Origin: Rothia sp. HMSC078H08
GTDB taxonomy: Bacteria; Actinomycetota; Actinomycetes; Actinomycetales; Micrococcaceae
NCBI RefSeq assembly: GCF_001808955.1
Contig: NZ_KV795256.1
Location: 76,935-123,246 of the forward strand
Length of the DNA: 46,312 nucleotides
Direction: 5' to 3'
Positions 1 to 46,312 of this stretch are shown here, one piece after another. Both the position numbers and the translations under genes were made by a program. Positions within the stretch are counted from its first letter, which is position 1, and each line of letters begins with the position of its first letter. The notes beneath the pieces are model-generated. The model did no database searches. It was given only the letters and a program-made list of their open reading frames with translations, and had not been told where the DNA came from.

Positions 1-79
1 GCCCCCAGGCGCTGAAGAGGGGGCACTCCCCCGCTAGCATTGTCCGACGTGCCCTTCCTATGAGGCTGTCGAAGAGTTT
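1..79. other. Region downstream of fabF
   Basis: This short stretch lies after the fabF stop codon. It opens with a GC-rich inverted repeat (GCCCCC at 1-6 against GGGGGC at 19-24) that could end transcription of the fatty-acid operon, although no clear T-run accompanies it. No gene is visible. The window edge prevents judging what lies further left. Confidence 0.3.
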
Positions 80-1351
80 TTAGTCCTCTACGGAACGGAA
101 TGCTACAACCGCGTTGTGACCGCCGAAACCGAAGGAGTTCGACAGTGCCACGATCTCGCCGGCGGGCAGCTCGCGTGCCTCGGTCACCACATCCAGGTCA
201 ATCTGGGGGTCCTTGTTGTCCAGGTTGATGGTGCAGGGTGCGGTGCGGTGGTGCAGTGCCAGTACGGTGAGTACGGCTTCGAGTGCGCCCGCGCCGCCGA
301 GCAGGTGGCCGGTCATGGACTTGGTTGCGGAGACGGCAATGTTCTTGGTGTGCTCGCCGAAGGTTTCGTGCATTGCGGTTGCTTCGGGCAGGTCACCGGC
401 GGGGGTGCTGGTGGCGTGCGCGTTGATGTGCACGACGGTCTTCGGGTCGATGTTGCCGTCTTCGAGGGCTTCGCGCAGTGCACGGGTTGCGCCGAGTGCT
501 GCGGGGTCCGGTGCGGTGATGTGGTAGGAGTCAGCGGATACGCCGGTGCCTGCCAGTTCCGCGTAGACGCGTGCGCCGCGTGCCTTGGCGTGCTCTTCGG
601 ATTCGAGGATGAGGGCTGCTGCGCCTTCACCCATGACGAAGCCGTCGCGGTCGACGTCGTAGGGGCGGGATGCCTTTTCGGGTTCGTCGTTGCGGGAGGA
701 GAGTGCCTGCATCTTGGCGAATGCTGCCATGGGAAGCGGGTGGATTGCTGCTTCGGCACCGCCGACGATGACGACATCTGCCTTACCGCTGCGGATCATT
801 TCAGCACCGAGCTGCATGGCTTCGGTGGAGGATGCGCATGCGGAGACGACGGTCTGTGCTGCGGCGCGTGCCTTGAGGTTCATGGAGACGGCTGCTGCGT
901 TGCCGTTGGGCATGAGCATGGGAACGGTCATGGGGAGGACGCGGCGGGGGCCCTTTTCGCGGAGGGTGTCCCATGCGTCGAGAAGGGTCCACACGCCGCC
1001 GATACCGGTGCCGAAGGCTACGCCGGTGCGTTCGGGGTCGACTTCTTCTGCGGAGTCGGCGTCGGGGCCGGAGAACCCTGCGTCTTCCCATGCTTCGCGT
1101 GCGGCGATGAGGGCGAGCTGGCCCGAGGGATCCAGGCGCTTTGCTTCTACCTTGGTGAGGCGGCCGGATTCGAGGGCGGGCACGGCGAGCTGGCCTGCAA
1201 TGTATACGGGCAGGTCGTATTCCTTGACCCAGGGGTGGTCGAGGGTGGATACACCAGATACGCCCTTGGTTGCGTTTTCCCAGGTGGTGGGGACGTCGCC
1301 GCCAATGGGGGTGGTCGCGCCGAGGCCGGTCACCAGCACTTTTCGAGACAT
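80..1351 (-). CDS. fabF: Beta-ketoacyl-ACP synthase II (KAS II)
   Basis: A 423-residue condensing enzyme that elongates acyl-ACP with malonyl-ACP in the cytosolic type II fatty-acid cycle. The thiolase-fold catalytic triad is visible: Cys172 in VSACASSTEA, His312 in NAHATSTPAGD and His349 in KSMTGHLLGGAGA, with the usual Lys344. The length is normal for FabF. The open frame extends 32 codons further upstream, but the ATG at 1351 gives the standard MSRKVLVTGLGATTPIGG beginning and lies behind a GAAGAGA stretch. It is the last gene of fabD-fabH-acpP-fabF, 219 bases after acpP, and that gap contains a strong hairpin. The order matches the fatty-acid operon of other actinobacteria without FAS I. 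The active-site loop (ACASS rather than ACATG) is a variant I regard as family-typical for actinobacteria. Function is secure; substrate chain-length preference cannot be read from the sequence. Confidence 0.96.
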   Translation of the reverse strand: MSRKVLVTGLGATTPIGGDVPTTWENATKGVSGVSTLDHPWVKEYDLPVYIAGQLAVPALESGRLTKVEAKRLDPSGQLALIAAREAWEDAGFSGPDADSAEEVDPERTGVAFGTGIGGVWTLLDAWDTLREKGPRRVLPMTVPMLMPNGNAAAVSMNLKARAAAQTVVSACASSTEAMQLGAEMIRSGKADVVIVGGAEAAIHPLPMAAFAKMQALSSRNDEPEKASRPYDVDRDGFVMGEGAAALILESEEHAKARGARVYAELAGTGVSADSYHITAPDPAALGATRALREALEDGNIDPKTVVHINAHATSTPAGDLPEATAMHETFGEHTKNIAVSATKSMTGHLLGGAGALEAVLTVLALHHRTAPCTINLDNKDPQIDLDVVTEARELPAGEIVALSNSFGFGGHNAVVAFRSVED

Positions 1352-1385
1352 TGTGGCACTTTCTCTTCGGTGGTCGATTTGGTGG

Positions 1386-1409
1386 TTTATCCGGTGGTGT
1401 GTGGATAAA
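1386..1409. promoter_or_regulatory. Inverted repeat with a perfect DnaA-box sequence
   Basis: TTTATCC (1386-1392) and GGATAAA (1403-1409) form an inverted repeat. Its right arm is part of TGTGGATAA (1400-1408), which is the exact complement of the DnaA box TTATCCACA. It lies in the acpP-fabF gap, about 35-50 bases upstream of the fabF start. DnaA binding is inference only. Confidence 0.35.
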
Positions 1410-1522
1410 AACCTGTTGGACCCGGGGTTTACAGTGGGCGTTTTCACGCCGTGGAGAGTGCAGTCATCGCACCCTGTGTGTTCCCGGGGGTATGTTGGAT
1501 TGAAAGCTGAGTGAATAGCGAT

Positions 1523-1552
1523 GCGGCGCGGGCCGGTGAGAGCCCGCGCCGC
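1523..1552 (-). terminator. Strong hairpin between acpP and fabF
   Basis: A perfect 11-bp stem (GCGGCGCGGGC at 1523-1533 with its complement at 1542-1552) and an 8-base loop lie 18 bases beyond the acpP stop. There is no T-run on the minus strand. It is therefore more likely a partial attenuator or an mRNA 3'-end stabiliser that raises acpP over fabF than a full terminator. Confidence 0.5.
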
Positions 1553-1570
1553 CTCGTTATTGGTTATAGC

Positions 1571-1813
1571 TTAGGCAGCGTTCGCGATGAACTCGACTGC
1601 GTCGCCAACGGTCTTGAGGTTCTGGACCTCTTCGTCCGGGATGGTCACCTCGAACTTCTCCTCAGCGTTCACGACGATGGTCATCATCGAGATGGAGTCG
1701 ATGTCCAGGTCCTCGGTGAAGGACTTGTCCAGCTGAACGTCCTCAACCTCAACGCCGGTCTCTTCGTTAACGATCTCTGCCAGACCTGCGAGGATCTCTT
1801 CCTTGTTAGCCAT
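1571..1813 (-). CDS. acpP: Acyl carrier protein
   Basis: An 80-residue acidic carrier protein that holds the growing acyl chain on a 4'-phosphopantetheine arm during fatty-acid synthesis. The modification site is Ser40 in the DLDIDSISMM helix-II motif. The common form is DSLS, and the Ile after the serine is a mild variant. Size, charge and position between fabH and fabF are all typical. The start is decided by a good ribosome site (AAAGGAG about 8 bases before ATG). A strong hairpin just after the stop could give extra acpP transcript relative to fabF. This would fit the high demand for ACP. Confidence 0.97.
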   Translation of the reverse strand: MANKEEILAGLAEIVNEETGVEVEDVQLDKSFTEDLDIDSISMMTIVVNAEEKFEVTIPDEEVQNLKTVGDAVEFIANAA

Positions 1814-2017
1814 TCAGGGGCTCCTTTGTTTTTTCGATGGTCATCGCACCCGCCGGGTGGGGGTACGCGTGCATTACCGAGTTTATCGTGTCTGCGTGGT
1901 GTACGCATGCGTCAACTCGGAGTTTGTGGGGATGCTTTCCCGCTTTCTTTTCTTTCTCGCGCACCGGCGCTGTGCCGGTCGTGAGGGGCGGTGAGCATCG
2001 GGCTCTGGTGGTTTTCC
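1814..2017. other. acpP-fabH intergenic region
   Basis: A 204-base gap inside the fatty-acid operon, long for an operon. It contains a small hairpin (CCGGC-gctgt-GCCGG, about 1964-1978) and no open frame I trust. An internal acpP promoter is possible, but I cannot point to convincing -35 and -10 boxes. Confidence 0.3.
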
Positions 2018-3043
2018 TTAGGGAAGGACGACTACCTGAGCTGCGAATGCCAGGCCGGCACCGAAACCAATCTGCAGGGCGAGCTTGCCGGAGAGTTCCG
2101 GGTTCTCCTTGAGCAGGCGGTGCGCGGCGAGGGGGACCGATGCGGCGGAGGTGTTACCGGCATCGACGATGTCGCGTGCCACTGCCACCGTGTCGGGAAG
2201 CTTGAGGGTCTTGACCATCTGGTCAATGATGCGGGCGTTTGCCTGGTGCGGAATGAGCGCGCCGAGCTCGTCGGGGGTAATGCCGGCGGTTTCGAGTGCC
2301 TGCTTGGCGACCTTCGCCATTTCCCATACTGCCCAACGGAAGACGGAGGGGCCGTCCTGACGCAGGGTGGGCCAGATCTTTTCGCCTTCTTCGACGGGGT
2401 TTGCGGCGAAGTCGCGGTTGCGGATGTCCAGCAGGGAGTGGGTCATGCCGACGGTGCCCCAGCGGGAGCCGTCCGAACCCCATACGGTCGGGGCGATGCC
2501 GGGTTCGTCGGATACGCCTACGACTGCTGCGCCTGCGCCGTCTCCGAGCAGGAAGGAGATGGTGCGTTCGGTGTTGTCGATGAAGTCGGAGAGCTTCTCA
2601 ACGCCGATGACCAGCACGTGTTTTGCGGTGCCGGCGCGGACGAGGGCGTCTGCCTGGGCGATGCCGTAGCAGAAACCTGCACACGCTGCAGAGATGTCGT
2701 ATGCGGGGCACTTGGAGCCGATTGCGTCGGCGACCAGGGTTGCCAGGGAGGGGGTTGCGTAGGGGTGCGAGATGGTCGAGATGATGACCGCCTCAATGTC
2801 CTCACCGGCTACACCGGATGCTTCGAGGGCGTCCTTGGCGGCACCGATGGCAAGGTCGGTTACCGACTGGTTTTCGCTGGCGCGGTGGCGAGTTGCGATG
2901 CCGGTGCGCTGTTTGATCCACTCGTCGGAGGAGTCGATTGCCTCAACGATGTCGTCGTTGGGGACGATGACCTCACCGCGGGCTGCGCCGTAACCGAGGA
3001 TGCGGGAGTAGCGGTTGATTTCGTACTGCTTGAGGGTAGTCAC
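2018..3043 (-). CDS. fabH: Beta-ketoacyl-ACP synthase III (KAS III)
   Basis: This 341-residue enzyme starts fatty-acid synthesis by condensing an acyl-CoA primer with malonyl-ACP. The KAS III triad is clear: Cys121 in ISAACAGFCYG, His266 in IPHQANARIID and Asn297 in AGNTSAASVP. I place the start at the GTG at 3043 (VTTLKQYEINRYS), because TAAGGAT lies about 9 bases ahead of it. The open frame runs ten codons further to an ATG without such a site. The gene lies between fabD and acpP and is probably co-transcribed. In branched-chain-fatty-acid actinobacteria FabH prefers branched primers; that preference is expected here from the family, not shown by the sequence. Confidence 0.95.
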   Translation of the reverse strand: MTTLKQYEINRYSRILGYGAARGEVIVPNDDIVEAIDSSDEWIKQRTGIATRHRASENQSVTDLAIGAAKDALEASGVAGEDIEAVIISTISHPYATPSLATLVADAIGSKCPAYDISAACAGFCYGIAQADALVRAGTAKHVLVIGVEKLSDFIDNTERTISFLLGDGAGAAVVGVSDEPGIAPTVWGSDGSRWGTVGMTHSLLDIRNRDFAANPVEEGEKIWPTLRQDGPSVFRWAVWEMAKVAKQALETAGITPDELGALIPHQANARIIDQMVKTLKLPDTVAVARDIVDAGNTSAASVPLAAHRLLKENPELSGKLALQIGFGAGLAFAAQVVVLP

Positions 3044-3159
3044 GTATTCAATCCTTAGTGCTGATGCTCGCAAGGCACTGTGTGCCTTGCATGTCTAAAG
3101 TGCATGTCTAGTGTGAAGGGTTCCCATTGCGGGGAGGGCGGGGCGCTCTCCCCCAGTGT

Positions 3160-4059
3160 TTAGCCCTTCAGCGAGGCGAGATCCTCGGGAGTGTTGATGG
3201 AGGTGCCGGGCACGCCGCGCATCGCGCGCTTTGCCAGGCCGATCAGGGTGCCTGCGGGAGCGACCTCAATAATGCCGGCAACTTCACGCTCAAGCAGGGT
3301 TGCCATGCACAGATCCCAGCGGACGGGGCTGGTGACCTGGGAGACGAGGGTCTTGACGAACTCTTCACCGGATGCCACGGCGGAACCGTCGCGGTTGGTC
3401 AGCAGTGCAGAGGTCGGGTCGGAGACCTGCAGGGATGCGGCGAACTCTTCCAGTGCGGGCACGGCGGGTGCCATTGCCTCGGTGTGGAATGCGCCAGCGA
3501 CCTTCAGGGGGATGACGCGAGCGCGTGCGGGCGGGTTCGCGGCGAATGCTTCGATGGCGGGGATGGGGCCTGCGGCTACGATTTGGCCGCCGCCATTGGA
3601 GTTTGCTGCGACGAGGCCTGCTGCGTCGATGGCTTCGCGGACGTTTTCTTCAACGCCGCCGAGTACTGCAGCCATGCCGGTCGGGGAGGCGGCTGCCGCC
3701 TCCGCCATGCCGTTAGCGCGCACGCGCACGAAACGCATTGCGTCTTCGTCGCTGAGTACGCCTGCGAGGGCTGCTGCGGTGATTTCGCCGACGGAGTGGC
3801 CCGCGAAGATGAGCTCTTCACCGTCGAGTTCGCGCAGTGCGAGGCGACCGGTGACGATGCCTGCAGCCACGATGAGGGGCTGGGCGATTGCGGTGTCCTT
3901 GATGGTTTCTTCTTCGGCTTCGGTGCCGTAGTGAATCAGGTCGATGCCTGCCGCTTCAGAGAGTCGTTCCAGGTGCTCACGCACACCTTCAATCTCGAGC
4001 CAGGGGCTCAGGAAGCCCTTCTTCTGGGAGCCCTGTCCGGGGCAAACGAGTGCGCGCAT
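3160..4059 (-). CDS. fabD: Malonyl-CoA:ACP transacylase
   Basis: This 299-residue enzyme transfers malonyl from CoA to ACP, supplying the extender unit for FabH and FabF. The N-terminal GQGSQ motif (residues 8-12), the nucleophile Ser89 in FAGHSVGE and the partner His192 in AGAFHTEAM are all present. The start is an ATG behind AGAAAGG. It is the first gene of the operon, with a TATAAT box about 45 bases upstream. In Streptomyces and relatives a regulator gene often precedes fabD. Here xerC precedes it instead, in the same orientation but separated by 250 bases. Confidence 0.96.
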   Translation of the reverse strand: MRALVCPGQGSQKKGFLSPWLEIEGVREHLERLSEAAGIDLIHYGTEAEEETIKDTAIAQPLIVAAGIVTGRLALRELDGEELIFAGHSVGEITAAALAGVLSDEDAMRFVRVRANGMAEAAAASPTGMAAVLGGVEENVREAIDAAGLVAANSNGGGQIVAAGPIPAIEAFAANPPARARVIPLKVAGAFHTEAMAPAVPALEEFAASLQVSDPTSALLTNRDGSAVASGEEFVKTLVSQVTSPVRWDLCMATLLEREVAGIIEVAPAGTLIGLAKRAMRGVPGTSINTPEDLASLKG

Positions 4060-4101
4060 GCGGTGCGACCTTTCTGGTTTTTAGTACTCGTACGCGGTGC
4101 C

Positions 4102-4107
4102 ATTATA
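4102..4107 (-). promoter_or_regulatory. Probable -10 box of the fatty-acid operon
   Basis: A perfect TATAAT on the minus strand lies about 43 bases before the fabD ATG. I see no good TTGACA-like box 16-18 bases upstream, so the promoter may depend on an activator or use a weak -35. Confidence 0.5.
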
Positions 4108-4310
4108 GAGACGGAGACCACGGTTAGTCTGTTACCTATGCTACCTTGTTCAGCCGCCCTGTATAAACATCACTGTGCAGAAACTTTGGGCTGCGCGGGA
4201 TATTTAGGCAGACATTGAACAGTGTATAGCTTAGATTGAACTCGTCCATTCGTACAACCCGAACGGGCAAGGTTCAAATAGAGAGACAGCTAATTTTCGG
4301 GGTGTCACCC

Positions 4311-5414
4311 CTATGCTCGCGGATGCGCCCGCGCGTACGTCTCCGCCAGACGCTTCATCGACACGTGCGTGTAAATCTGCGTGGTCGCCAACGACGAATG
4401 CCCCAGAAGCTCCTGCACCGAACGAATATCGGCACCACCATCAACCAGGTGAGTCGCCGCCGAATGACGCAAAACGTGCGCACCCGACGCCTGAGTGTTC
4501 TCCACCGTGCGTAGCAGGCGGGTCAGGTCCTCACGAATCTGACGGGCATTCGCACGCCCACCACGAGGGCCAATAAACAGCGCCGTCACGCCCTGAGAAC
4601 CCTCCGGAATCCACTGCGGACGACCATAGGACACCCAACGATTCAACGCCTTGAGCGCCGGAGTACCCAGCGGCACCACGCGCTCCTTATTGCCCTTACC
4701 CAGCACGCGCACCGTCTTATTCGCCCGGTCCACGCTCTGCAAATCCAGGCCGGTCAGCTCAGAAATACGCATGCCCGAGGCGTACAGCACCTCAACCACG
4801 GCTTCCAGGCGCAGCAGGCGCGCATCACGAGGATCCTGCGCCCGGCGCTCCTGCAGAGTGGTCAGCAGCTGGTTCATCTGCTCGCGGCTCAGCACCGGCG
4901 GCAGGTGATTCTCCCGCTTGGGGGTGCGCATACCGCGGGTCGGGTTGGCGTGTACCAGCTCCTCTTCCTGAGCCCAGGTGAAGAACGTGCGCAGGGTCGA
5001 ACCGCGGCGCGCCACCGTAGAACGAGCCGCCTGCCGCAGATGTAGCGAACCCAACCACTCACGAATCAGGGACGCATCAATGCTGTCCAGATGCCGCACA
5101 CCGCGGCGCGCCATATAGCCGAAGAAGCCCTCCAAATCGGAGATATACGAGCGGATTGTCTCTTCGGAACGGTGCTTCTCGTAGCGCAGAAAACGCTCAA
5201 AACGGTCCAGGACGGGGCGGAACACCTCGCCGGAAACCCCTAGCGCCGATTCAGGCAGTGCAGAATCAGGTAGAGCAGAGCTCTCTACTTGCTCCGGCGC
5301 AAGCGTGCGGGTGTAGGTCACCGGCAGGGTCGTGGAGGGAGCCTCGTCCCGGTAATCTTCCCGGCTTTCGTTCCGGTTCTCAGCCCGGTTTTCGTGCTGG
5401 CGGGCGGGGGTCAT
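4311..5414 (-). CDS. xerC: Tyrosine recombinase XerC
   Basis: A 367-residue site-specific recombinase that, with XerD, resolves chromosome dimers at dif. All catalytic residues are visible: Arg216 (SGMRISELTGL), Lys about 240-243 (GKGNKERVVPL), His313 and Arg316 (HVLRHSAATHL), His339 (LLGHSSLATTQ) and the nucleophile Tyr348 (IYTHV). The SAM-like N-terminal domain starts near residue 65. Before it is an unusual 60-residue polar extension with a small repeat (SALPDSALPESAL). The start at 5414 is supported by AAAGGAGGGACGC directly ahead; the frame extends 28 codons further without a ribosome site. The position after dprA is common in actinobacteria. XerD would be elsewhere in the genome. Confidence 0.93.
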   Translation of the reverse strand: MTPARQHENRAENRNESREDYRDEAPSTTLPVTYTRTLAPEQVESSALPDSALPESALGVSGEVFRPVLDRFERFLRYEKHRSEETIRSYISDLEGFFGYMARRGVRHLDSIDASLIREWLGSLHLRQAARSTVARRGSTLRTFFTWAQEEELVHANPTRGMRTPKRENHLPPVLSREQMNQLLTTLQERRAQDPRDARLLRLEAVVEVLYASGMRISELTGLDLQSVDRANKTVRVLGKGNKERVVPLGTPALKALNRWVSYGRPQWIPEGSQGVTALFIGPRGGRANARQIREDLTRLLRTVENTQASGAHVLRHSAATHLVDGGADIRSVQELLGHSSLATTQIYTHVSMKRLAETYARAHPRA

Positions 5415-5664
5415 GCGTCCCTCCTTTCGGGTTTCGGTCTGTCGACATTTTCTCCGCGCGTCTGCTGATAGCGCAGCGGCGGGGTAGGCTCCGCGCAAGT
5501 ATGCGCAAGCCTACCCCAATTGTAGAGAGGTTCCACGCTCTCCACGTGCTGCCTTGTTATGACCGGCCGTCCCGTCATGCCCGACCGCCGCAACCCGCTA
5601 CTGCCTGGATGTTCACTACGGGCGTTCAGACAGGGTTTTAGCGGGGTACTCAGCGGGGGCTCTT

Positions 5665-7476
5665 CTACGCAGCGACAGCCGGGCGGACCTTCCGCCAGCT
5701 CGTTCCGCTACTCTCCGCCAGACCGCAGCGACCCAGGTGGAACAGGTCAGCCATCACGTCGCGAGCGCTCAACCCGAGGGCTGCGGCAATCTCATCCACG
5801 CCGCGGTAGGAGCGCGGGCTCAAATCGTCCCAGACTCTACCCTGTCGTTCGGTCAGCTCGTCCAGTGCACTGGAGGAGGCAGCCTGATCCCATTCGCTCT
5901 CGTGCTCGGTGCCCAGCTCGAACCCCGCGGCGGCATCGTACTCGAGGATGTCGGCGGCCTCGGTGAGTGTTTGCGCTAGTCCATCGCGCAACAGACGGTT
6001 CGTTCCCACCGAGTTCGGCGAGTTAATCTGCCCCGGAACCGCCCAGAGGGTACGCCCAATCTCCATCGCGTGACGAGCCGTATTCAGGGCACCGGAACGC
6101 CAGCGCGCCTCCACCACAATGGTGTGCCGCGCCAACGCCGCAATCAGGCGGTTACGCTCCAGAAAACGCCAACGCGTGGGGGTGTTACCCACGCTCACCT
6201 CGCTCATGATGAGCCCGCGGTTAACAATCATATTCAGTGCATCCGAGTTCTGCGCCGGGTACAGCCGATCCAGCCCACCCGCCATGAAAGCGATGGTCGG
6301 CAGGTCGCTACCCTGCTGGGTCAGTGCCGCCCTATGCGCCGCAATATCAATGCCCATCGCACCGCCAGAAATCACCGTGTACCCGCGGCGCGCCAGCTCA
6401 GCGGCAAGGTGGGTCGTCGCCTCCGTACCGTAGATGCTCGGGTCACGCGAACCGACCAGCGCCACGCTCGGGGCAGAGGCCACATCCAGCAGGTGCCGCG
6501 AATCGCCTCGGCACCACAGTCCGTACGGTCGAGCAGGCCCCAAATCGTTCAGCTGCGGCGGCCACAGCGGATCGGCGGGAGTGACCAGCCACGCCCCGCA
6601 GGTTGCCGCCATATGCGCCTCCGCGTTCAGGGTGCGTTCCATGCGGCGGTTCCAGCGCAGGCGGCGGGTCGCGAGCGCCTTGCCGAACTTATCGCGGCTC
6701 ATCTGATGCTCACCCGGCGTGTAGTAGCCATTCGCGCTACAGAACAGGGCGGACTCCCCTTCCGCGGGTGCACCCACCGAGTGCAGAAAATCGCTGAGCT
6801 GCGTATCCGGTTCGCCGTGCTCCCAGGTGTGCTCATCGGGGATGTGCCCGGTCAGCAGGTAGTGCAGGGTCAGCGGCGCTCCCAGGGTGGTGAGGGATTC
6901 GACCACGAGCTCATCGGCGGGTTCGGCGTAGCGCATCAGCTGGGCGGTGCAACAGCGGATGTACTCGCGGCACGCTGCCTCAAGCTCCTCCGCGCTGAGG
7001 GCTGGGTTGAACAGGGGTGCTGGATTGAGCAGGGGTGCTGGGTCAGAACCGCTGGAGGCGGTGCCCATCACAGGTTCGGGGTGCTCACCCTGTAGCGCCT
7101 CACCCTGTAGCCGCTCCCTCTGCTGTTCCTGCTGATTCATCTCATTCAGGTGCATCTCTTCCAGGTACACCGGGTTCAGGCAGGATGCGAGGAACCCCGG
7201 CAACCGCGCCGCGTTATACGGGCTCGGCGAAGGCTCCTGCCCCAGCGACAGGATATGCGCCACTCTCTCACGCGCCAGGGCGTGCGCATCCAGGGTGCGA
7301 CCGGGCAGGCGAATCTGCAGTTCCTCCTGCACAAAATCCTCCGCCGCGCTCTCTTCAGGCGCGCTCTCCCCCGTTACTTTCTCTTCTGGCACACACTCGT
7401 CCGGCGCTGTTTCTCTCAGCCCATTTTCTTTCAATTCGGCCTCTTCAGCTCGTTTTCTGAGCTTCTTCTCACTCAT
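5665..7476 (-). CDS. dprA: DNA-processing protein DprA (Smf)
   Basis: DprA binds incoming single-stranded DNA and loads RecA during natural transformation. The Rossmann-like core is clear: VALVGSRDPSIYG, then SGGAMGIDIAAH, AFMAGGLDRLYP, and GALNTARHAMEIGRTLWAVPG followed by the NSVGTNRLLRDG segment. A winged-helix-like C-terminal domain occupies the last 60 residues or so. At 603 residues it is much longer than the usual 360-400. The extra length is an acidic, Glu-rich N-terminal region of about 100 residues with low complexity, plus a long linker before the core. The start is fixed by GAGGAG nine bases before the ATG at 7476. It follows comM by 78 bases. Together with comM, yraN and an ssb in this window it suggests DNA uptake or recombination capacity, but no uptake-pilus genes are in the window. 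Confidence 0.93.
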   Translation of the reverse strand: MSEKKLRKRAEEAELKENGLRETAPDECVPEEKVTGESAPEESAAEDFVQEELQIRLPGRTLDAHALARERVAHILSLGQEPSPSPYNAARLPGFLASCLNPVYLEEMHLNEMNQQEQQRERLQGEALQGEHPEPVMGTASSGSDPAPLLNPAPLFNPALSAEELEAACREYIRCCTAQLMRYAEPADELVVESLTTLGAPLTLHYLLTGHIPDEHTWEHGEPDTQLSDFLHSVGAPAEGESALFCSANGYYTPGEHQMSRDKFGKALATRRLRWNRRMERTLNAEAHMAATCGAWLVTPADPLWPPQLNDLGPARPYGLWCRGDSRHLLDVASAPSVALVGSRDPSIYGTEATTHLAAELARRGYTVISGGAMGIDIAAHRAALTQQGSDLPTIAFMAGGLDRLYPAQNSDALNMIVNRGLIMSEVSVGNTPTRWRFLERNRLIAALARHTIVVEARWRSGALNTARHAMEIGRTLWAVPGQINSPNSVGTNRLLRDGLAQTLTEAADILEYDAAAGFELGTEHESEWDQAASSSALDELTERQGRVWDDLSPRSYRGVDEIAAALGLSARDVMADLFHLGRCGLAESSGTSWRKVRPAVAA

Positions 7477-7554
7477 GACGTTCTTCTCCTCTCGTGAGTG
7501 ATTCCTTCTATAAACCGGCACGCTATGTCAGCTGGCCCTATTTCAGCTGGCGCA

Positions 7555-9093
7555 TTATTTCAATTGCCCCTGCTGCCGCAGAAAAAGCGCCACATCCAGG
7601 TGCTCCCGGCTCGGGTAGGCGGCCCCCTCCAAATCGGCGAGAGTCCAGGCGATACGCAGCACCCGGTCGTAGCCGCGAGCCGTCAGCGTTCCGCGGTCCA
7701 CGGCGGCGTTCAGTTCGCCGGTGAGCTTCGCATCCAGACGCAACGGACCGCGCAAAATCTTGCCGTTCATCTCCGCATTCGTCTTCAACCCGTACGGCTC
7801 CAGACGCTCCCGCTGAGCCTGTCGCGCCGCCATGACGCGCTCACGAATCTGCGCCGAACTCTCGTTCACCTGACCGCCCGCAAGCTCCGTGGACGACACC
7901 TTCGGAACCGTCACATTCACGTCAATGCGGTCCACCAGCGGGCCGGACAGCCGCCCAAAATAGGCGCGACGCTCACGCGGGGCGCACGTGCACTCCGTAC
8001 CGGTGCCCACGTTCATGCCGCAGGGGCACGGGTTCGCCGCCAGGATCAGCTGAAACCGCGCCGGATAGGTCGCCGACGCGCTCGAACGATCCAAGGTCAC
8101 GGTCCCCGACTCCAGGGGCTGACGGAGCGAATCGAGCACCGTGCGTTTGAACTCCGGCGCCTCGTCGAGAAAGAGCACGCCGCGGTGCGCTTTAGACACA
8201 CAGCCCGGGCGGGGAATGCCGCTACCGCCACCAAGAATCGCCGGCGCGGAGGCGCTATGATGCGGCGCCTCAAAGGGCGGCTGACGCACCAGCTCGCTCA
8301 GGTGCTCCCCCGCCGAGCAGAGGGAACGAATAGCGGTCACTTCCATCGCGGCATCATTATCGAGGGTCGGCAGGATGCTCGGCAGGCGCTCCGCCAGCAT
8401 GGTTTTACCCGAGCCGGGCGGGCCTGTCAGCAGCATATGGTGGCCGCCGGCAGCTGCAATTTCCAGGGCGAAACGGCCCTGTGACTGACCGGCAACATCG
8501 CTCATATCGGAGGGAATTTCAGTCGGTTTCGCTACCGGTGCGCTCGCCTCCGTCTGCGGGGCGGGCGGGTAGGTCAGCTTCTGACTCTCCGCGCCGAGCG
8601 CGGCAAAAACCTCAGCCAGGCAGCGGAAACCGCTCACCTGCGCGCCGGGAATGAGCGCCGCCTCCTCAGCGTTTTCGGCGGGCACAATCACGCGGTGGTG
8701 TCCGGCGTCCACGGCGGCTTTAACTGCCGGCAGGATGCCCGGCACGGGGCGTAGCGTTCCGTCCAGGCCCAGCTCACCCAGGAAGACGCTATCGCCGCTG
8801 GGGTGCAGTTTCTTCTCCGCCTGCAGCGCCGCAACCACAATGGCTAGATCGAACGCCGAGCCGCGCTTGGGCAGGGTCGCCGGGGTCAGGTTCACCGTAA
8901 GCCGGTGCTGAGTGAGGGTGATGCCGGTGTTCTTCGCTGCGGAGCGCACACGCTCTTTCGACTCGTTGAGGGCGGTGTCAGGCAGACCCAGCAGCACGAA
9001 GCCGGGCAGGCCCTGTGAGATGTCAGCCTCAACGTCAACAATGTGCCCGCGCAAGCCCACGAGCGCCACGGAATAGGTGCGTGCGAATCCCAT
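7555..9093 (-). CDS. comM: YifB/ComM family Mg-chelatase-like AAA+ ATPase
   Basis: A 512-residue AAA+ ATPase. ComM is a helicase that promotes branch migration during natural transformation in Gram-negatives; actinobacterial homologues are usually annotated YifB. The N-terminal Lon-protease-like domain begins MGFARTYSVALVGL. The Walker A is TGPPGSGKTML (about residues 223-233) and the Walker B is GVLFLDEAPEF (305-315), followed by a C-rich stretch (PCPCGMNVGTGTECTCAP) typical of the family and the C-terminal Mg-chelatase lid. The start at 9093 overlaps the stop of yraN by one base (TAATG), implying translational coupling. Hence the 36 further upstream codons are not part of the gene. Confidence 0.94.
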   Translation of the reverse strand: MGFARTYSVALVGLRGHIVDVEADISQGLPGFVLLGLPDTALNESKERVRSAAKNTGITLTQHRLTVNLTPATLPKRGSAFDLAIVVAALQAEKKLHPSGDSVFLGELGLDGTLRPVPGILPAVKAAVDAGHHRVIVPAENAEEAALIPGAQVSGFRCLAEVFAALGAESQKLTYPPAPQTEASAPVAKPTEIPSDMSDVAGQSQGRFALEIAAAGGHHMLLTGPPGSGKTMLAERLPSILPTLDNDAAMEVTAIRSLCSAGEHLSELVRQPPFEAPHHSASAPAILGGGSGIPRPGCVSKAHRGVLFLDEAPEFKRTVLDSLRQPLESGTVTLDRSSASATYPARFQLILAANPCPCGMNVGTGTECTCAPRERRAYFGRLSGPLVDRIDVNVTVPKVSSTELAGGQVNESSAQIRERVMAARQAQRERLEPYGLKTNAEMNGKILRGPLRLDAKLTGELNAAVDRGTLTARGYDRVLRIAWTLADLEGAAYPSREHLDVALFLRQQGQLK

Positions 9094-9548
9094 TACGCCA
9101 CCGCCTTCAGATGCTCGAAGGTAAAGGTTTCGCAAGTTCCGGTCACCGCAATTGCGTCGATGCGAAAGCGTGGAAAATCCAGGTTCTCGCGCAGCCTGCA
9201 CCAGAGAATCGCCAGCGAGCGCGTGCGGCGCGCCTTATCACGGTCAATGGACGCGAACGGGTGCCCAAAGTCTTCGCTGCTGCGGGTCTTGACCTCAACG
9301 AAAACCAGTTCGTCCTCGGGGTCAATGGCGATCAGGTCGAGCTCCCCGCGAATCTGTTCGTGTTCCAGTCCAGCGGGCGGTCGCCAATTCCTCTCCAGAA
9401 TCCGGTAGCCGTTCGTCTCCAGGATGCGGGCGGTCAGCTCCTCGCCCCACCTACCGACGCTGTGGGCGCGGGGCGAGGTTCTGCGGAGCAGGGGTCTGTT
9501 GGGTGCGCTTCGGGTTGCGGCGCGGGCTGTTATTCGGGCTGTTGTCAT
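9093..9548 (-). CDS. yraN: UPF0102 protein YraN (endonuclease-like fold)
   Basis: A 151-residue member of UPF0102, a family with a restriction-endonuclease-like fold and no settled function. The core motif is GELDLIAIDPEDELVFVEVK, where the spaced acidic residues and Lys match a PD-(D/E)xK nuclease site, followed by a basic region (RDKARRTRSLAILW). About 30 basic, low-complexity residues precede the domain. The ribosome site GGGGAGA lies before the ATG. The gene overlaps comM by one base. An intrinsic terminator upstream (9627-9672) suggests yraN-comM-dprA starts a new transcription unit. Confidence 0.88.
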   Translation of the reverse strand: MTTARITARAATRSAPNRPLLRRTSPRAHSVGRWGEELTARILETNGYRILERNWRPPAGLEHEQIRGELDLIAIDPEDELVFVEVKTRSSEDFGHPFASIDRDKARRTRSLAILWCRLRENLDFPRFRIDAIAVTGTCETFTFEHLKAVA

Positions 9549-9852
9549 GGGTCTCTCCCCAGGTAGATAGCGGTAGTGTTTCTACTGTGCCCGCCGCGCG
9601 CGTGCCTGAACGCGGTTAACGAAAAACTGTGGATAACCTCGGTTCTCAGAAGGAATTAGAGGTTATCCACAGCCATTTATTTGAAATTTTGGGGCATATT
9701 TTTCAAAAACACCGCTCGAGTGCCGATTCGCCGCGTCATATTCGTGCTGGTTTATCACGCAGTTTCATCACGCGGTTTCATCACCCAGCGCTGCCGCCCG
9801 GTAGCTCAGCAGCCGCCTGCTTCCCCCGGCAATGCGGTGAATCAGGCGTGAG
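9549..9852. other. yraN-DUF2469 intergenic region
   Basis: A 304-base non-coding gap. It holds a terminator-like inverted repeat carrying two DnaA-box sequences (9627-9672). It also holds three head-to-tail copies of a 12-13 base motif (TTTATCACGCAG at 9751, TTTCATCACGCGG at 9763, TTTCATCACCCAG at 9776). I see no credible gene. Confidence 0.6.
9621..9672 (-). terminator. Intrinsic terminator after DUF2469 gene, containing two DnaA-box sequences
   Basis: A perfect 14-bp inverted repeat (CTGTGGATAACCTC at 9627-9640, complement at 9659-9672) with an 18-base loop is followed on the minus strand by TTTTT. This is the layout of a Rho-independent terminator for the rplS-to-DUF2469 group. Each arm also contains a perfect TTATCCACA (9628-9636 and 9663-9671, inverted). 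Confidence 0.65.
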
Positions 9853-10179
9853 CTAGGTGTTAAAGTCCGGCATTTCCGGCACGGTGAACTCCTGGTTGGG
9901 CAGGCGCTCCTCCACGTTCACGTCACGTACCGAGTAGGCGTGCACCTTCTTCACAAAGCGGTTGGAGCGGAATACATCCCACACCCACACGTCGCTCATG
10001 CTCACCTCAAAGTAGAGGGTGCCGTCCTGCACGTGCGGGGTGACGTCCACCTGGTTTGCCAGGTAGAAGCGTCGGTCGGTTTCTACCGCGTAGCTAAAGA
10101 GCGACATGACGTCTTTGTATTCGCGGTAGAGCGCCATTTGGGCGTCGGTCTCGTAGTTTTCGAGGTCTTCTGCGCTCAC
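9853..10179 (-). CDS. DUF2469 family protein
   Basis: A 108-residue acidic protein of the actinobacteria-specific DUF2469 family, function unknown. The beginning MSAEDLENYETDAQMALYRE and the middle SYAVETDRRFYLANQV are the conserved family signature as I recall it, and length and neighbourhood fit. It starts with GTG at 10179 behind AAAGGAAG. It follows rnhB by 92 bases in the conserved order rplS-lepB-rnhB-DUF2469-yraN. The protein looks soluble, with no signal or membrane segment. I cannot assign a role. Confidence 0.88.
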   Translation of the reverse strand: MSAEDLENYETDAQMALYREYKDVMSLFSYAVETDRRFYLANQVDVTPHVQDGTLYFEVSMSDVWVWDVFRSNRFVKKVHAYSVRDVNVEERLPNQEFTVPEMPDFNT

Positions 10180-10271
10180 TGCTCTTCCTTTCCTGGTTAG
10201 TACTGATTCAGCGGTGGCACGTTAGGTTTTCGCCAGCTTCCGAGGCGCGGTTTTCAGGAGTGCCACGCGCC

Positions 10272-11087
10272 CTAGCCGCGCTGTGCCGCGGCGGCCTCAA
10301 TCTGCTCGGCGGTCGCCGGAAGCGACCATGACAGTCGATGCTGCAGGCTGGGGCCCTGCACGCTAATCGCCTCGCGGTGAGCGGCGGATCCGTAGCCTTT
10401 GTTCTTTGCCCAACCGTACCCCGGATAGCGGGTATCCAGCTGGACCATCAGCTCATCACGTTCTACCTTCGCTACCACCGATGCTGCGGCAATGGAGGCG
10501 CACTTGTAGTCGCCCTTAATGACCATGGTCACCGGCATCTGCGCGGGGTCGCCTGCGCCTTCCCAAGCCTGGGCGAGCAGTGCGTTGTAGTGTGCCTGCG
10601 CCGGGTCCGGTGCCAGCGCACTGAACAGGTCTTCCTGCGGAGGGGTGAACCAGTCGTGCTTACCGTCCAGCAGGGCGGCGTCGGCACGGTATCCGCGGCG
10701 CGCCAGCTCTGCGAGCGCACGCTGGGCGGCAAGCCTCAGCGAGAGGGTCATGCCGAGCCGGTCAATGTCTGCCGGTTCCACGTGCCCGACCGCCACGGCG
10801 CACCACTGGCGGATTTCGGGAACCATGGATTCGCGGCGTGCCGGTGAGAGCGCCTTGGAGTCGATCAGCCCGCCCACTTCGAGGGTGGCGTCCGGGGTGA
10901 GGATTGCGACGCCCACGGTGACCGGGCCCGCCATGGAGCCGCGGCCCACCTCGTCGATTCCGGCAACCGTGCGGGCGCCGGAGGCGAAGAGCTGCTGCTC
11001 GTACTCGAGGTCGGCGGCGGGCGGGGTTGCTTTCACGGGCTTAGCTTGAGCGGGTTTCGTTGCGCTCTTCTGAGCGCTCACCATCAT
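10272..11087 (-). CDS. rnhB: Ribonuclease HII
   Basis: This enzyme cuts RNA in RNA-DNA hybrids and removes misincorporated ribonucleotides. The family signature AGIDEVGRGSMAGPV carries the first catalytic Asp and Glu. DSKALSPARRE and LLDGKHDW follow, then KGDYKCASIAAASVVAKVERD with the C-terminal helix. An Ala/Lys/Pro-rich tail of about 30 residues precedes the domain. The start is ambiguous: TTG 11093, ATG 11087, ATG 11084 and GTG 11081 are all in frame within 13 bases of the lepB stop at 11100. I chose ATG 11087. GGGA at the right distance would favour GTG 11081. It is probably co-transcribed with lepB. Confidence 0.92.
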   Translation of the reverse strand: MMVSAQKSATKPAQAKPVKATPPAADLEYEQQLFASGARTVAGIDEVGRGSMAGPVTVGVAILTPDATLEVGGLIDSKALSPARRESMVPEIRQWCAVAVGHVEPADIDRLGMTLSLRLAAQRALAELARRGYRADAALLDGKHDWFTPPQEDLFSALAPDPAQAHYNALLAQAWEGAGDPAQMPVTMVIKGDYKCASIAAASVVAKVERDELMVQLDTRYPGYGWAKNKGYGSAAHREAISVQGPSLQHRLSWSLPATAEQIEAAAAQRG

Positions 11088-11099
11088 TCCCAAGCTCGC

Positions 11100-12086
11100 T
11101 TACTCGCTCGGGGTGGAGGTCGGCTCGGGAACCGAGGAGAACACCGAGCTCTGATCCTGCAGCAGACCGAAGTGGTTCAGCGGCCACGCCACCACGAACA
11201 CGTTACCCTGCACGTCGTCCTTGGAGATGAACGCGGTGCCGTCGCTAATGTGGTAGCGGGAGTCGGCGGAGTTGCTGCGGTGGTCGCCCATCACGAAGTA
11301 CTTGCCGGCGGGCACGGTCACCTTGAAGGGCATCTCCGAGGGCGGGTTGCCGGGGTACAGGTACGGTTCGGTGATTTCTACGCCGTTGACCTTGATCTTG
11401 CCGTTGCCGTCGCTTTCGACCACGTCACCGGGGGTACCGATAACGCGCTTGACCAGGAAGTTCGAGGAGGTATCCGGCAGAATACCCGCGAAGGACAGGG
11501 CGTCCTTGAGCGGGCTGCTGGTCTTCTGGGTGGAGGGAATCCAGCCCTGAGAATCCTTGAAGACGATGACGTCGCCGCGCTTGGGCTCGCTAAAGTAGGA
11601 GCCCGCCACGTTAATGAACACGCGGTCGTTGACCTGCAGGGTCTGCTCCATGGAGCCGGAGGGAATGTAGAAGCCGCGCAGCAGGAAGGTCTTGACCAGG
11701 AATGCGATGACCAGCGCGTAGAGGATGACGGTGCCGCCCTCACGTGCCTGTACCCAGAGCCATTCGCCGAGGCGGCCTTCTTCCTGCGCCTGGGAGTAGG
11801 TCAGCTCCGCCTGTTCGGCGCGCTTTGCCTTGCGGCGTTCCTTGGGGGTCATTTCGGAGAAGTCCTTGGTGGTTTCCACGTCTACGGCGCTCTCCTCATC
11901 GGTGGTTTCTTCGCGCTCGGCATTCTTCGCTGCGGCATTCTGCTCGGTAGCCGTCTTCTCTGCCGCAGCCTTTTCAGCGGCGAGGCGCGCAAAGTATTCT
12001 TCCATTTCGCGGCGCTCGCGGCGGCTTTGAGGCTGGTATCCCTCAGGGAAGGGGCTGGTGTTCGCAGTGTTCTTGTCGTCTGCCAT
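11100..12086 (-). CDS. lepB: Signal peptidase I
   Basis: A 328-residue membrane serine protease that cleaves Sec and Tat signal peptides outside the membrane. The catalytic Ser144 lies in IPSGSMEQTL just after a single membrane segment (about 118-136). The general base Lys213 is in FLVKRVIGTPGDVV, and the box GDHRSNSADSR (268-278) completes the family. The first 110 residues form a long, charged, Ala/Glu-rich cytoplasmic extension that probably makes a helix or coiled coil and is longer than in most homologues. The ATG lies behind GAAAGG. The gene sits downstream of rplS, after a terminator at 12225-12270. It would process the many exported SLH proteins encoded in the same window. Confidence 0.95.
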   Translation of the reverse strand: MADDKNTANTSPFPEGYQPQSRRERREMEEYFARLAAEKAAAEKTATEQNAAAKNAEREETTDEESAVDVETTKDFSEMTPKERRKAKRAEQAELTYSQAQEEGRLGEWLWVQAREGGTVILYALVIAFLVKTFLLRGFYIPSGSMEQTLQVNDRVFINVAGSYFSEPKRGDVIVFKDSQGWIPSTQKTSSPLKDALSFAGILPDTSSNFLVKRVIGTPGDVVESDGNGKIKVNGVEITEPYLYPGNPPSEMPFKVTVPAGKYFVMGDHRSNSADSRYHISDGTAFISKDDVQGNVFVVAWPLNHFGLLQDQSSVFSSVPEPTSTPSE

Positions 12087-12224
12087 GCTGGAGTGAGCCT
12101 TTCGTTTGAGAGATACCTAGCTCGAGTGAAACGGTACCTAGCTATTGTATCGAGAGTGTTTGCGCTCTTGGGCTTTTATTTTCTGAGAGCGGCAAGGTTC
12201 TCAGAAAGCGGGGTCTCAGAATAT

Positions 12225-12270
12225 GCAAAAACCGCTCCTCTCCCGCGGAATGCGGTTGGGGAGCGGTTTG
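12225..12270 (-). terminator. Intrinsic terminator of rplS
   Basis: The stem AAACCGCTCC (12260-12269 read on the minus strand) pairs with 12228-12238 and is followed by TTTTT on the minus strand. It lies just after the rplS stop, so lepB has its own promoter or receives read-through. Confidence 0.8.
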
Positions 12271-12295
12271 CAACAGAATTCTGTATCTATAAAGA

Positions 12296-12643
12296 TTAGA
12301 ACTCGCGCTTCTCGCGGATACGAGCAGCCTTACCGTGGCGGTCGCGCATGTAGTACAGCTTTGCACGACGGACGTCACCGCGGGTCACAACCTCGATCTT
12401 CTCGATGGAGGGAGAGTGAACGGGGAAGGTACGCTCAACACCAACGCCGAAGGAAACCTTGCGGACGGTGAAGGTCTCGCGAACGCCTGCACCCTGGCGG
12501 CCAACGACGAAGCCCTTGAAGACCTGGATACGGTGGTTCTTACCTTCAACGATCTTAACGTGAACGTTCAGGGTGTCACCGGGGCCGAATGCGGGGACGT
12601 CGTCACGGAGGGACTTCTTGTCGAGGAAGTCAAGAGTCTGCAT
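12296..12643 (-). CDS. rplS: 50S ribosomal protein L19
   Basis: A 115-residue ribosomal protein found at the 30S-50S interface. It opens [19 protein letters not shown], contains the conserved [13 protein letters not shown] and [23 protein letters not shown] segments, and ends in a basic tail. Length and sequence are standard. It is preceded by a GGAG motif about 11 bases from the ATG, a roughly 165-base structured leader and a good promoter (12815-12843). In most actinobacteria it precedes lepB, as here. Confidence 0.97.
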
Positions 12644-12725
12644 AGTTGTAGATCTCCAGAGTCATCTGCCGCAGGTCAAATAGACTCAGATTGCTCTGCC
12701 CCACTGCGGGACAGAAAACTTTATG

Positions 12726-12804
12726 CTTCGGACAGGATTGGTGCCCGAAGGTTGACATCGTTGGTCGCTCTTCCCCCTGCGGCAGGGGCGTGCCCGATGT
12801 CAAC
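12726..12804 (-). promoter_or_regulatory. Structured 5' leader of rplS
   Basis: Between promoter and gene the leader can form a long outer stem (GTTGACATCG at 12751-12760 with its complement 12795-12804). That stem encloses a small CCCCTG/CAGGGG hairpin (12774-12788) and is followed by a second hairpin (CTTCGG at 12726, CCGAAG at 12744). Such leaders often allow a ribosomal protein to control its own synthesis. That role is inferred here. Confidence 0.5.
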
Positions 12805-12814
12805 ACAATGCTCC

Positions 12815-12843
12815 ATTATCCCAATGCACCCGCGTTTATGCAA
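12815..12843 (-). promoter_or_regulatory. Sigma-70-type promoter of rplS
   Basis: On the minus strand TTGCAT (12838-12843) and GATAAT (12815-12820) are separated by exactly 17 bases. It lies between ssb and rplS and would give a leader of about 165 bases. Confidence 0.7.
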
Positions 12844-12860
12844 GCATCCGGGGAGCACTT

Positions 12861-13457
12861 TTAGAAGGGGGGTTCGTCACTCTGTGCTCCCCCGCCCTGG
12901 GATGCGCCGTTCTGCGCCGGAGTACCCTGAGCGGTCACGCCCGGTGCCTCCGCGTTCTGCTGGGGTGCAGGCGAAGGAGCATACTGCTGCGTGTACTGAG
13001 GTACCTCCTGCAACGGCGCACCCGGCATACCCTGCTGAGGCGCACCCGGCATACCCTGCTGAGGCGCACCCGGCAGGGAGCCTTCGTTGACCGTGCGCTT
13101 CTCCACGGTGCGGGCAAAGGTACTCGTGCCGTAGTTCAGGTCGTGACCGATGCCGAGGGCATCCACCTCTACGGTAGTGCCCTGCGTGCCATCTTCGCGG
13201 TTCCAGCGGCTAATGCGCTGGCGGCCACTCACGACCAGCGGCTGCCCCTTCTCAATGGAGGTGGCAATGTTCTGGGCGAGGCGGCGGTAGGCTTTCACGG
13301 TGTACCAGTTGGTGGTGCCTTCTTTCCAGGTGCCGGTGGCGTCCTGCCAGCGCGGGGTACTGGCGAGGCGAAAGTTCACGACGGGCACCCCGTTGGGCAG
13401 GGTGCTCAGTGCCGGGTCGGAGGCGGTGAATCCGCGGATCAGGATGGTGTCGCTCAT
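12861..13457 (-). CDS. ssb: Single-stranded DNA-binding protein
   Basis: A 198-residue SSB that coats single-stranded DNA during replication, repair and transformation. The OB fold spans about residues 1-105 (VNFRLASTPRW, NWYTVKAYRRLAQN, GQPLVVSGRQRISRW). A flexible Gly/Pro/Gln linker follows. It ends in the acidic tip DEPPF that recruits partner proteins. The linker has a tandem GAPQQGMP repeat encoded by a 24-base DNA repeat (13015-13074). Actinobacteria normally keep the main ssb beside rpsF, so this may be a second copy; its own promoter and DnaA-box-like sites lie upstream. Placement near dprA and comM would suit a recombination role, but the intact tip means it could also be general. 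Confidence 0.9.
   Translation of the reverse strand: MSDTILIRGFTASDPALSTLPNGVPVVNFRLASTPRWQDATGTWKEGTTNWYTVKAYRRLAQNIATSIEKGQPLVVSGRQRISRWNREDGTQGTTVEVDALGIGHDLNYGTSTFARTVEKRTVNEGSLPGAPQQGMPGAPQQGMPGAPLQEVPQYTQQYAPSPAPQQNAEAPGVTAQGTPAQNGASQGGGAQSDEPPF
13015..13074. repeat. 24-bp tandem repeat inside ssb
   Basis: Two perfect 24-base units (13015-13038 and 13039-13062) plus half a unit encode GAPQQGMP repeats in the SSB linker. Copy number could vary between strains without shifting the frame. Confidence 0.85.
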
Positions 13458-13818
13458 GGTTTCTCCTTAGAAACTAGTGGGTGGGTTCCTTCACCTTGCC
13501 AGCGCTGACCCGCTCCTGCACCCGGTGGTTACCGGTTCTGTGGATAACCTCGCGTTTTGCGGTTTTGGGCACCGCCTGTGGATAGAGTTTTTGAACTTTT
13601 CACCCCGTTTTTTCAAAAATCGCCTGCGGGCAACGCATTCCCTGCAGAAATATGACGGCTATGCCCCATTCGACATCGTGATAGGTATCATCGTGATAGG
13701 TATCTCAGCGTCGGGGCGGCTATTTTTGCCCTCAAGTTAACTATTTCAGCCCCTCGCGCTCTATCCTTGATGATGCGGTGCACTCAGCCGCATCCCGTCT
13801 ACCCGCCTTGGAGAACCC
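13458..13818. other. Divergent ssb / nuclease intergenic region
   Basis: A 361-base gap that must hold two outward promoters. TGTGGATAA at 13539-13547 is a perfect DnaA-box complement, and TGTGGATAG at 13577-13585 is one base off; both lie 80-130 bases upstream of ssb. A perfect tandem duplication of 15 bases (ATCGTGATAGGTATC at 13675-13689 and 13690-13704) lies about 115-145 bases before the nuclease gene and could be an operator. No gene is visible. Confidence 0.55.
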
Positions 13819-14715
13819 GTGAGCAAAAAGCCCGCGAACAACAACCTGCCCTCCCTGCAGGAACTTCAGCAGCTGCAGCGCAACCTACCCAAGCTGCCCG
13901 ATTCGATGGACCCGCAGAAGAAGCGCCTCATTTACGGTCTGCTCGCCCTGTTCACCGTGATCGTGCTGATTATTGGTCTGGTCTATGTGAGTAAGAACGG
14001 TGTGGACGGGCTGCTCGGTTCGGATAAGACGACCTCCGCCACCGAGGATGAAGAGACCAACGTTCAGACCGAAACCCTCGCCGAGGTCAAGAACCCGTAC
14101 AAGGCGGTTGATCCCGCGACCGCGCTCGCACCGGATCTGGCGACCGCGAAGAGCGAGCTGGCGTCCCTGCAAGTGAAGGAACGCGCGTCGAAGGTTGGCT
14201 ACTCTCGTGATCAGTTCGGTCCCGCCTGGGATGACGTTGACGGCAACAAGTGCAACACCCGCGACGACATTCTGCGCCGCGATCTGACCAATGTTCGTTT
14301 CAAGGTGAGGACCCACGCTTGCACCGTCATCACCGGCACTCTAGCTGACCCGTACACCGGCAAGACCATCGAGTTCAAGCGCGGTAAGAAGACCTCCTCG
14401 GCTGTGCAGATTGACCACGTGGTGGCTCTTTCGAACGCATGGCAGACCGGCGCGCAGGATCTGACCGCAGAGCAACGCCGCCAGCTGGCGAACGACCCGG
14501 AGAACCTGCTCGCTGCAGACGGCCCGGCGAACCAGCAGAAGTCCGATGCGGACGCCGCCGACTGGCTGCCGAGCAACACCGCCTACCGCTGCACCTACGT
14601 GGCACGCCAGGTGCACGTGAAGGCGAAGTACAAACTGTGGGTGACCGCGGACGAGAAGAAGGTTATGGAGCGCGTCCTCAACTCTTGCAAGGACACGAAC
14701 CCCACTAAGAAGTAG
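13819..14715 (+). CDS. Membrane-anchored HNH (DUF1524/GmrSD C-type) nuclease
   Basis: A 298-residue protein with a short cytoplasmic N-terminus, one membrane segment (about 37-57) and an extracellular domain. The domain has the DUF1524-type HNH core: CNTRDDILRRDL (146-156), VQIDHVVALSNAWQTGAQ with Asp199-His200, then ANDPENLLAADGPANQQKSD with the conserved Asn, and DWLPSN. Proteins of this shape are annotated as secreted or surface HNH endonucleases in actinobacteria. An outward-facing nuclease could provide nucleotides or trim DNA for uptake; neither is shown. It starts with GTG 13819 behind GGAG. It is divergent from ssb, and a strong terminator follows. The Cys residues in the domain may form a disulfide outside the cell. 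Confidence 0.82.
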   Translation: MSKKPANNNLPSLQELQQLQRNLPKLPDSMDPQKKRLIYGLLALFTVIVLIIGLVYVSKNGVDGLLGSDKTTSATEDEETNVQTETLAEVKNPYKAVDPATALAPDLATAKSELASLQVKERASKVGYSRDQFGPAWDDVDGNKCNTRDDILRRDLTNVRFKVRTHACTVITGTLADPYTGKTIEFKRGKKTSSAVQIDHVVALSNAWQTGAQDLTAEQRRQLANDPENLLAADGPANQQKSDADAADWLPSNTAYRCTYVARQVHVKAKYKLWVTADEKKVMERVLNSCKDTNPTKK

Positions 14716-14762
14716 CCCCGACCAAGAAGTAGCTTCCCGGCACGCACGCAAAAAGCATAAAG

Positions 14763-14807
14763 AAAACCGCCCCGCACCCTGAGTTTAGGGTGCGGGGCGG
14801 TTTTTGC
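14763..14807 (+). terminator. Strong intrinsic terminator, probably bidirectional
   Basis: A perfect 18-bp stem (14763-14780 with 14787-14804) and a 6-base loop are flanked by A-run and T-run. It ends the nuclease transcript on the plus strand and can also end the tRNA-Arg transcript on the minus strand. Confidence 0.92.
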
Positions 14808-14810
14808 ATG

Positions 14811-14886
14811 TGGCGCCCCAGGAGGGAATCGAACCCCCGACCAAGAGATTAGAAGGCTCCTGCTCTATCCTCTGAGCTACTGAGGC
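14811..14886 (-). tRNA. tRNA-Arg (anticodon TCT)
   Basis: A 76-base tRNA on the minus strand. The acceptor stem GCCTCAG pairs with CTGGGGC (one G-U), the D arm is TAGCTCAGAGGATAGAGC, the anticodon loop CTTCTAA places TCT at the anticodon, and the T arm reads GGGGGTTCGATTCCC. CCA is encoded (14811-14813). It reads AGA codons, which are rare in the window's genes. Confidence 0.93.
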
Positions 14887-14944
14887 CTTCCTCTAGGGTA
14901 CATGAGAATTTATGCTTCTCATGCACAGCGCATCTCACGCGGGG

Positions 14945-14964
14945 CTGTTCCACTGAGCTAAGCC
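14945..14964 (-). pseudogene. tRNA-like fragment upstream of tRNA-Arg
   Basis: On the minus strand GGCTTAGCTCAGTGGAACAG resembles the start and D arm of a tRNA. It stands about 60 bases before tRNA-Arg, but no anticodon or T arm follows. It may be a decayed tRNA or chance similarity. Confidence 0.25.
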
Positions 14965-14969
14965 AGGCT

Positions 14970-14986
14970 GGCGAACTAGGAGTTCG
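14970..14986 (-). terminator. Small hairpin after mannosyltransferase
   Basis: GCGAAC and GTTCGC with a 5-base loop form a short hairpin two bases beyond the stop codon. There is no T-run, so termination is uncertain. Confidence 0.3.
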
Positions 14987-14988
14987 CG

Positions 14989-16662
14989 CTAGGAACCTAC
15001 CTTGGCGGCTTCCCGTTCTGCCTTCTTCACCTCGCGGCGGCGTGCACGGCGGCTTGATGCGCCGGGGAACAGCTGCCACCACAGGCGGATGGTGGTGCGG
15101 CGAATCTGCGTGGGGTGCAGGCTCACGTACACCAGGCGGCGGGTTGCCGGGTCGAGGGCGACCAGGTAGATGATGTAGCCCAGGCAGATGACGGTCGCGA
15201 TGAGTCGGCCCATGTCCTGGTTGAAATCGCGCAGGTAGGGCGACACGTTCAGCTGGTCGCTCACACCGTACGCCATGAAGAACAGCGTGGTGATGAAGTA
15301 CCACATGAGCTGGAAGTGCGAGCGCAGACCGGTTGCGGCGAGCATCGGGATTGCCCAGAGCAGGTACCAGGGCTGAATCATGGGGCTGCACAGGAGCATG
15401 AACAGGATCGCGAGGCCGGCGTGGCGCACGATGTTGCGGTCGCGTCCGACGAATGCCATTGCCACGGCGCCAAGCATGCCGATGCCCTTGCCGACGGTTT
15501 CGATGAGCTTGCGGATGACCTCGAATGCGTCGCCTTGAACGAATAGGGAGGCGGCGCCGATGAGCAGACCGAAGGGGGTGTACCAGATGTACTGGCCGCC
15601 GGTGGTGGACAGTGCCTTAATCCAGCCGAATTCCAGTCCGGTCGCCCAGCCCATGAGCGCCATTTCGGCGAGCAGTAGCACGCCGGAGAGTGCCCAGAAG
15701 ATGAACTTGCGCGGCCAGGAGGCGTTCTTACCCGCCCAGAGCAGACCCACGAAGGGCAGCACCACGAGGGCGAGCGGCTTGACGGCAACGCCGAGGGCTA
15801 CGAAGGTCACACCGAGCGGGCCACCCCACCAGGTGTCGCGGTAGCGCTTAGCGTAGTAGAGGCCACCGAGCATGAACATGGTCATGAGCGAGTCGTTGTG
15901 GCCGCTGGCGATGAACGATGCGATGAACAGAGGGTTCGGGCCGATCTGCCAGAGAGCGCGGACCTGGTTGAAGCCGTGTGCCTTGGCAAGTTTTGCTACG
16001 TAGAAGAGGATGCCGATGACCGCGAGCACGGAGAGCAGGCGGAAGTAGAAGAGGGAGAGGTCGATGTTCTCCCCCGCCAGGCGCACAATCCACTCTTCGA
16101 GCTTGAGGGAGACCGGTCCGTACGGGGGCGGGGATTCCGCCCACATGGGGTCCGCACCGTTCTGCATGAAGTTCGAGATTTCGGAGACACCGTGCTTGTA
16201 CGGGTTGAGGCCGTGCGCCATGACCATGCCCTGACCGTAGTAGGAGAACATGTCGCGGCTGTAGATGGTGAAGGCGAAGACCTGCGGCAGGGACCAGCTG
16301 GTGATGACGGCAATCATCCAACGCATGGTGTTGGGTTCGTTCCAGTCGCCCATTTTCTGGTAGATGCGCAACCATTCGCGGCACATAATCATGGCGCCGA
16401 GGGCGAGCATAATAATGCCGGTGATGACCCATGCGGCTTCGAATCGGATGGCGCGGATAATGTCGTAGCGCCAGAAGCTGGAGCTGTCGGCGAGCCAGCC
16501 GACGGCGTAGGAGCCGAGGGTGACCATGATAGAGCCGATGGTGCCAATAATTACCGTGCGCAGACGGTGATTATTGACGTAGTCCAAGAGTTTGGGTGAG
16601 AGAGGTGCGTCGTGTGCACCGGGGGTGGTGAGCCGGTGTGCTAGCTCTGTTGGTGCGCGCAT
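14989..16662 (-). CDS. Polyprenol-phosphomannose-dependent mannosyltransferase (GT87, MptA/MptB-like)
   Basis: A 557-residue membrane protein with about twelve hydrophobic segments. The hallmark loop SRDMFSYYGQGMVMAHGLNPY (split: SRDMFSYYGQG, then MVMAHGLNPYKHG) carries the Arg-Asp pair of the alpha-(1,6)-mannosyltransferases that build the lipomannan core in actinobacteria. GHNDSLMTMFMLGG and GVAVKPLALVVLP are further family-like segments. These enzymes use polyprenol-phosphate mannose on the outer membrane face. I placed the start at 16662 (MRAPTELAHRL, AAAGGGAG just ahead). The open frame reaches 17076, but those 138 codons overlap orn and have the wrong composition. The C-terminus is Arg/Lys-rich and cytoplasmic. 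Whether it is MptA or MptB cannot be decided here. Confidence 0.85.
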   Translation of the reverse strand: MRAPTELAHRLTTPGAHDAPLSPKLLDYVNNHRLRTVIIGTIGSIMVTLGSYAVGWLADSSSFWRYDIIRAIRFEAAWVITGIIMLALGAMIMCREWLRIYQKMGDWNEPNTMRWMIAVITSWSLPQVFAFTIYSRDMFSYYGQGMVMAHGLNPYKHGVSEISNFMQNGADPMWAESPPPYGPVSLKLEEWIVRLAGENIDLSLFYFRLLSVLAVIGILFYVAKLAKAHGFNQVRALWQIGPNPLFIASFIASGHNDSLMTMFMLGGLYYAKRYRDTWWGGPLGVTFVALGVAVKPLALVVLPFVGLLWAGKNASWPRKFIFWALSGVLLLAEMALMGWATGLEFGWIKALSTTGGQYIWYTPFGLLIGAASLFVQGDAFEVIRKLIETVGKGIGMLGAVAMAFVGRDRNIVRHAGLAILFMLLCSPMIQPWYLLWAIPMLAATGLRSHFQLMWYFITTLFFMAYGVSDQLNVSPYLRDFNQDMGRLIATVICLGYIIYLVALDPATRRLVYVSLHPTQIRRTTIRLWWQLFPGASSRRARRREVKKAEREAAKVGS

Positions 16663-16891
16663 AACTCCCTTTCTGTCTGCATCGTCGTTCTGGCTTTTAT
16701 CATACCGGAGCCCTTGGACGCACTTGTGAGAATCACTGTTACGAAAGCGCTTGTGGACACACCTCAAGGGCGCGCAGAGTGGCGCAGTTCTCCCCCCGCT
16801 ACCGCCGTTTGCGCATCCGCCTGTGCCGTCTTGCACCCTTTTGTGACGTGCTGTCCGCCGTGTCGGCGGCGTTTGGGGGTAGAGTGGGAGG

Positions 16892-17578
16892 GTGAGTATT
16901 TCTAGTGAACGTATTGTATGGATTGACTGCGAGATGACCGGCCTGGACGTGGAGAACGACGCTCTCGTCGAGGTGGGCGTCCTGGTCACGGATGCCGATT
17001 TGAACATTCTGGGTTCTGGCGTTGAGTTCGTCATTAAGCCCGGTGATGAGTCTCCTGCCGGTGCGCTGGAGAACATGAATGATTTTGTGCGTTCGATGCA
17101 TGAGGCGTCGGGTCTGCTGCCCGATATTGAGCACGGTGTGTCGATGGATTACGCGCAGGAGCAGGTGCTTCGTTACATCAAGAAGTATGTTCCGGTGGCG
17201 GGCAAGGCGCAGCTGGGCGGCAACTCGGTGGGCATGGATAAGCGCTTCTTGGAGCGTTACATGCCAGAGGTCATGGCGCACCTTCACTACCGCGTGATTG
17301 ACGTGTCCACCATTAAGGAGCTGGCGTCGCGCTGGTATCCGGCGGCTCGTCATAGTGCCCCGGCGAAGACCGGTAACCACCGCGCGCTGGGCGATATCAA
17401 GGATTCGATTGATGAGTTGAAGTATTACCGCCGCGCCATTTTTGTGCCGCAGGGCCCGGATGCAATTGCTTCGGCGCAGATTGCGCGTGAGGTGGAGGCG
17501 GAGCGTGCCGCACGCGAGTCGGCTGAGCGCGAGGCTGAGGCATCCGCTTCTGAGGCGGCAGAGGCGTCCGAGGCGTAA
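16892..17578 (+). CDS. orn: Oligoribonuclease
   Basis: A 228-residue 3'-5' exonuclease of the DEDDh class that degrades 2-5-base RNAs, including pGpG, to nucleotides. The first acidic pair is in VWIDCEMTGLD (Asp12, Glu14). Later motifs are HYRVIDVSTIKELA and HRALGDIKDSIDELKYYR with the catalytic His and Asp. The first 195 residues or so match the family length. The final 30 residues are an added Ala/Glu/Ser-rich tail. It starts with GTG 16892, with a G-rich tract (GGGAGG) immediately ahead. It is divergent from the mannosyltransferase. Confidence 0.94.
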   Translation: MSISSERIVWIDCEMTGLDVENDALVEVGVLVTDADLNILGSGVEFVIKPGDESPAGALENMNDFVRSMHEASGLLPDIEHGVSMDYAQEQVLRYIKKYVPVAGKAQLGGNSVGMDKRFLERYMPEVMAHLHYRVIDVSTIKELASRWYPAARHSAPAKTGNHRALGDIKDSIDELKYYRRAIFVPQGPDAIASAQIAREVEAERAARESAEREAEASASEAAEASEA

Positions 17579-17612
17579 GCACAGCATGTAACGAGCATCA
17601 CGGCTTTTCAAC

Positions 17613-17641
17613 TTGGCAGGTTTCTGAATCTCCTGTACAGT
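17613..17641 (+). promoter_or_regulatory. Promoter of tRNA-His
   Basis: TTGGCA (17613-17618) and TACAGT (17636-17641) are separated by exactly 17 bases and lie about 45 bases before the tRNA. Confidence 0.7.
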
Positions 17642-17684
17642 AGTATCCGTTGCATATCGCAAGGGAAACCAAGCGAAGCACATG

Positions 17685-17757
17685 GTGGTCGTAGCTCAGT
17701 TGGCAGAGCGCCTGGTTGTGGTCCAGGAGGTCGCGGGTTCAACCCCCGTCGATCACC
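17685..17757 (+). tRNA. tRNA-His (anticodon GTG)
   Basis: The acceptor arms GTGGTCG and CGATCAC pair fully. The D arm is TAGCTCAGTTGGCAGAGC, the anticodon loop TTGTGGT places GTG, and the T arm is CGGGTTCAACCCCCG. A G at 17684 can pair with C 17757, giving the extra G-1:C73 pair special to tRNA-His. CCA is not encoded (CCG follows). Confidence 0.94.
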
Positions 17758-17763
17758 CCGATG

Positions 17764-17799
17764 GAAAGGGTCGTTATGGTTATCCGTAACGGCCCTTTC
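17764..17799 (+). terminator. Terminator of tRNA-His
   Basis: GAAAGGGTCGTTATGG and CCGTAACGGCCCTTTC form a long stem with a TTAT loop directly after the tRNA. The T-run after it is weak (CGCTTTACC). Confidence 0.75.
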
Positions 17800-17987
17800 G
17801 CTTTACCCTCTGTTCGCGTTATCCCCTGTTCGGTTGCCCCGCACACGGTTTACCGGAACAGAGCTTTTACACCCGCACTTTAAACCAGCGAGCGGAAACA
17901 GGGCATGCCCCGCATCCTCATGCGACAGGGGCACCCGGCAAGTTCCCACTCAACAGTTCCCGTTCAACACAAGCAAAGGATAATTCC

Positions 17988-18560
17988 GTGGCTATTCGCC
18001 CCATCGTTATTCACGGCAACCCCGTTCTGCACCGCCCCGCGGCACCCGTCACCGAGTTTAATGATGAGCTCAAGGAGCTCGTGGCTGACATGTACGAGAC
18101 CATGGACGCATCCAACGGTGTGGGCCTGGCGGCACCGCAGATTGGTGTGGGCCTGCGCATCTTCACCTACAAGATGGAGAATGAGGACGGCGTTCCCCCG
18201 CGCGGCTGCATCATCAACCCGGTACTGACCCTGGGCAAGATTTCTACCGCTGACCCGGACCCGTACGAGGAGGAAGAGGGCTGCCTGTCCTTCCCCGGTT
18301 ACGGCTTCCCCCTCAAGCGCGCCGAGTGGGTGACCGTGAACGGTCTTGACGAGCACGGCAACCCCGTCCACTTTGAGGCGACCGGCTGGTTCGCACGCTG
18401 CATGCAGCACGAAACTGACCACCTGGACGGCAAGCTGTACGTGAACCGTCTGAACAAGAAGTGGACCGGCAAGATGAAGAAGGTCGTGAAGAAGGAAGGC
18501 TGGACCGTCGACGGTAACTCGTGGATGCCCGGCGTGGATCCGGATCCGTTCGGCCACTAA
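17988..18560 (+). CDS. def: Peptide deformylase
   Basis: A 190-residue metalloenzyme that removes the formyl group from new proteins. The three motifs are complete: GVGLAAPQIG (44-53), EEGCLSFP with metal ligand Cys99, and CMQHETDHLDG with His141, Glu142 and His145. The start is a GTG at 17988 behind AAAGGATAATTCC. The C-terminus has a Lys-rich stretch and a WMPGVDPDPFGH end, typical of actinobacterial deformylases. It is transcribed alone between tRNA-His and the converging rnpB, with a shared terminator after it. Confidence 0.95.
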   Translation: MAIRPIVIHGNPVLHRPAAPVTEFNDELKELVADMYETMDASNGVGLAAPQIGVGLRIFTYKMENEDGVPPRGCIINPVLTLGKISTADPDPYEEEEGCLSFPGYGFPLKRAEWVTVNGLDEHGNPVHFEATGWFARCMQHETDHLDGKLYVNRLNKKWTGKMKKVVKKEGWTVDGNSWMPGVDPDPFGH

Positions 18561-18622
18561 TCGCTGACTCACCCAATCAGAGCCTCTCCAGCTTTTCAGT
18601 AGAGGACTCTTAGACAGAGCAT

Positions 18623-18673
18623 AAACGAAGACCGCGAATGCACTCTCAAGCGCATTCGCGGTCTTCGTTTTCC
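18623..18673. terminator. Bidirectional terminator between def and rnpB
   Basis: A perfect 19-bp inverted repeat (18623-18641 with 18652-18670) with a 10-base loop lies between two converging genes. AAA on the left and TTTTCC on the right allow it to act in both directions. Confidence 0.88.
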
Positions 18674-18710
18674 CATCAACTGATGATGTTTTCCATCAGC
18701 CAACGGTAGC

Positions 18711-19126
18711 GTGAAACGGGTCATCCTATGAGCCGGGTTCTGTCTAAAACGCCGCCCGAAGGGGCGTTTCGAGGCAATCATCTATCTAGAACGTACGTTG
18801 CCGCACGTCTCAAGCAGCCTACCCGAATACGCACCCCACCTCCGTAAAGGAAGCTGACGGGGATCGGGCGCACTACCCTACCATGGCGTATTCTGTTTGA
18901 CCTTGCTCCGAATGGGGTTTACCTAGCCGGGCACGTCACCGCGCCCGCTGGTGGTCTCTTACACCACCCTTTCACCCTTACCGCGGCGAACCGCGGCGGT
19001 TTACTTTCTGTGGCACTGGCCTGCGGGTTACCCCGAGTGGATGTTATCCACCATCCTGTGCTGTGGAGCCCGGACTTTCCTCGAAGCACGTGTGCCTCGC
19101 GATTGCCCGGACGGCCCGTTTCACCT
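18711..19126 (-). ncRNA. rnpB: RNase P RNA, bacterial type A
   Basis: The catalytic RNA that cuts the 5' leader from tRNA precursors. On the minus strand the 5' and 3' ends form helix P1 (GTGAAACGGG near 19124 pairs with CCCGTTTCAC at 18711-18720). The universally conserved GAGGAAAGTCCGGGCTCC is at 19065-19082, and the 3' conserved block AGACAGAACCCGGCTCATAG at 18726-18745. The total length of about 415 is usual for an actinobacterial type A RNA. Exact ends are estimated to within several bases. A TATAAT box sits just upstream. Confidence 0.95.
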
Positions 19127-19131
19127 CACCC

Positions 19132-19137
19132 ATTATA
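19132..19137 (-). promoter_or_regulatory. -10 box of rnpB
   Basis: A perfect TATAAT on the minus strand ends six bases before the predicted RNA start region. No good -35 box is evident. Confidence 0.55.
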
Positions 19138-19289
19138 CGCATACCCCTGGCGGCGGCTATTTTCCGGGTTCGTCTCGCGGGTGCTTTAGGGGTACACGGA
19201 GGCGCACTAGCGGCCTCGCGGGCGCGCTATCGTCTCGCAACTACCCCGCGCCTCGTAGCTACCCGGCGTCTCACGGGTACACTGGAGAG

Positions 19290-20081
19290 ATGCTGATTCT
19301 TCTTCCCCCCTCCGAAGGTAAAACCCCCGCCCCCGCAGGCAACGCGCCCGTATGCTTTGCTGACCTCTCGTTCCCCGAACTGACCGCTGAGCGTGAGAGC
19401 GTCCTGGAGGAGCTGGCGACTGTCAGCTCGGGTCCCGACGCCCTTGCAGAGCTCAAGGTGGGCACGTCCCTCGAAGCAGAAGTGGATCGCAATACGCGCC
19501 TGCTGACCGAACCGGCGCAGCCCGCGATCCGCACCTACACTGGCGTGCTGTTCGAGGCACTGGATTATGCGAGCTTCTCCCCCGCCGAACGCGATGCCGC
19601 GCACTGGTCGCTGCTGATTTCTTCGGCGCTGTGGGGTATTCTGCGCCCCGAGGACGCGATTCCCGCCTACCGCCTGTCCATGGGCGTGAAGCTGGGTTCA
19701 ATTGGTGCGCTCGCCTCCTTCTGGAAGGGTGCGTTGGGTACCGCACTGGAGGCAACCGCGAAGGACCAGCTGATTCTGGATTGCCGCTCTGCAGCGTACG
19801 CGAAGTCGTGGGTGACTCCCCCGTCGCAGACTCTGGCGGTTCGCGTGGAGCGTGTGGCGGCTGATGGGTCGCGTAAGGTCGTCTCGCATATGGCGAAGCA
19901 TTATCGTGGCTTGTTTGCGCGCTACCTGATTCAGTCGGGTTTGGCGGCTCGTCCTATTGATGGTTCTACGGCTGGTATTGCCGAATTTTTGGAGGCGATC
20001 AGCGCGGACTGGTCGGTGGAGTGCACCCTGCCGACGGCGCGTAAGGCAGGCGTTTTGACGTTGCTGGTACATGAGCAGTAG
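19290..20081 (+). CDS. yaaA: Peroxide stress protein YaaA (UPF0246)
   Basis: A 263-residue cytosolic protein of the YaaA/UPF0246 family, linked in E. coli to lowering free iron during peroxide stress and having a DNA-binding fold. It starts with the signature MLILLPPSEGKTPAP. Further family segments are YTGVLFEALDY, LLISSALWGILRPEDAIPAYRLSMG, LILDCRSAAY and HMAKHYRGLFARYL. Length is normal. The start at 19290 follows GGAGAG; the frame is open 113 codons further up but that part is antisense to rnpB and not coding. The stop lies 375 bases before the SLH array. Confidence 0.9.
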   Translation: MLILLPPSEGKTPAPAGNAPVCFADLSFPELTAERESVLEELATVSSGPDALAELKVGTSLEAEVDRNTRLLTEPAQPAIRTYTGVLFEALDYASFSPAERDAAHWSLLISSALWGILRPEDAIPAYRLSMGVKLGSIGALASFWKGALGTALEATAKDQLILDCRSAAYAKSWVTPPSQTLAVRVERVAADGSRKVVSHMAKHYRGLFARYLIQSGLAARPIDGSTAGIAEFLEAISADWSVECTLPTARKAGVLTLLVHEQ

Positions 20082-20456
20082 GTCGCCCAACTATTTGTTT
20101 TCGCCTATTTTTTGCATCATATTGAAAATTTTTTAACTATTTTTCTAGGGGCTTAAGTCTGTATTTCCCCCTGTAAAACCACATTTCCCCACATTAAGCG
20201 GGTAGGTTTTTGCGGGGCAGAAGACGGGTAGTGTCTATCTATCCGCCTTCTTTTTGTGCACAGAAGTGCTTATAGTATTAAACGTCTCGCCATTGGTGGC
20301 GGGTACATCACTCACTAGCATTCACATTCTCAACTCAGCACACATGGAAACACGTCACGCCGCGTACGCATAGCAAACGACTAGAGGCTTAACCAATGGT
20401 TATTGGTTTGCTAGCGTAGAAGTAACCACTCAGAAACACATCGATGGGACAATGAT
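20082..20456. other. Upstream region of the first SLH gene
   Basis: A 375-base AT-rich gap without a gene. Near its end lies a nested inverted repeat: AACCAAT (20391-20397) with ATTGGTT (20402-20408), and an outer TAGCAAAC (20371-20378) matching GTTTGCTA (20406-20413). It begins 44 bases before the start codon, so it could be an operator or leader hairpin. TATAGTATT at 20271 is a possible -10 without a clear -35. Confidence 0.45.
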
Positions 20457-21524
20457 ATGTCTACTTTTTCCTCTCGTCGCGCCCTTTTTAAGGGTGCGGC
20501 AGCACTAACAGTCGCTGGCGCTTTGGGTGCGCACCATGCCGGCGAGCAGAGCGCCCAGGCTGCCACCTTGGACGTTATGACCACCCCGCTGACGTTCAAG
20601 ATTACCGAGGCGTCGTTTGATATTAGCGGCTTCAACCTCAGCTACGAGATTACAGGCCTGCAGGCTGTGCTTGATACTGGCCTGTACACCCCATACATTG
20701 AGGCTGGCTACTACACCAAGGAGAAGGGCTTCACGCAGTTCTACTTCTTCGCTCTTGAGCCGAAGAAGCGCATCGAGAATGACCCCTACGTGAGGCACCA
20801 CGTCATTTCTCGCGAGGTCACTGGTGGCCCGAAGGCGGACTACGGGATTCGCTTGTCTCTTCGTCCGCGCCGTGAGCAGTACACCATCCTGCGTACTATT
20901 GAGGTTCGCCCGACGATTAACACTGAGTTTGCGTGGGCACCTTTCATTGTGGATATTGATATGGATGGCGAGTACGCTCCCGATATCTACAGGTCATGTA
21001 AGGCAAAGGTTTTGCTGCTCGATAAGGAACGTTGCTTCTACCCTAAGCGTGCGGTGACCCGCAGCGATCTGATGGATGCAATCTACCGAGGCGCCCGCTC
21101 GCCGAAGGTTAAGCTTCCGGCGCGTTCCCCGTTCCCGGATGTGTCCCCGAAGGATGAGCGTTACTCGGCATACATTTGGGCATACCAGAATGGTCTGACC
21201 TCGGGTTGGTCTGACGGTAAGATGCACCCGGAGGCGGTGGCTAGCCGCGCTACGATGGCAGCGTTCTTCTACCGTTACTTTATGCTTACCCCCGGCCGTC
21301 GTCCTTCGTGGTTCCGTCCCACTACCCCGCAGGACATGAAGCCGGGTGCCCCGTTCTACACCGAGTCGGTGTGGCTGCACTCGTCGGTGAATATTGATAC
21401 GAGCTTTCACAATAAGAGCAAGGATTTCCGTCCGACCAAGATTGCTACCCGCGAGGAGCTGGCTCGTGTCCTGTCAATGCTGGACATGATTGACATCCCC
21501 AGTAGCCCTTATATCGATGCTTAA
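20457..21524 (+). CDS. Tat-exported SLH-domain protein (array gene 1)
   Basis: A 355-residue exported protein. The N-terminus SSRRALFKGAAALTVAGALG looks like a twin-arginine signal (S-R-R-A-L-F-K), ending near AQA at residue 35, so it may be exported folded. A middle region of about 150 residues (beta-rich, DISGFNLSYEITGLQ) resembles nothing I recognise. From about residue 196 there are SLH repeats: VTRSDLMDAIYRGARSPKV, then SPFPDVSPKDERYSAYIWA and GWSDGKMHPEAVASRATM, then a degenerate third repeat with ATREELARVL. It is the first gene of the ten-gene array and the most divergent copy. The start context GATGGGACAATGAT resembles those of the next genes. Its role is unknown; surface attachment is inferred from SLH. 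Confidence 0.78.
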   Translation: MSTFSSRRALFKGAAALTVAGALGAHHAGEQSAQAATLDVMTTPLTFKITEASFDISGFNLSYEITGLQAVLDTGLYTPYIEAGYYTKEKGFTQFYFFALEPKKRIENDPYVRHHVISREVTGGPKADYGIRLSLRPRREQYTILRTIEVRPTINTEFAWAPFIVDIDMDGEYAPDIYRSCKAKVLLLDKERCFYPKRAVTRSDLMDAIYRGARSPKVKLPARSPFPDVSPKDERYSAYIWAYQNGLTSGWSDGKMHPEAVASRATMAAFFYRYFMLTPGRRPSWFRPTTPQDMKPGAPFYTESVWLHSSVNIDTSFHNKSKDFRPTKIATREELARVLSMLDMIDIPSSPYIDA

Positions 21525-22034
21525 GATTTGGCAGGTGCCGTGAACCGGGCGGTTAACCTACATGTTTTAGCTTGGGTTGATCTCTGAGAACAGCAGCTGA
21601 AGATAGTGGCCTATGGCCTATAGAAGGGGCGGCGAGAGTTTTTCTCTCACCGCCCCTTTTTGTATGCCCCTTTTTTTCGTGTGCCCGTTTTCTGGTGCAG
21701 GCGCTGCTGGGTGCGGTTTTTAGTGCTGGTGATGCTTCCATTTTTGTCTCTCTATTGTGTGGTCTTTTTGGGGGTCGGGCTTTGTATAAAACCGGGGGCG
21801 TAATTTTCGAATTTTTTGTCTTATAACTCTTATTGGAATGTTTTTCTCGTGTTTTCATTGAATGTCTAAGACGCGGGTTGGTAGGCTGAAATTGCACTTC
21901 AGCATGCCGCCGCTACGGGTCCTCCACGATGTGGATTTGGCGTAGGCTCAGCGCGGTGGACTGTCACTCATTGATCCTCTCAACTTCTTTTCTCATTCAC
22001 CCTCATTCATGCAGAAAATTCAGATTGGATAATG
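21525..22034. other. Region between array genes 1 and 2
   Basis: 510 bases without a credible gene. It holds the terminator at 21624-21662, then an AT-rich stretch (21700-21860) where a promoter is likely but not assignable with confidence. A pyrimidine-rich leader (CTCAACTTCTTTTCTCATTC near 21978) follows, which recurs before genes 3-5. Confidence 0.45.
21624..21662 (+). terminator. Terminator of array gene 1
   Basis: AAGGGGCGGCGAGAG and CTCTCACCGCCCCTT form a 14-bp stem with one mismatch and a T5 loop, followed by TTTTTT. It lies about 100 bases beyond the stop codon. Confidence 0.88.
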
Positions 22035-24044
22035 ATGTCCTCATTCTTTAAGCCTGCCCGTGGCGCACGCCGAAAAGTTGCGGGCGCTTCCCTGGCGTTG
22101 GGTTTGACTCAGCTGTTGGGCGTGTCTCCGCTGTTGGCTTTGACGCCGGTGGCGGCCCAGCCGGCGCCCGCCTCCCCTGTGAACACGCAGCAGGCAACTA
22201 CTCAAGAAACACCGGCCCGTCAGATGCCTCAAGTGCAGGGTGGCGATCCCGCCTCTGAGCTGGAGAACATTGATTTGAAGGTCACGACAGGCCCCCTCAA
22301 CATTTCTCAGGGCGGTATCGTGTCGGTGACAACCTCTCCGTTGAGCGCCGAGTTTAGGCAGAAGTACACGTTCCACGAGCTCGCGTTGGTGGAACGTGGT
22401 TCCACGTACGTCCATGTCGGGCATCATAATTATGTTCCCCTCACTCAGTACGGTGGGATGGTCGAGGACCTCAAGCAGCAGGGTAATGTGCGAGAGAACC
22501 CGGATGGCAGCCTCACTTTCACGCTCGTTGTTCCCGCCCATATTGTTGAGGCTAAAGAGGGGACTCTCTTCGATACGGTACTGACGTATTACCCGTCGAA
22601 TGAGTATGCGCCGGATCCGTTGACGTGGTCGAATCGCCGGGTAGTCCGCACTCCTACCGATGTGGTGCAGGACGCTAAACCTACGAAGACCACCTACCTT
22701 TTCAGTTCATCTTCTATCGAGCACCCGGAAGAGGATACAACCCTGACGGTTGAGGGTTTCCATATCCTCTCGAAAAGCACCTTTTGGGGTCCTGAAGGCC
22801 CGGCGGTCCTGACCCTCTATGAGGTTGATCCGGTGACCGGGCAGGGTATTGGTTCGCCTGTGTTTATGCAGAATCTGAATTACACCAGGTGCAATCAGTA
22901 CTGTGATAGTTTCTTGAACGACCATTTCAGTACGGCTATCACGATTCCCGGGGGTACTCTCAAAGCGGGCAGGCTGTACAGGATTGGTTTCTACGGCGGT
23001 GGTTATCCTGGCCCGGGTTCCGAGGAATACCCTGGTGCATGGATGACCGATGTGGCAGATTTCATCCCGGTAGGTACCCCGGAGCAAGATGCAGCTCCCA
23101 CCAGCATCTACGTCTCGGGAGATAAGATGAGCCCTTATCGCGAGAATAATACTTTGAAGGTGACTGTTTTGGGTCTGCCGCCGCTGACCAAGGGCTACTA
23201 CCGTTTCTCCTTGCAGCCGATTGATGATCATGGCCGTCCGACCGGGCAGAAGTCTTGGGAGAAAGTGATTCCTGCCGAGAGCATTCAGAAGGGTCGTACG
23301 GCGCAGACGCTTTCTCTTCCCGGCTATGCCCTGAATTTTGAGGTGGCCTATAGGCTCTTTGTGGAGAAGGTAACCCCAAATCAGGGTGACACTGTCGATT
23401 CGGTTGAGCAGGTTGCTTCCAAAGACCTGGACTTGGATATCAGTCAGGAACGGGAAATGGAGGCTGCCAGGAAATGGATTGTGAACCGTCAAATTCTGCC
23501 AGGCTACCCCACTGATCGCGATTGGGAATCAGTGAACCGCCGTTCTGTGACGGTGGCACTGTATCGGTTAGCGGGCGCGCCGCAGGTTGAGCTTCCTGCA
23601 GTCAGCCCTTACACGGATATTACGCCGGATGACCCTGACTATACCGCGATTATTTGGGCTCGTCAGCGGGGTATTACGTTCGGTTGGGTTGATGGTCGCT
23701 TCCACCCGAATGAGCCGCTTTCGGACCGTTCCACGGCTGCGTTCCTCTACAGGTATCAGCGATCCCAGGGGGAGGTGTCGCCAAGCTTGCCGACGTCTCC
23801 TTCGCTACCGGACTCTACCCCGAAGAAACAGACGCATTTCCCGTATAGCTCTCATTGGCGGCTCTGGATCAGCCCGGAGACTGCTTTTTCACGTGAGTCT
23901 CGTTGGGCTATTGAGCGACGTATCTGGGGTTACATGCCTGATCAAGGTTACTTCTATGAGAGCTTTGAGGGCTTCAAGATGTCGTACCGTCAGGTGGCTG
24001 TGATGCTATACCGTATGGAGCACGGAGGCAGCCACCTCAGGTAA
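22035..24044 (+). CDS. Exported multi-domain SLH protein (array gene 2, subgroup A)
   Basis: 669 residues. A Sec signal peptide (LALGLTQLLGVSPLLALTPVAA) is followed by a Pro/Gln-rich spacer, then Ig-like beta domains: D1 (LKVTTGPLNISQGGIVSVTT, about residue 75), D2 (TLTVEGFHILS, about 237, ending IPGGTLKAGRLYRIGFYGG) and D3 (LKVTVLGLPPLTKGYYRFSL, about 373). From about 468 there are three SLH repeats. The second is canonical (SPYTDITPDDPDY, IIWARQRGITFGWVDGRFHP); the first and third are partly degenerate. It ends MEHGGSHLR. D2 has a CNQYC motif that may form a disulfide. I start at the second of two Met codons because paralogues begin MSSFF or MSSLPN at that point after a conserved GGATAA. 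No enzyme domain is seen. A surface structural or adhesive role is inferred. Confidence 0.82.
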   Translation: MSSFFKPARGARRKVAGASLALGLTQLLGVSPLLALTPVAAQPAPASPVNTQQATTQETPARQMPQVQGGDPASELENIDLKVTTGPLNISQGGIVSVTTSPLSAEFRQKYTFHELALVERGSTYVHVGHHNYVPLTQYGGMVEDLKQQGNVRENPDGSLTFTLVVPAHIVEAKEGTLFDTVLTYYPSNEYAPDPLTWSNRRVVRTPTDVVQDAKPTKTTYLFSSSSIEHPEEDTTLTVEGFHILSKSTFWGPEGPAVLTLYEVDPVTGQGIGSPVFMQNLNYTRCNQYCDSFLNDHFSTAITIPGGTLKAGRLYRIGFYGGGYPGPGSEEYPGAWMTDVADFIPVGTPEQDAAPTSIYVSGDKMSPYRENNTLKVTVLGLPPLTKGYYRFSLQPIDDHGRPTGQKSWEKVIPAESIQKGRTAQTLSLPGYALNFEVAYRLFVEKVTPNQGDTVDSVEQVASKDLDLDISQEREMEAARKWIVNRQILPGYPTDRDWESVNRRSVTVALYRLAGAPQVELPAVSPYTDITPDDPDYTAIIWARQRGITFGWVDGRFHPNEPLSDRSTAAFLYRYQRSQGEVSPSLPTSPSLPDSTPKKQTHFPYSSHWRLWISPETAFSRESRWAIERRIWGYMPDQGYFYESFEGFKMSYRQVAVMLYRMEHGGSHLR

Positions 24045-24067
24045 CGCCCGGTCGCGGTGAGGGGGTA

Positions 24068-24116
24068 ACCGGTGGGCTGGGATGCTCGACGTAGTTCGGC
24101 TTTTCAGCCCGCCGGT
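24068..24116 (+). terminator. Conserved hairpin after array gene 2
   Basis: ACCGGTGGGCTG (24068-24079) pairs with CAGCCCGCCGGT (24105-24116), with one G-U pair. The same structure recurs after gene 3 with a T-A pair at that place. There is no T-run after it, so it may be a processing or stability element. Confidence 0.6.
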
Positions 24117-24278
24117 GCCGCCTCGGTTGCCCTCTCACCAGCGTTCTCTCTTGCCTGACACCAGGCTTTACGGGTCTCCCCTAGCCTGGCTTTTCAGAAT
24201 CTATCCGCTCAACTTCTTCACTCACTTCATCTACTCACTCACTTCAATCACCGTATAAATTTTGTAGATGGGATTATG

Positions 24279-27200
24279 ATGTCTTCATTCTTCGCCCCAC
24301 GAGGTGCCCCACACCATTCTGATACCCCGCGCCACCCGGCGAGCGCCCGCGCGCTCAGCCTTTCCCTGTTGCTGGGTTTGAGCCCGCTTGCAGGTATCAC
24401 TCCGGCGGCGCTGGCGGCGCCTCAAGAAACACCCGCCCAGAACGCGCCTGCCCAGAACAAACCTGCGCAGAACGAACCTGCGCAGAACACTCCCGTGCAG
24501 GGTGCTAAGCAGGATGCTTCCCTGCCGACCCTGCGCGTGTCCAGCGGCTCCCTCGACATTCTTCACGGCGGTACCGTGCACGTGGAGGGTACCGGGCTGA
24601 GCCCCGAGTTCTTGGCGCATCATGAGCTGCGTAGCCTCACGATTGCCCCGAAGGGCTCTTCGACCTACGCTAACCCCTACCAGAAGCTTGATCACCGCGG
24701 CCTTGTCTTTGACGCCCCGAAACCGGCTGCTGACGGCAGTTTCAGCGCTGACCTGACGGTTCCGGCGAATAGCCTGCCGGCAAACCTGGAGTACGAGGTT
24801 ATTCTCACCTACCGCCCCGTAGATGAGGCGCACCCCTATGCGTGGAATACTGAGGATCGCGTCCGTACGGCGCTGCCGGTGGAGTTCAACCTCCCGAAGG
24901 CGCAGCTCCCCTCCATCACCTATGATGTTTCGGCTATTTCTGAGGAGCAGATTGCTTCCGGTCAGCCGATTGAGGTGACGCTGACGGGTACCGGTTTTCA
25001 GGATGTCAGCTCCGTGAAGTTCACCCTATCCGAGCATGATGAGCAGGGAAAGGTCACGAACGATAATGTGGCTTCGCTTGGTGAGCTGAAGGCACCGGAT
25101 ACGGAAGAGAATCAGCGCATTTTCAAGGGCCTGATTCCTAACGGCTATTTCCAGAAGAAGGTCACTATCCCTGCGGGAGTCTTGAAGTCCGGTAAGGGAT
25201 ATTCCCTGGGTGTTTCCGGTGTAGAAACCCACGGGTGGAATAAGCTGACGCGTAAGTTCCCCTTCGTTCCGGTGGGCAATAACCCTGCGCGCATGGCGTA
25301 TCAGGATAATTCGTTCAGGAATACCCTGCCGAAGGTATCTGTTGCTGCGCAGGATTTTGATCCCGGTCAGGACCGCGTCTATAAGGTGACTATTTCTAAT
25401 ATTTCACCCGAGGTTGACCTGGGGTACTACATTGACTCTGTGTCGATTTATAACGCTACCTCTGGTGAGCAGGGATATTTTGCGAGGAATGATGTAGCGG
25501 GTCAATACTATAAGCGTGACGAGCTGGTAACCCGCAATGCTGACGGCACTCTGACCGTGGAGGTTGAGTATAAGGCTCATGGTGATTCCTACAATAGGCC
25601 TTCTTCTCGCGGTTCGATGGCTGAAGTGCGTGTGGTGTTCTCGGACTCTCAGTATTCGTACGGTAGCCATAAGTTCACGGTGAGCGCGCAGCTTCCGATG
25701 GCGCCTCTTGCCGCTGATGCTGTTGATTCGGAGAACCCGGGGAATGTTGAGTTGAAGGTGACTTCGGGAACCCTCAATATTTCTCAGGGCGGTACGGTGT
25801 CGGTGACGACTTCCCCGTTGAGCCCCGAGTTCCGTAAGAAGTACACTTTCTACGAGCTGGCTCTGGTGCAGCGCGGGTCGGTGTACGTGTATGCGGAGCA
25901 CAATAGTTATGAGCCTCTCGACGAGTACGGCGGAATGCTCAAGGATTTGGTGCATCAGGTGCGGGAGAACCCGGACGGTAGCCTCACCTACACGTTTAAG
26001 GTTCCCCCGCAGTACGTTGAGGCTGCCGACGGTGAGCTCTTCGATGTGGTGATGACGTACTACCCGTCGGATGAAACTGAGCCGGAACCTTCGAGTAGGT
26101 CGAACCGTTTGTATGCCCGCGCCCATATTGATGTGGTTCAGGAAGCGCAGCCGACCCGTGGAACCTACACCTTCAGTCAGTCCGCTATCGATAACCCGTG
26201 GAAGGATACGACGCTGCGGGTTGAGGGACGCCATATCCTCTCCCAGGCTAGTGAAATGGTTGGTAATGATTGGCCGGTCATCGCTATCTATGAGGCTGAC
26301 CCTGCAACGGGAAAGATGGTGGGTGAGCCTGTGTTCACTCAGCGGGATGACTACACGTACTACGGGGTTAACACCAGGTGGTTCCGCAATAACTATTTCA
26401 GTGCGGAGCTGAAGATTCCTGCGGGTACGTTGAAGCCGGGCAAGCTCTACTTTATTGGTATGTATGGGAACGGGTTGCCTTACCCCGGCATGGAAGATTC
26501 TCCGGGTTCTATGCTGAATGATGTTGCGGAGTTCCTTCCGGTGCATTCTCCCGAGCAGGACTCTGCGGGGCCCACGCTGCACCTTGGGTCGGTGGGGCTG
26601 AACCCGTACGCGCGGACGAACTTGTTTACGGCGCGCACTACCGGGCTCTCTGCACCGGGTGAAGGATCGTACCGCCTCTCGGTGCAGCATGTTGATGAGC
26701 AGGGGCGTTTGACCGGTCAGACGGTGTTCCAGCAGGCGATTCCCGCTGATCGCATCCAGGATGGCAGGGTGGAGCTGAATCTGACGATTGATCAGCAGCT
26801 GAGCTATTCGGGCGCTTATCGTCTGGTCTTGGAGAAGGTCACCCCCGGTAAGGATGGTGCTGGCGAGTCGGTGGAGCAGCTTGCTGTCGAGGATATTCCT
26901 CTGAAGCTGACGCGTGAGGATGAGTTGCAGGCGGCTGAGCAGTGGTTTGCTGAGCGTGATATTTTGCCTAATCCTTCGCCGATGTCCTGGCATAGCGGTA
27001 TGACGCGCCACGATGTGACGGTGTCGCTGTACCGTCTGGCGGGTTCCCCGAAGGTTGAGCTGCCTGCTTTTAGCCCGTACGCGGATGTGGCAACAAGCGA
27101 CCCGGACTACGCCGCGTACATTTGGGCTCGTCAGAGGGGCATTACCTTCGGCTGGATTGATGGTAAGTTCCACCCGGAGGTGAAGCTTTCGGCCCCGTCG

Positions 27201-27518
27201 ACGGTGGCGTTCCTGTACAGGTATCAGAAGGCGATGGGTCAGGCCATTCCGAAGGCACCGACCTCTGCCTCGCTGCCGAAGAACAGTAGCCTGCCGGGCA
27301 ATAATGACGCGCCCCGGAGTGCTAGCGGCTGGCAGCATAAGGTTCGTCAGGGTAGCGCTTTCTGGCGTGAGGCTCAGTGGGCTGTTGATCACCGCATGTG
27401 GGGTTACCGCATTGACGGGGAATACGCTTATGAGGACTTTGATAGGTCTTTCGTTTCCGCTGGTGATTTGGCGTTGATGCTCTACCGTTTGGAGCACGGC
27501 GGCAGCCACCTCAGGTAG
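24279..27518 (+). CDS. Large exported SLH protein (array gene 3, subgroup A)
   Basis: With 1079 residues, the largest of the array. After a signal peptide (SLLLGLSPLAGITPAALAA) comes a PAQN-type repeat spacer. Extra Ig-like domains follow: a D1-type copy (LRVSSGSLDILHGGTVHVEG, about 87), then IEVTLTGTGFQDVSSVKF (about 230) and a third (about 345). The gene-2-like block D1-D2-D3 follows (from LKVTSGTLNISQGGTVSVTT, about 490). SLH repeats occupy about 877 to the end (SPYADVATSDPDY, WARQRGITFGWIDGKFHPE), ending MLYRLEHGGSHLR. So it looks like a gene-2-type protein with an inserted N-terminal half built from the same domain type. The start is the second ATG after GATGGGATT. It would be secreted and attached through the SLH part; the ligand is unknown. 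Confidence 0.83.
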   Translation: MSSFFAPRGAPHHSDTPRHPASARALSLSLLLGLSPLAGITPAALAAPQETPAQNAPAQNKPAQNEPAQNTPVQGAKQDASLPTLRVSSGSLDILHGGTVHVEGTGLSPEFLAHHELRSLTIAPKGSSTYANPYQKLDHRGLVFDAPKPAADGSFSADLTVPANSLPANLEYEVILTYRPVDEAHPYAWNTEDRVRTALPVEFNLPKAQLPSITYDVSAISEEQIASGQPIEVTLTGTGFQDVSSVKFTLSEHDEQGKVTNDNVASLGELKAPDTEENQRIFKGLIPNGYFQKKVTIPAGVLKSGKGYSLGVSGVETHGWNKLTRKFPFVPVGNNPARMAYQDNSFRNTLPKVSVAAQDFDPGQDRVYKVTISNISPEVDLGYYIDSVSIYNATSGEQGYFARNDVAGQYYKRDELVTRNADGTLTVEVEYKAHGDSYNRPSSRGSMAEVRVVFSDSQYSYGSHKFTVSAQLPMAPLAADAVDSENPGNVELKVTSGTLNISQGGTVSVTTSPLSPEFRKKYTFYELALVQRGSVYVYAEHNSYEPLDEYGGMLKDLVHQVRENPDGSLTYTFKVPPQYVEAADGELFDVVMTYYPSDETEPEPSSRSNRLYARAHIDVVQEAQPTRGTYTFSQSAIDNPWKDTTLRVEGRHILSQASEMVGNDWPVIAIYEADPATGKMVGEPVFTQRDDYTYYGVNTRWFRNNYFSAELKIPAGTLKPGKLYFIGMYGNGLPYPGMEDSPGSMLNDVAEFLPVHSPEQDSAGPTLHLGSVGLNPYARTNLFTARTTGLSAPGEGSYRLSVQHVDEQGRLTGQTVFQQAIPADRIQDGRVELNLTIDQQLSYSGAYRLVLEKVTPGKDGAGESVEQLAVEDIPLKLTREDELQAAEQWFAERDILPNPSPMSWHSGMTRHDVTVSLYRLAGSPKVELPAFSPYADVATSDPDYAAYIWARQRGITFGWIDGKFHPEVKLSAPSTVAFLYRYQKAMGQAIPKAPTSASLPKNSSLPGNNDAPRSASGWQHKVRQGSAFWREAQWAVDHRMWGYRIDGEYAYEDFDRSFVSAGDLALMLYRLEHGGSHLR
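24430..24500. repeat. 15-bp degenerate tandem repeat coding for PAQN spacer
   Basis: About four and a half units of a CCTGCGCAGAACRAA-like 15-base repeat encode APAQNxPAQN in the spacer after the signal peptide of gene 3. The reading frame is kept with each unit gained or lost. Confidence 0.75.
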
Positions 27519-27531
27519 CGCGGTCGTGGTA

Positions 27532-27580
27532 ACCGGTGGGCTGGAATGCTCGACATAGTTCGGCTTTTCAGCCCACCGGT
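27532..27580 (+). terminator. Conserved hairpin after array gene 3
   Basis: ACCGGTGGGCTG (27532-27543) pairs fully with CAGCCCACCGGT (27569-27580). The loop region is nearly identical to that after gene 2, and the one stem difference keeps pairing. A duplicated, structure-conserved element. Confidence 0.62.
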
Positions 27581-27759
27581 GTTGCTTCTGTTTTTCTTCC
27601 CTGCCTCTGCGAGTTCTTGTGCCCGACACCGGGCTTTACGGGGCTTCTTCTCCCCTGTTCGAGGTTTTTCTTCTCACGCTTTATCCGCTCAACTTCTTCA
27701 CTTGCTTCGTCTACTCGCTCGCTTCACTCACCGTACAGTTTTTTGTAGATGGGATAATG

Positions 27760-29805
27760 ATGTCTTCATTCTTCACACCACGAGGCGCCCGGTGCCGCTC
27801 AACTGCGCCGCGCCACCCGGCGAGCGCCCGCGCGCTCAGCCTGTCATTACTGCTGGGTTTGAGCCCGCTTGCCGGTATCACCCCGGCGGCACTCGCAACG
27901 CCGGCACAGGCTACACCTGAGCAGCAGGCGCAGCCGGCGCAGGCGACCCCCGCCTCCCCCGCTGCAACTCAAGAAGATGCTGACGAACCCACGTATTCGC
28001 TTCCGGAGGTAGATGAATCTCGCCATCCTGAAATGGAAGGGTTTACAGTCTCTCCCGAGACTCTCAACATTACTCGAGGAGGCACCGTCACGCTGACGAC
28101 GCCTCCGCTCAGTGCTGAATTCCGTCAGAATTACGAATTCTACGAATTTTCTCTGGTTGATCGCGGTTCTTCGTACTTCAAAGCCGCGCATGCCCGCATT
28201 GACGGATATGCCTACTTTGGCTACCTCTTTGACCGTGAGCCCAACCCGAAGCAGATGGTAGAAAACCCAGACGGGAGCTACACCTTCTTCCTCAATATTG
28301 GGCCGTACATTATTGAGGCTAATGAAGGCACTCTTTTCGACGTCATTTTGACGTACCACAAGAAGGGCCACCGGGAGGATTTTTGGCCGTCCGAATTCCG
28401 TTTTGTGGCGCGTGCACCTATTAATGTTGTGCAGGACCCTAAGCCGACTGAGACGACGTACATTTTCAGTGTGCCCGCAATTGATGACCCGTGGAAGGAT
28501 ACGACTCTGACGATTGAGGGGTTCCATATCCTTACGAGCGGTAGTCGAGAGGGCAAGGATGGCCCCGCGCTTCTGGCTTTTTATGAAGTCGACCCGAAGA
28601 CCGGAAAGATTGTAGGCGAACCAGAATTCACCACTCGGATTCCGTACCCGGCTTCCCGTAGTGGAGAGCGCGTTTATTTCCTGAATTGGCATTTTAAGAC
28701 GTCTATTACGATTCCTGGGGGAACGCTTAAGCCGGGTAAGGTCTATAAGATTGGTTTCTACGGTAAAGACCGTCCGGAGGATGAGAATTACCCCGGTGAG
28801 TTGCTGAATGATGTTGCAGATTTCATCCCGGTACGTTCGCTTAATAAGGAATCGGCTAGCCCTGAGATGTTTCTGAAGGCTACGACGGTGAGCCCTTATG
28901 ATGAGGAAAATATCCTTCAGGTACGCGCCGTCGGCTTGAAGAAGCAGCCTGGGGTCTCTTACCGTTTCTCGATGCAGCATGTTGACGCGCAGGGACTTCT
29001 GGCCAGTCAGAAAACGCTGGTGCAGGAGATTGCTGCTGAGAACATCCATGACGGCACGGTGGATGAGAAGCTGAACGTCCCCGGTGCGCCGCTGAATTAT
29101 GACGGCTCGTACAGGCTCTTCTTGGAAAAGGTGACTGCCGGCAAGGACGGTACGGTTGAGTCGGTTGAGCAGCTTACTTCGAAGGATCTACAGCTGCAGT
29201 TTACGAAGAATAAGGAGGTCAACGCCGCCTGGGCATGGTTTAAGCGCCGTCAGGTTCTTCCTGAGTTTTCTTCTTTGAGTGAGGGACGCGATATGACGCG
29301 CCGCGATGTGACGGTGGCATTGTACCGCCTGGCGGGTTCCCCGAAGGTTGAGCTTCCGGCGACGAGCCCTTATGGAGATATCGCTCCGGATGATCCGGAC
29401 TACGCCGCGTATATTTGGGCTCGTCAGAAGGGCATTACGTTCGGTTGGGCGGATGGGAATTTCCACCCGGAGATGAACATGCACAATTATTCGACGGCGG
29501 CGTTCCTGTATAGGTATCAGCGTTCGCGCGGTAAGGTGTCTCCCGGCTCGCCGACTGCCGCACCGCAGTCTCGTAACGGTAGCCTGCCGGGGTCGGATGA
29601 ATCTGAGGTGAGCGCTAACCCATGGGTTCTGGATTTGGAGGAGGGTAGCGCTTTCTGGCGTGAATCTCGGTGGGCTGTTCAGCAACGCATTTGGGGCTAC
29701 ACCGGGGATTGGGAACACGAACGCTTTTTCATGGAGACAACGTCCGTCTATGACTTGGCGTTGATGCTGTACCGCATGGAGCACGGCGGCAGCCACCTCA
29801 AGTAG
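27760..29805 (+). CDS. Exported multi-domain SLH protein (array gene 4, subgroup A)
   Basis: 681 residues. The signal peptide (SLSLLLGLSPLAGITPAALA) is nearly identical to that of gene 3, then a Gln/Pro/Ala spacer. D1 begins FTVSPETLNITRGGTVTLTT (about 96), D2 TLTIEGFHILTSGSREG (about 246, ending IPGGTLKPGKVYKIGFYG) and D3 LQVRAVGLKKQPGVSYRFSM (about 385). SLH repeats run from about 480 (MTRRDVTVALYRLAGSPKV; SPYGDIAPDDPDYAAYIWA; GWADGNFHPEMNMHNYSTAA), ending MEHGGSHLK. The frame is open 47 codons further upstream, but the ATG at 27760 with GATGGGATAATG ahead matches the other copies. It is followed by a hairpin region. It is probably monocistronic. Confidence 0.83.
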   Translation: MSSFFTPRGARCRSTAPRHPASARALSLSLLLGLSPLAGITPAALATPAQATPEQQAQPAQATPASPAATQEDADEPTYSLPEVDESRHPEMEGFTVSPETLNITRGGTVTLTTPPLSAEFRQNYEFYEFSLVDRGSSYFKAAHARIDGYAYFGYLFDREPNPKQMVENPDGSYTFFLNIGPYIIEANEGTLFDVILTYHKKGHREDFWPSEFRFVARAPINVVQDPKPTETTYIFSVPAIDDPWKDTTLTIEGFHILTSGSREGKDGPALLAFYEVDPKTGKIVGEPEFTTRIPYPASRSGERVYFLNWHFKTSITIPGGTLKPGKVYKIGFYGKDRPEDENYPGELLNDVADFIPVRSLNKESASPEMFLKATTVSPYDEENILQVRAVGLKKQPGVSYRFSMQHVDAQGLLASQKTLVQEIAAENIHDGTVDEKLNVPGAPLNYDGSYRLFLEKVTAGKDGTVESVEQLTSKDLQLQFTKNKEVNAAWAWFKRRQVLPEFSSLSEGRDMTRRDVTVALYRLAGSPKVELPATSPYGDIAPDDPDYAAYIWARQKGITFGWADGNFHPEMNMHNYSTAAFLYRYQRSRGKVSPGSPTAAPQSRNGSLPGSDESEVSANPWVLDLEEGSAFWRESRWAVQQRIWGYTGDWEHERFFMETTSVYDLALMLYRMEHGGSHLK

Positions 29806-29897
29806 TTGCCCTGAAATAGTTATTCCTGAAGTAGCTATTTGAGAGTCGTCCCCTGCGGCCACACGGCATATTGTTGTGTTGCTTTACAATCGGTGAT

Positions 29898-29944
29898 GGC
29901 GGGCTGAAATTTTCGGGCTGATTCGCCCGACTTTTCAGCCCGCC
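29898..29944 (+). terminator. Nested hairpin after array gene 4
   Basis: A 12-bp outer stem and a 6-bp inner stem, with the same CAGCCC core as the hairpins after genes 2 and 3. No clear T-run follows, so its action as terminator is likely but not proved. Confidence 0.55.
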
Positions 29945-30042
29945 AGCACTTTCGCTAAGACGCGCTGTGCGCCCCCCCTTTCTACTCAACTTTTCGTTCA
30001 TTTCTCCCCTTCCACTCAACGTTTTCCCTCACTCGCTTCAAT

Positions 30043-30126
30043 CACCGTACAGAATGCCACTGTGCAGAAAACCACCCTGCAAAAACCACCGTGTAAAGCC
30101 GCGGTATAGAAAGCACAGTGCAGAAC
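30043..30126. repeat. Degenerate 13-15-bp tandem repeats before array gene 5
   Basis: Units: CACCGTACAGAATG, CCACTGTGCAGAAAA, CCACCCTGCAAAAA, CCACCGTGTAAAG, CCGCGGTATAGAAAG, CACAGTGCAGAAC. Genes 3 and 4 have a single such unit (CACCGTATAAA, CACCGTACAGT) at the same place. Confidence 0.7.
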
Positions 30127-30142
30127 ATTAGATGGGATAACC

Positions 30143-32263
30143 GTGTCTTCTTTCTTCCGACCAACCACAGTTCAGGGCGCTAAGACGCCTGCCCAGAAAA
30201 TCCGCATTCAAAATGCCCAGAGTAAAAAGGCAATCAGCCTCTCCCTGTTGCTGGGCATGACCCCGGCGCTGGCGGTCACCCCTGCTGCGCATGCTGATGC
30301 GGCACAGACGAAACCCGCACAGGTGGAGCCTGCTCAAGCGGATCCGGCGAGCCCCGTCTCCCCTGCCGCATCGTTGCAGGCAACCCCCGTAGCTACCGTC
30401 CCCGGCGCCGCTGAGGCGGATGCCGCAACCGGTATTAGCGATGCTGACAAGATTGATTTGAAGGTCACCACCGGCACTCTCAATATTTCTCAGGGCGGCA
30501 CGGTGTCCGTGACGACTTCCCCGTTGACCCCCGAGTTCCGTAAGAAGTACAAGCTCTTCCAGTTCGGCCTCGTGAACCGTGGTACCGGTTACGAGTGGTC
30601 CCGTACCGGCGAGGCAACCCAGAATCCCCTGTACAGCGGCAGGGTCGATCATCTTCGAGAAGACGGTATCGTCCACGACAACCCGGACGGGAGCATCACC
30701 TTCACCTTCGAGGTCAAGAAGCAGACCATCCGGGCAACCCCTTCGCCTGCCCTTGACGTGGTGCTGACCTACTATCCGGCGGGCGAGCGCGAACCGAACG
30801 CCGAGGAGTATGAGGACCCCCGCCTTACTGCCCGCACTCCGCTCAGCCTGACTCAGGACCCTGAGCCGGATCATACTACTTATGTGTACAGCATGCCGGC
30901 GATTGATAATCCCTGGGTTGATACGCAGCTGACGATTGAGGGCTACCATATTCTCTCTAAGCAGCTTCTTGAGCCGGGGAGTGCCCCAGCATATCTGATG
31001 CTGTATGAGGTTGACCCCGCCACGGGTTTGATGGTGGGCAAGCCCGTTTTCACTCATGCAGTTCGTTATACGGATTGCGGTGAATACTATTGCTGGAGCT
31101 TCCTCAACAACTATTTCTCTGCGGATGTGACAATTCCTGCGGGTACTCTGCGACCGGGCAAGTCGTACATGATCGGCGTCTACAGCGGCTTCTTCCCGAA
31201 TCCGGATGAGGAGAAGGTACCCGGTAGCCTTTTGACGGATGTTGCCCCGTTTATTCCGGTGCGCTCGCCCAACTCGAACACCGAGGTGAAGGATGCCGCC
31301 CCGGTTCTGCGCGTTGAGCCGCAGCAGATGGACCAATATCGTTCTGATTCACCGCAGGTGAGCCCCTATTGGGAGAAGAACACGTTGCAGGTGCGTGCCG
31401 TGAACCTGCCAAAGCTCACTGAGGGCCATTACCGTTTCTCTATGCAGGCTACGGATGCTTCTGGCAATCTGACCGGCCAGAAGGCGCTGGAGCAGGATAT
31501 TGCGGCTGACCGCATCCAGAGCGGTTACACGGAGGCGACGCTCACTGTTCCCGGTGAGGCGCTGAATTATCAGGGCGGTTACAAGCTGGTGGTGGAGAAG
31601 GTTCTTCCCGGTCAGGGTGGTGCCGCGGATTCTGTACAGCAGGTTGTTTCTACTGACATTGATTTGGTGGTGAACGCGTTTGAGGAGCGGGAGGCTGCGA
31701 AGAGGTGGTACAAGGCTCAGCAGCTTCCCAAGTCAGAGCTCTATTATTCTGAGAATATGACGCGCCGTGATCTGACGGTGGCTCTCTATATGTTGGCGGG
31801 TTCGCCGAAGGTTGAGCTTCCGGAGACCAGCCCGTATCCGGATGTTCAGCCCAACGACCCGGACTACGCCGCATATATTTGGGCTCGCCAGAAGGGCATT
31901 ACGTTCGGTTGGATTGATGGTAGTTTCCACCCGGATGCGAAGGTTTACGATTCTTCGGCGGTGGCGTTCCTGTATAGGTATCAGAGGGCGCAGGGTAAGG
32001 TTCCTGCGGCGAAACCTCGTCCTGTTTCTTCGGCGTCAAAGAAGAGTAGCCTGCCGGGTGGTTCTTCTGAACGTGGGTGGAATACTGTTCTCGGCTGGCA
32101 TTACTCGTTCCATAAGGAGTCCCAGTGGGCGATTGATCAGCACATTTGGGGTTATATCAGCGAACAGTCTACCTATGAGGCGTATGGGCAGTCGTTTATT
32201 GGGCACACGGAACTCGCTACGATGCTGTACCGCATGGAGCACGGCGGCAGCCGTCTCACATAG
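30143..32263 (+). CDS. Exported multi-domain SLH protein (array gene 5, subgroup A)
   Basis: 706 residues, starting with GTG behind GATGGGATAACC. The signal (AISLSLLLGMTPALAVTPAAHA) follows a longer basic N-region. An Ala/Pro spacer is followed by D1 (LKVTTGTLNISQGGTVSVTT, about 110), D2 (QLTIEGYHILSKQLL, about 262, with a CGEYYC motif, ending IPAGTLRPGKSYMIGVYSG) and D3 (LQVRAVNLPKLTEGHYRFSM, about 414). SLH repeats occupy about 509 to the end (MTRRDLTVALYMLAGSPKV; SPYPDVQPNDPDYAAYIWA; GWIDGSFHPDAKVYDSSAV), ending MEHGGSRLT. It is the last of subgroup A. No catalytic motif is apparent. Confidence 0.83.
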   Translation: MSSFFRPTTVQGAKTPAQKIRIQNAQSKKAISLSLLLGMTPALAVTPAAHADAAQTKPAQVEPAQADPASPVSPAASLQATPVATVPGAAEADAATGISDADKIDLKVTTGTLNISQGGTVSVTTSPLTPEFRKKYKLFQFGLVNRGTGYEWSRTGEATQNPLYSGRVDHLREDGIVHDNPDGSITFTFEVKKQTIRATPSPALDVVLTYYPAGEREPNAEEYEDPRLTARTPLSLTQDPEPDHTTYVYSMPAIDNPWVDTQLTIEGYHILSKQLLEPGSAPAYLMLYEVDPATGLMVGKPVFTHAVRYTDCGEYYCWSFLNNYFSADVTIPAGTLRPGKSYMIGVYSGFFPNPDEEKVPGSLLTDVAPFIPVRSPNSNTEVKDAAPVLRVEPQQMDQYRSDSPQVSPYWEKNTLQVRAVNLPKLTEGHYRFSMQATDASGNLTGQKALEQDIAADRIQSGYTEATLTVPGEALNYQGGYKLVVEKVLPGQGGAADSVQQVVSTDIDLVVNAFEEREAAKRWYKAQQLPKSELYYSENMTRRDLTVALYMLAGSPKVELPETSPYPDVQPNDPDYAAYIWARQKGITFGWIDGSFHPDAKVYDSSAVAFLYRYQRAQGKVPAAKPRPVSSASKKSSLPGGSSERGWNTVLGWHYSFHKESQWAIDQHIWGYISEQSTYEAYGQSFIGHTELATMLYRMEHGGSRLT

Positions 32264-32682
32264 TGTCTCGCCGTGGCGTTAGCTATTTTGGTTGGCTTTC
32301 GTCAAATAGGCGACTTTATGGCTCTGTTTATGTGCCACTTTTATTGTGGGTGACTTTTATGTTGCCTTGCCCACCGCATTGTGAATATTCTCAACCTGCA
32401 GAGGTTGCATAGGTGCGAATTTTTCGAATGCGGTGGGTTTTTTACGCTTTCTTTTTTGTACAGTGACCAGTGTTTGTGCTTATCAGCACACTATTTAGGC
32501 ATATTTTCCACGTCATGCACATACTTTTTAAAGCTATACTTCACCTTAAGACATGCGATAAAACACACAGGCATTTTTCGCACTGATGACCTTTCAGGTT
32601 CCAGCACGTCTTAACTATTTGCTACGGTGTTTATGCGCACCACACTCGATGCGTGACACCGATAAAAACTGATTGGATAACA
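32264..32682. other. Region between array genes 5 and 6
   Basis: 419 bases with no credible gene. A strong terminator lies at 32370-32443. After it comes an AT-rich stretch (32450-32620) in which TATACT (about 32540) is a possible -10 for gene 6, without a convincing -35. Confidence 0.45.
32370..32443 (+). terminator. Terminator of array gene 5
   Basis: CCCACCGCATT (32370-32380) pairs with AATGCGGTGGG (32427-32437), followed by TTTTTT. The loop carries a smaller hairpin (CAACCTGCAGAGGTTG). Confidence 0.88.
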
Positions 32683-34515
32683 ATGTCCTCACTTCCCAAC
32701 CACATGCGCTTTGCGCTACCCAAAAATGTGGCCAAGAGCAGCTGCGCCATCACCCTGGCTGGCGCTATGCTCTTGCCTCTCTCCCCCGCGTTTGCCGCAC
32801 CTGCTACTCCGGTAGCAACCCAGGCTGTTGAACAGGGCGAGGCTCAGGGTGCTCAGCGTCTGCAGGTTACCTCCGGCACTTTTGATATTCTCAAGGGCGG
32901 CAACGTGACGGTTAGCGGCTCCGGTTTCTCCAAGGACTTCGTTCAGGGCAAGTCGTTCCGCCTGTACGTTGTTCCGAAGGGTGAAAGCGTCGCTTTCCCG
33001 CCGCACCACCCGCGTGATTACCCCTTCTATGTTCAGGATGTTCCCGCCTCCGCCTTTGCGGCTGACGGCACCGTGAACCTGACCGCTTCTATCGGCGCTA
33101 ACTATCTGGAGGCCAATGGCTCGTCCTTCGATGTTGTGCTCGGTTACCGCGATGACGCTGAAGACGGCTGGATTCCCGCGGATGAGGTTCGTACTGAGCT
33201 GAAGGTCGCGGATGTTCCCACCGTTGATTCCCCTACCCTGTCGTACAGCGCTTCGTCGGTGAATGCTTCTGAGAACGCTAAGGTCACTGTGAACGGTGCT
33301 GGCTTCCAGAACATTTCGTACAACGGTAGCGAGTCGCTGATTGTTGCGGTTCGTGCGGTTGATCCGGCGACCGGCAAGGCGACCGGCCCCGCGCTGGCTC
33401 AGTCGGAGGCTAAGTTCACCTCCTACTCTGCGTTCTTCGGCCAGTACATGGGTTACACCAACGGCCGCTTCTCGACTGTTCTGGACATCCCGGCGGGTAC
33501 CCTGAAGTCCGGTAGCTCCTACGTTGTGCAGACTTTCGAGTTCAATGTTCCGGAAGATAACGATGAGGCGAACAACCAGGCACTGAGCACTCAGGCGTTT
33601 GTTCCGGTGAACGGCGAGAACGCTAAGACTGCTTCGCCTTCGGTGTCCCTGAGCACTGACAAGGTTGATCTGAGCTCTTCGACCACTATCCGTGTAAAGG
33701 GTAAGGACTTCAAGGTTCCGGCTGGCGCTACCGTGAACGTTCTGTTCTCTGAGGCTGAGGCTGACGGCAACCCGACCGGTGAGGCTCTGGATAGCATCAC
33801 TCTGAGCGCTGACCGCGTGGCAACCGGCGCGTTTGAGACGACCGTTAACGTTGACGGCACCAAGCTGGACGCTGATGGCCACTACGCTATTTTCGTGACC
33901 GTGAACTACGCCGATGGTGACAGCGAGCGCATCGCGGCTGATTACCTGACTTTGACCGGTGAGTCTGCGAACAAGAAGGCTCGTGAGCGTTTCGCTGATG
34001 TTCCGGCTGCTCACGCGAACCACAAGGCTGTTCTGTGGGCTGCTGATCAGAAGCTGATTGATTCTCGTGAGAAGGATTGGTTCGGCGTTAATGATGATGC
34101 GACCCGCGGTGAGCTGACTGTTGCACTGTACCGTATGGCTGGTTCCCCGAAGGTTACCCTGCCGGCTACTAGCCCGTACCCGGATGTGAAGACCGATGAC
34201 CCGAACTACACTGCGTACATTTGGGCTCGTCAGAAGGGCATTACTTTCGGCTGGTCTGATGGTAAGTTCCACGCGAATGCGTCTGTTTCTAACGCTACTG
34301 TTGCGGCGTTCCTGTACCGTTTCGATGGTAAGAAGCCGGTTGTTGCGACTGAGGCGCCGTACACCGATGTAAAGGTCGGCTCTGCGTTCTACCGTGAGAT
34401 TACTTGGGCTAAGCAGCAGAAGCTACAGGTTTTCCCGGGTTCTGAGTACCACCCGTCTGCGCTGGTGAGCCGTGGTGAGCTGGCTGGTTTCTTGATGAAC
34501 TACAAGGTCCGCTAG
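32683..34515 (+). CDS. Exported SLH protein with three Ig-like domains (array gene 6)
   Basis: 610 residues; the clearest copy of the family. Signal peptide SCAITLAGAMLLPLSPAFAA. Three Ig-like domains: LQVTSGTFDILKGGNVTVSG (about 60), PTLSYSASSVNASENAKVTVNG (about 185) and PSVSLSTDKVDLSSSTTIRVKG (about 322). Three SLH repeats follow from about 433, and all have the expected layout: RFADVPAAHANHKAVLWA...ATRGEL, SPYPDVKTDDPNYTAYIWA...SNATVA, and PYTDVKVGSAFYREITWA...VSRGEL. The start is ATG 32683 (MSSLPN) with GATTGGATAACA ahead; ten upstream codons in frame are not coding. Its signal start links it to genes 8-10, its leader to genes 2-5. Codon choice is narrow (GCT, GGT, CGT, CTG, AAG), as in well-expressed genes. 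A major surface protein is a fair guess. Confidence 0.86.
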   Translation: MSSLPNHMRFALPKNVAKSSCAITLAGAMLLPLSPAFAAPATPVATQAVEQGEAQGAQRLQVTSGTFDILKGGNVTVSGSGFSKDFVQGKSFRLYVVPKGESVAFPPHHPRDYPFYVQDVPASAFAADGTVNLTASIGANYLEANGSSFDVVLGYRDDAEDGWIPADEVRTELKVADVPTVDSPTLSYSASSVNASENAKVTVNGAGFQNISYNGSESLIVAVRAVDPATGKATGPALAQSEAKFTSYSAFFGQYMGYTNGRFSTVLDIPAGTLKSGSSYVVQTFEFNVPEDNDEANNQALSTQAFVPVNGENAKTASPSVSLSTDKVDLSSSTTIRVKGKDFKVPAGATVNVLFSEAEADGNPTGEALDSITLSADRVATGAFETTVNVDGTKLDADGHYAIFVTVNYADGDSERIAADYLTLTGESANKKARERFADVPAAHANHKAVLWAADQKLIDSREKDWFGVNDDATRGELTVALYRMAGSPKVTLPATSPYPDVKTDDPNYTAYIWARQKGITFGWSDGKFHANASVSNATVAAFLYRFDGKKPVVATEAPYTDVKVGSAFYREITWAKQQKLQVFPGSEYHPSALVSRGELAGFLMNYKVR

Positions 34516-34973
34516 GGCTCTATAAGGTTCGCTAGGACTAGTCTCTAGGGTCTATGGATTATGCCGGGCTGGCGGCGATGAAACATTGGTTTTATCCCGC
34601 TGACCCGGCTTTTCTGTGCTCTTGCGGGGTGTTTATGAGGTGTCTGCAGGGTATCTGTAGGGGTGTGGTGAGCTGGGCTGTTGTCCGCTAATGTTCCGCG
34701 GTTTTTCGAGGTATTTTTGCCGGCTAACACGCTAATGTGGGCTGTACCGCATGTGGGGCGCACCTCATGCGGTACCCGCTATTGGGCGGATTTTTGGGGT
34801 GCTCCACTCCCCTTTTTAAGAATGTTCTGTGGAGTGTAAATTAATATTTTTCAAGCTGTGGTTTATGCTTAGGACTGTTGCGCCCCCTTAGTGCGCACCC
34901 TTATCCGGCTGGGTGCGTAGAAGAACTAGAGGGAGCCCTGCACACACCGATACATCAACCACATTGAGGATTT
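34516..34973. other. Region between array genes 6 and 7
   Basis: 458 bases with no gene I trust. A hairpin (GCCGGGCTGGCGG near 34570 with CCGCTGACCCGGC near 34597, then TTTT) probably ends gene 6. The AT-rich part around 34825-34870 (AAATTAATATTTTTCAAGC) is the likely promoter area of gene 7, but I cannot fix the boxes. Confidence 0.5.
34568..34615 (+). terminator. Terminator of array gene 6
   Basis: A GC-rich stem (GCCGGG with CCCGGC, extended by GGCGG/CCGC) is followed by TTTTCT. It lies about 60 bases after the stop. Confidence 0.65.
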
Positions 34974-35858
34974 ATGTCCCAGAATTTTAAGCAGTCGACT
35001 GATACTGCCCATAATTCTTCTGCACCTCTGCTGGCACCGGAGGGCACCCCCGAGGCTTCTTCTCAGGCTGAGTCGAAGAAGCGTAAGCGCCGCCGTATTG
35101 AGCTGGCTGTTGGCGCTGTGGCGTTGGCGGGTGTTTTGTATCTGCCGTTCTCACCTCTTTTCTCTTTTTATGATTCGTCGGAGGCGCGTCTTTCTTCGGC
35201 GGATACTGCTGCGCCGGTAGCTGCTTCGGTGCCTGCTACCTCCTCTCCTCTGGCGTCGAGTTCTTCGACTCAGGGCCCGAAGATTCTGCGTCCGTCCGTG
35301 ACTGCGCCGGATGCGAACACTATTTTTGCTGATGCTCCCGAGGACTCTGCGTACTATGCGGGTATCCGTTGGGCTGTTCGTACTGAGACTATGCTTCCGG
35401 TTTCTGAGGACCATTTTGGTGCTGAGGATCCGGTGACTCGTGGCGAGCTGATCACCATGTTCTATAAGCTGGCGGGTTCGCCGGCAGTGACCCGTCCGGA
35501 GCATTCGCCGTATGCAGATGTTGATGAGTCTGACCCGAACTATGATGCGTACCTGTGGGCGCGTCAGGAGCGTATTACGTCCGGTTGGGTTGATGGTAAG
35601 TTCCATGCGGAGGCGCGTCTGTCGAATGCTTCTGCGGCGGCTTTGCTGTACCGTGCTGATGGTGCGCAGAAGATTCAGATGTCGGGTTCTTCGCCGTTTA
35701 GCGATGTTTCGTCTGTGACTCCGTTCTACCGTCAGATTGTGTGGGCGTCTCGTCGTGGTGTGTCTACGGTGTCTGAGGGTAATGCTTTTGAGCCGACGGC
35801 TCAGACGTCTCGTGGTCGTGTTGCGATGATGATGTACCTGTACTTCCGCACTTCCTAG
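34974..35858 (+). CDS. Membrane-anchored minimal SLH protein (array gene 7)
   Basis: 294 residues, much shorter than its neighbours. The first 43 residues are polar and end in a very basic run (KKRKRRR). A single membrane segment follows (ELAVGAVALAGVLYLPFSPLFSF, about 44-66), with no cleavage site I can see. A Ser/Ala/Pro linker leads to three SLH repeats from about residue 115 (TIFADAPEDSAYYAGIRWA...VTRGELI; SPYADVDESDPNYDAYLWA...GWVDGKFHAEARLSNAS; SPFSDVSSVTPFYRQIVWA...TSRGRVA). So the SLH part is held at the membrane outer face rather than released, which would tie the membrane to the wall polymer or to the same ligand. There are no Ig-like domains. The start follows GAGGATTT. Confidence 0.82.
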   Translation: MSQNFKQSTDTAHNSSAPLLAPEGTPEASSQAESKKRKRRRIELAVGAVALAGVLYLPFSPLFSFYDSSEARLSSADTAAPVAASVPATSSPLASSSSTQGPKILRPSVTAPDANTIFADAPEDSAYYAGIRWAVRTETMLPVSEDHFGAEDPVTRGELITMFYKLAGSPAVTRPEHSPYADVDESDPNYDAYLWARQERITSGWVDGKFHAEARLSNASAAALLYRADGAQKIQMSGSSPFSDVSSVTPFYRQIVWASRRGVSTVSEGNAFEPTAQTSRGRVAMMMYLYFRTS

Positions 35859-35918
35859 TTTTTGCACTTCCTAGTTTCTGTGCTTTGTTTTAGCGCTTTG
35901 CTTTAGCGTGTTTGGCGG

Positions 35919-35955
35919 CCCCGCACTCTTGTTTGGGAGTGCGGGGTTCTTTTTT
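35919..35955 (+). terminator. Terminator of array gene 7
   Basis: CCCCGCACTC (35919-35928) pairs with GAGTGCGGGG (35937-35946), followed by TTCTTTTTT. Confidence 0.92.
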
Positions 35956-36041
35956 CGGGCTTTAGCCTGCTGGGCTCAGTTTTTAGCGGCTGGTCAACCT
36001 GGGAAAACCCTCAGAACCTTCAAGTCTCTCTTGAGTGTTTC

Positions 36042-36070
36042 CTGACATCTGTTCAGCCCTTTGATAGGGT
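36042..36070 (+). promoter_or_regulatory. Promoter of array gene 8
   Basis: CTGACA (36042-36047), 17 bases, TAGGGT (36065-36070). The same boxes and spacing, with TTGAGTG ahead, precede genes 9 and 10. Confidence 0.78.
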
Positions 36071-36078
36071 GAAATTGT

Positions 36079-36095
36079 CCCCGAAATTGACGGGG
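36079..36095 (+). promoter_or_regulatory. Conserved 5' leader hairpin of array gene 8
   Basis: CCCCG and CGGGG with the loop AAATTGA lie 9-25 bases past the -10 box, at the very start of the predicted mRNA. The hairpin is shared with genes 9 and 10. Confidence 0.55.
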
Positions 36096-36204
36096 ATATT
36101 CGACCACTTCTCATTGGGTTGGCGCAGATTCGACGAAGATTTCTCACCCCAGAAACCCTATGAAACTGCATCATCCCGGTGGGTACGACCCGTAAGGATG
36201 ATGT

Positions 36205-37740
36205 ATGTCCCCGCTTCCGAACTCTAAGTCTTCTTTCCTCCGTGCGGCGCAGGGATGCGGCGCACTGGTGCTGGCTGGTGCGATGGTTCTGCCGATGACT
36301 CCGGCACTCGCCCAGGATGCGGCACCTGCCGCTAATGCACCGATGGCAAATGCTGTGACCCCCAAGCCTGCAGCTCAGGACGCTGCGGCACAGCCGACGT
36401 ACTCCACCGACTATGACACCATTTTTTACACCGGTGAGGGCGGCACCGTGACCCTGAAGGGTACCGGTTTCACCAAGGAATGGCGTGAGCAGCACGGCAC
36501 CGTTGTCTTCTACATTGCTGCTACGAAGGATCGCCCCGGTAATGCTGAGCCTTCCACCTCGATGCTTCGTTTTGAAGAGGGTAAGGACTTCACCATTGCT
36601 GATGACGGTACTTTTGAGGCAAAGCTGACCGTCAAGGCTAAGGCGCTGGAGAGTTTCTACACTCCCATCGATTATTTCCCGGGTATCACCCTGGATGAGG
36701 TGCGTTACGAGACGGGTATTTTGACCGAGGCTAAGGGTCAGCCGCAGTCGAGCATTGAGGATATTTGGGCTCGCAAGAACGTTATCGCCCACCACCCGAT
36801 GTACACCCGCGCTTACCATCCGCAGGTCCTGGCACCTAAGTGGAAGTATGATGCCCTGAAGGACACTACGAAGGATCAGGAGCTGCTGATTCAGGGTGAG
36901 GGTTTCGTTGGGGAGGAACTGCCTGGCCGTGAGGGTGCCATGTACGTGATTCGTGAGAAGGGCACCGGCACCCCCGTCCTGGCGATGAGCGATATGAAGT
37001 CCTACTATGAAGGTCCCGATGGCGTAACCCGCCTGGAGGGAGGCACTCTTTACCGCACCATCAAGCTCCCCGCAAACACCCTGGATCCGTCTAAGCAGTA
37101 CGTCATTGAGGCGTGGAGCGACTACGACTACGACCTCACCAAGAAGGACAGGCCCCTCATCACCCCGATTGTGGGTTTGGCGCCGGAGCACCGCGGTGTT
37201 CTTATGGCTCACCAGGATCTGAAGTTTGAGGGTGTTCCGGACTTCACGGATGCTACTGTGCCCAAGGGAGAATACAAGACCCTGACTTCGAAGCTCACCT
37301 ACCAGGAGCAACAGCAGCGTGCTACCCGCGGCGAGTTGACTGCGGCACTGTACGCTCAGGCTGGTAGCCCCAAGGTGAACCTCCCGGCAGTCTCCCCCTG
37401 GCCGGATGTGAAGACCACCGACCCGAACTACACCGCTTACGTGTGGGCTCGTCAGAAGGGTATTACTTTCGGCTGGTCTGATGGTAAGTTCCACGCGGAT
37501 GCCGGTATTTCGAACGCTACGGTTGCGGCGTTCACCTACCGTGCAGCGGGTTCCCCGGCGGTATCAGGTGTGTCTTCCTTTACCGATGTGAAGCCGAATT
37601 CTGCGTTCTACCGTGAGATTCTGTGGTCCACTCAGCAGTATGTCATTAATCCGGATTTCGGCTCTTTTAATGCGACGGACCTGGTGAATCGTGGTCAGTT
37701 GGAGCAGATGCTGTTCAATTTCCAGAACCGCGCTAAGTAA
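36205..37740 (+). CDS. Exported SLH protein (array gene 8, subgroup B)
   Basis: 511 residues. Signal peptide: SSFLRAAQGCGALVLAGAMV then LPMTPALAQ, nearly identical in genes 8-10. D1 is GGTVTLKGTGFTKEWREQHG (about 74) and D2 about 225-330 (ELLIQGEGFVGEELPG; LPANTLDPSKQYVIEAWSDY). The SLH part starts near 365 with an incomplete first repeat (only RATRGELTAALYAQAGSPKV). The second is canonical (SPWPDVKTTDPNYTAYVWA, GWSDGKFHADAGISNATVA), and the third reads FTDVKPNSAFYREILWSTQ...VNRGQLEQML. It ends FQNRAK. The start is ATG 36205 behind AAGGATGATGT. It is about 100 bases downstream of a shared promoter and hairpin leader. Surface attachment is inferred; no enzyme motif. Confidence 0.84.
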   Translation: MSPLPNSKSSFLRAAQGCGALVLAGAMVLPMTPALAQDAAPAANAPMANAVTPKPAAQDAAAQPTYSTDYDTIFYTGEGGTVTLKGTGFTKEWREQHGTVVFYIAATKDRPGNAEPSTSMLRFEEGKDFTIADDGTFEAKLTVKAKALESFYTPIDYFPGITLDEVRYETGILTEAKGQPQSSIEDIWARKNVIAHHPMYTRAYHPQVLAPKWKYDALKDTTKDQELLIQGEGFVGEELPGREGAMYVIREKGTGTPVLAMSDMKSYYEGPDGVTRLEGGTLYRTIKLPANTLDPSKQYVIEAWSDYDYDLTKKDRPLITPIVGLAPEHRGVLMAHQDLKFEGVPDFTDATVPKGEYKTLTSKLTYQEQQQRATRGELTAALYAQAGSPKVNLPAVSPWPDVKTTDPNYTAYVWARQKGITFGWSDGKFHADAGISNATVAAFTYRAAGSPAVSGVSSFTDVKPNSAFYREILWSTQQYVINPDFGSFNATDLVNRGQLEQMLFNFQNRAK

Positions 37741-37756
37741 GGCGGACTAGTTCTAC

Positions 37757-37817
37757 GCTGAATACCCCGTGTTCTCGAGCAGGTTTTCTGTTCGGGCACA
37801 CGGGGTTCAGCTTTTAC
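37757..37817 (+). terminator. Terminator of array gene 8
   Basis: CTGAATACCCCGTGT pairs with ACACGGGGTTCAG, followed by CTTTT. The stem surrounds a 28-base loop. Confidence 0.82.
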
Positions 37818-37872
37818 CGGCTGATCAACCTGTGAAATGTCTCAAAACCTTCAAGCCTCCCTTGAGTGTTCC

Positions 37873-37901
37873 CTGACATCATTTGGAGGGTTTGATAGGG
37901 T
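37873..37901 (+). promoter_or_regulatory. Promoter of array gene 9
   Basis: CTGACA (37873-37878), 17 bases, TAGGGT (37896-37901), preceded by TTGAGTG as in genes 8 and 10. Confidence 0.78.
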
Positions 37902-37909
37902 GAAAATGT

Positions 37910-37926
37910 CCCCGAAACCGACGGGG
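37910..37926 (+). promoter_or_regulatory. Conserved 5' leader hairpin of array gene 9
   Basis: CCCCG and CGGGG with an AAACCGA loop lie directly after the promoter. The loop GAAACCGA is identical in gene 10. Confidence 0.55.
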
Positions 37927-38028
37927 CTTCCAACCATTTTTCTCATAGGGCGCGCAGATTCAACGGCGAATTCCCTACCCGCCGTTGAGCCCGCAGAGCC
38001 CTGCGAGAAACAACTTTAAGGATGTGTT

Positions 38029-39600
38029 ATGTCCTCGCTTCCGAACTCTAAGTCTTCTTTCCTCCGCGCTGCTCAGGGTTGCGGCGCATTGGCGTTGGCT
38101 GGTGCTATGGTTCTGCCGATGACCCCGGCACTGGCTCAGAATGCGGCTCCTGCCGCTGATGCCGCTGTTGCTGCCGCTACCCCTCAGGCAGCTAACCAGG
38201 TCGCTGCGGCTACCCCGACCCTTGAGGTTTCCATCCCTGACGGTTACAAGTACGACGGCGTGAACCCCTCCCTCGTCACGACTGAGGGCGGTACCATCCA
38301 TGTGAAGGGTGCGGGTTACACCAAGGAGTGGCGTGCTCAGCACGGTACCGTGGCGCTGTACATTGCTCCCGCGAACTACGCGCCCTCCGGCTACGAGATT
38401 CCGACTTCGAAGATGCTGCGCTTCGTGGAGGGTCAGGACTTCACCATTACCGATGACGGCACTTTTGAGGCTGATCTGAAGGTTGAGGCGTACAAGCTTG
38501 CTGCCTACTACTTCATCGATGATGACAACTTCCACGACCCGACCGGCGGCACCAAGTACGATGTCCTCTACGAAATTCGCGTGGTTGCTGAACAGAAGGA
38601 TCAGAAGCCGCTGACCGCTCAGGAGCTGTGGACCAGCAAGAACGTGGTGAGCACCCAGGTACTGAATACTATGGGTGAGAAGCCGGCGCCGTTCGCACCG
38701 CGCCTGGGTTACAACGCTGTGACTGACCCCATAAAATCACAGGATCTGAACGTTGGTGGCCAGGGGTTTAACGGCGATATTCACTCCGTTAGGGGCGTTC
38801 AGCTCGTGGTTCGTGAGAAGGGCTCGAACACCCCGGTTCTGGCAACCAGCGACATTATCGAGTTTGACCACCCCACCCAGTCTTCGGCGTACCGTGATGG
38901 CAACCTGAACGGTACCGTGAATCTTCCGGCAAACACTCTGAACGCTTCGAAGAAGTACGTGATTGAGGTCTGGGCTAACGACGGTTACGGCAATAACGGT
39001 AAGCTGATCGCACCGGTCGTGGGCAGGTCCACCAAGGGCCGCGGTACCCTACTCGCGTGGCAGGACCTGGACCTGAACGGCACGAACGGTTACAGGGAGG
39101 CGAACCTGCCCAACGCTCAGGATCCCAAGAAGGATGACAACCAGAAGCCCGATCCTTCCGATGAGAAGCTGGAGACCCTCGCTACCCGCGGTGAGCTCGC
39201 AGCTGCCCTGTACATTCAGGCGGGCACCCCCGAGGTGAAGCTGCCTGAAACTTCTCCCTGGCCGGATGTGAAGACCACCGACCCGAACTTCCCCGCGTAC
39301 GTGTGGGCTCGTCAGAAGGGTATTACCTTCGGCTGGTCGGACGGCAAGTTCCATGCTGATGCAGGCATTTCGAACGCTACCGTTGCGGCGTTCACCTACC
39401 GTGCGGCTGGTTCGCCCGCGGTTAAGGGCGACTCCCCGTACAGTGATGTGGCTCCCGGTTCGGCGTTCTACCGTGAGATTCTGTGGGCTCAGCAGAACAA
39501 GGTGGTGCTGAACGCTAACGGCGCTTTCGATGCTCAGTACATGGTGACTCATGGTGAGTTGGAGACTCTGATTGAGGCGTTCCAGGCTCGCGCTAAGTAA
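38029..39600 (+). CDS. Exported SLH protein (array gene 9, subgroup B)
   Basis: 523 residues. It shares the MSSLPNSKSSFLRAAQGCG signal start with gene 8 and is cleaved near ALAQ. D1 (TTEGGTIHVKGAGYTKEWRA, about 83) has a YFIDDDNFHDPTGGTKYDVL loop of its own. D2 contains LNVGGQGFNGDIHSVRGVQL and LPANTLNASKKYVIEVWAND. Before the SLH part is an Asp/Lys-rich hinge (DPKKDDNQKPDPSDEKLETL). SLH repeats from about 380 read ATRGELAAALYIQAGTPEV; SPWPDVKTTDPNFPAYVWA with GWSDGKFHADAGISNATVA; and PYSDVAPGSAFYREILWAQ with VTHGELETLI, where His replaces the usual Arg. It ends FQARAK. Start ATG 38029 behind AAGGATGTGTT. Codons are of the well-expressed kind. Confidence 0.84.
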   Translation: MSSLPNSKSSFLRAAQGCGALALAGAMVLPMTPALAQNAAPAADAAVAAATPQAANQVAAATPTLEVSIPDGYKYDGVNPSLVTTEGGTIHVKGAGYTKEWRAQHGTVALYIAPANYAPSGYEIPTSKMLRFVEGQDFTITDDGTFEADLKVEAYKLAAYYFIDDDNFHDPTGGTKYDVLYEIRVVAEQKDQKPLTAQELWTSKNVVSTQVLNTMGEKPAPFAPRLGYNAVTDPIKSQDLNVGGQGFNGDIHSVRGVQLVVREKGSNTPVLATSDIIEFDHPTQSSAYRDGNLNGTVNLPANTLNASKKYVIEVWANDGYGNNGKLIAPVVGRSTKGRGTLLAWQDLDLNGTNGYREANLPNAQDPKKDDNQKPDPSDEKLETLATRGELAAALYIQAGTPEVKLPETSPWPDVKTTDPNFPAYVWARQKGITFGWSDGKFHADAGISNATVAAFTYRAAGSPAVKGDSPYSDVAPGSAFYREILWAQQNKVVLNANGAFDAQYMVTHGELETLIEAFQARAK

Positions 39601-39676
39601 GGTCGTTTAGCCCGCCCGCATCCCCCTCGGGTTTTACCTTGAGGGCGCGTGCGGTGCATCGGATAACTCTCTGGTT

Positions 39677-39727
39677 CCCCGTGCTCCCGAATGGTTTTCT
39701 GTTCGGGAGCACGGGGTTCAGCTTTTA
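39677..39727 (+). terminator. Terminator of array gene 9
   Basis: A perfect 15-bp stem (39677-39691 with 39702-39716) and a 10-base loop, followed by TTCAGCTTTT. Confidence 0.88.
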
Positions 39728-39782
39728 ACAGCTACCGCTGTATGAGATTTCTCGAAACCATAAAGTATTCCTTGAGTGTTTC

Positions 39783-39811
39783 CTGACAATCGTTCAACGC
39801 TTTGATAGGGT
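39783..39811 (+). promoter_or_regulatory. Promoter of array gene 10
   Basis: CTGACA (39783-39788), 17 bases, TAGGGT (39806-39811), with TTGAGTGTTT just ahead as before gene 8. Confidence 0.78.
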
Positions 39812-39817
39812 GAGGAT

Positions 39818-39838
39818 ATCCCCGAAACCGAGGGGGAT
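39818..39838 (+). promoter_or_regulatory. Conserved 5' leader hairpin of array gene 10
   Basis: ATCCCC and GGGGAT pair around a GAAACCGAG loop. The stem bases differ from genes 8 and 9, yet pairing is kept. Confidence 0.55.
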
Positions 39839-39940
39839 TTTCAACCACTTTTCTCATCGGGCGTGCGCAGATTCTGCGACCGATTCCCAACCTGCCGGTA
39901 AGCTCGCGCAGCCCCGGAGAAATGACCCTAAGGATGTCTT

Positions 39941-41569
39941 ATGTCCTCACTTCCGAACTCTAAGTCTTCATTCCTCCGCGCGGCTCGGAATTGTAGCGCG
40001 CTCGCACTGGCGGGCGTGATGGTCCTGCCGCTGACCCCGGCGTCAGCCCAGGACGCAGCGCCCACCGCAAATGTGCCCGTTGCTAACGCGCCGGTTACCA
40101 ATACCCCCACCCCTGCAACTCAGGACGTTGCGGATGAGCCGTCTTTCACCGTTGTCTATGAGGATTACTACTACCAGGACGGCCGTGACGTCTTCATGCA
40201 AGAGGGCGACGGCCTGTACACCGGTGAGGACAGCAAAATTACGGTTCTGGGCAGCGGATTCACCAAGGAGTGGCGCGAGCAGCACGGCAAGGTTGTCATC
40301 TACATCGCGCCCGAGGAGAACGTCCCCTATAACGCTCTGCAGATTACCGACACTCTTCTGCGGTTTGAAGAGGGCAAGGACTTCACCATTGACGATGACG
40401 GCACCTTTGTCGCCCCGCTGAAGGTTGAAGCTAATACTTTGCCGAGTTACTACACTCTCACGGAGTATTTCCCGGATATGACTCTGGACAAGGTGCGTTA
40501 CGAGGTTGGCATCCTCGCCGAGCCCGAGGGCCAGCCGCAGTCAACCGTTCAGGATATCTGGGCTCGCAAGAACGTTGTGACGCATCACGGTCTGAGCACC
40601 AATGATTATCACTTCGACACCTTCGCACCTAAGTTGAAATACGACGCTTTGAAGGACACCACAAAGGATCAGGAGCTGCTGATTCAGGGTCAGGGCTTCG
40701 TAGGGACTGACATCCCCGGCGTTGAGGGCATGATGTACGTCATTCGCGAGAAGGGCACGGGTTCCCCCGTCCTGGTTATGAGCGAGATGAAGCGTTACGT
40801 CCACGGTGATGATGAATACGAGACGGGCCTGGAGGGAGGCTTCGCTTTCGTCAATCTCAAGATTCCCGCGAACACGCTGGATCCGTCCAAGCAGTACGTC
40901 ATTGAGGCGTGGAGCGACTACGGTTACCCCAGCAAGACGGATAAGACTCTCATTACCCCGATGGTGGGTTTTGCCCCGGAGCACCGCGGCGTTCTTTTGG
41001 CGCACCAGGATTTGAAGTTTGAGGGTGTCCAGCGGTTCACGAATGCTTACGTACCCGTAGAGGAACGTATGTACTTTTCGACATCGCTGAACGACGAGGA
41101 ACAGAAGCAGCCTGCCACCCGCGGTGAGCTGGTTTCCTCCCTTTATGAGATGAAGGGCAGCCCCAAGGTGGACCTTCCTGAAGTCTCCCCGTGGCCGGAT
41201 GTGAAGACGGACGATCCGAACTACGCCGCCTACATTTGGGCTCGTGAAAAGGGTGTTACCTTCGGCGGACCTGACGGAAAGTTCCACGCGGAGGACGGTC
41301 TCACGAATGCAACCGTTGCCGCAATGATTTACCGTGCGTCTGGTTCACCGGAAGTATCGGGTGTTTCATCCTTCCCGGATGTTACGCCGGATTCCGCGTT
41401 CTACCGTGAGATTCTGTGGGCTACCCAGCAGAATGTTATTACTCCCGAGACCGGCATGTTTGAACCGAATCATGCTGTGACCCGCATTGAATTGGACTGG
41501 ATGTTGTTCTATTACCGGCATCGCGTGATGAACCCTATCACTACTGGCCTGTATCGCATTGCTAACTAA
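39941..41569 (+). CDS. Exported SLH protein (array gene 10, subgroup B)
   Basis: 542 residues, closest to gene 8. The signal is SSFLRAARNCSALALAGVMV then LPLTPASAQ. A Pro/Ala/Asn/Thr spacer is followed by D1 (DSKITVLGSGFTKEWREQHG, about 102) and D2 (ELLIQGQGFVGTDIPG; IPANTLDPSKQYVIEAWSDY, about 245-350). SLH repeats from about 385: ATRGELVSSLYEMKGSPKV (incomplete first); SPWPDVKTDDPNYAAYIWA with the altered AREKGVTFGGPDGKFHAEDG, where Gly-Pro replaces the usual Trp-Ser; and FPDVTPDSAFYREILWATQ with VTRIELDWML. The tail MNPITTGLYRIAN is unlike genes 8 and 9. Start ATG 39941 behind AAGGATGTCTT. It closes the array; the next gene is on the other strand. Confidence 0.84.
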   Translation: MSSLPNSKSSFLRAARNCSALALAGVMVLPLTPASAQDAAPTANVPVANAPVTNTPTPATQDVADEPSFTVVYEDYYYQDGRDVFMQEGDGLYTGEDSKITVLGSGFTKEWREQHGKVVIYIAPEENVPYNALQITDTLLRFEEGKDFTIDDDGTFVAPLKVEANTLPSYYTLTEYFPDMTLDKVRYEVGILAEPEGQPQSTVQDIWARKNVVTHHGLSTNDYHFDTFAPKLKYDALKDTTKDQELLIQGQGFVGTDIPGVEGMMYVIREKGTGSPVLVMSEMKRYVHGDDEYETGLEGGFAFVNLKIPANTLDPSKQYVIEAWSDYGYPSKTDKTLITPMVGFAPEHRGVLLAHQDLKFEGVQRFTNAYVPVEERMYFSTSLNDEEQKQPATRGELVSSLYEMKGSPKVDLPEVSPWPDVKTDDPNYAAYIWAREKGVTFGGPDGKFHAEDGLTNATVAAMIYRASGSPEVSGVSSFPDVTPDSAFYREILWATQQNVITPETGMFEPNHAVTRIELDWMLFYYRHRVMNPITTGLYRIAN

Positions 41570-41587
41570 GTAGGCCAGGCCGGTTCT

Positions 41588-41627
41588 AGCCCGGGCACCT
41601 CGTCACAACGGACGGGGTGCCCGGGCT
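41588..41627. terminator. Terminator between array gene 10 and NIF3 gene
   Basis: AGCCCGGGCACC(T)CGTC and GACGGGGTGCCCGGGCT form a long stem with a 6-base loop between two converging genes. The T-run is short (TCTT), so strength is uncertain. Confidence 0.7.
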
Positions 41628-41699
41628 CTTACGCACTGAGTACGCGGTGAGGGAATCTGCGCGGATTCTTCTAGAGTTCTCACCCCTAGAATTCTCGCC

Positions 41700-42632
41700 C
41701 TAGAGTTCCCACGCGGGGGCTGCGGCGGTGCTTGCCGAGTGCGCGTCATGACCGGTTGCCACGCCGGTGGAGACGGTGAAGTCCCACGGGTCGGTGTTCA
41801 GTGCGGACAGCTTCGTTTCGATGGTGAAGCCGCGCTCAGCGAGCAGGGCGCGCAGGCGGTTTGCCGCCGACTGTAGCCAGAGGGATTCGCTGGCGGCGTG
41901 GGAGCAATCAATCAGGGCGATGTTGCTACCGTCAACTCGTGCGGTTTCGCGGAATTCGCTGGCGGGGTGGTGGCGCAGGTCGGCGGTAATGTACACCTGC
42001 GCGTCGGTGGCGCGCACAGCGTCAAAGAGGGAGTCACCGGCACCACCGCAGAGGGCGATGCGGCGGATCGGCTGGTCAGCGCGTCCAGCGATGCGCAGGC
42101 CACCGGCGGTCGCGGGCAATGCCGTAGCGAGGCGTTCTGCGAGTTCCTTGAGGGTGATTTCTTCGGGCAGAGTGCCGAGGCGGCCGGTGCCTACCGCGTG
42201 TTCCTGCTCGTCAAGTACCTGGGTTTGTGCTTCGGTGAGCGGTTCGCGGTCAATCAGGCCGATAGCGTCACAGAGTGCTTCGTTCACGCCTTCAACGGCG
42301 GCATCTGCGTTGGTGTGCGCGCCGAGCAGTCCGCATCCGCCCTCGATGAGGGTGTGCAGAACATTGCCTTTGTAGTCGCTGTCGGGGATGAACTTTGCGC
42401 CGCGGAGCAGCAGCGGGTGGTGGGTGATGAGTAGCTGCGCGCCTTCGGCTACGGCTTCTTCAGCGGTGGCGGTGAGGGCGTCTACTGCGAAGAGGACGGT
42501 GCTCACTTTGGCGGCGCCACGTCCGGCGACGAGGCCGGAGGCGTCCCATCCGGCGGCGAGCTGCGGCGGGAAGAGTGTGTGGAAGGCGTCGACGACTTCT
42601 GCGAGGGTGGGGGTTTCTAGTTTTTCAGTCAT
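41700..42632 (-). CDS. NIF3-like dinuclear metal-centre protein
   Basis: A 310-residue member of the NIF3/YbgI (DUF34) family, cytosolic proteins that bind two metals and form a hexameric ring; the reaction is unsettled, and some are annotated as type 2 GTP cyclohydrolase I. Metal ligands are visible: LLITHHPLLLRG (His71, His72), LLGAHTNAD (His106, Asp110) and the C-terminal DCSHAASE. GGAGDSLFDAV is another family segment. Length is normal for the short form without the CutA-like insert. The ATG follows GAGG. The gene is divergent from msrA. Confidence 0.9.
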   Translation of the reverse strand: MTEKLETPTLAEVVDAFHTLFPPQLAAGWDASGLVAGRGAAKVSTVLFAVDALTATAEEAVAEGAQLLITHHPLLLRGAKFIPDSDYKGNVLHTLIEGGCGLLGAHTNADAAVEGVNEALCDAIGLIDREPLTEAQTQVLDEQEHAVGTGRLGTLPEEITLKELAERLATALPATAGGLRIAGRADQPIRRIALCGGAGDSLFDAVRATDAQVYITADLRHHPASEFRETARVDGSNIALIDCSHAASESLWLQSAANRLRALLAERGFTIETKLSALNTDPWDFTVSTGVATGHDAHSASTAAAPAWEL

Positions 42633-42782
42633 ACCTCTATTGTGGCAGGTGACGCGGCGGGGCAGGTGGCGGTTTACGCCGAAGCCTGCGGTAGCGCAGG
42701 AATATTGTGCGGCCCTGCGGTGTTCTTTAGGTAGTGTGGATTTCTAAGTGTCAGTTCGATGCTCAATATTCGAGGAGGAATC

Positions 42783-43304
42783 ATGACTGATGTTGTTCTT
42801 GCCGGCGGCTGTTTCTGGTGCCTGGATGCGGTGTACCGCCAGTTCCGCGGGGTTGAGGAGAGCGTCTGCGGCTACACGGGCGGCGATACTCCCGACCCTG
42901 ATTATCGTTCGGTGTGTTCGGGTGCGACCGGGCATCAGGAGGCGCTGAAGCTCAGCTTTGACCCGCAGGTGATTGACCTGGATACGGTGCTGGATATTTT
43001 CTTCACGAGCCACGACCCGACCAGCTGGGATCGTCAGGGTGCGGATACCGGTTCGCAGTACCGTTCGGTGCTTTTCTACGCGGATGAGCAGCAGCGTGAG
43101 GCGTTTGAGCGTGCGGTGGCGCGTGCTCAGCAGCTGTACTCCTCCCCCATCGTTACGGAGATTAAGCCTCTGGGCGTGTTCTATGAGGCTGAGGAGTATC
43201 ACCAGAATTATTACGCGTTGAATCCGGCGCAGGGTTATTGTGCGTTTGTGGTGAGCCCGAAGGTGGCTCACGCGCGCCGTAATTTTGCGCATCTGCTCCG
43301 TTAA
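42783..43304 (+). CDS. msrA: Peptide methionine sulfoxide reductase MsrA
   Basis: A 173-residue enzyme that reduces methionine-S-sulfoxide in oxidised proteins. The catalytic Cys10 is in AGGCFWCLDA. Other hallmarks are GYTGGDTPDPDYRSVCSGATGH, FFTSHDPTSWDRQGADTGSQ and EAEEYHQNYY. The start at 42783 is fixed by GAGGAGGAATC. The frame is open eight codons further but without such a site. A second Cys at position 13 and others at 37, 48 or the C-terminal region could act as resolving residues. A terminator follows. Confidence 0.95.
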   Translation: MTDVVLAGGCFWCLDAVYRQFRGVEESVCGYTGGDTPDPDYRSVCSGATGHQEALKLSFDPQVIDLDTVLDIFFTSHDPTSWDRQGADTGSQYRSVLFYADEQQREAFERAVARAQQLYSSPIVTEIKPLGVFYEAEEYHQNYYALNPAQGYCAFVVSPKVAHARRNFAHLLR

Positions 43305-43354
43305 CCACTCTGCTAGCCGGTGGGCCCGGTTCAGCCGAGGCGTATTACGTTGTT

Positions 43355-43400
43355 CACCCCGTAGCTGTCTTTTGTTGTGTGGCAGCTATGGGGTGTCTTC
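43355..43400 (+). terminator. Terminator of msrA
   Basis: CACCCCGTAGCTG (43355-43367) pairs with CAGCTATGGGGTG (43383-43395), one G-U pair, followed by TCTTC. The T-run is weak. Confidence 0.6.
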
Positions 43401-43460
43401 ATATGCGCCCGACTATTTGTTATTCGCCGGTGCTTTACGGTTGCTATAAGGTGCGCCCGG

Positions 43461-43466
43461 TATGAT
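43461..43466 (+). promoter_or_regulatory. -10 box of lipoprotein gene 1
   Basis: TATGAT lies 52 bases before the start. The same box and the following GTCRACTCACT leader occur before the other two copies. No strong -35 is evident. Confidence 0.5.
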
Positions 43467-43517
43467 GGGGGTGTCGACTCACTCCCCACATCCGTTGACC
43501 TCACCGAAAGACTGCTG

Positions 43518-44282
43518 ATGACTAGCCCCTCTTCTAAGCCCGTCGCCTTGAGCCGCCGCGCCGTGTTGGGTGCGGGCGGTGTTGGTCTTGCCGCTGTGTT
43601 GTCTGCGTGTGCGCGTACGGTGCATCCGCCGGTTGATGCTGCCACCTCTGAGTCAGCGAGCGCGAGCCCCTCTGCTTCGTCGACGTTGCCGTCTGCGAAT
43701 AAGTCGTATAAGGGTAAGGTCACGTTCGATAACTTTGAGAAGAACGGCGAGTACGTTCCTGCCACGGCTGAGAAGAAGGCGCAGAACGTGCCCAAACCGC
43801 TCATGCCGGAGAAGGTGCAGGAGCTGAGCATTGACGGTATTTATGCGCTGATTGGCTATTGGATTTCTAGCTTTAATTATTTGGCGTTGACGGGTGATAT
43901 TGAGCCGTTGAAGAAGACGGACCCGAGTAGCGAATACTATAAGGAGCTTGAGCCGATGGTTAAGCTCTATGAGACAGGGCGCGGCTGGATTTACGATACG
44001 AGCGAGCCGATGTCTGTGTACCTGATGACGGACACTCCCACGCAGGTTGAGGGCGACCGTATTCGTTATTTCTGGCGTGCTCGTTCTCTGGTTGACCAGA
44101 ATGCGAAGAGGCATCTGACGGAGGGGGACAACCGCGATAAGTCGCTGGCTAGGGCAGAAGATTCTCAGGGGCAGGCGATGAGGATTGTTGTGGAGTATAA
44201 GGAGGGTGCTTGGTTTATGAGCACTCAGAAAGATAAGGATGCTGATAAGAGCACGGAGTCTGCGAGCCCCTCAGCGTCCTAG
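43518..44282 (+). CDS. DUF6318 family Tat lipoprotein, copy 1
   Basis: 254 residues. The signal LSRRAVLGAGGVGLAAVLSAC combines a twin-arginine motif with a lipobox (LSAC), so the protein would be exported by Tat and lipid-anchored on the outer membrane face. A Ser/Ala-rich linker of about 25 residues follows, then the conserved domain: KVTFDNFEKNGEYVPATAEK, KKAQNVPKPLMPEK, GIYALIGYWISSFNYLALTG and an EPLKK. This matches my memory of DUF6318, an actinobacterial family of unknown function. A Ser-rich tail ends it. The start at 43518 follows GAAAGACTGCTG, as in the other copies; the frame is open 47 codons further. It is the most divergent of three tandem paralogues. Confidence 0.82.
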   Translation: MTSPSSKPVALSRRAVLGAGGVGLAAVLSACARTVHPPVDAATSESASASPSASSTLPSANKSYKGKVTFDNFEKNGEYVPATAEKKAQNVPKPLMPEKVQELSIDGIYALIGYWISSFNYLALTGDIEPLKKTDPSSEYYKELEPMVKLYETGRGWIYDTSEPMSVYLMTDTPTQVEGDRIRYFWRARSLVDQNAKRHLTEGDNRDKSLARAEDSQGQAMRIVVEYKEGAWFMSTQKDKDADKSTESASPSAS

Positions 44283-44363
44283 TGCACTAATTGCAGCTTT
44301 TTAGACCTTTCTTCGCAAAAGGATATAGGTAGTGGTATTTGATATCCATTCATGTGCTTAGGG

Positions 44364-44369
44364 TATAAT
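44364..44369 (+). promoter_or_regulatory. -10 box of lipoprotein gene 2
   Basis: A perfect TATAAT 54 bases before the start. The leader after it contains GTCAAC and GTTGAC, which can pair. Confidence 0.6.
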
Positions 44370-44422
44370 GATGGTGTCAACTCACTCTATTTCCTTTGTT
44401 GACTTCTTTTGAAAGGCTGATT

Positions 44423-45214
44423 ATGACGAGCCCTTCCCCCACCTCTGTTGGTATGTCCCGCCGCGTGGCACTGGGTGCAACCGGTGCCGGCGTACTGGCT
44501 GCATTGACTGCGTGCGCTAGCGATATTCGCCCGCTGGCTGATGGCTCGGCGTCTAACTCTACTTCCGGTTCTGCTAGTGCATCCGCGAGCGCTTCAGCTA
44601 GTGCCTCACCCAGTGCCTCGGCTAGCGCTTCGCCTTCTGCTTCTTCCGGCAAGCATTATAAGGGCCTCGTGAAGTTCGATAACTTCGAGAAGAACGGCGA
44701 GTACGTTCCGGCAACCGCCACTCATAAGGCGCAGAATGTGCCGAAGCCTCTCGTTCCGGCGAACATGAACGAGCAGAACGTTGACGGTATTTACGCGTTC
44801 GTTGGTTATTGGTTGGCGAGTTCCAACTATCTGCTGATGACCGGCGATACTGAGCCGCTGCAGAAGGTTGAATCTGCGGATTCACTGCAGAATTACCAGA
44901 ATTTGACGGTTGCCTATGAAAATAATGCGGGCTGGCTCTACGGTGTGGATAGCCCTATGACTCTTGAGTTGCTTTCTGATTCACCACAGAAAATTTCCGG
45001 TAGCAGAACTCGTTATGACTGGTTGGCGTACATGAACTACAGCGCCGATATGAAGATTCACATTGAAGGCAGCCCTGATGAACCTTTCATGGAGGATAGT
45101 TCGCGGGAACTGACGAAGGTTAGTGTGGAGTACAAGGACGGTAAGTGGATTATGGTCAGCAGTGAGGATGGCTCTTCTGCGACTGACTCTGCCGGCGGGT
45201 CTTCTTCTGTCTAA
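44423..45214 (+). CDS. DUF6318 family Tat lipoprotein, copy 2
   Basis: 263 residues, the longest of the three. The signal MSRRVALGATGAGVLAALTAC has the twin arginines and lipobox LTAC. A 30-residue linker is almost only Ser, Ala and Pro, encoded by AGTGCATCCGCG-like repeats, and probably spans the cell wall. The domain (LVKFDNFEKNGEYVPATATH, GIYAFVGYWLASSNYLLMTG) is close to copy 3. It also ends in a Ser/Gly/Ser tail. ATG 44423 is preceded by GAAAGGCTGATT. It has its own terminator. Ligand or partner unknown. Confidence 0.84.
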   Translation: MTSPSPTSVGMSRRVALGATGAGVLAALTACASDIRPLADGSASNSTSGSASASASASASASPSASASASPSASSGKHYKGLVKFDNFEKNGEYVPATATHKAQNVPKPLVPANMNEQNVDGIYAFVGYWLASSNYLLMTGDTEPLQKVESADSLQNYQNLTVAYENNAGWLYGVDSPMTLELLSDSPQKISGSRTRYDWLAYMNYSADMKIHIEGSPDEPFMEDSSRELTKVSVEYKDGKWIMVSSEDGSSATDSAGGSSSV

Positions 45215-45259
45215 GCACCTACCCTATAGGTAAGGTCTAACGGCTTAAGATAGACTTCT

Positions 45260-45298
45260 CCCCCGCCTGCGGTAATGCACCGTGGGCGGGGTTTCTTT
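45260..45298 (+). terminator. Terminator of lipoprotein gene 2
   Basis: CCCCGCC (45261-45267) pairs with GGCGGGG (45285-45291), with an inner CGGT-aatgc-ACCG stem, then TTTCTTT. The same sequence starts at the window end after copy 3. Confidence 0.85.
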
Positions 45299-45414
45299 AT
45301 GCCGGAACTCGGTGATGCTTTGCTGCGGTATTTAGGTTGCTTTGCAGCGGTATTAGGTTGCTTTGTCATCGGCACTCGATGACGGCTACTGCCGGGTATC
45401 TGCGTGTTTGCCGG

Positions 45415-45420
45415 TATGAT
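45415..45420 (+). promoter_or_regulatory. -10 box of lipoprotein gene 3
   Basis: TATGAT 54 bases before the start, followed by a leader almost identical to that of copy 2. Confidence 0.5.
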
Positions 45421-45473
45421 GGGGTTGTCAACTCACTCAATTTCCTTTGTTGACTTCCTATGAAAGGCTGATT

Positions 45474-46238
45474 ATGACGAGCCCTTCCCCCATTTCTGCT
45501 GGTATGTCCCGCCGCGTGGCGCTGGGTGCGACCGGTGCCGGTGTGCTGGCTGCATTGACTGCGTGCGCTAGCGATATTCGCCCGACGGCTGAAGGTTCGG
45601 CGTCTAGCTCCGCTTCTGAAAGCGCCTCGGCCGCTGCTTCCGCATCTGCTTCTTCGGACAAGTCCTATAAGGGCTTTGTGAAGTTCGATAACTTCGAGAA
45701 GAACGGCGAATACGTTCCTGCCACTGCCGAGAAGAAGGCGCAGAATGTGCCCAAGCCCCTCGCCCCGGCGAACATGAACGAAGATAACGTTGATGGCATG
45801 TATGCGTTCATTGGCTACTGGCTGGCAAGCTTTAACTATGCGCTAATGACCGGTGATACTGAGCCGATGAAGAAGGCTGACCCTGCAGATGTGTATGTGA
45901 ATGGTCTGCAGGAACTTACGATCATGTACGAGAACGATCTGGGCTGGATGTACGGTACGGATACCCCGGTTACTCTTGAGCTGACTAGTGGTTCACCGAA
46001 GAAGGCGTCCGGTAAGGGTACCCGTTACGACTGGCCGGCATACATGAACTACAGCGCCGATGCGAAGATTCACATTGAGGGCAAGTCTGACCAGCCCTTT
46101 AAGACCGCTTCTAGCCCGAATGGCAAGCTGGCGAAGGTTGCCGTGGAATACAAGGACGGTAAGTGGATTATGCTCACCGGCGATGAAGGCTCTTCTTCGT
46201 CGGCTTCCGCTTCTTCCTCTAGCTCTTCTTCTGTCTAG
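45474..46238 (+). CDS. DUF6318 family Tat lipoprotein, copy 3
   Basis: 254 residues. The signal is nearly the same as in copy 2 (MSRRVALGATGAGVLAALTAC), with a shorter Ser/Ala linker. The domain reads FVKFDNFEKNGEYVPATAEK and GMYAFIGYWLASFNYALMTG. The end is a run of Ser and Ala (SSSSASASSSSSSSV). ATG 45474 follows GAAAGGCTGATT. Copies 2 and 3 are strongly similar in coding and flanking DNA, so they arose by a recent tandem duplication. More copies may lie beyond the window. Confidence 0.84.
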   Translation: MTSPSPISAGMSRRVALGATGAGVLAALTACASDIRPTAEGSASSSASESASAAASASASSDKSYKGFVKFDNFEKNGEYVPATAEKKAQNVPKPLAPANMNEDNVDGMYAFIGYWLASFNYALMTGDTEPMKKADPADVYVNGLQELTIMYENDLGWMYGTDTPVTLELTSGSPKKASGKGTRYDWPAYMNYSADAKIHIEGKSDQPFKTASSPNGKLAKVAVEYKDGKWIMLTGDEGSSSSASASSSSSSSV

Positions 46239-46283
46239 GCCCCACCATATCGGTTCCGGTCTAACGGTTTGAGGTAGGCTTCT

Positions 46284-46312
46284 CCCCCGCCTGCGGTAAT
46301 GCACCGTGGGCG
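46284..46312 (+). terminator. Terminator of lipoprotein gene 3, cut by the window end
   Basis: The left arm CCCCGCC and the inner CGGT-aatgc-ACCG stem are identical to the terminator at 45260, but the right arm is cut after GGGCG. Confidence 0.7.

Follow-up and report, generated by a model that had tools for sequence, protein, structure and literature searches.

Ten consecutive plus-strand genes of Rothia sp. HMSC078H08 encode proteins with SLH repeats at their C-termini, and this locus probably serves the display of a variable repertoire of surface proteins, anchored by SLH domains to a pyruvylated glycan which is made with the help of a pair of glycosyltransferase-2 (GT2) and pyruvyltransferase. 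In this reading, about 6-13 paralogous genes make up a cassette, and their products would be exported and held on the wall non-covalently by a C-terminal SLH trimer.

The array and its ten proteins

The initial annotation had described ten back-to-back genes at 20457..41569 of the window (the whole stretch of 46,312 nucleotides analyzed), which is borne out by the open reading frames (ORFs) at these coordinates. Nothing else lies between the genes, as had been stated: the nine gaps of 231-507 bases hold only short ORFs, the largest ones wholly inside a gap reaching at most 77 aa on the plus strand and 114 aa on the minus strand, and no tRNA or Rfam genes were found among the ten. The features of the locus are as follows:

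18713..19118, minus strand: rnpB (RNase P RNA), left flank; RF00010, 297.1 bits
19290..20081, plus strand: yaaA, bordering the insertion on the left; start set by the YaaA model, ORF opens at 18951
20457..21524, plus strand: SLH gene 1, 355 aa; C-terminal SLH, 37.2 bits (Pfam)
22032..24044, plus strand: SLH gene 2, 670 aa; family A; SLH 31.6 bits
24276..27518, plus strand: SLH gene 3, 1080 aa; family A; N-terminal unit doubled
27757..29805, plus strand: SLH gene 4; family A; SLH 15.8 bits, below cut-off; we favor a start at the ATG of 27757, although a longer ORF runs from 27619
30143..32263, plus strand: SLH gene 5, 706 aa; family A; SLH 14.5 bits, below cut-off
32653..34515, plus strand: SLH gene 6, 620 aa; Ig-like beta-sandwiches, then SLH trimer
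34974..35858, plus strand: SLH gene 7, 294 aa; membrane helix (by eye) and three SLH repeats
36205..37740, plus strand: SLH gene 8, 511 aa; family B; Ig-like domains and SLH, 25.3 bits
38029..39600, plus strand: SLH gene 9, 523 aa; family B; SLH 19.0 bits, below cut-off
39941..41569, plus strand: SLH gene 10, 542 aa; family B; SLH 36.1 bits
41700..42632, minus strand: nif3-like gene, bordering the insertion on the right

Antisense ORFs overlap the array genes, as expected at the local G+C content.

SLH repeats are present in all ten proteins, since their C-terminal parts, including that of gene 3, align in register, and this alignment also confirms the almost constant second repeat noticed earlier. 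The Pfam model (PF00395) exceeded its curated cut-off in six proteins (genes 1, 2, 6, 7, 8, and 10; in gene 7 with 46.3 bits over three stretches), stayed below it in three (genes 4, 5, and 9) and reported nothing in gene 3; a profile made from the ten proteins matches all of them, by construction. The predicted structure of one array member features the SLH trimer fold. Enzyme domains above cut-off were found in none of the ten by Pfam or NCBIfam, in agreement with the reported lack of enzyme motifs. The assertion that the N-terminal parts differ is partly right: genes 1 and 7 have only the SLH part in common with other array genes, and two paralogous families exist, family A (genes 2-5, 45-52% identity) and family B (genes 8-10, 47-62%). 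To genes 2-5, gene 6 is only distantly related, at about 30% identity. Gene 3 aligns to gene 2 with 52% identity, SLH part included; its first part matches gene 2 once more, at 30%.

Beta-rich domains, formerly assigned to nine proteins, were recovered in the two predicted structures (genes 6 and 8), whose Foldseek lists were filled by Ig folds; the VIA list for the gene 8 model did not cover the SLH part. Before its SLH part, gene 7 shows only a putative membrane helix, and a PDB sequence search with this protein gave no match. The best PDB match of the family B profile was an SLH protein, at a non-significant E of 0.015. The start of gene 1 is Tat-like (SRRALFK, by eye), its TAT_signal score of 10.6 bits lying below cut-off. 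Export is presumed for each array protein.

Conservation and variation among related genomes

A search of related genomes for the locus and its copy number revealed the same site with 0-13 copies, and this recurrence at one place argues against a chance arrangement. Array members have one-to-one relatives in these genomes, with R. aeria and others featuring fewer and more distant array genes. The conserved position, the one-to-one relatives, the copy number and the SLH-trimer fold of one member support the proposal of a dedicated surface-protein locus. A crystalline coat is usually built from one or two abundant proteins. The three fullest arrays encode 10 to 13 different proteins each, of 293-1083 aa, every gene of the window array has its own intergenic region, and one isolate is devoid of any array gene, all of which speaks against a regular S-layer formed by the array proteins instead of separate adhesins. 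Such a layer is accordingly very improbable, and among the coat, adhesin and scaffold readings we consider a regular S-layer of one protein the least likely.

The N-terminal Ig-like parts would point outward and represent the repertoire, most simply as oral adhesins or matrix proteins, with adhesion as the presumed function of the array. Rather than host cells, the repertoire might mainly bind other oral bacteria or matrix polysaccharide, a variant of the main account whose odds overlap with it and which is unlikely on present evidence, as the Z values of the structure matches fall in a range common for such folds. Comparable surface-layer proteins of an actinobacterium are the SLH proteins SlpB and its relatives in Propionibacterium freudenreichii. 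In the literature consulted on this species, no variable-copy tandem array was found, which sets it apart from Rothia. For SlpB, a role in the adhesion to intestinal cells is reported (PMC5462946).

The suggestion of a diversifying system holds for gene content, allele exchange and a raised dN, and does not hold for positive selection, which is not supported because dN/dS remained below 1 in all comparisons. Values for array genes were 0.14-0.47, compared with 0.04-0.16 for seven of eight flanking genes against the nearest genome (G001); the eighth, pdf, gave 0.30, resting on almost no changes. The ratio is undefined for gene 1, whose protein is 100% identical to its counterpart in G001 and whose sequences are identical, and for gene 5 against G010 the compared partner is not the true counterpart. 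That copy-number differences among the window, G001 and G010 stem mainly from recent tandem duplication found no support in a tree of 41 proteins from four genomes, in which none of 14 groups (our count from the tree; ten of them occur in the window) contains two members of one genome. As G044 has no family A gene at all, gain and loss are indistinguishable against it. The repertoire would change through gain and loss of members and allele exchange between strains.

Phase variation by slippage is not supported in the window, from which homopolymers of at least 8 G/C or at least 9 A/T are absent, as are short-unit repeats at the thresholds of the script. Isolated G/C runs of 8-9 were seen in gaps of both G001 and G010, and the scar of isolate RSM386 contains one of 12. 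Consensus promoters and terminators were no more frequent than in shuffled sequence.

Predicted pocket and proposed wall ligand

The predicted SLH trimer of the one member is the fold known from SpaA of Paenibacillus alvei and Sap of Bacillus anthracis, and the likeness extends to a pocket with Arg43 and Gly29 and to the pyruvyltransferase of the nearest genome. One pocket, composed of Arg43 of repeat 1 and the Gly29 loop of repeat 2, holds both residues in all 41 proteins of the four genomes, the Gly being demanded by the motif pattern itself and placed in register by the alignment in 40 of the 41. A Phe or Tyr adjoins the presumed place of Trp13 in repeat 3 in 41 of 41, Trp13 itself being of uncertain placement. 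In contrast to SpaA and Sap, only one of the three pockets retains the key pair in all members, and repeat 1 of genes 8-10 is without its first half (alignment, by eye). The single conserved pocket would grip an acidic, pyruvylated wall glycan.

The search for a csaB-type gene was successful in so far as a pyruvyltransferase was found in G001, the nearest genome, which stands in for the window's own assembly; with 75.1 bits against a cut-off of 213.1, it falls outside the CsaB equivalog (TIGR03609). A PDB search with it gave no match up to E 10. Its gene is paired with a GT2 gene, and this pair, located elsewhere in the genome next to a gene of the PHO4 family, probably helps to make the glycan. 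TagA/WecG (PF03808) exceeded the cut-off in none of ten Rothia genomes (one match below it in G008), the control set being positive in 7 of 14 genomes. Rothia therefore differs from the Firmicutes SLH system in a pyruvyltransferase below the CsaB cut-off, its pairing with GT2 and the lack of a detected TagA.

These differences also favor another explanation, namely that the SLH domains bind a non-pyruvate glycan feature, that the pyruvyltransferase is used for a different polymer such as a capsule, and that the losses in RSM386 (see below) belong to an overall reduction of the cell surface in the nose. It is further consistent with this that PF04230 is kept in five of eight Rothia genomes lacking SLH and that the RSM386 genome is smaller (listed as 2.0 Mb vs. 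2.3 Mb for G001). Nevertheless, no more than 1 kb separates SLH from pyruvyltransferase matches in at least 8 of the 35 Rothia genomes, and likewise in at least seven genomes from other genera, and the conserved pocket corresponds to the pyruvate-holding pocket of SpaA, so that we regard a non-pyruvate ligand as rather improbable. The pyruvyltransferase of G001 does not adjoin an SLH gene. PF04230 is absent from 12 of 87 SLH-containing genomes of the order, in counts of co-occurrence that ignore kinship, and its absence there together with its retention in SLH-free genomes implies other uses too. For the preferred reading of a pyruvylated wall polymer, co-occurrence, adjacency and co-loss provide indirect support at the sequence level; binding of the array proteins to the wall and pyruvylation of their ligand are probable.

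Co-loss in R. similimucilaginosa RSM386 and implications

RSM386, a nasal isolate of R. similimucilaginosa, the sister species of the oral R. mucilaginosa, has lost the array. Along with it, the SLH subtilases and the probable ligand enzymes, including the pyruvyltransferase, have disappeared, with a scar at each of the three sites, and one SLH protein of 834 aa persists. This co-loss represents a natural knock-out, which makes the wall binding of SLH parts directly testable and allows two named, cultivable sister species to be compared for all three components at once. Colonies of R. similimucilaginosa stick to agar according to the species description (PMC12811043); the array is thus not needed for this, provided that the species lacks it like RSM386. 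More broadly, and tentatively, Rothia and perhaps many actinobacteria may possess an SLH display of their own, in which a GT2-pyruvyltransferase pair replaces TagA-CsaB and yields a different pyruvylated ligand, a single-pocket trimer carries a recombining Ig-like repertoire, and all of this was dismantled in at least one R. similimucilaginosa isolate.

No report on SLH proteins of Rothia or on this locus was found in the open-licence papers searched. A link to the ABO-associated R. was dropped because the source names no SLH gene. In one large saliva cohort, R. mucilaginosa was the most abundant species (PMC12979206), which makes a variable wall-displayed set a candidate for how this niche is held. 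The same type of wall-anchoring module as in the array occurs in the SLH subtilases of the nearest genome (G001:C1:1036619-1049372), which differ from the array proteins by Peptidase_S8 and PA-type domains and three Pfam-recognized SLH repeats each, and which are encoded at a separate locus adjoining purA. Testing the wall binding of SLH parts would also help to locate the gluten-degrading subtilisins that are associated with Rothia cells.

Array genes and their variation among Rothia genomes

The window is assigned to the chromosome of the Rothia mucilaginosa group; by yaaA, its closest named relatives are R. mucilaginosa 141_RMUC and Rothia sp. RSM386 (both 95% protein identity), and the nearest of the genomes compared, G001, has 63% of the sampled 31-letter words in common with it. 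As the initial annotation had proposed, ten plus-strand SLH genes (numbered 1-10, positions 20457-41569) follow each other as open reading frames. The locus is judged genuine and of a known type, but unusual in three respects: an SLH array with a single pocket, a glycosyltransferase-2 (GT2)-pyruvyltransferase pair in place of TagA-CsaB, and co-loss in RSM386. The repeats can be aligned across all ten proteins, gene 3 included, though the Pfam SLH model exceeds its cut-off in only six, remains below it in three and is unreported for gene 3. The presumed divergence of the N-terminal parts holds for genes 1 and 7, whose likeness to other members is confined to the SLH part, but not for genes 2-5 (family A) and 8-10 (family B), each of which aligns as one family; gene 6 is a distant relative of family A, and the N-terminal unit of gene 3 is doubled. 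Likewise, the absence of enzyme motifs was borne out, with no enzyme domain in the array over any Pfam or NCBIfam cut-off.

The start of gene 1 is Tat-like (TAT_signal 10.6 bits, under cut-off); read by eye, gene 7 (34974-35858) features one membrane helix ahead of its SLH repeats, and the remaining genes have Sec-like starts. With no further domains, the gene 7 product would be an SLH protein anchored in the membrane, and it could link the membrane with the wall polymer. Protein searches, with about 8000 candidates scored each, yielded 807 homologous 90%-clusters for gene 8 (E <= 0.001; 120 of them listed) and only 35 for gene 6, a rough contrast as some matches comprise the SLH part alone; diversity nonetheless seems much greater in family B than for gene 6. 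In databases, some relatives are named S-layer homology domain-containing protein [Rothia mucilaginosa], and single proteins are therefore already annotated as SLH proteins; no description of the locus was found in the open-licence literature on Rothia and SLH domain or S-layer homology. Odd database names also occur, as the gene 8 relatives P0098, P0099, P0133 and P0140 are called peptidase, heterodisulfide reductase or gluconolactonase at their source, with precomputed Pfam assignments of SLH or nothing.

The array is flanked by yaaA and nif3; rnpB lies on its left side. Both flanking genes lie on the same contig in 31 of 35 Rothia genomes, separated by at most 106 bases in 16, by 394-1349 bases in 8 and by longer intervals in 7. 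The proposed search for the locus and its copy number in related genomes, for which this interval was opened in seven genomes plus the window, revealed 0-13 SLH genes at the same place. Two further long intervals (G020, 6.3 kb; G025, 2.9 kb) belong to genomes without any SLH match.

SLH genes in the yaaA-nif3 interval
G010: 13
G001: 12
Window: 10
G044 (R. mucilaginosa 141_RMUC): 6
G002 (R. aeria AP017895): 3
G011: 1
G016: 1
G021 (RSM386): 0

In G002, yaaA and the pyruvyltransferase are each matched in two separate frames, likely due to sequencing error. A second tandem family of probably exported proteins is encoded just past nif3 by three adjacent DUF6318 (PF19843) genes (43377-46238), the starts of which resemble those of lipoproteins; further similar stretches occur in G001.

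Together, the window, G001, G010 and G044 encode 41 array proteins, which according to a manual count on the tree form 14 groups, ten of them with a window member and none with two members from one genome. The differences among the three closest genomes (window, G001 and G010) thus mostly reflect loss or retention of old members instead of fresh duplication. Family A is wholly absent from G044, where gain and loss are indistinguishable. Gene 1 is identical to its G001 counterpart (nucleotide identity 1.000) next to a yaaA with a dS of 0.116 (0.255 versus G010), and gene 4 features a dS of 0.086 versus G010 and 0.348 versus G001, compared to 0.242 and 0.174, respectively, for nif3. Such discordant histories are a signature of exchange of array alleles between strains. 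The dN/dS ratios of array genes were 0.14-0.47 across comparisons; those of flanking genes were 0.04-0.16 versus G001 in seven of eight cases (pdf 0.30, on almost no changes) and 0.06 (yaaA) and 0.05 (nif3) versus G010, the only two comparable there.

Ligand pockets of the SLH repeats

In SpaA of Paenibacillus alvei, the pocket beside repeat n is formed in a circular manner by Gly29 of n, Trp13 of n+1 and Arg43 of n+2, the primary pocket comprising Arg43 of SLH1, Gly29 of SLH2 and Trp13 of SLH3 (PMC6081394). This numbering was carried over to the array proteins by position count and does not derive from a structure of these proteins with bound ligand. All 41 array proteins retain Arg43 of SLH1 and Gly29 of SLH2, whereby the search pattern for repeat 2 itself demands Gly and the count means that the motif is present in every protein. 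The Trp13 place of SLH3 is adjoined by an aromatic residue in all 41, with the register read by eye. The SpaA-type primary pocket therefore keeps its Arg43-Gly29 pair throughout, and the almost constant second repeat pointed out in the initial annotation corresponds to the wall of this pocket. Gly is found at the Gly29 place of SLH1 in none of the 41 (counted back from Arg43, ungapped) and Arg43 of SLH2 in only five, so that every array protein has a disrupted pocket beside SLH1, and 36 have one beside SLH3 as well. A loose pattern, prone to chance matches, picked up a TR-like motif in the SLH3 tail of 29 proteins out of 41.

Pyruvyltransferases and the wall ligand

Across the order, SLH was found in 87 and the pyruvyltransferase family PF04230 in 250 of 396 genomes. 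Treating both tallies, which agree in size and mode of sampling, as drawn from the same genomes and ignoring kinship, PF04230 occurs in 75/87 genomes with and 175/309 without SLH (Fisher p 1.6e-7, odds ratio 4.8). Within Rothia, the proportions are 26/27 and 5/8 (p 0.03), including three genomes less than 90% complete. Matches to both lie at most 1 kb apart in at least eight of 35 Rothia genomes (G009, G013, G015, G023, G045, G046, G048, G049), 5-7 kb apart in nine (G003, G005, G006, G008, G015, G022, G040, G042, G043) and, beyond the genus, at most 1 kb apart in at least G035, G064, G079, G093, G130, G162 and G255 among the matches listed. The PF04230 proteins near SLH matches in the former eight genomes are of a second type (373-425 aa in the cases with a frame determined); two of them and one from G018 were scanned and gave no meaningful CsaB score.

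The suggested search for a csaB-type gene led, in G001, to a 591-aa PF04230 enzyme (76.0 bits), which stays below the CsaB cut-off (75.1 versus 213.1 bits). Its gene starts 3 bases downstream of a GT2 gene (PF00535, 65.4 bits), with a PHO4-family transporter gene upstream of the pair and no SLH gene beside it. Among G001, G006 and G008, whose gene order was compared, the GT2 gene precedes the pyruvyltransferase in all, and the PHO4-family gene also recurs in G006. TagA/WecG exceeded its cut-off in none of ten Rothia genomes searched. In P. alvei, TagA adds the ManNAc on which CsaB acts (PMC6030368). In view of the CsaB and TagA/WecG results, the wall ligand in Rothia may differ from the TagA-CsaB product; other pyruvylated wall sugars, without known function, have been described for actinobacteria (PMC6801904).

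Losses in RSM386 and possible functions

RSM386 has since been described as the nasal R. similimucilaginosa (91.9-92% ANIm to R. mucilaginosa; PMC12811043). Its genome contains no PF04230 match. Beside the PHO4-family gene, about 2.3 kb are missing at the conserved pyruvyltransferase place, and the start of GT2 runs into the end of the pyruvyltransferase in one 178-aa frame, in which Pfam reports only the GT2 piece, under cut-off. Between yaaA and nif3, the only array remnant is a stretch of 101 bases with 88% identity to the end of gene 9 (39519-39619 in the window). Beside purA, short remnants (longest 293 bases) mark the place of three SLH-bearing subtilases in G001 (G001:C1:1036619-1049372, L044; each Peptidase_S8, PA and three SLH). 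Given the remnants at all three sites, these are losses and not original absences. Two SLH matches persist, one in the purA-side remnant and one in a surviving 834-aa protein. The RSM386 genome was assembled from short reads with SPAdes (PMC12811043), and the scars fall inside contigs. Deletion of the array left an interval of 0.4 kb (L089 9796-10170), which contains a run of 12 G/C. The parts of the species description consulted make no mention of SLH proteins or their loss (PMC12811043). This co-loss represents a natural knock-out, through which two named species can be used to test the question of the wall ligand.

For the array proteins, a role in adhesion is inferred from their Ig-like domains, their variation and their loss from an isolate of a different niche. 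SlpB of Propionibacterium freudenreichii presumably bears SLH as well. Its involvement in adhesion has been reported (PMC5462946). R. similimucilaginosa forms colonies that adhere to agar (PMC12811043), for which the array would thus not be required, if the species lacks it. Cell-associated gluten-degrading activity has been reported for R. mucilaginosa and R. aeria (PMC7761627), and the SLH-bearing subtilases are a possible source; together, both suggest that SLH anchoring works in the genus.
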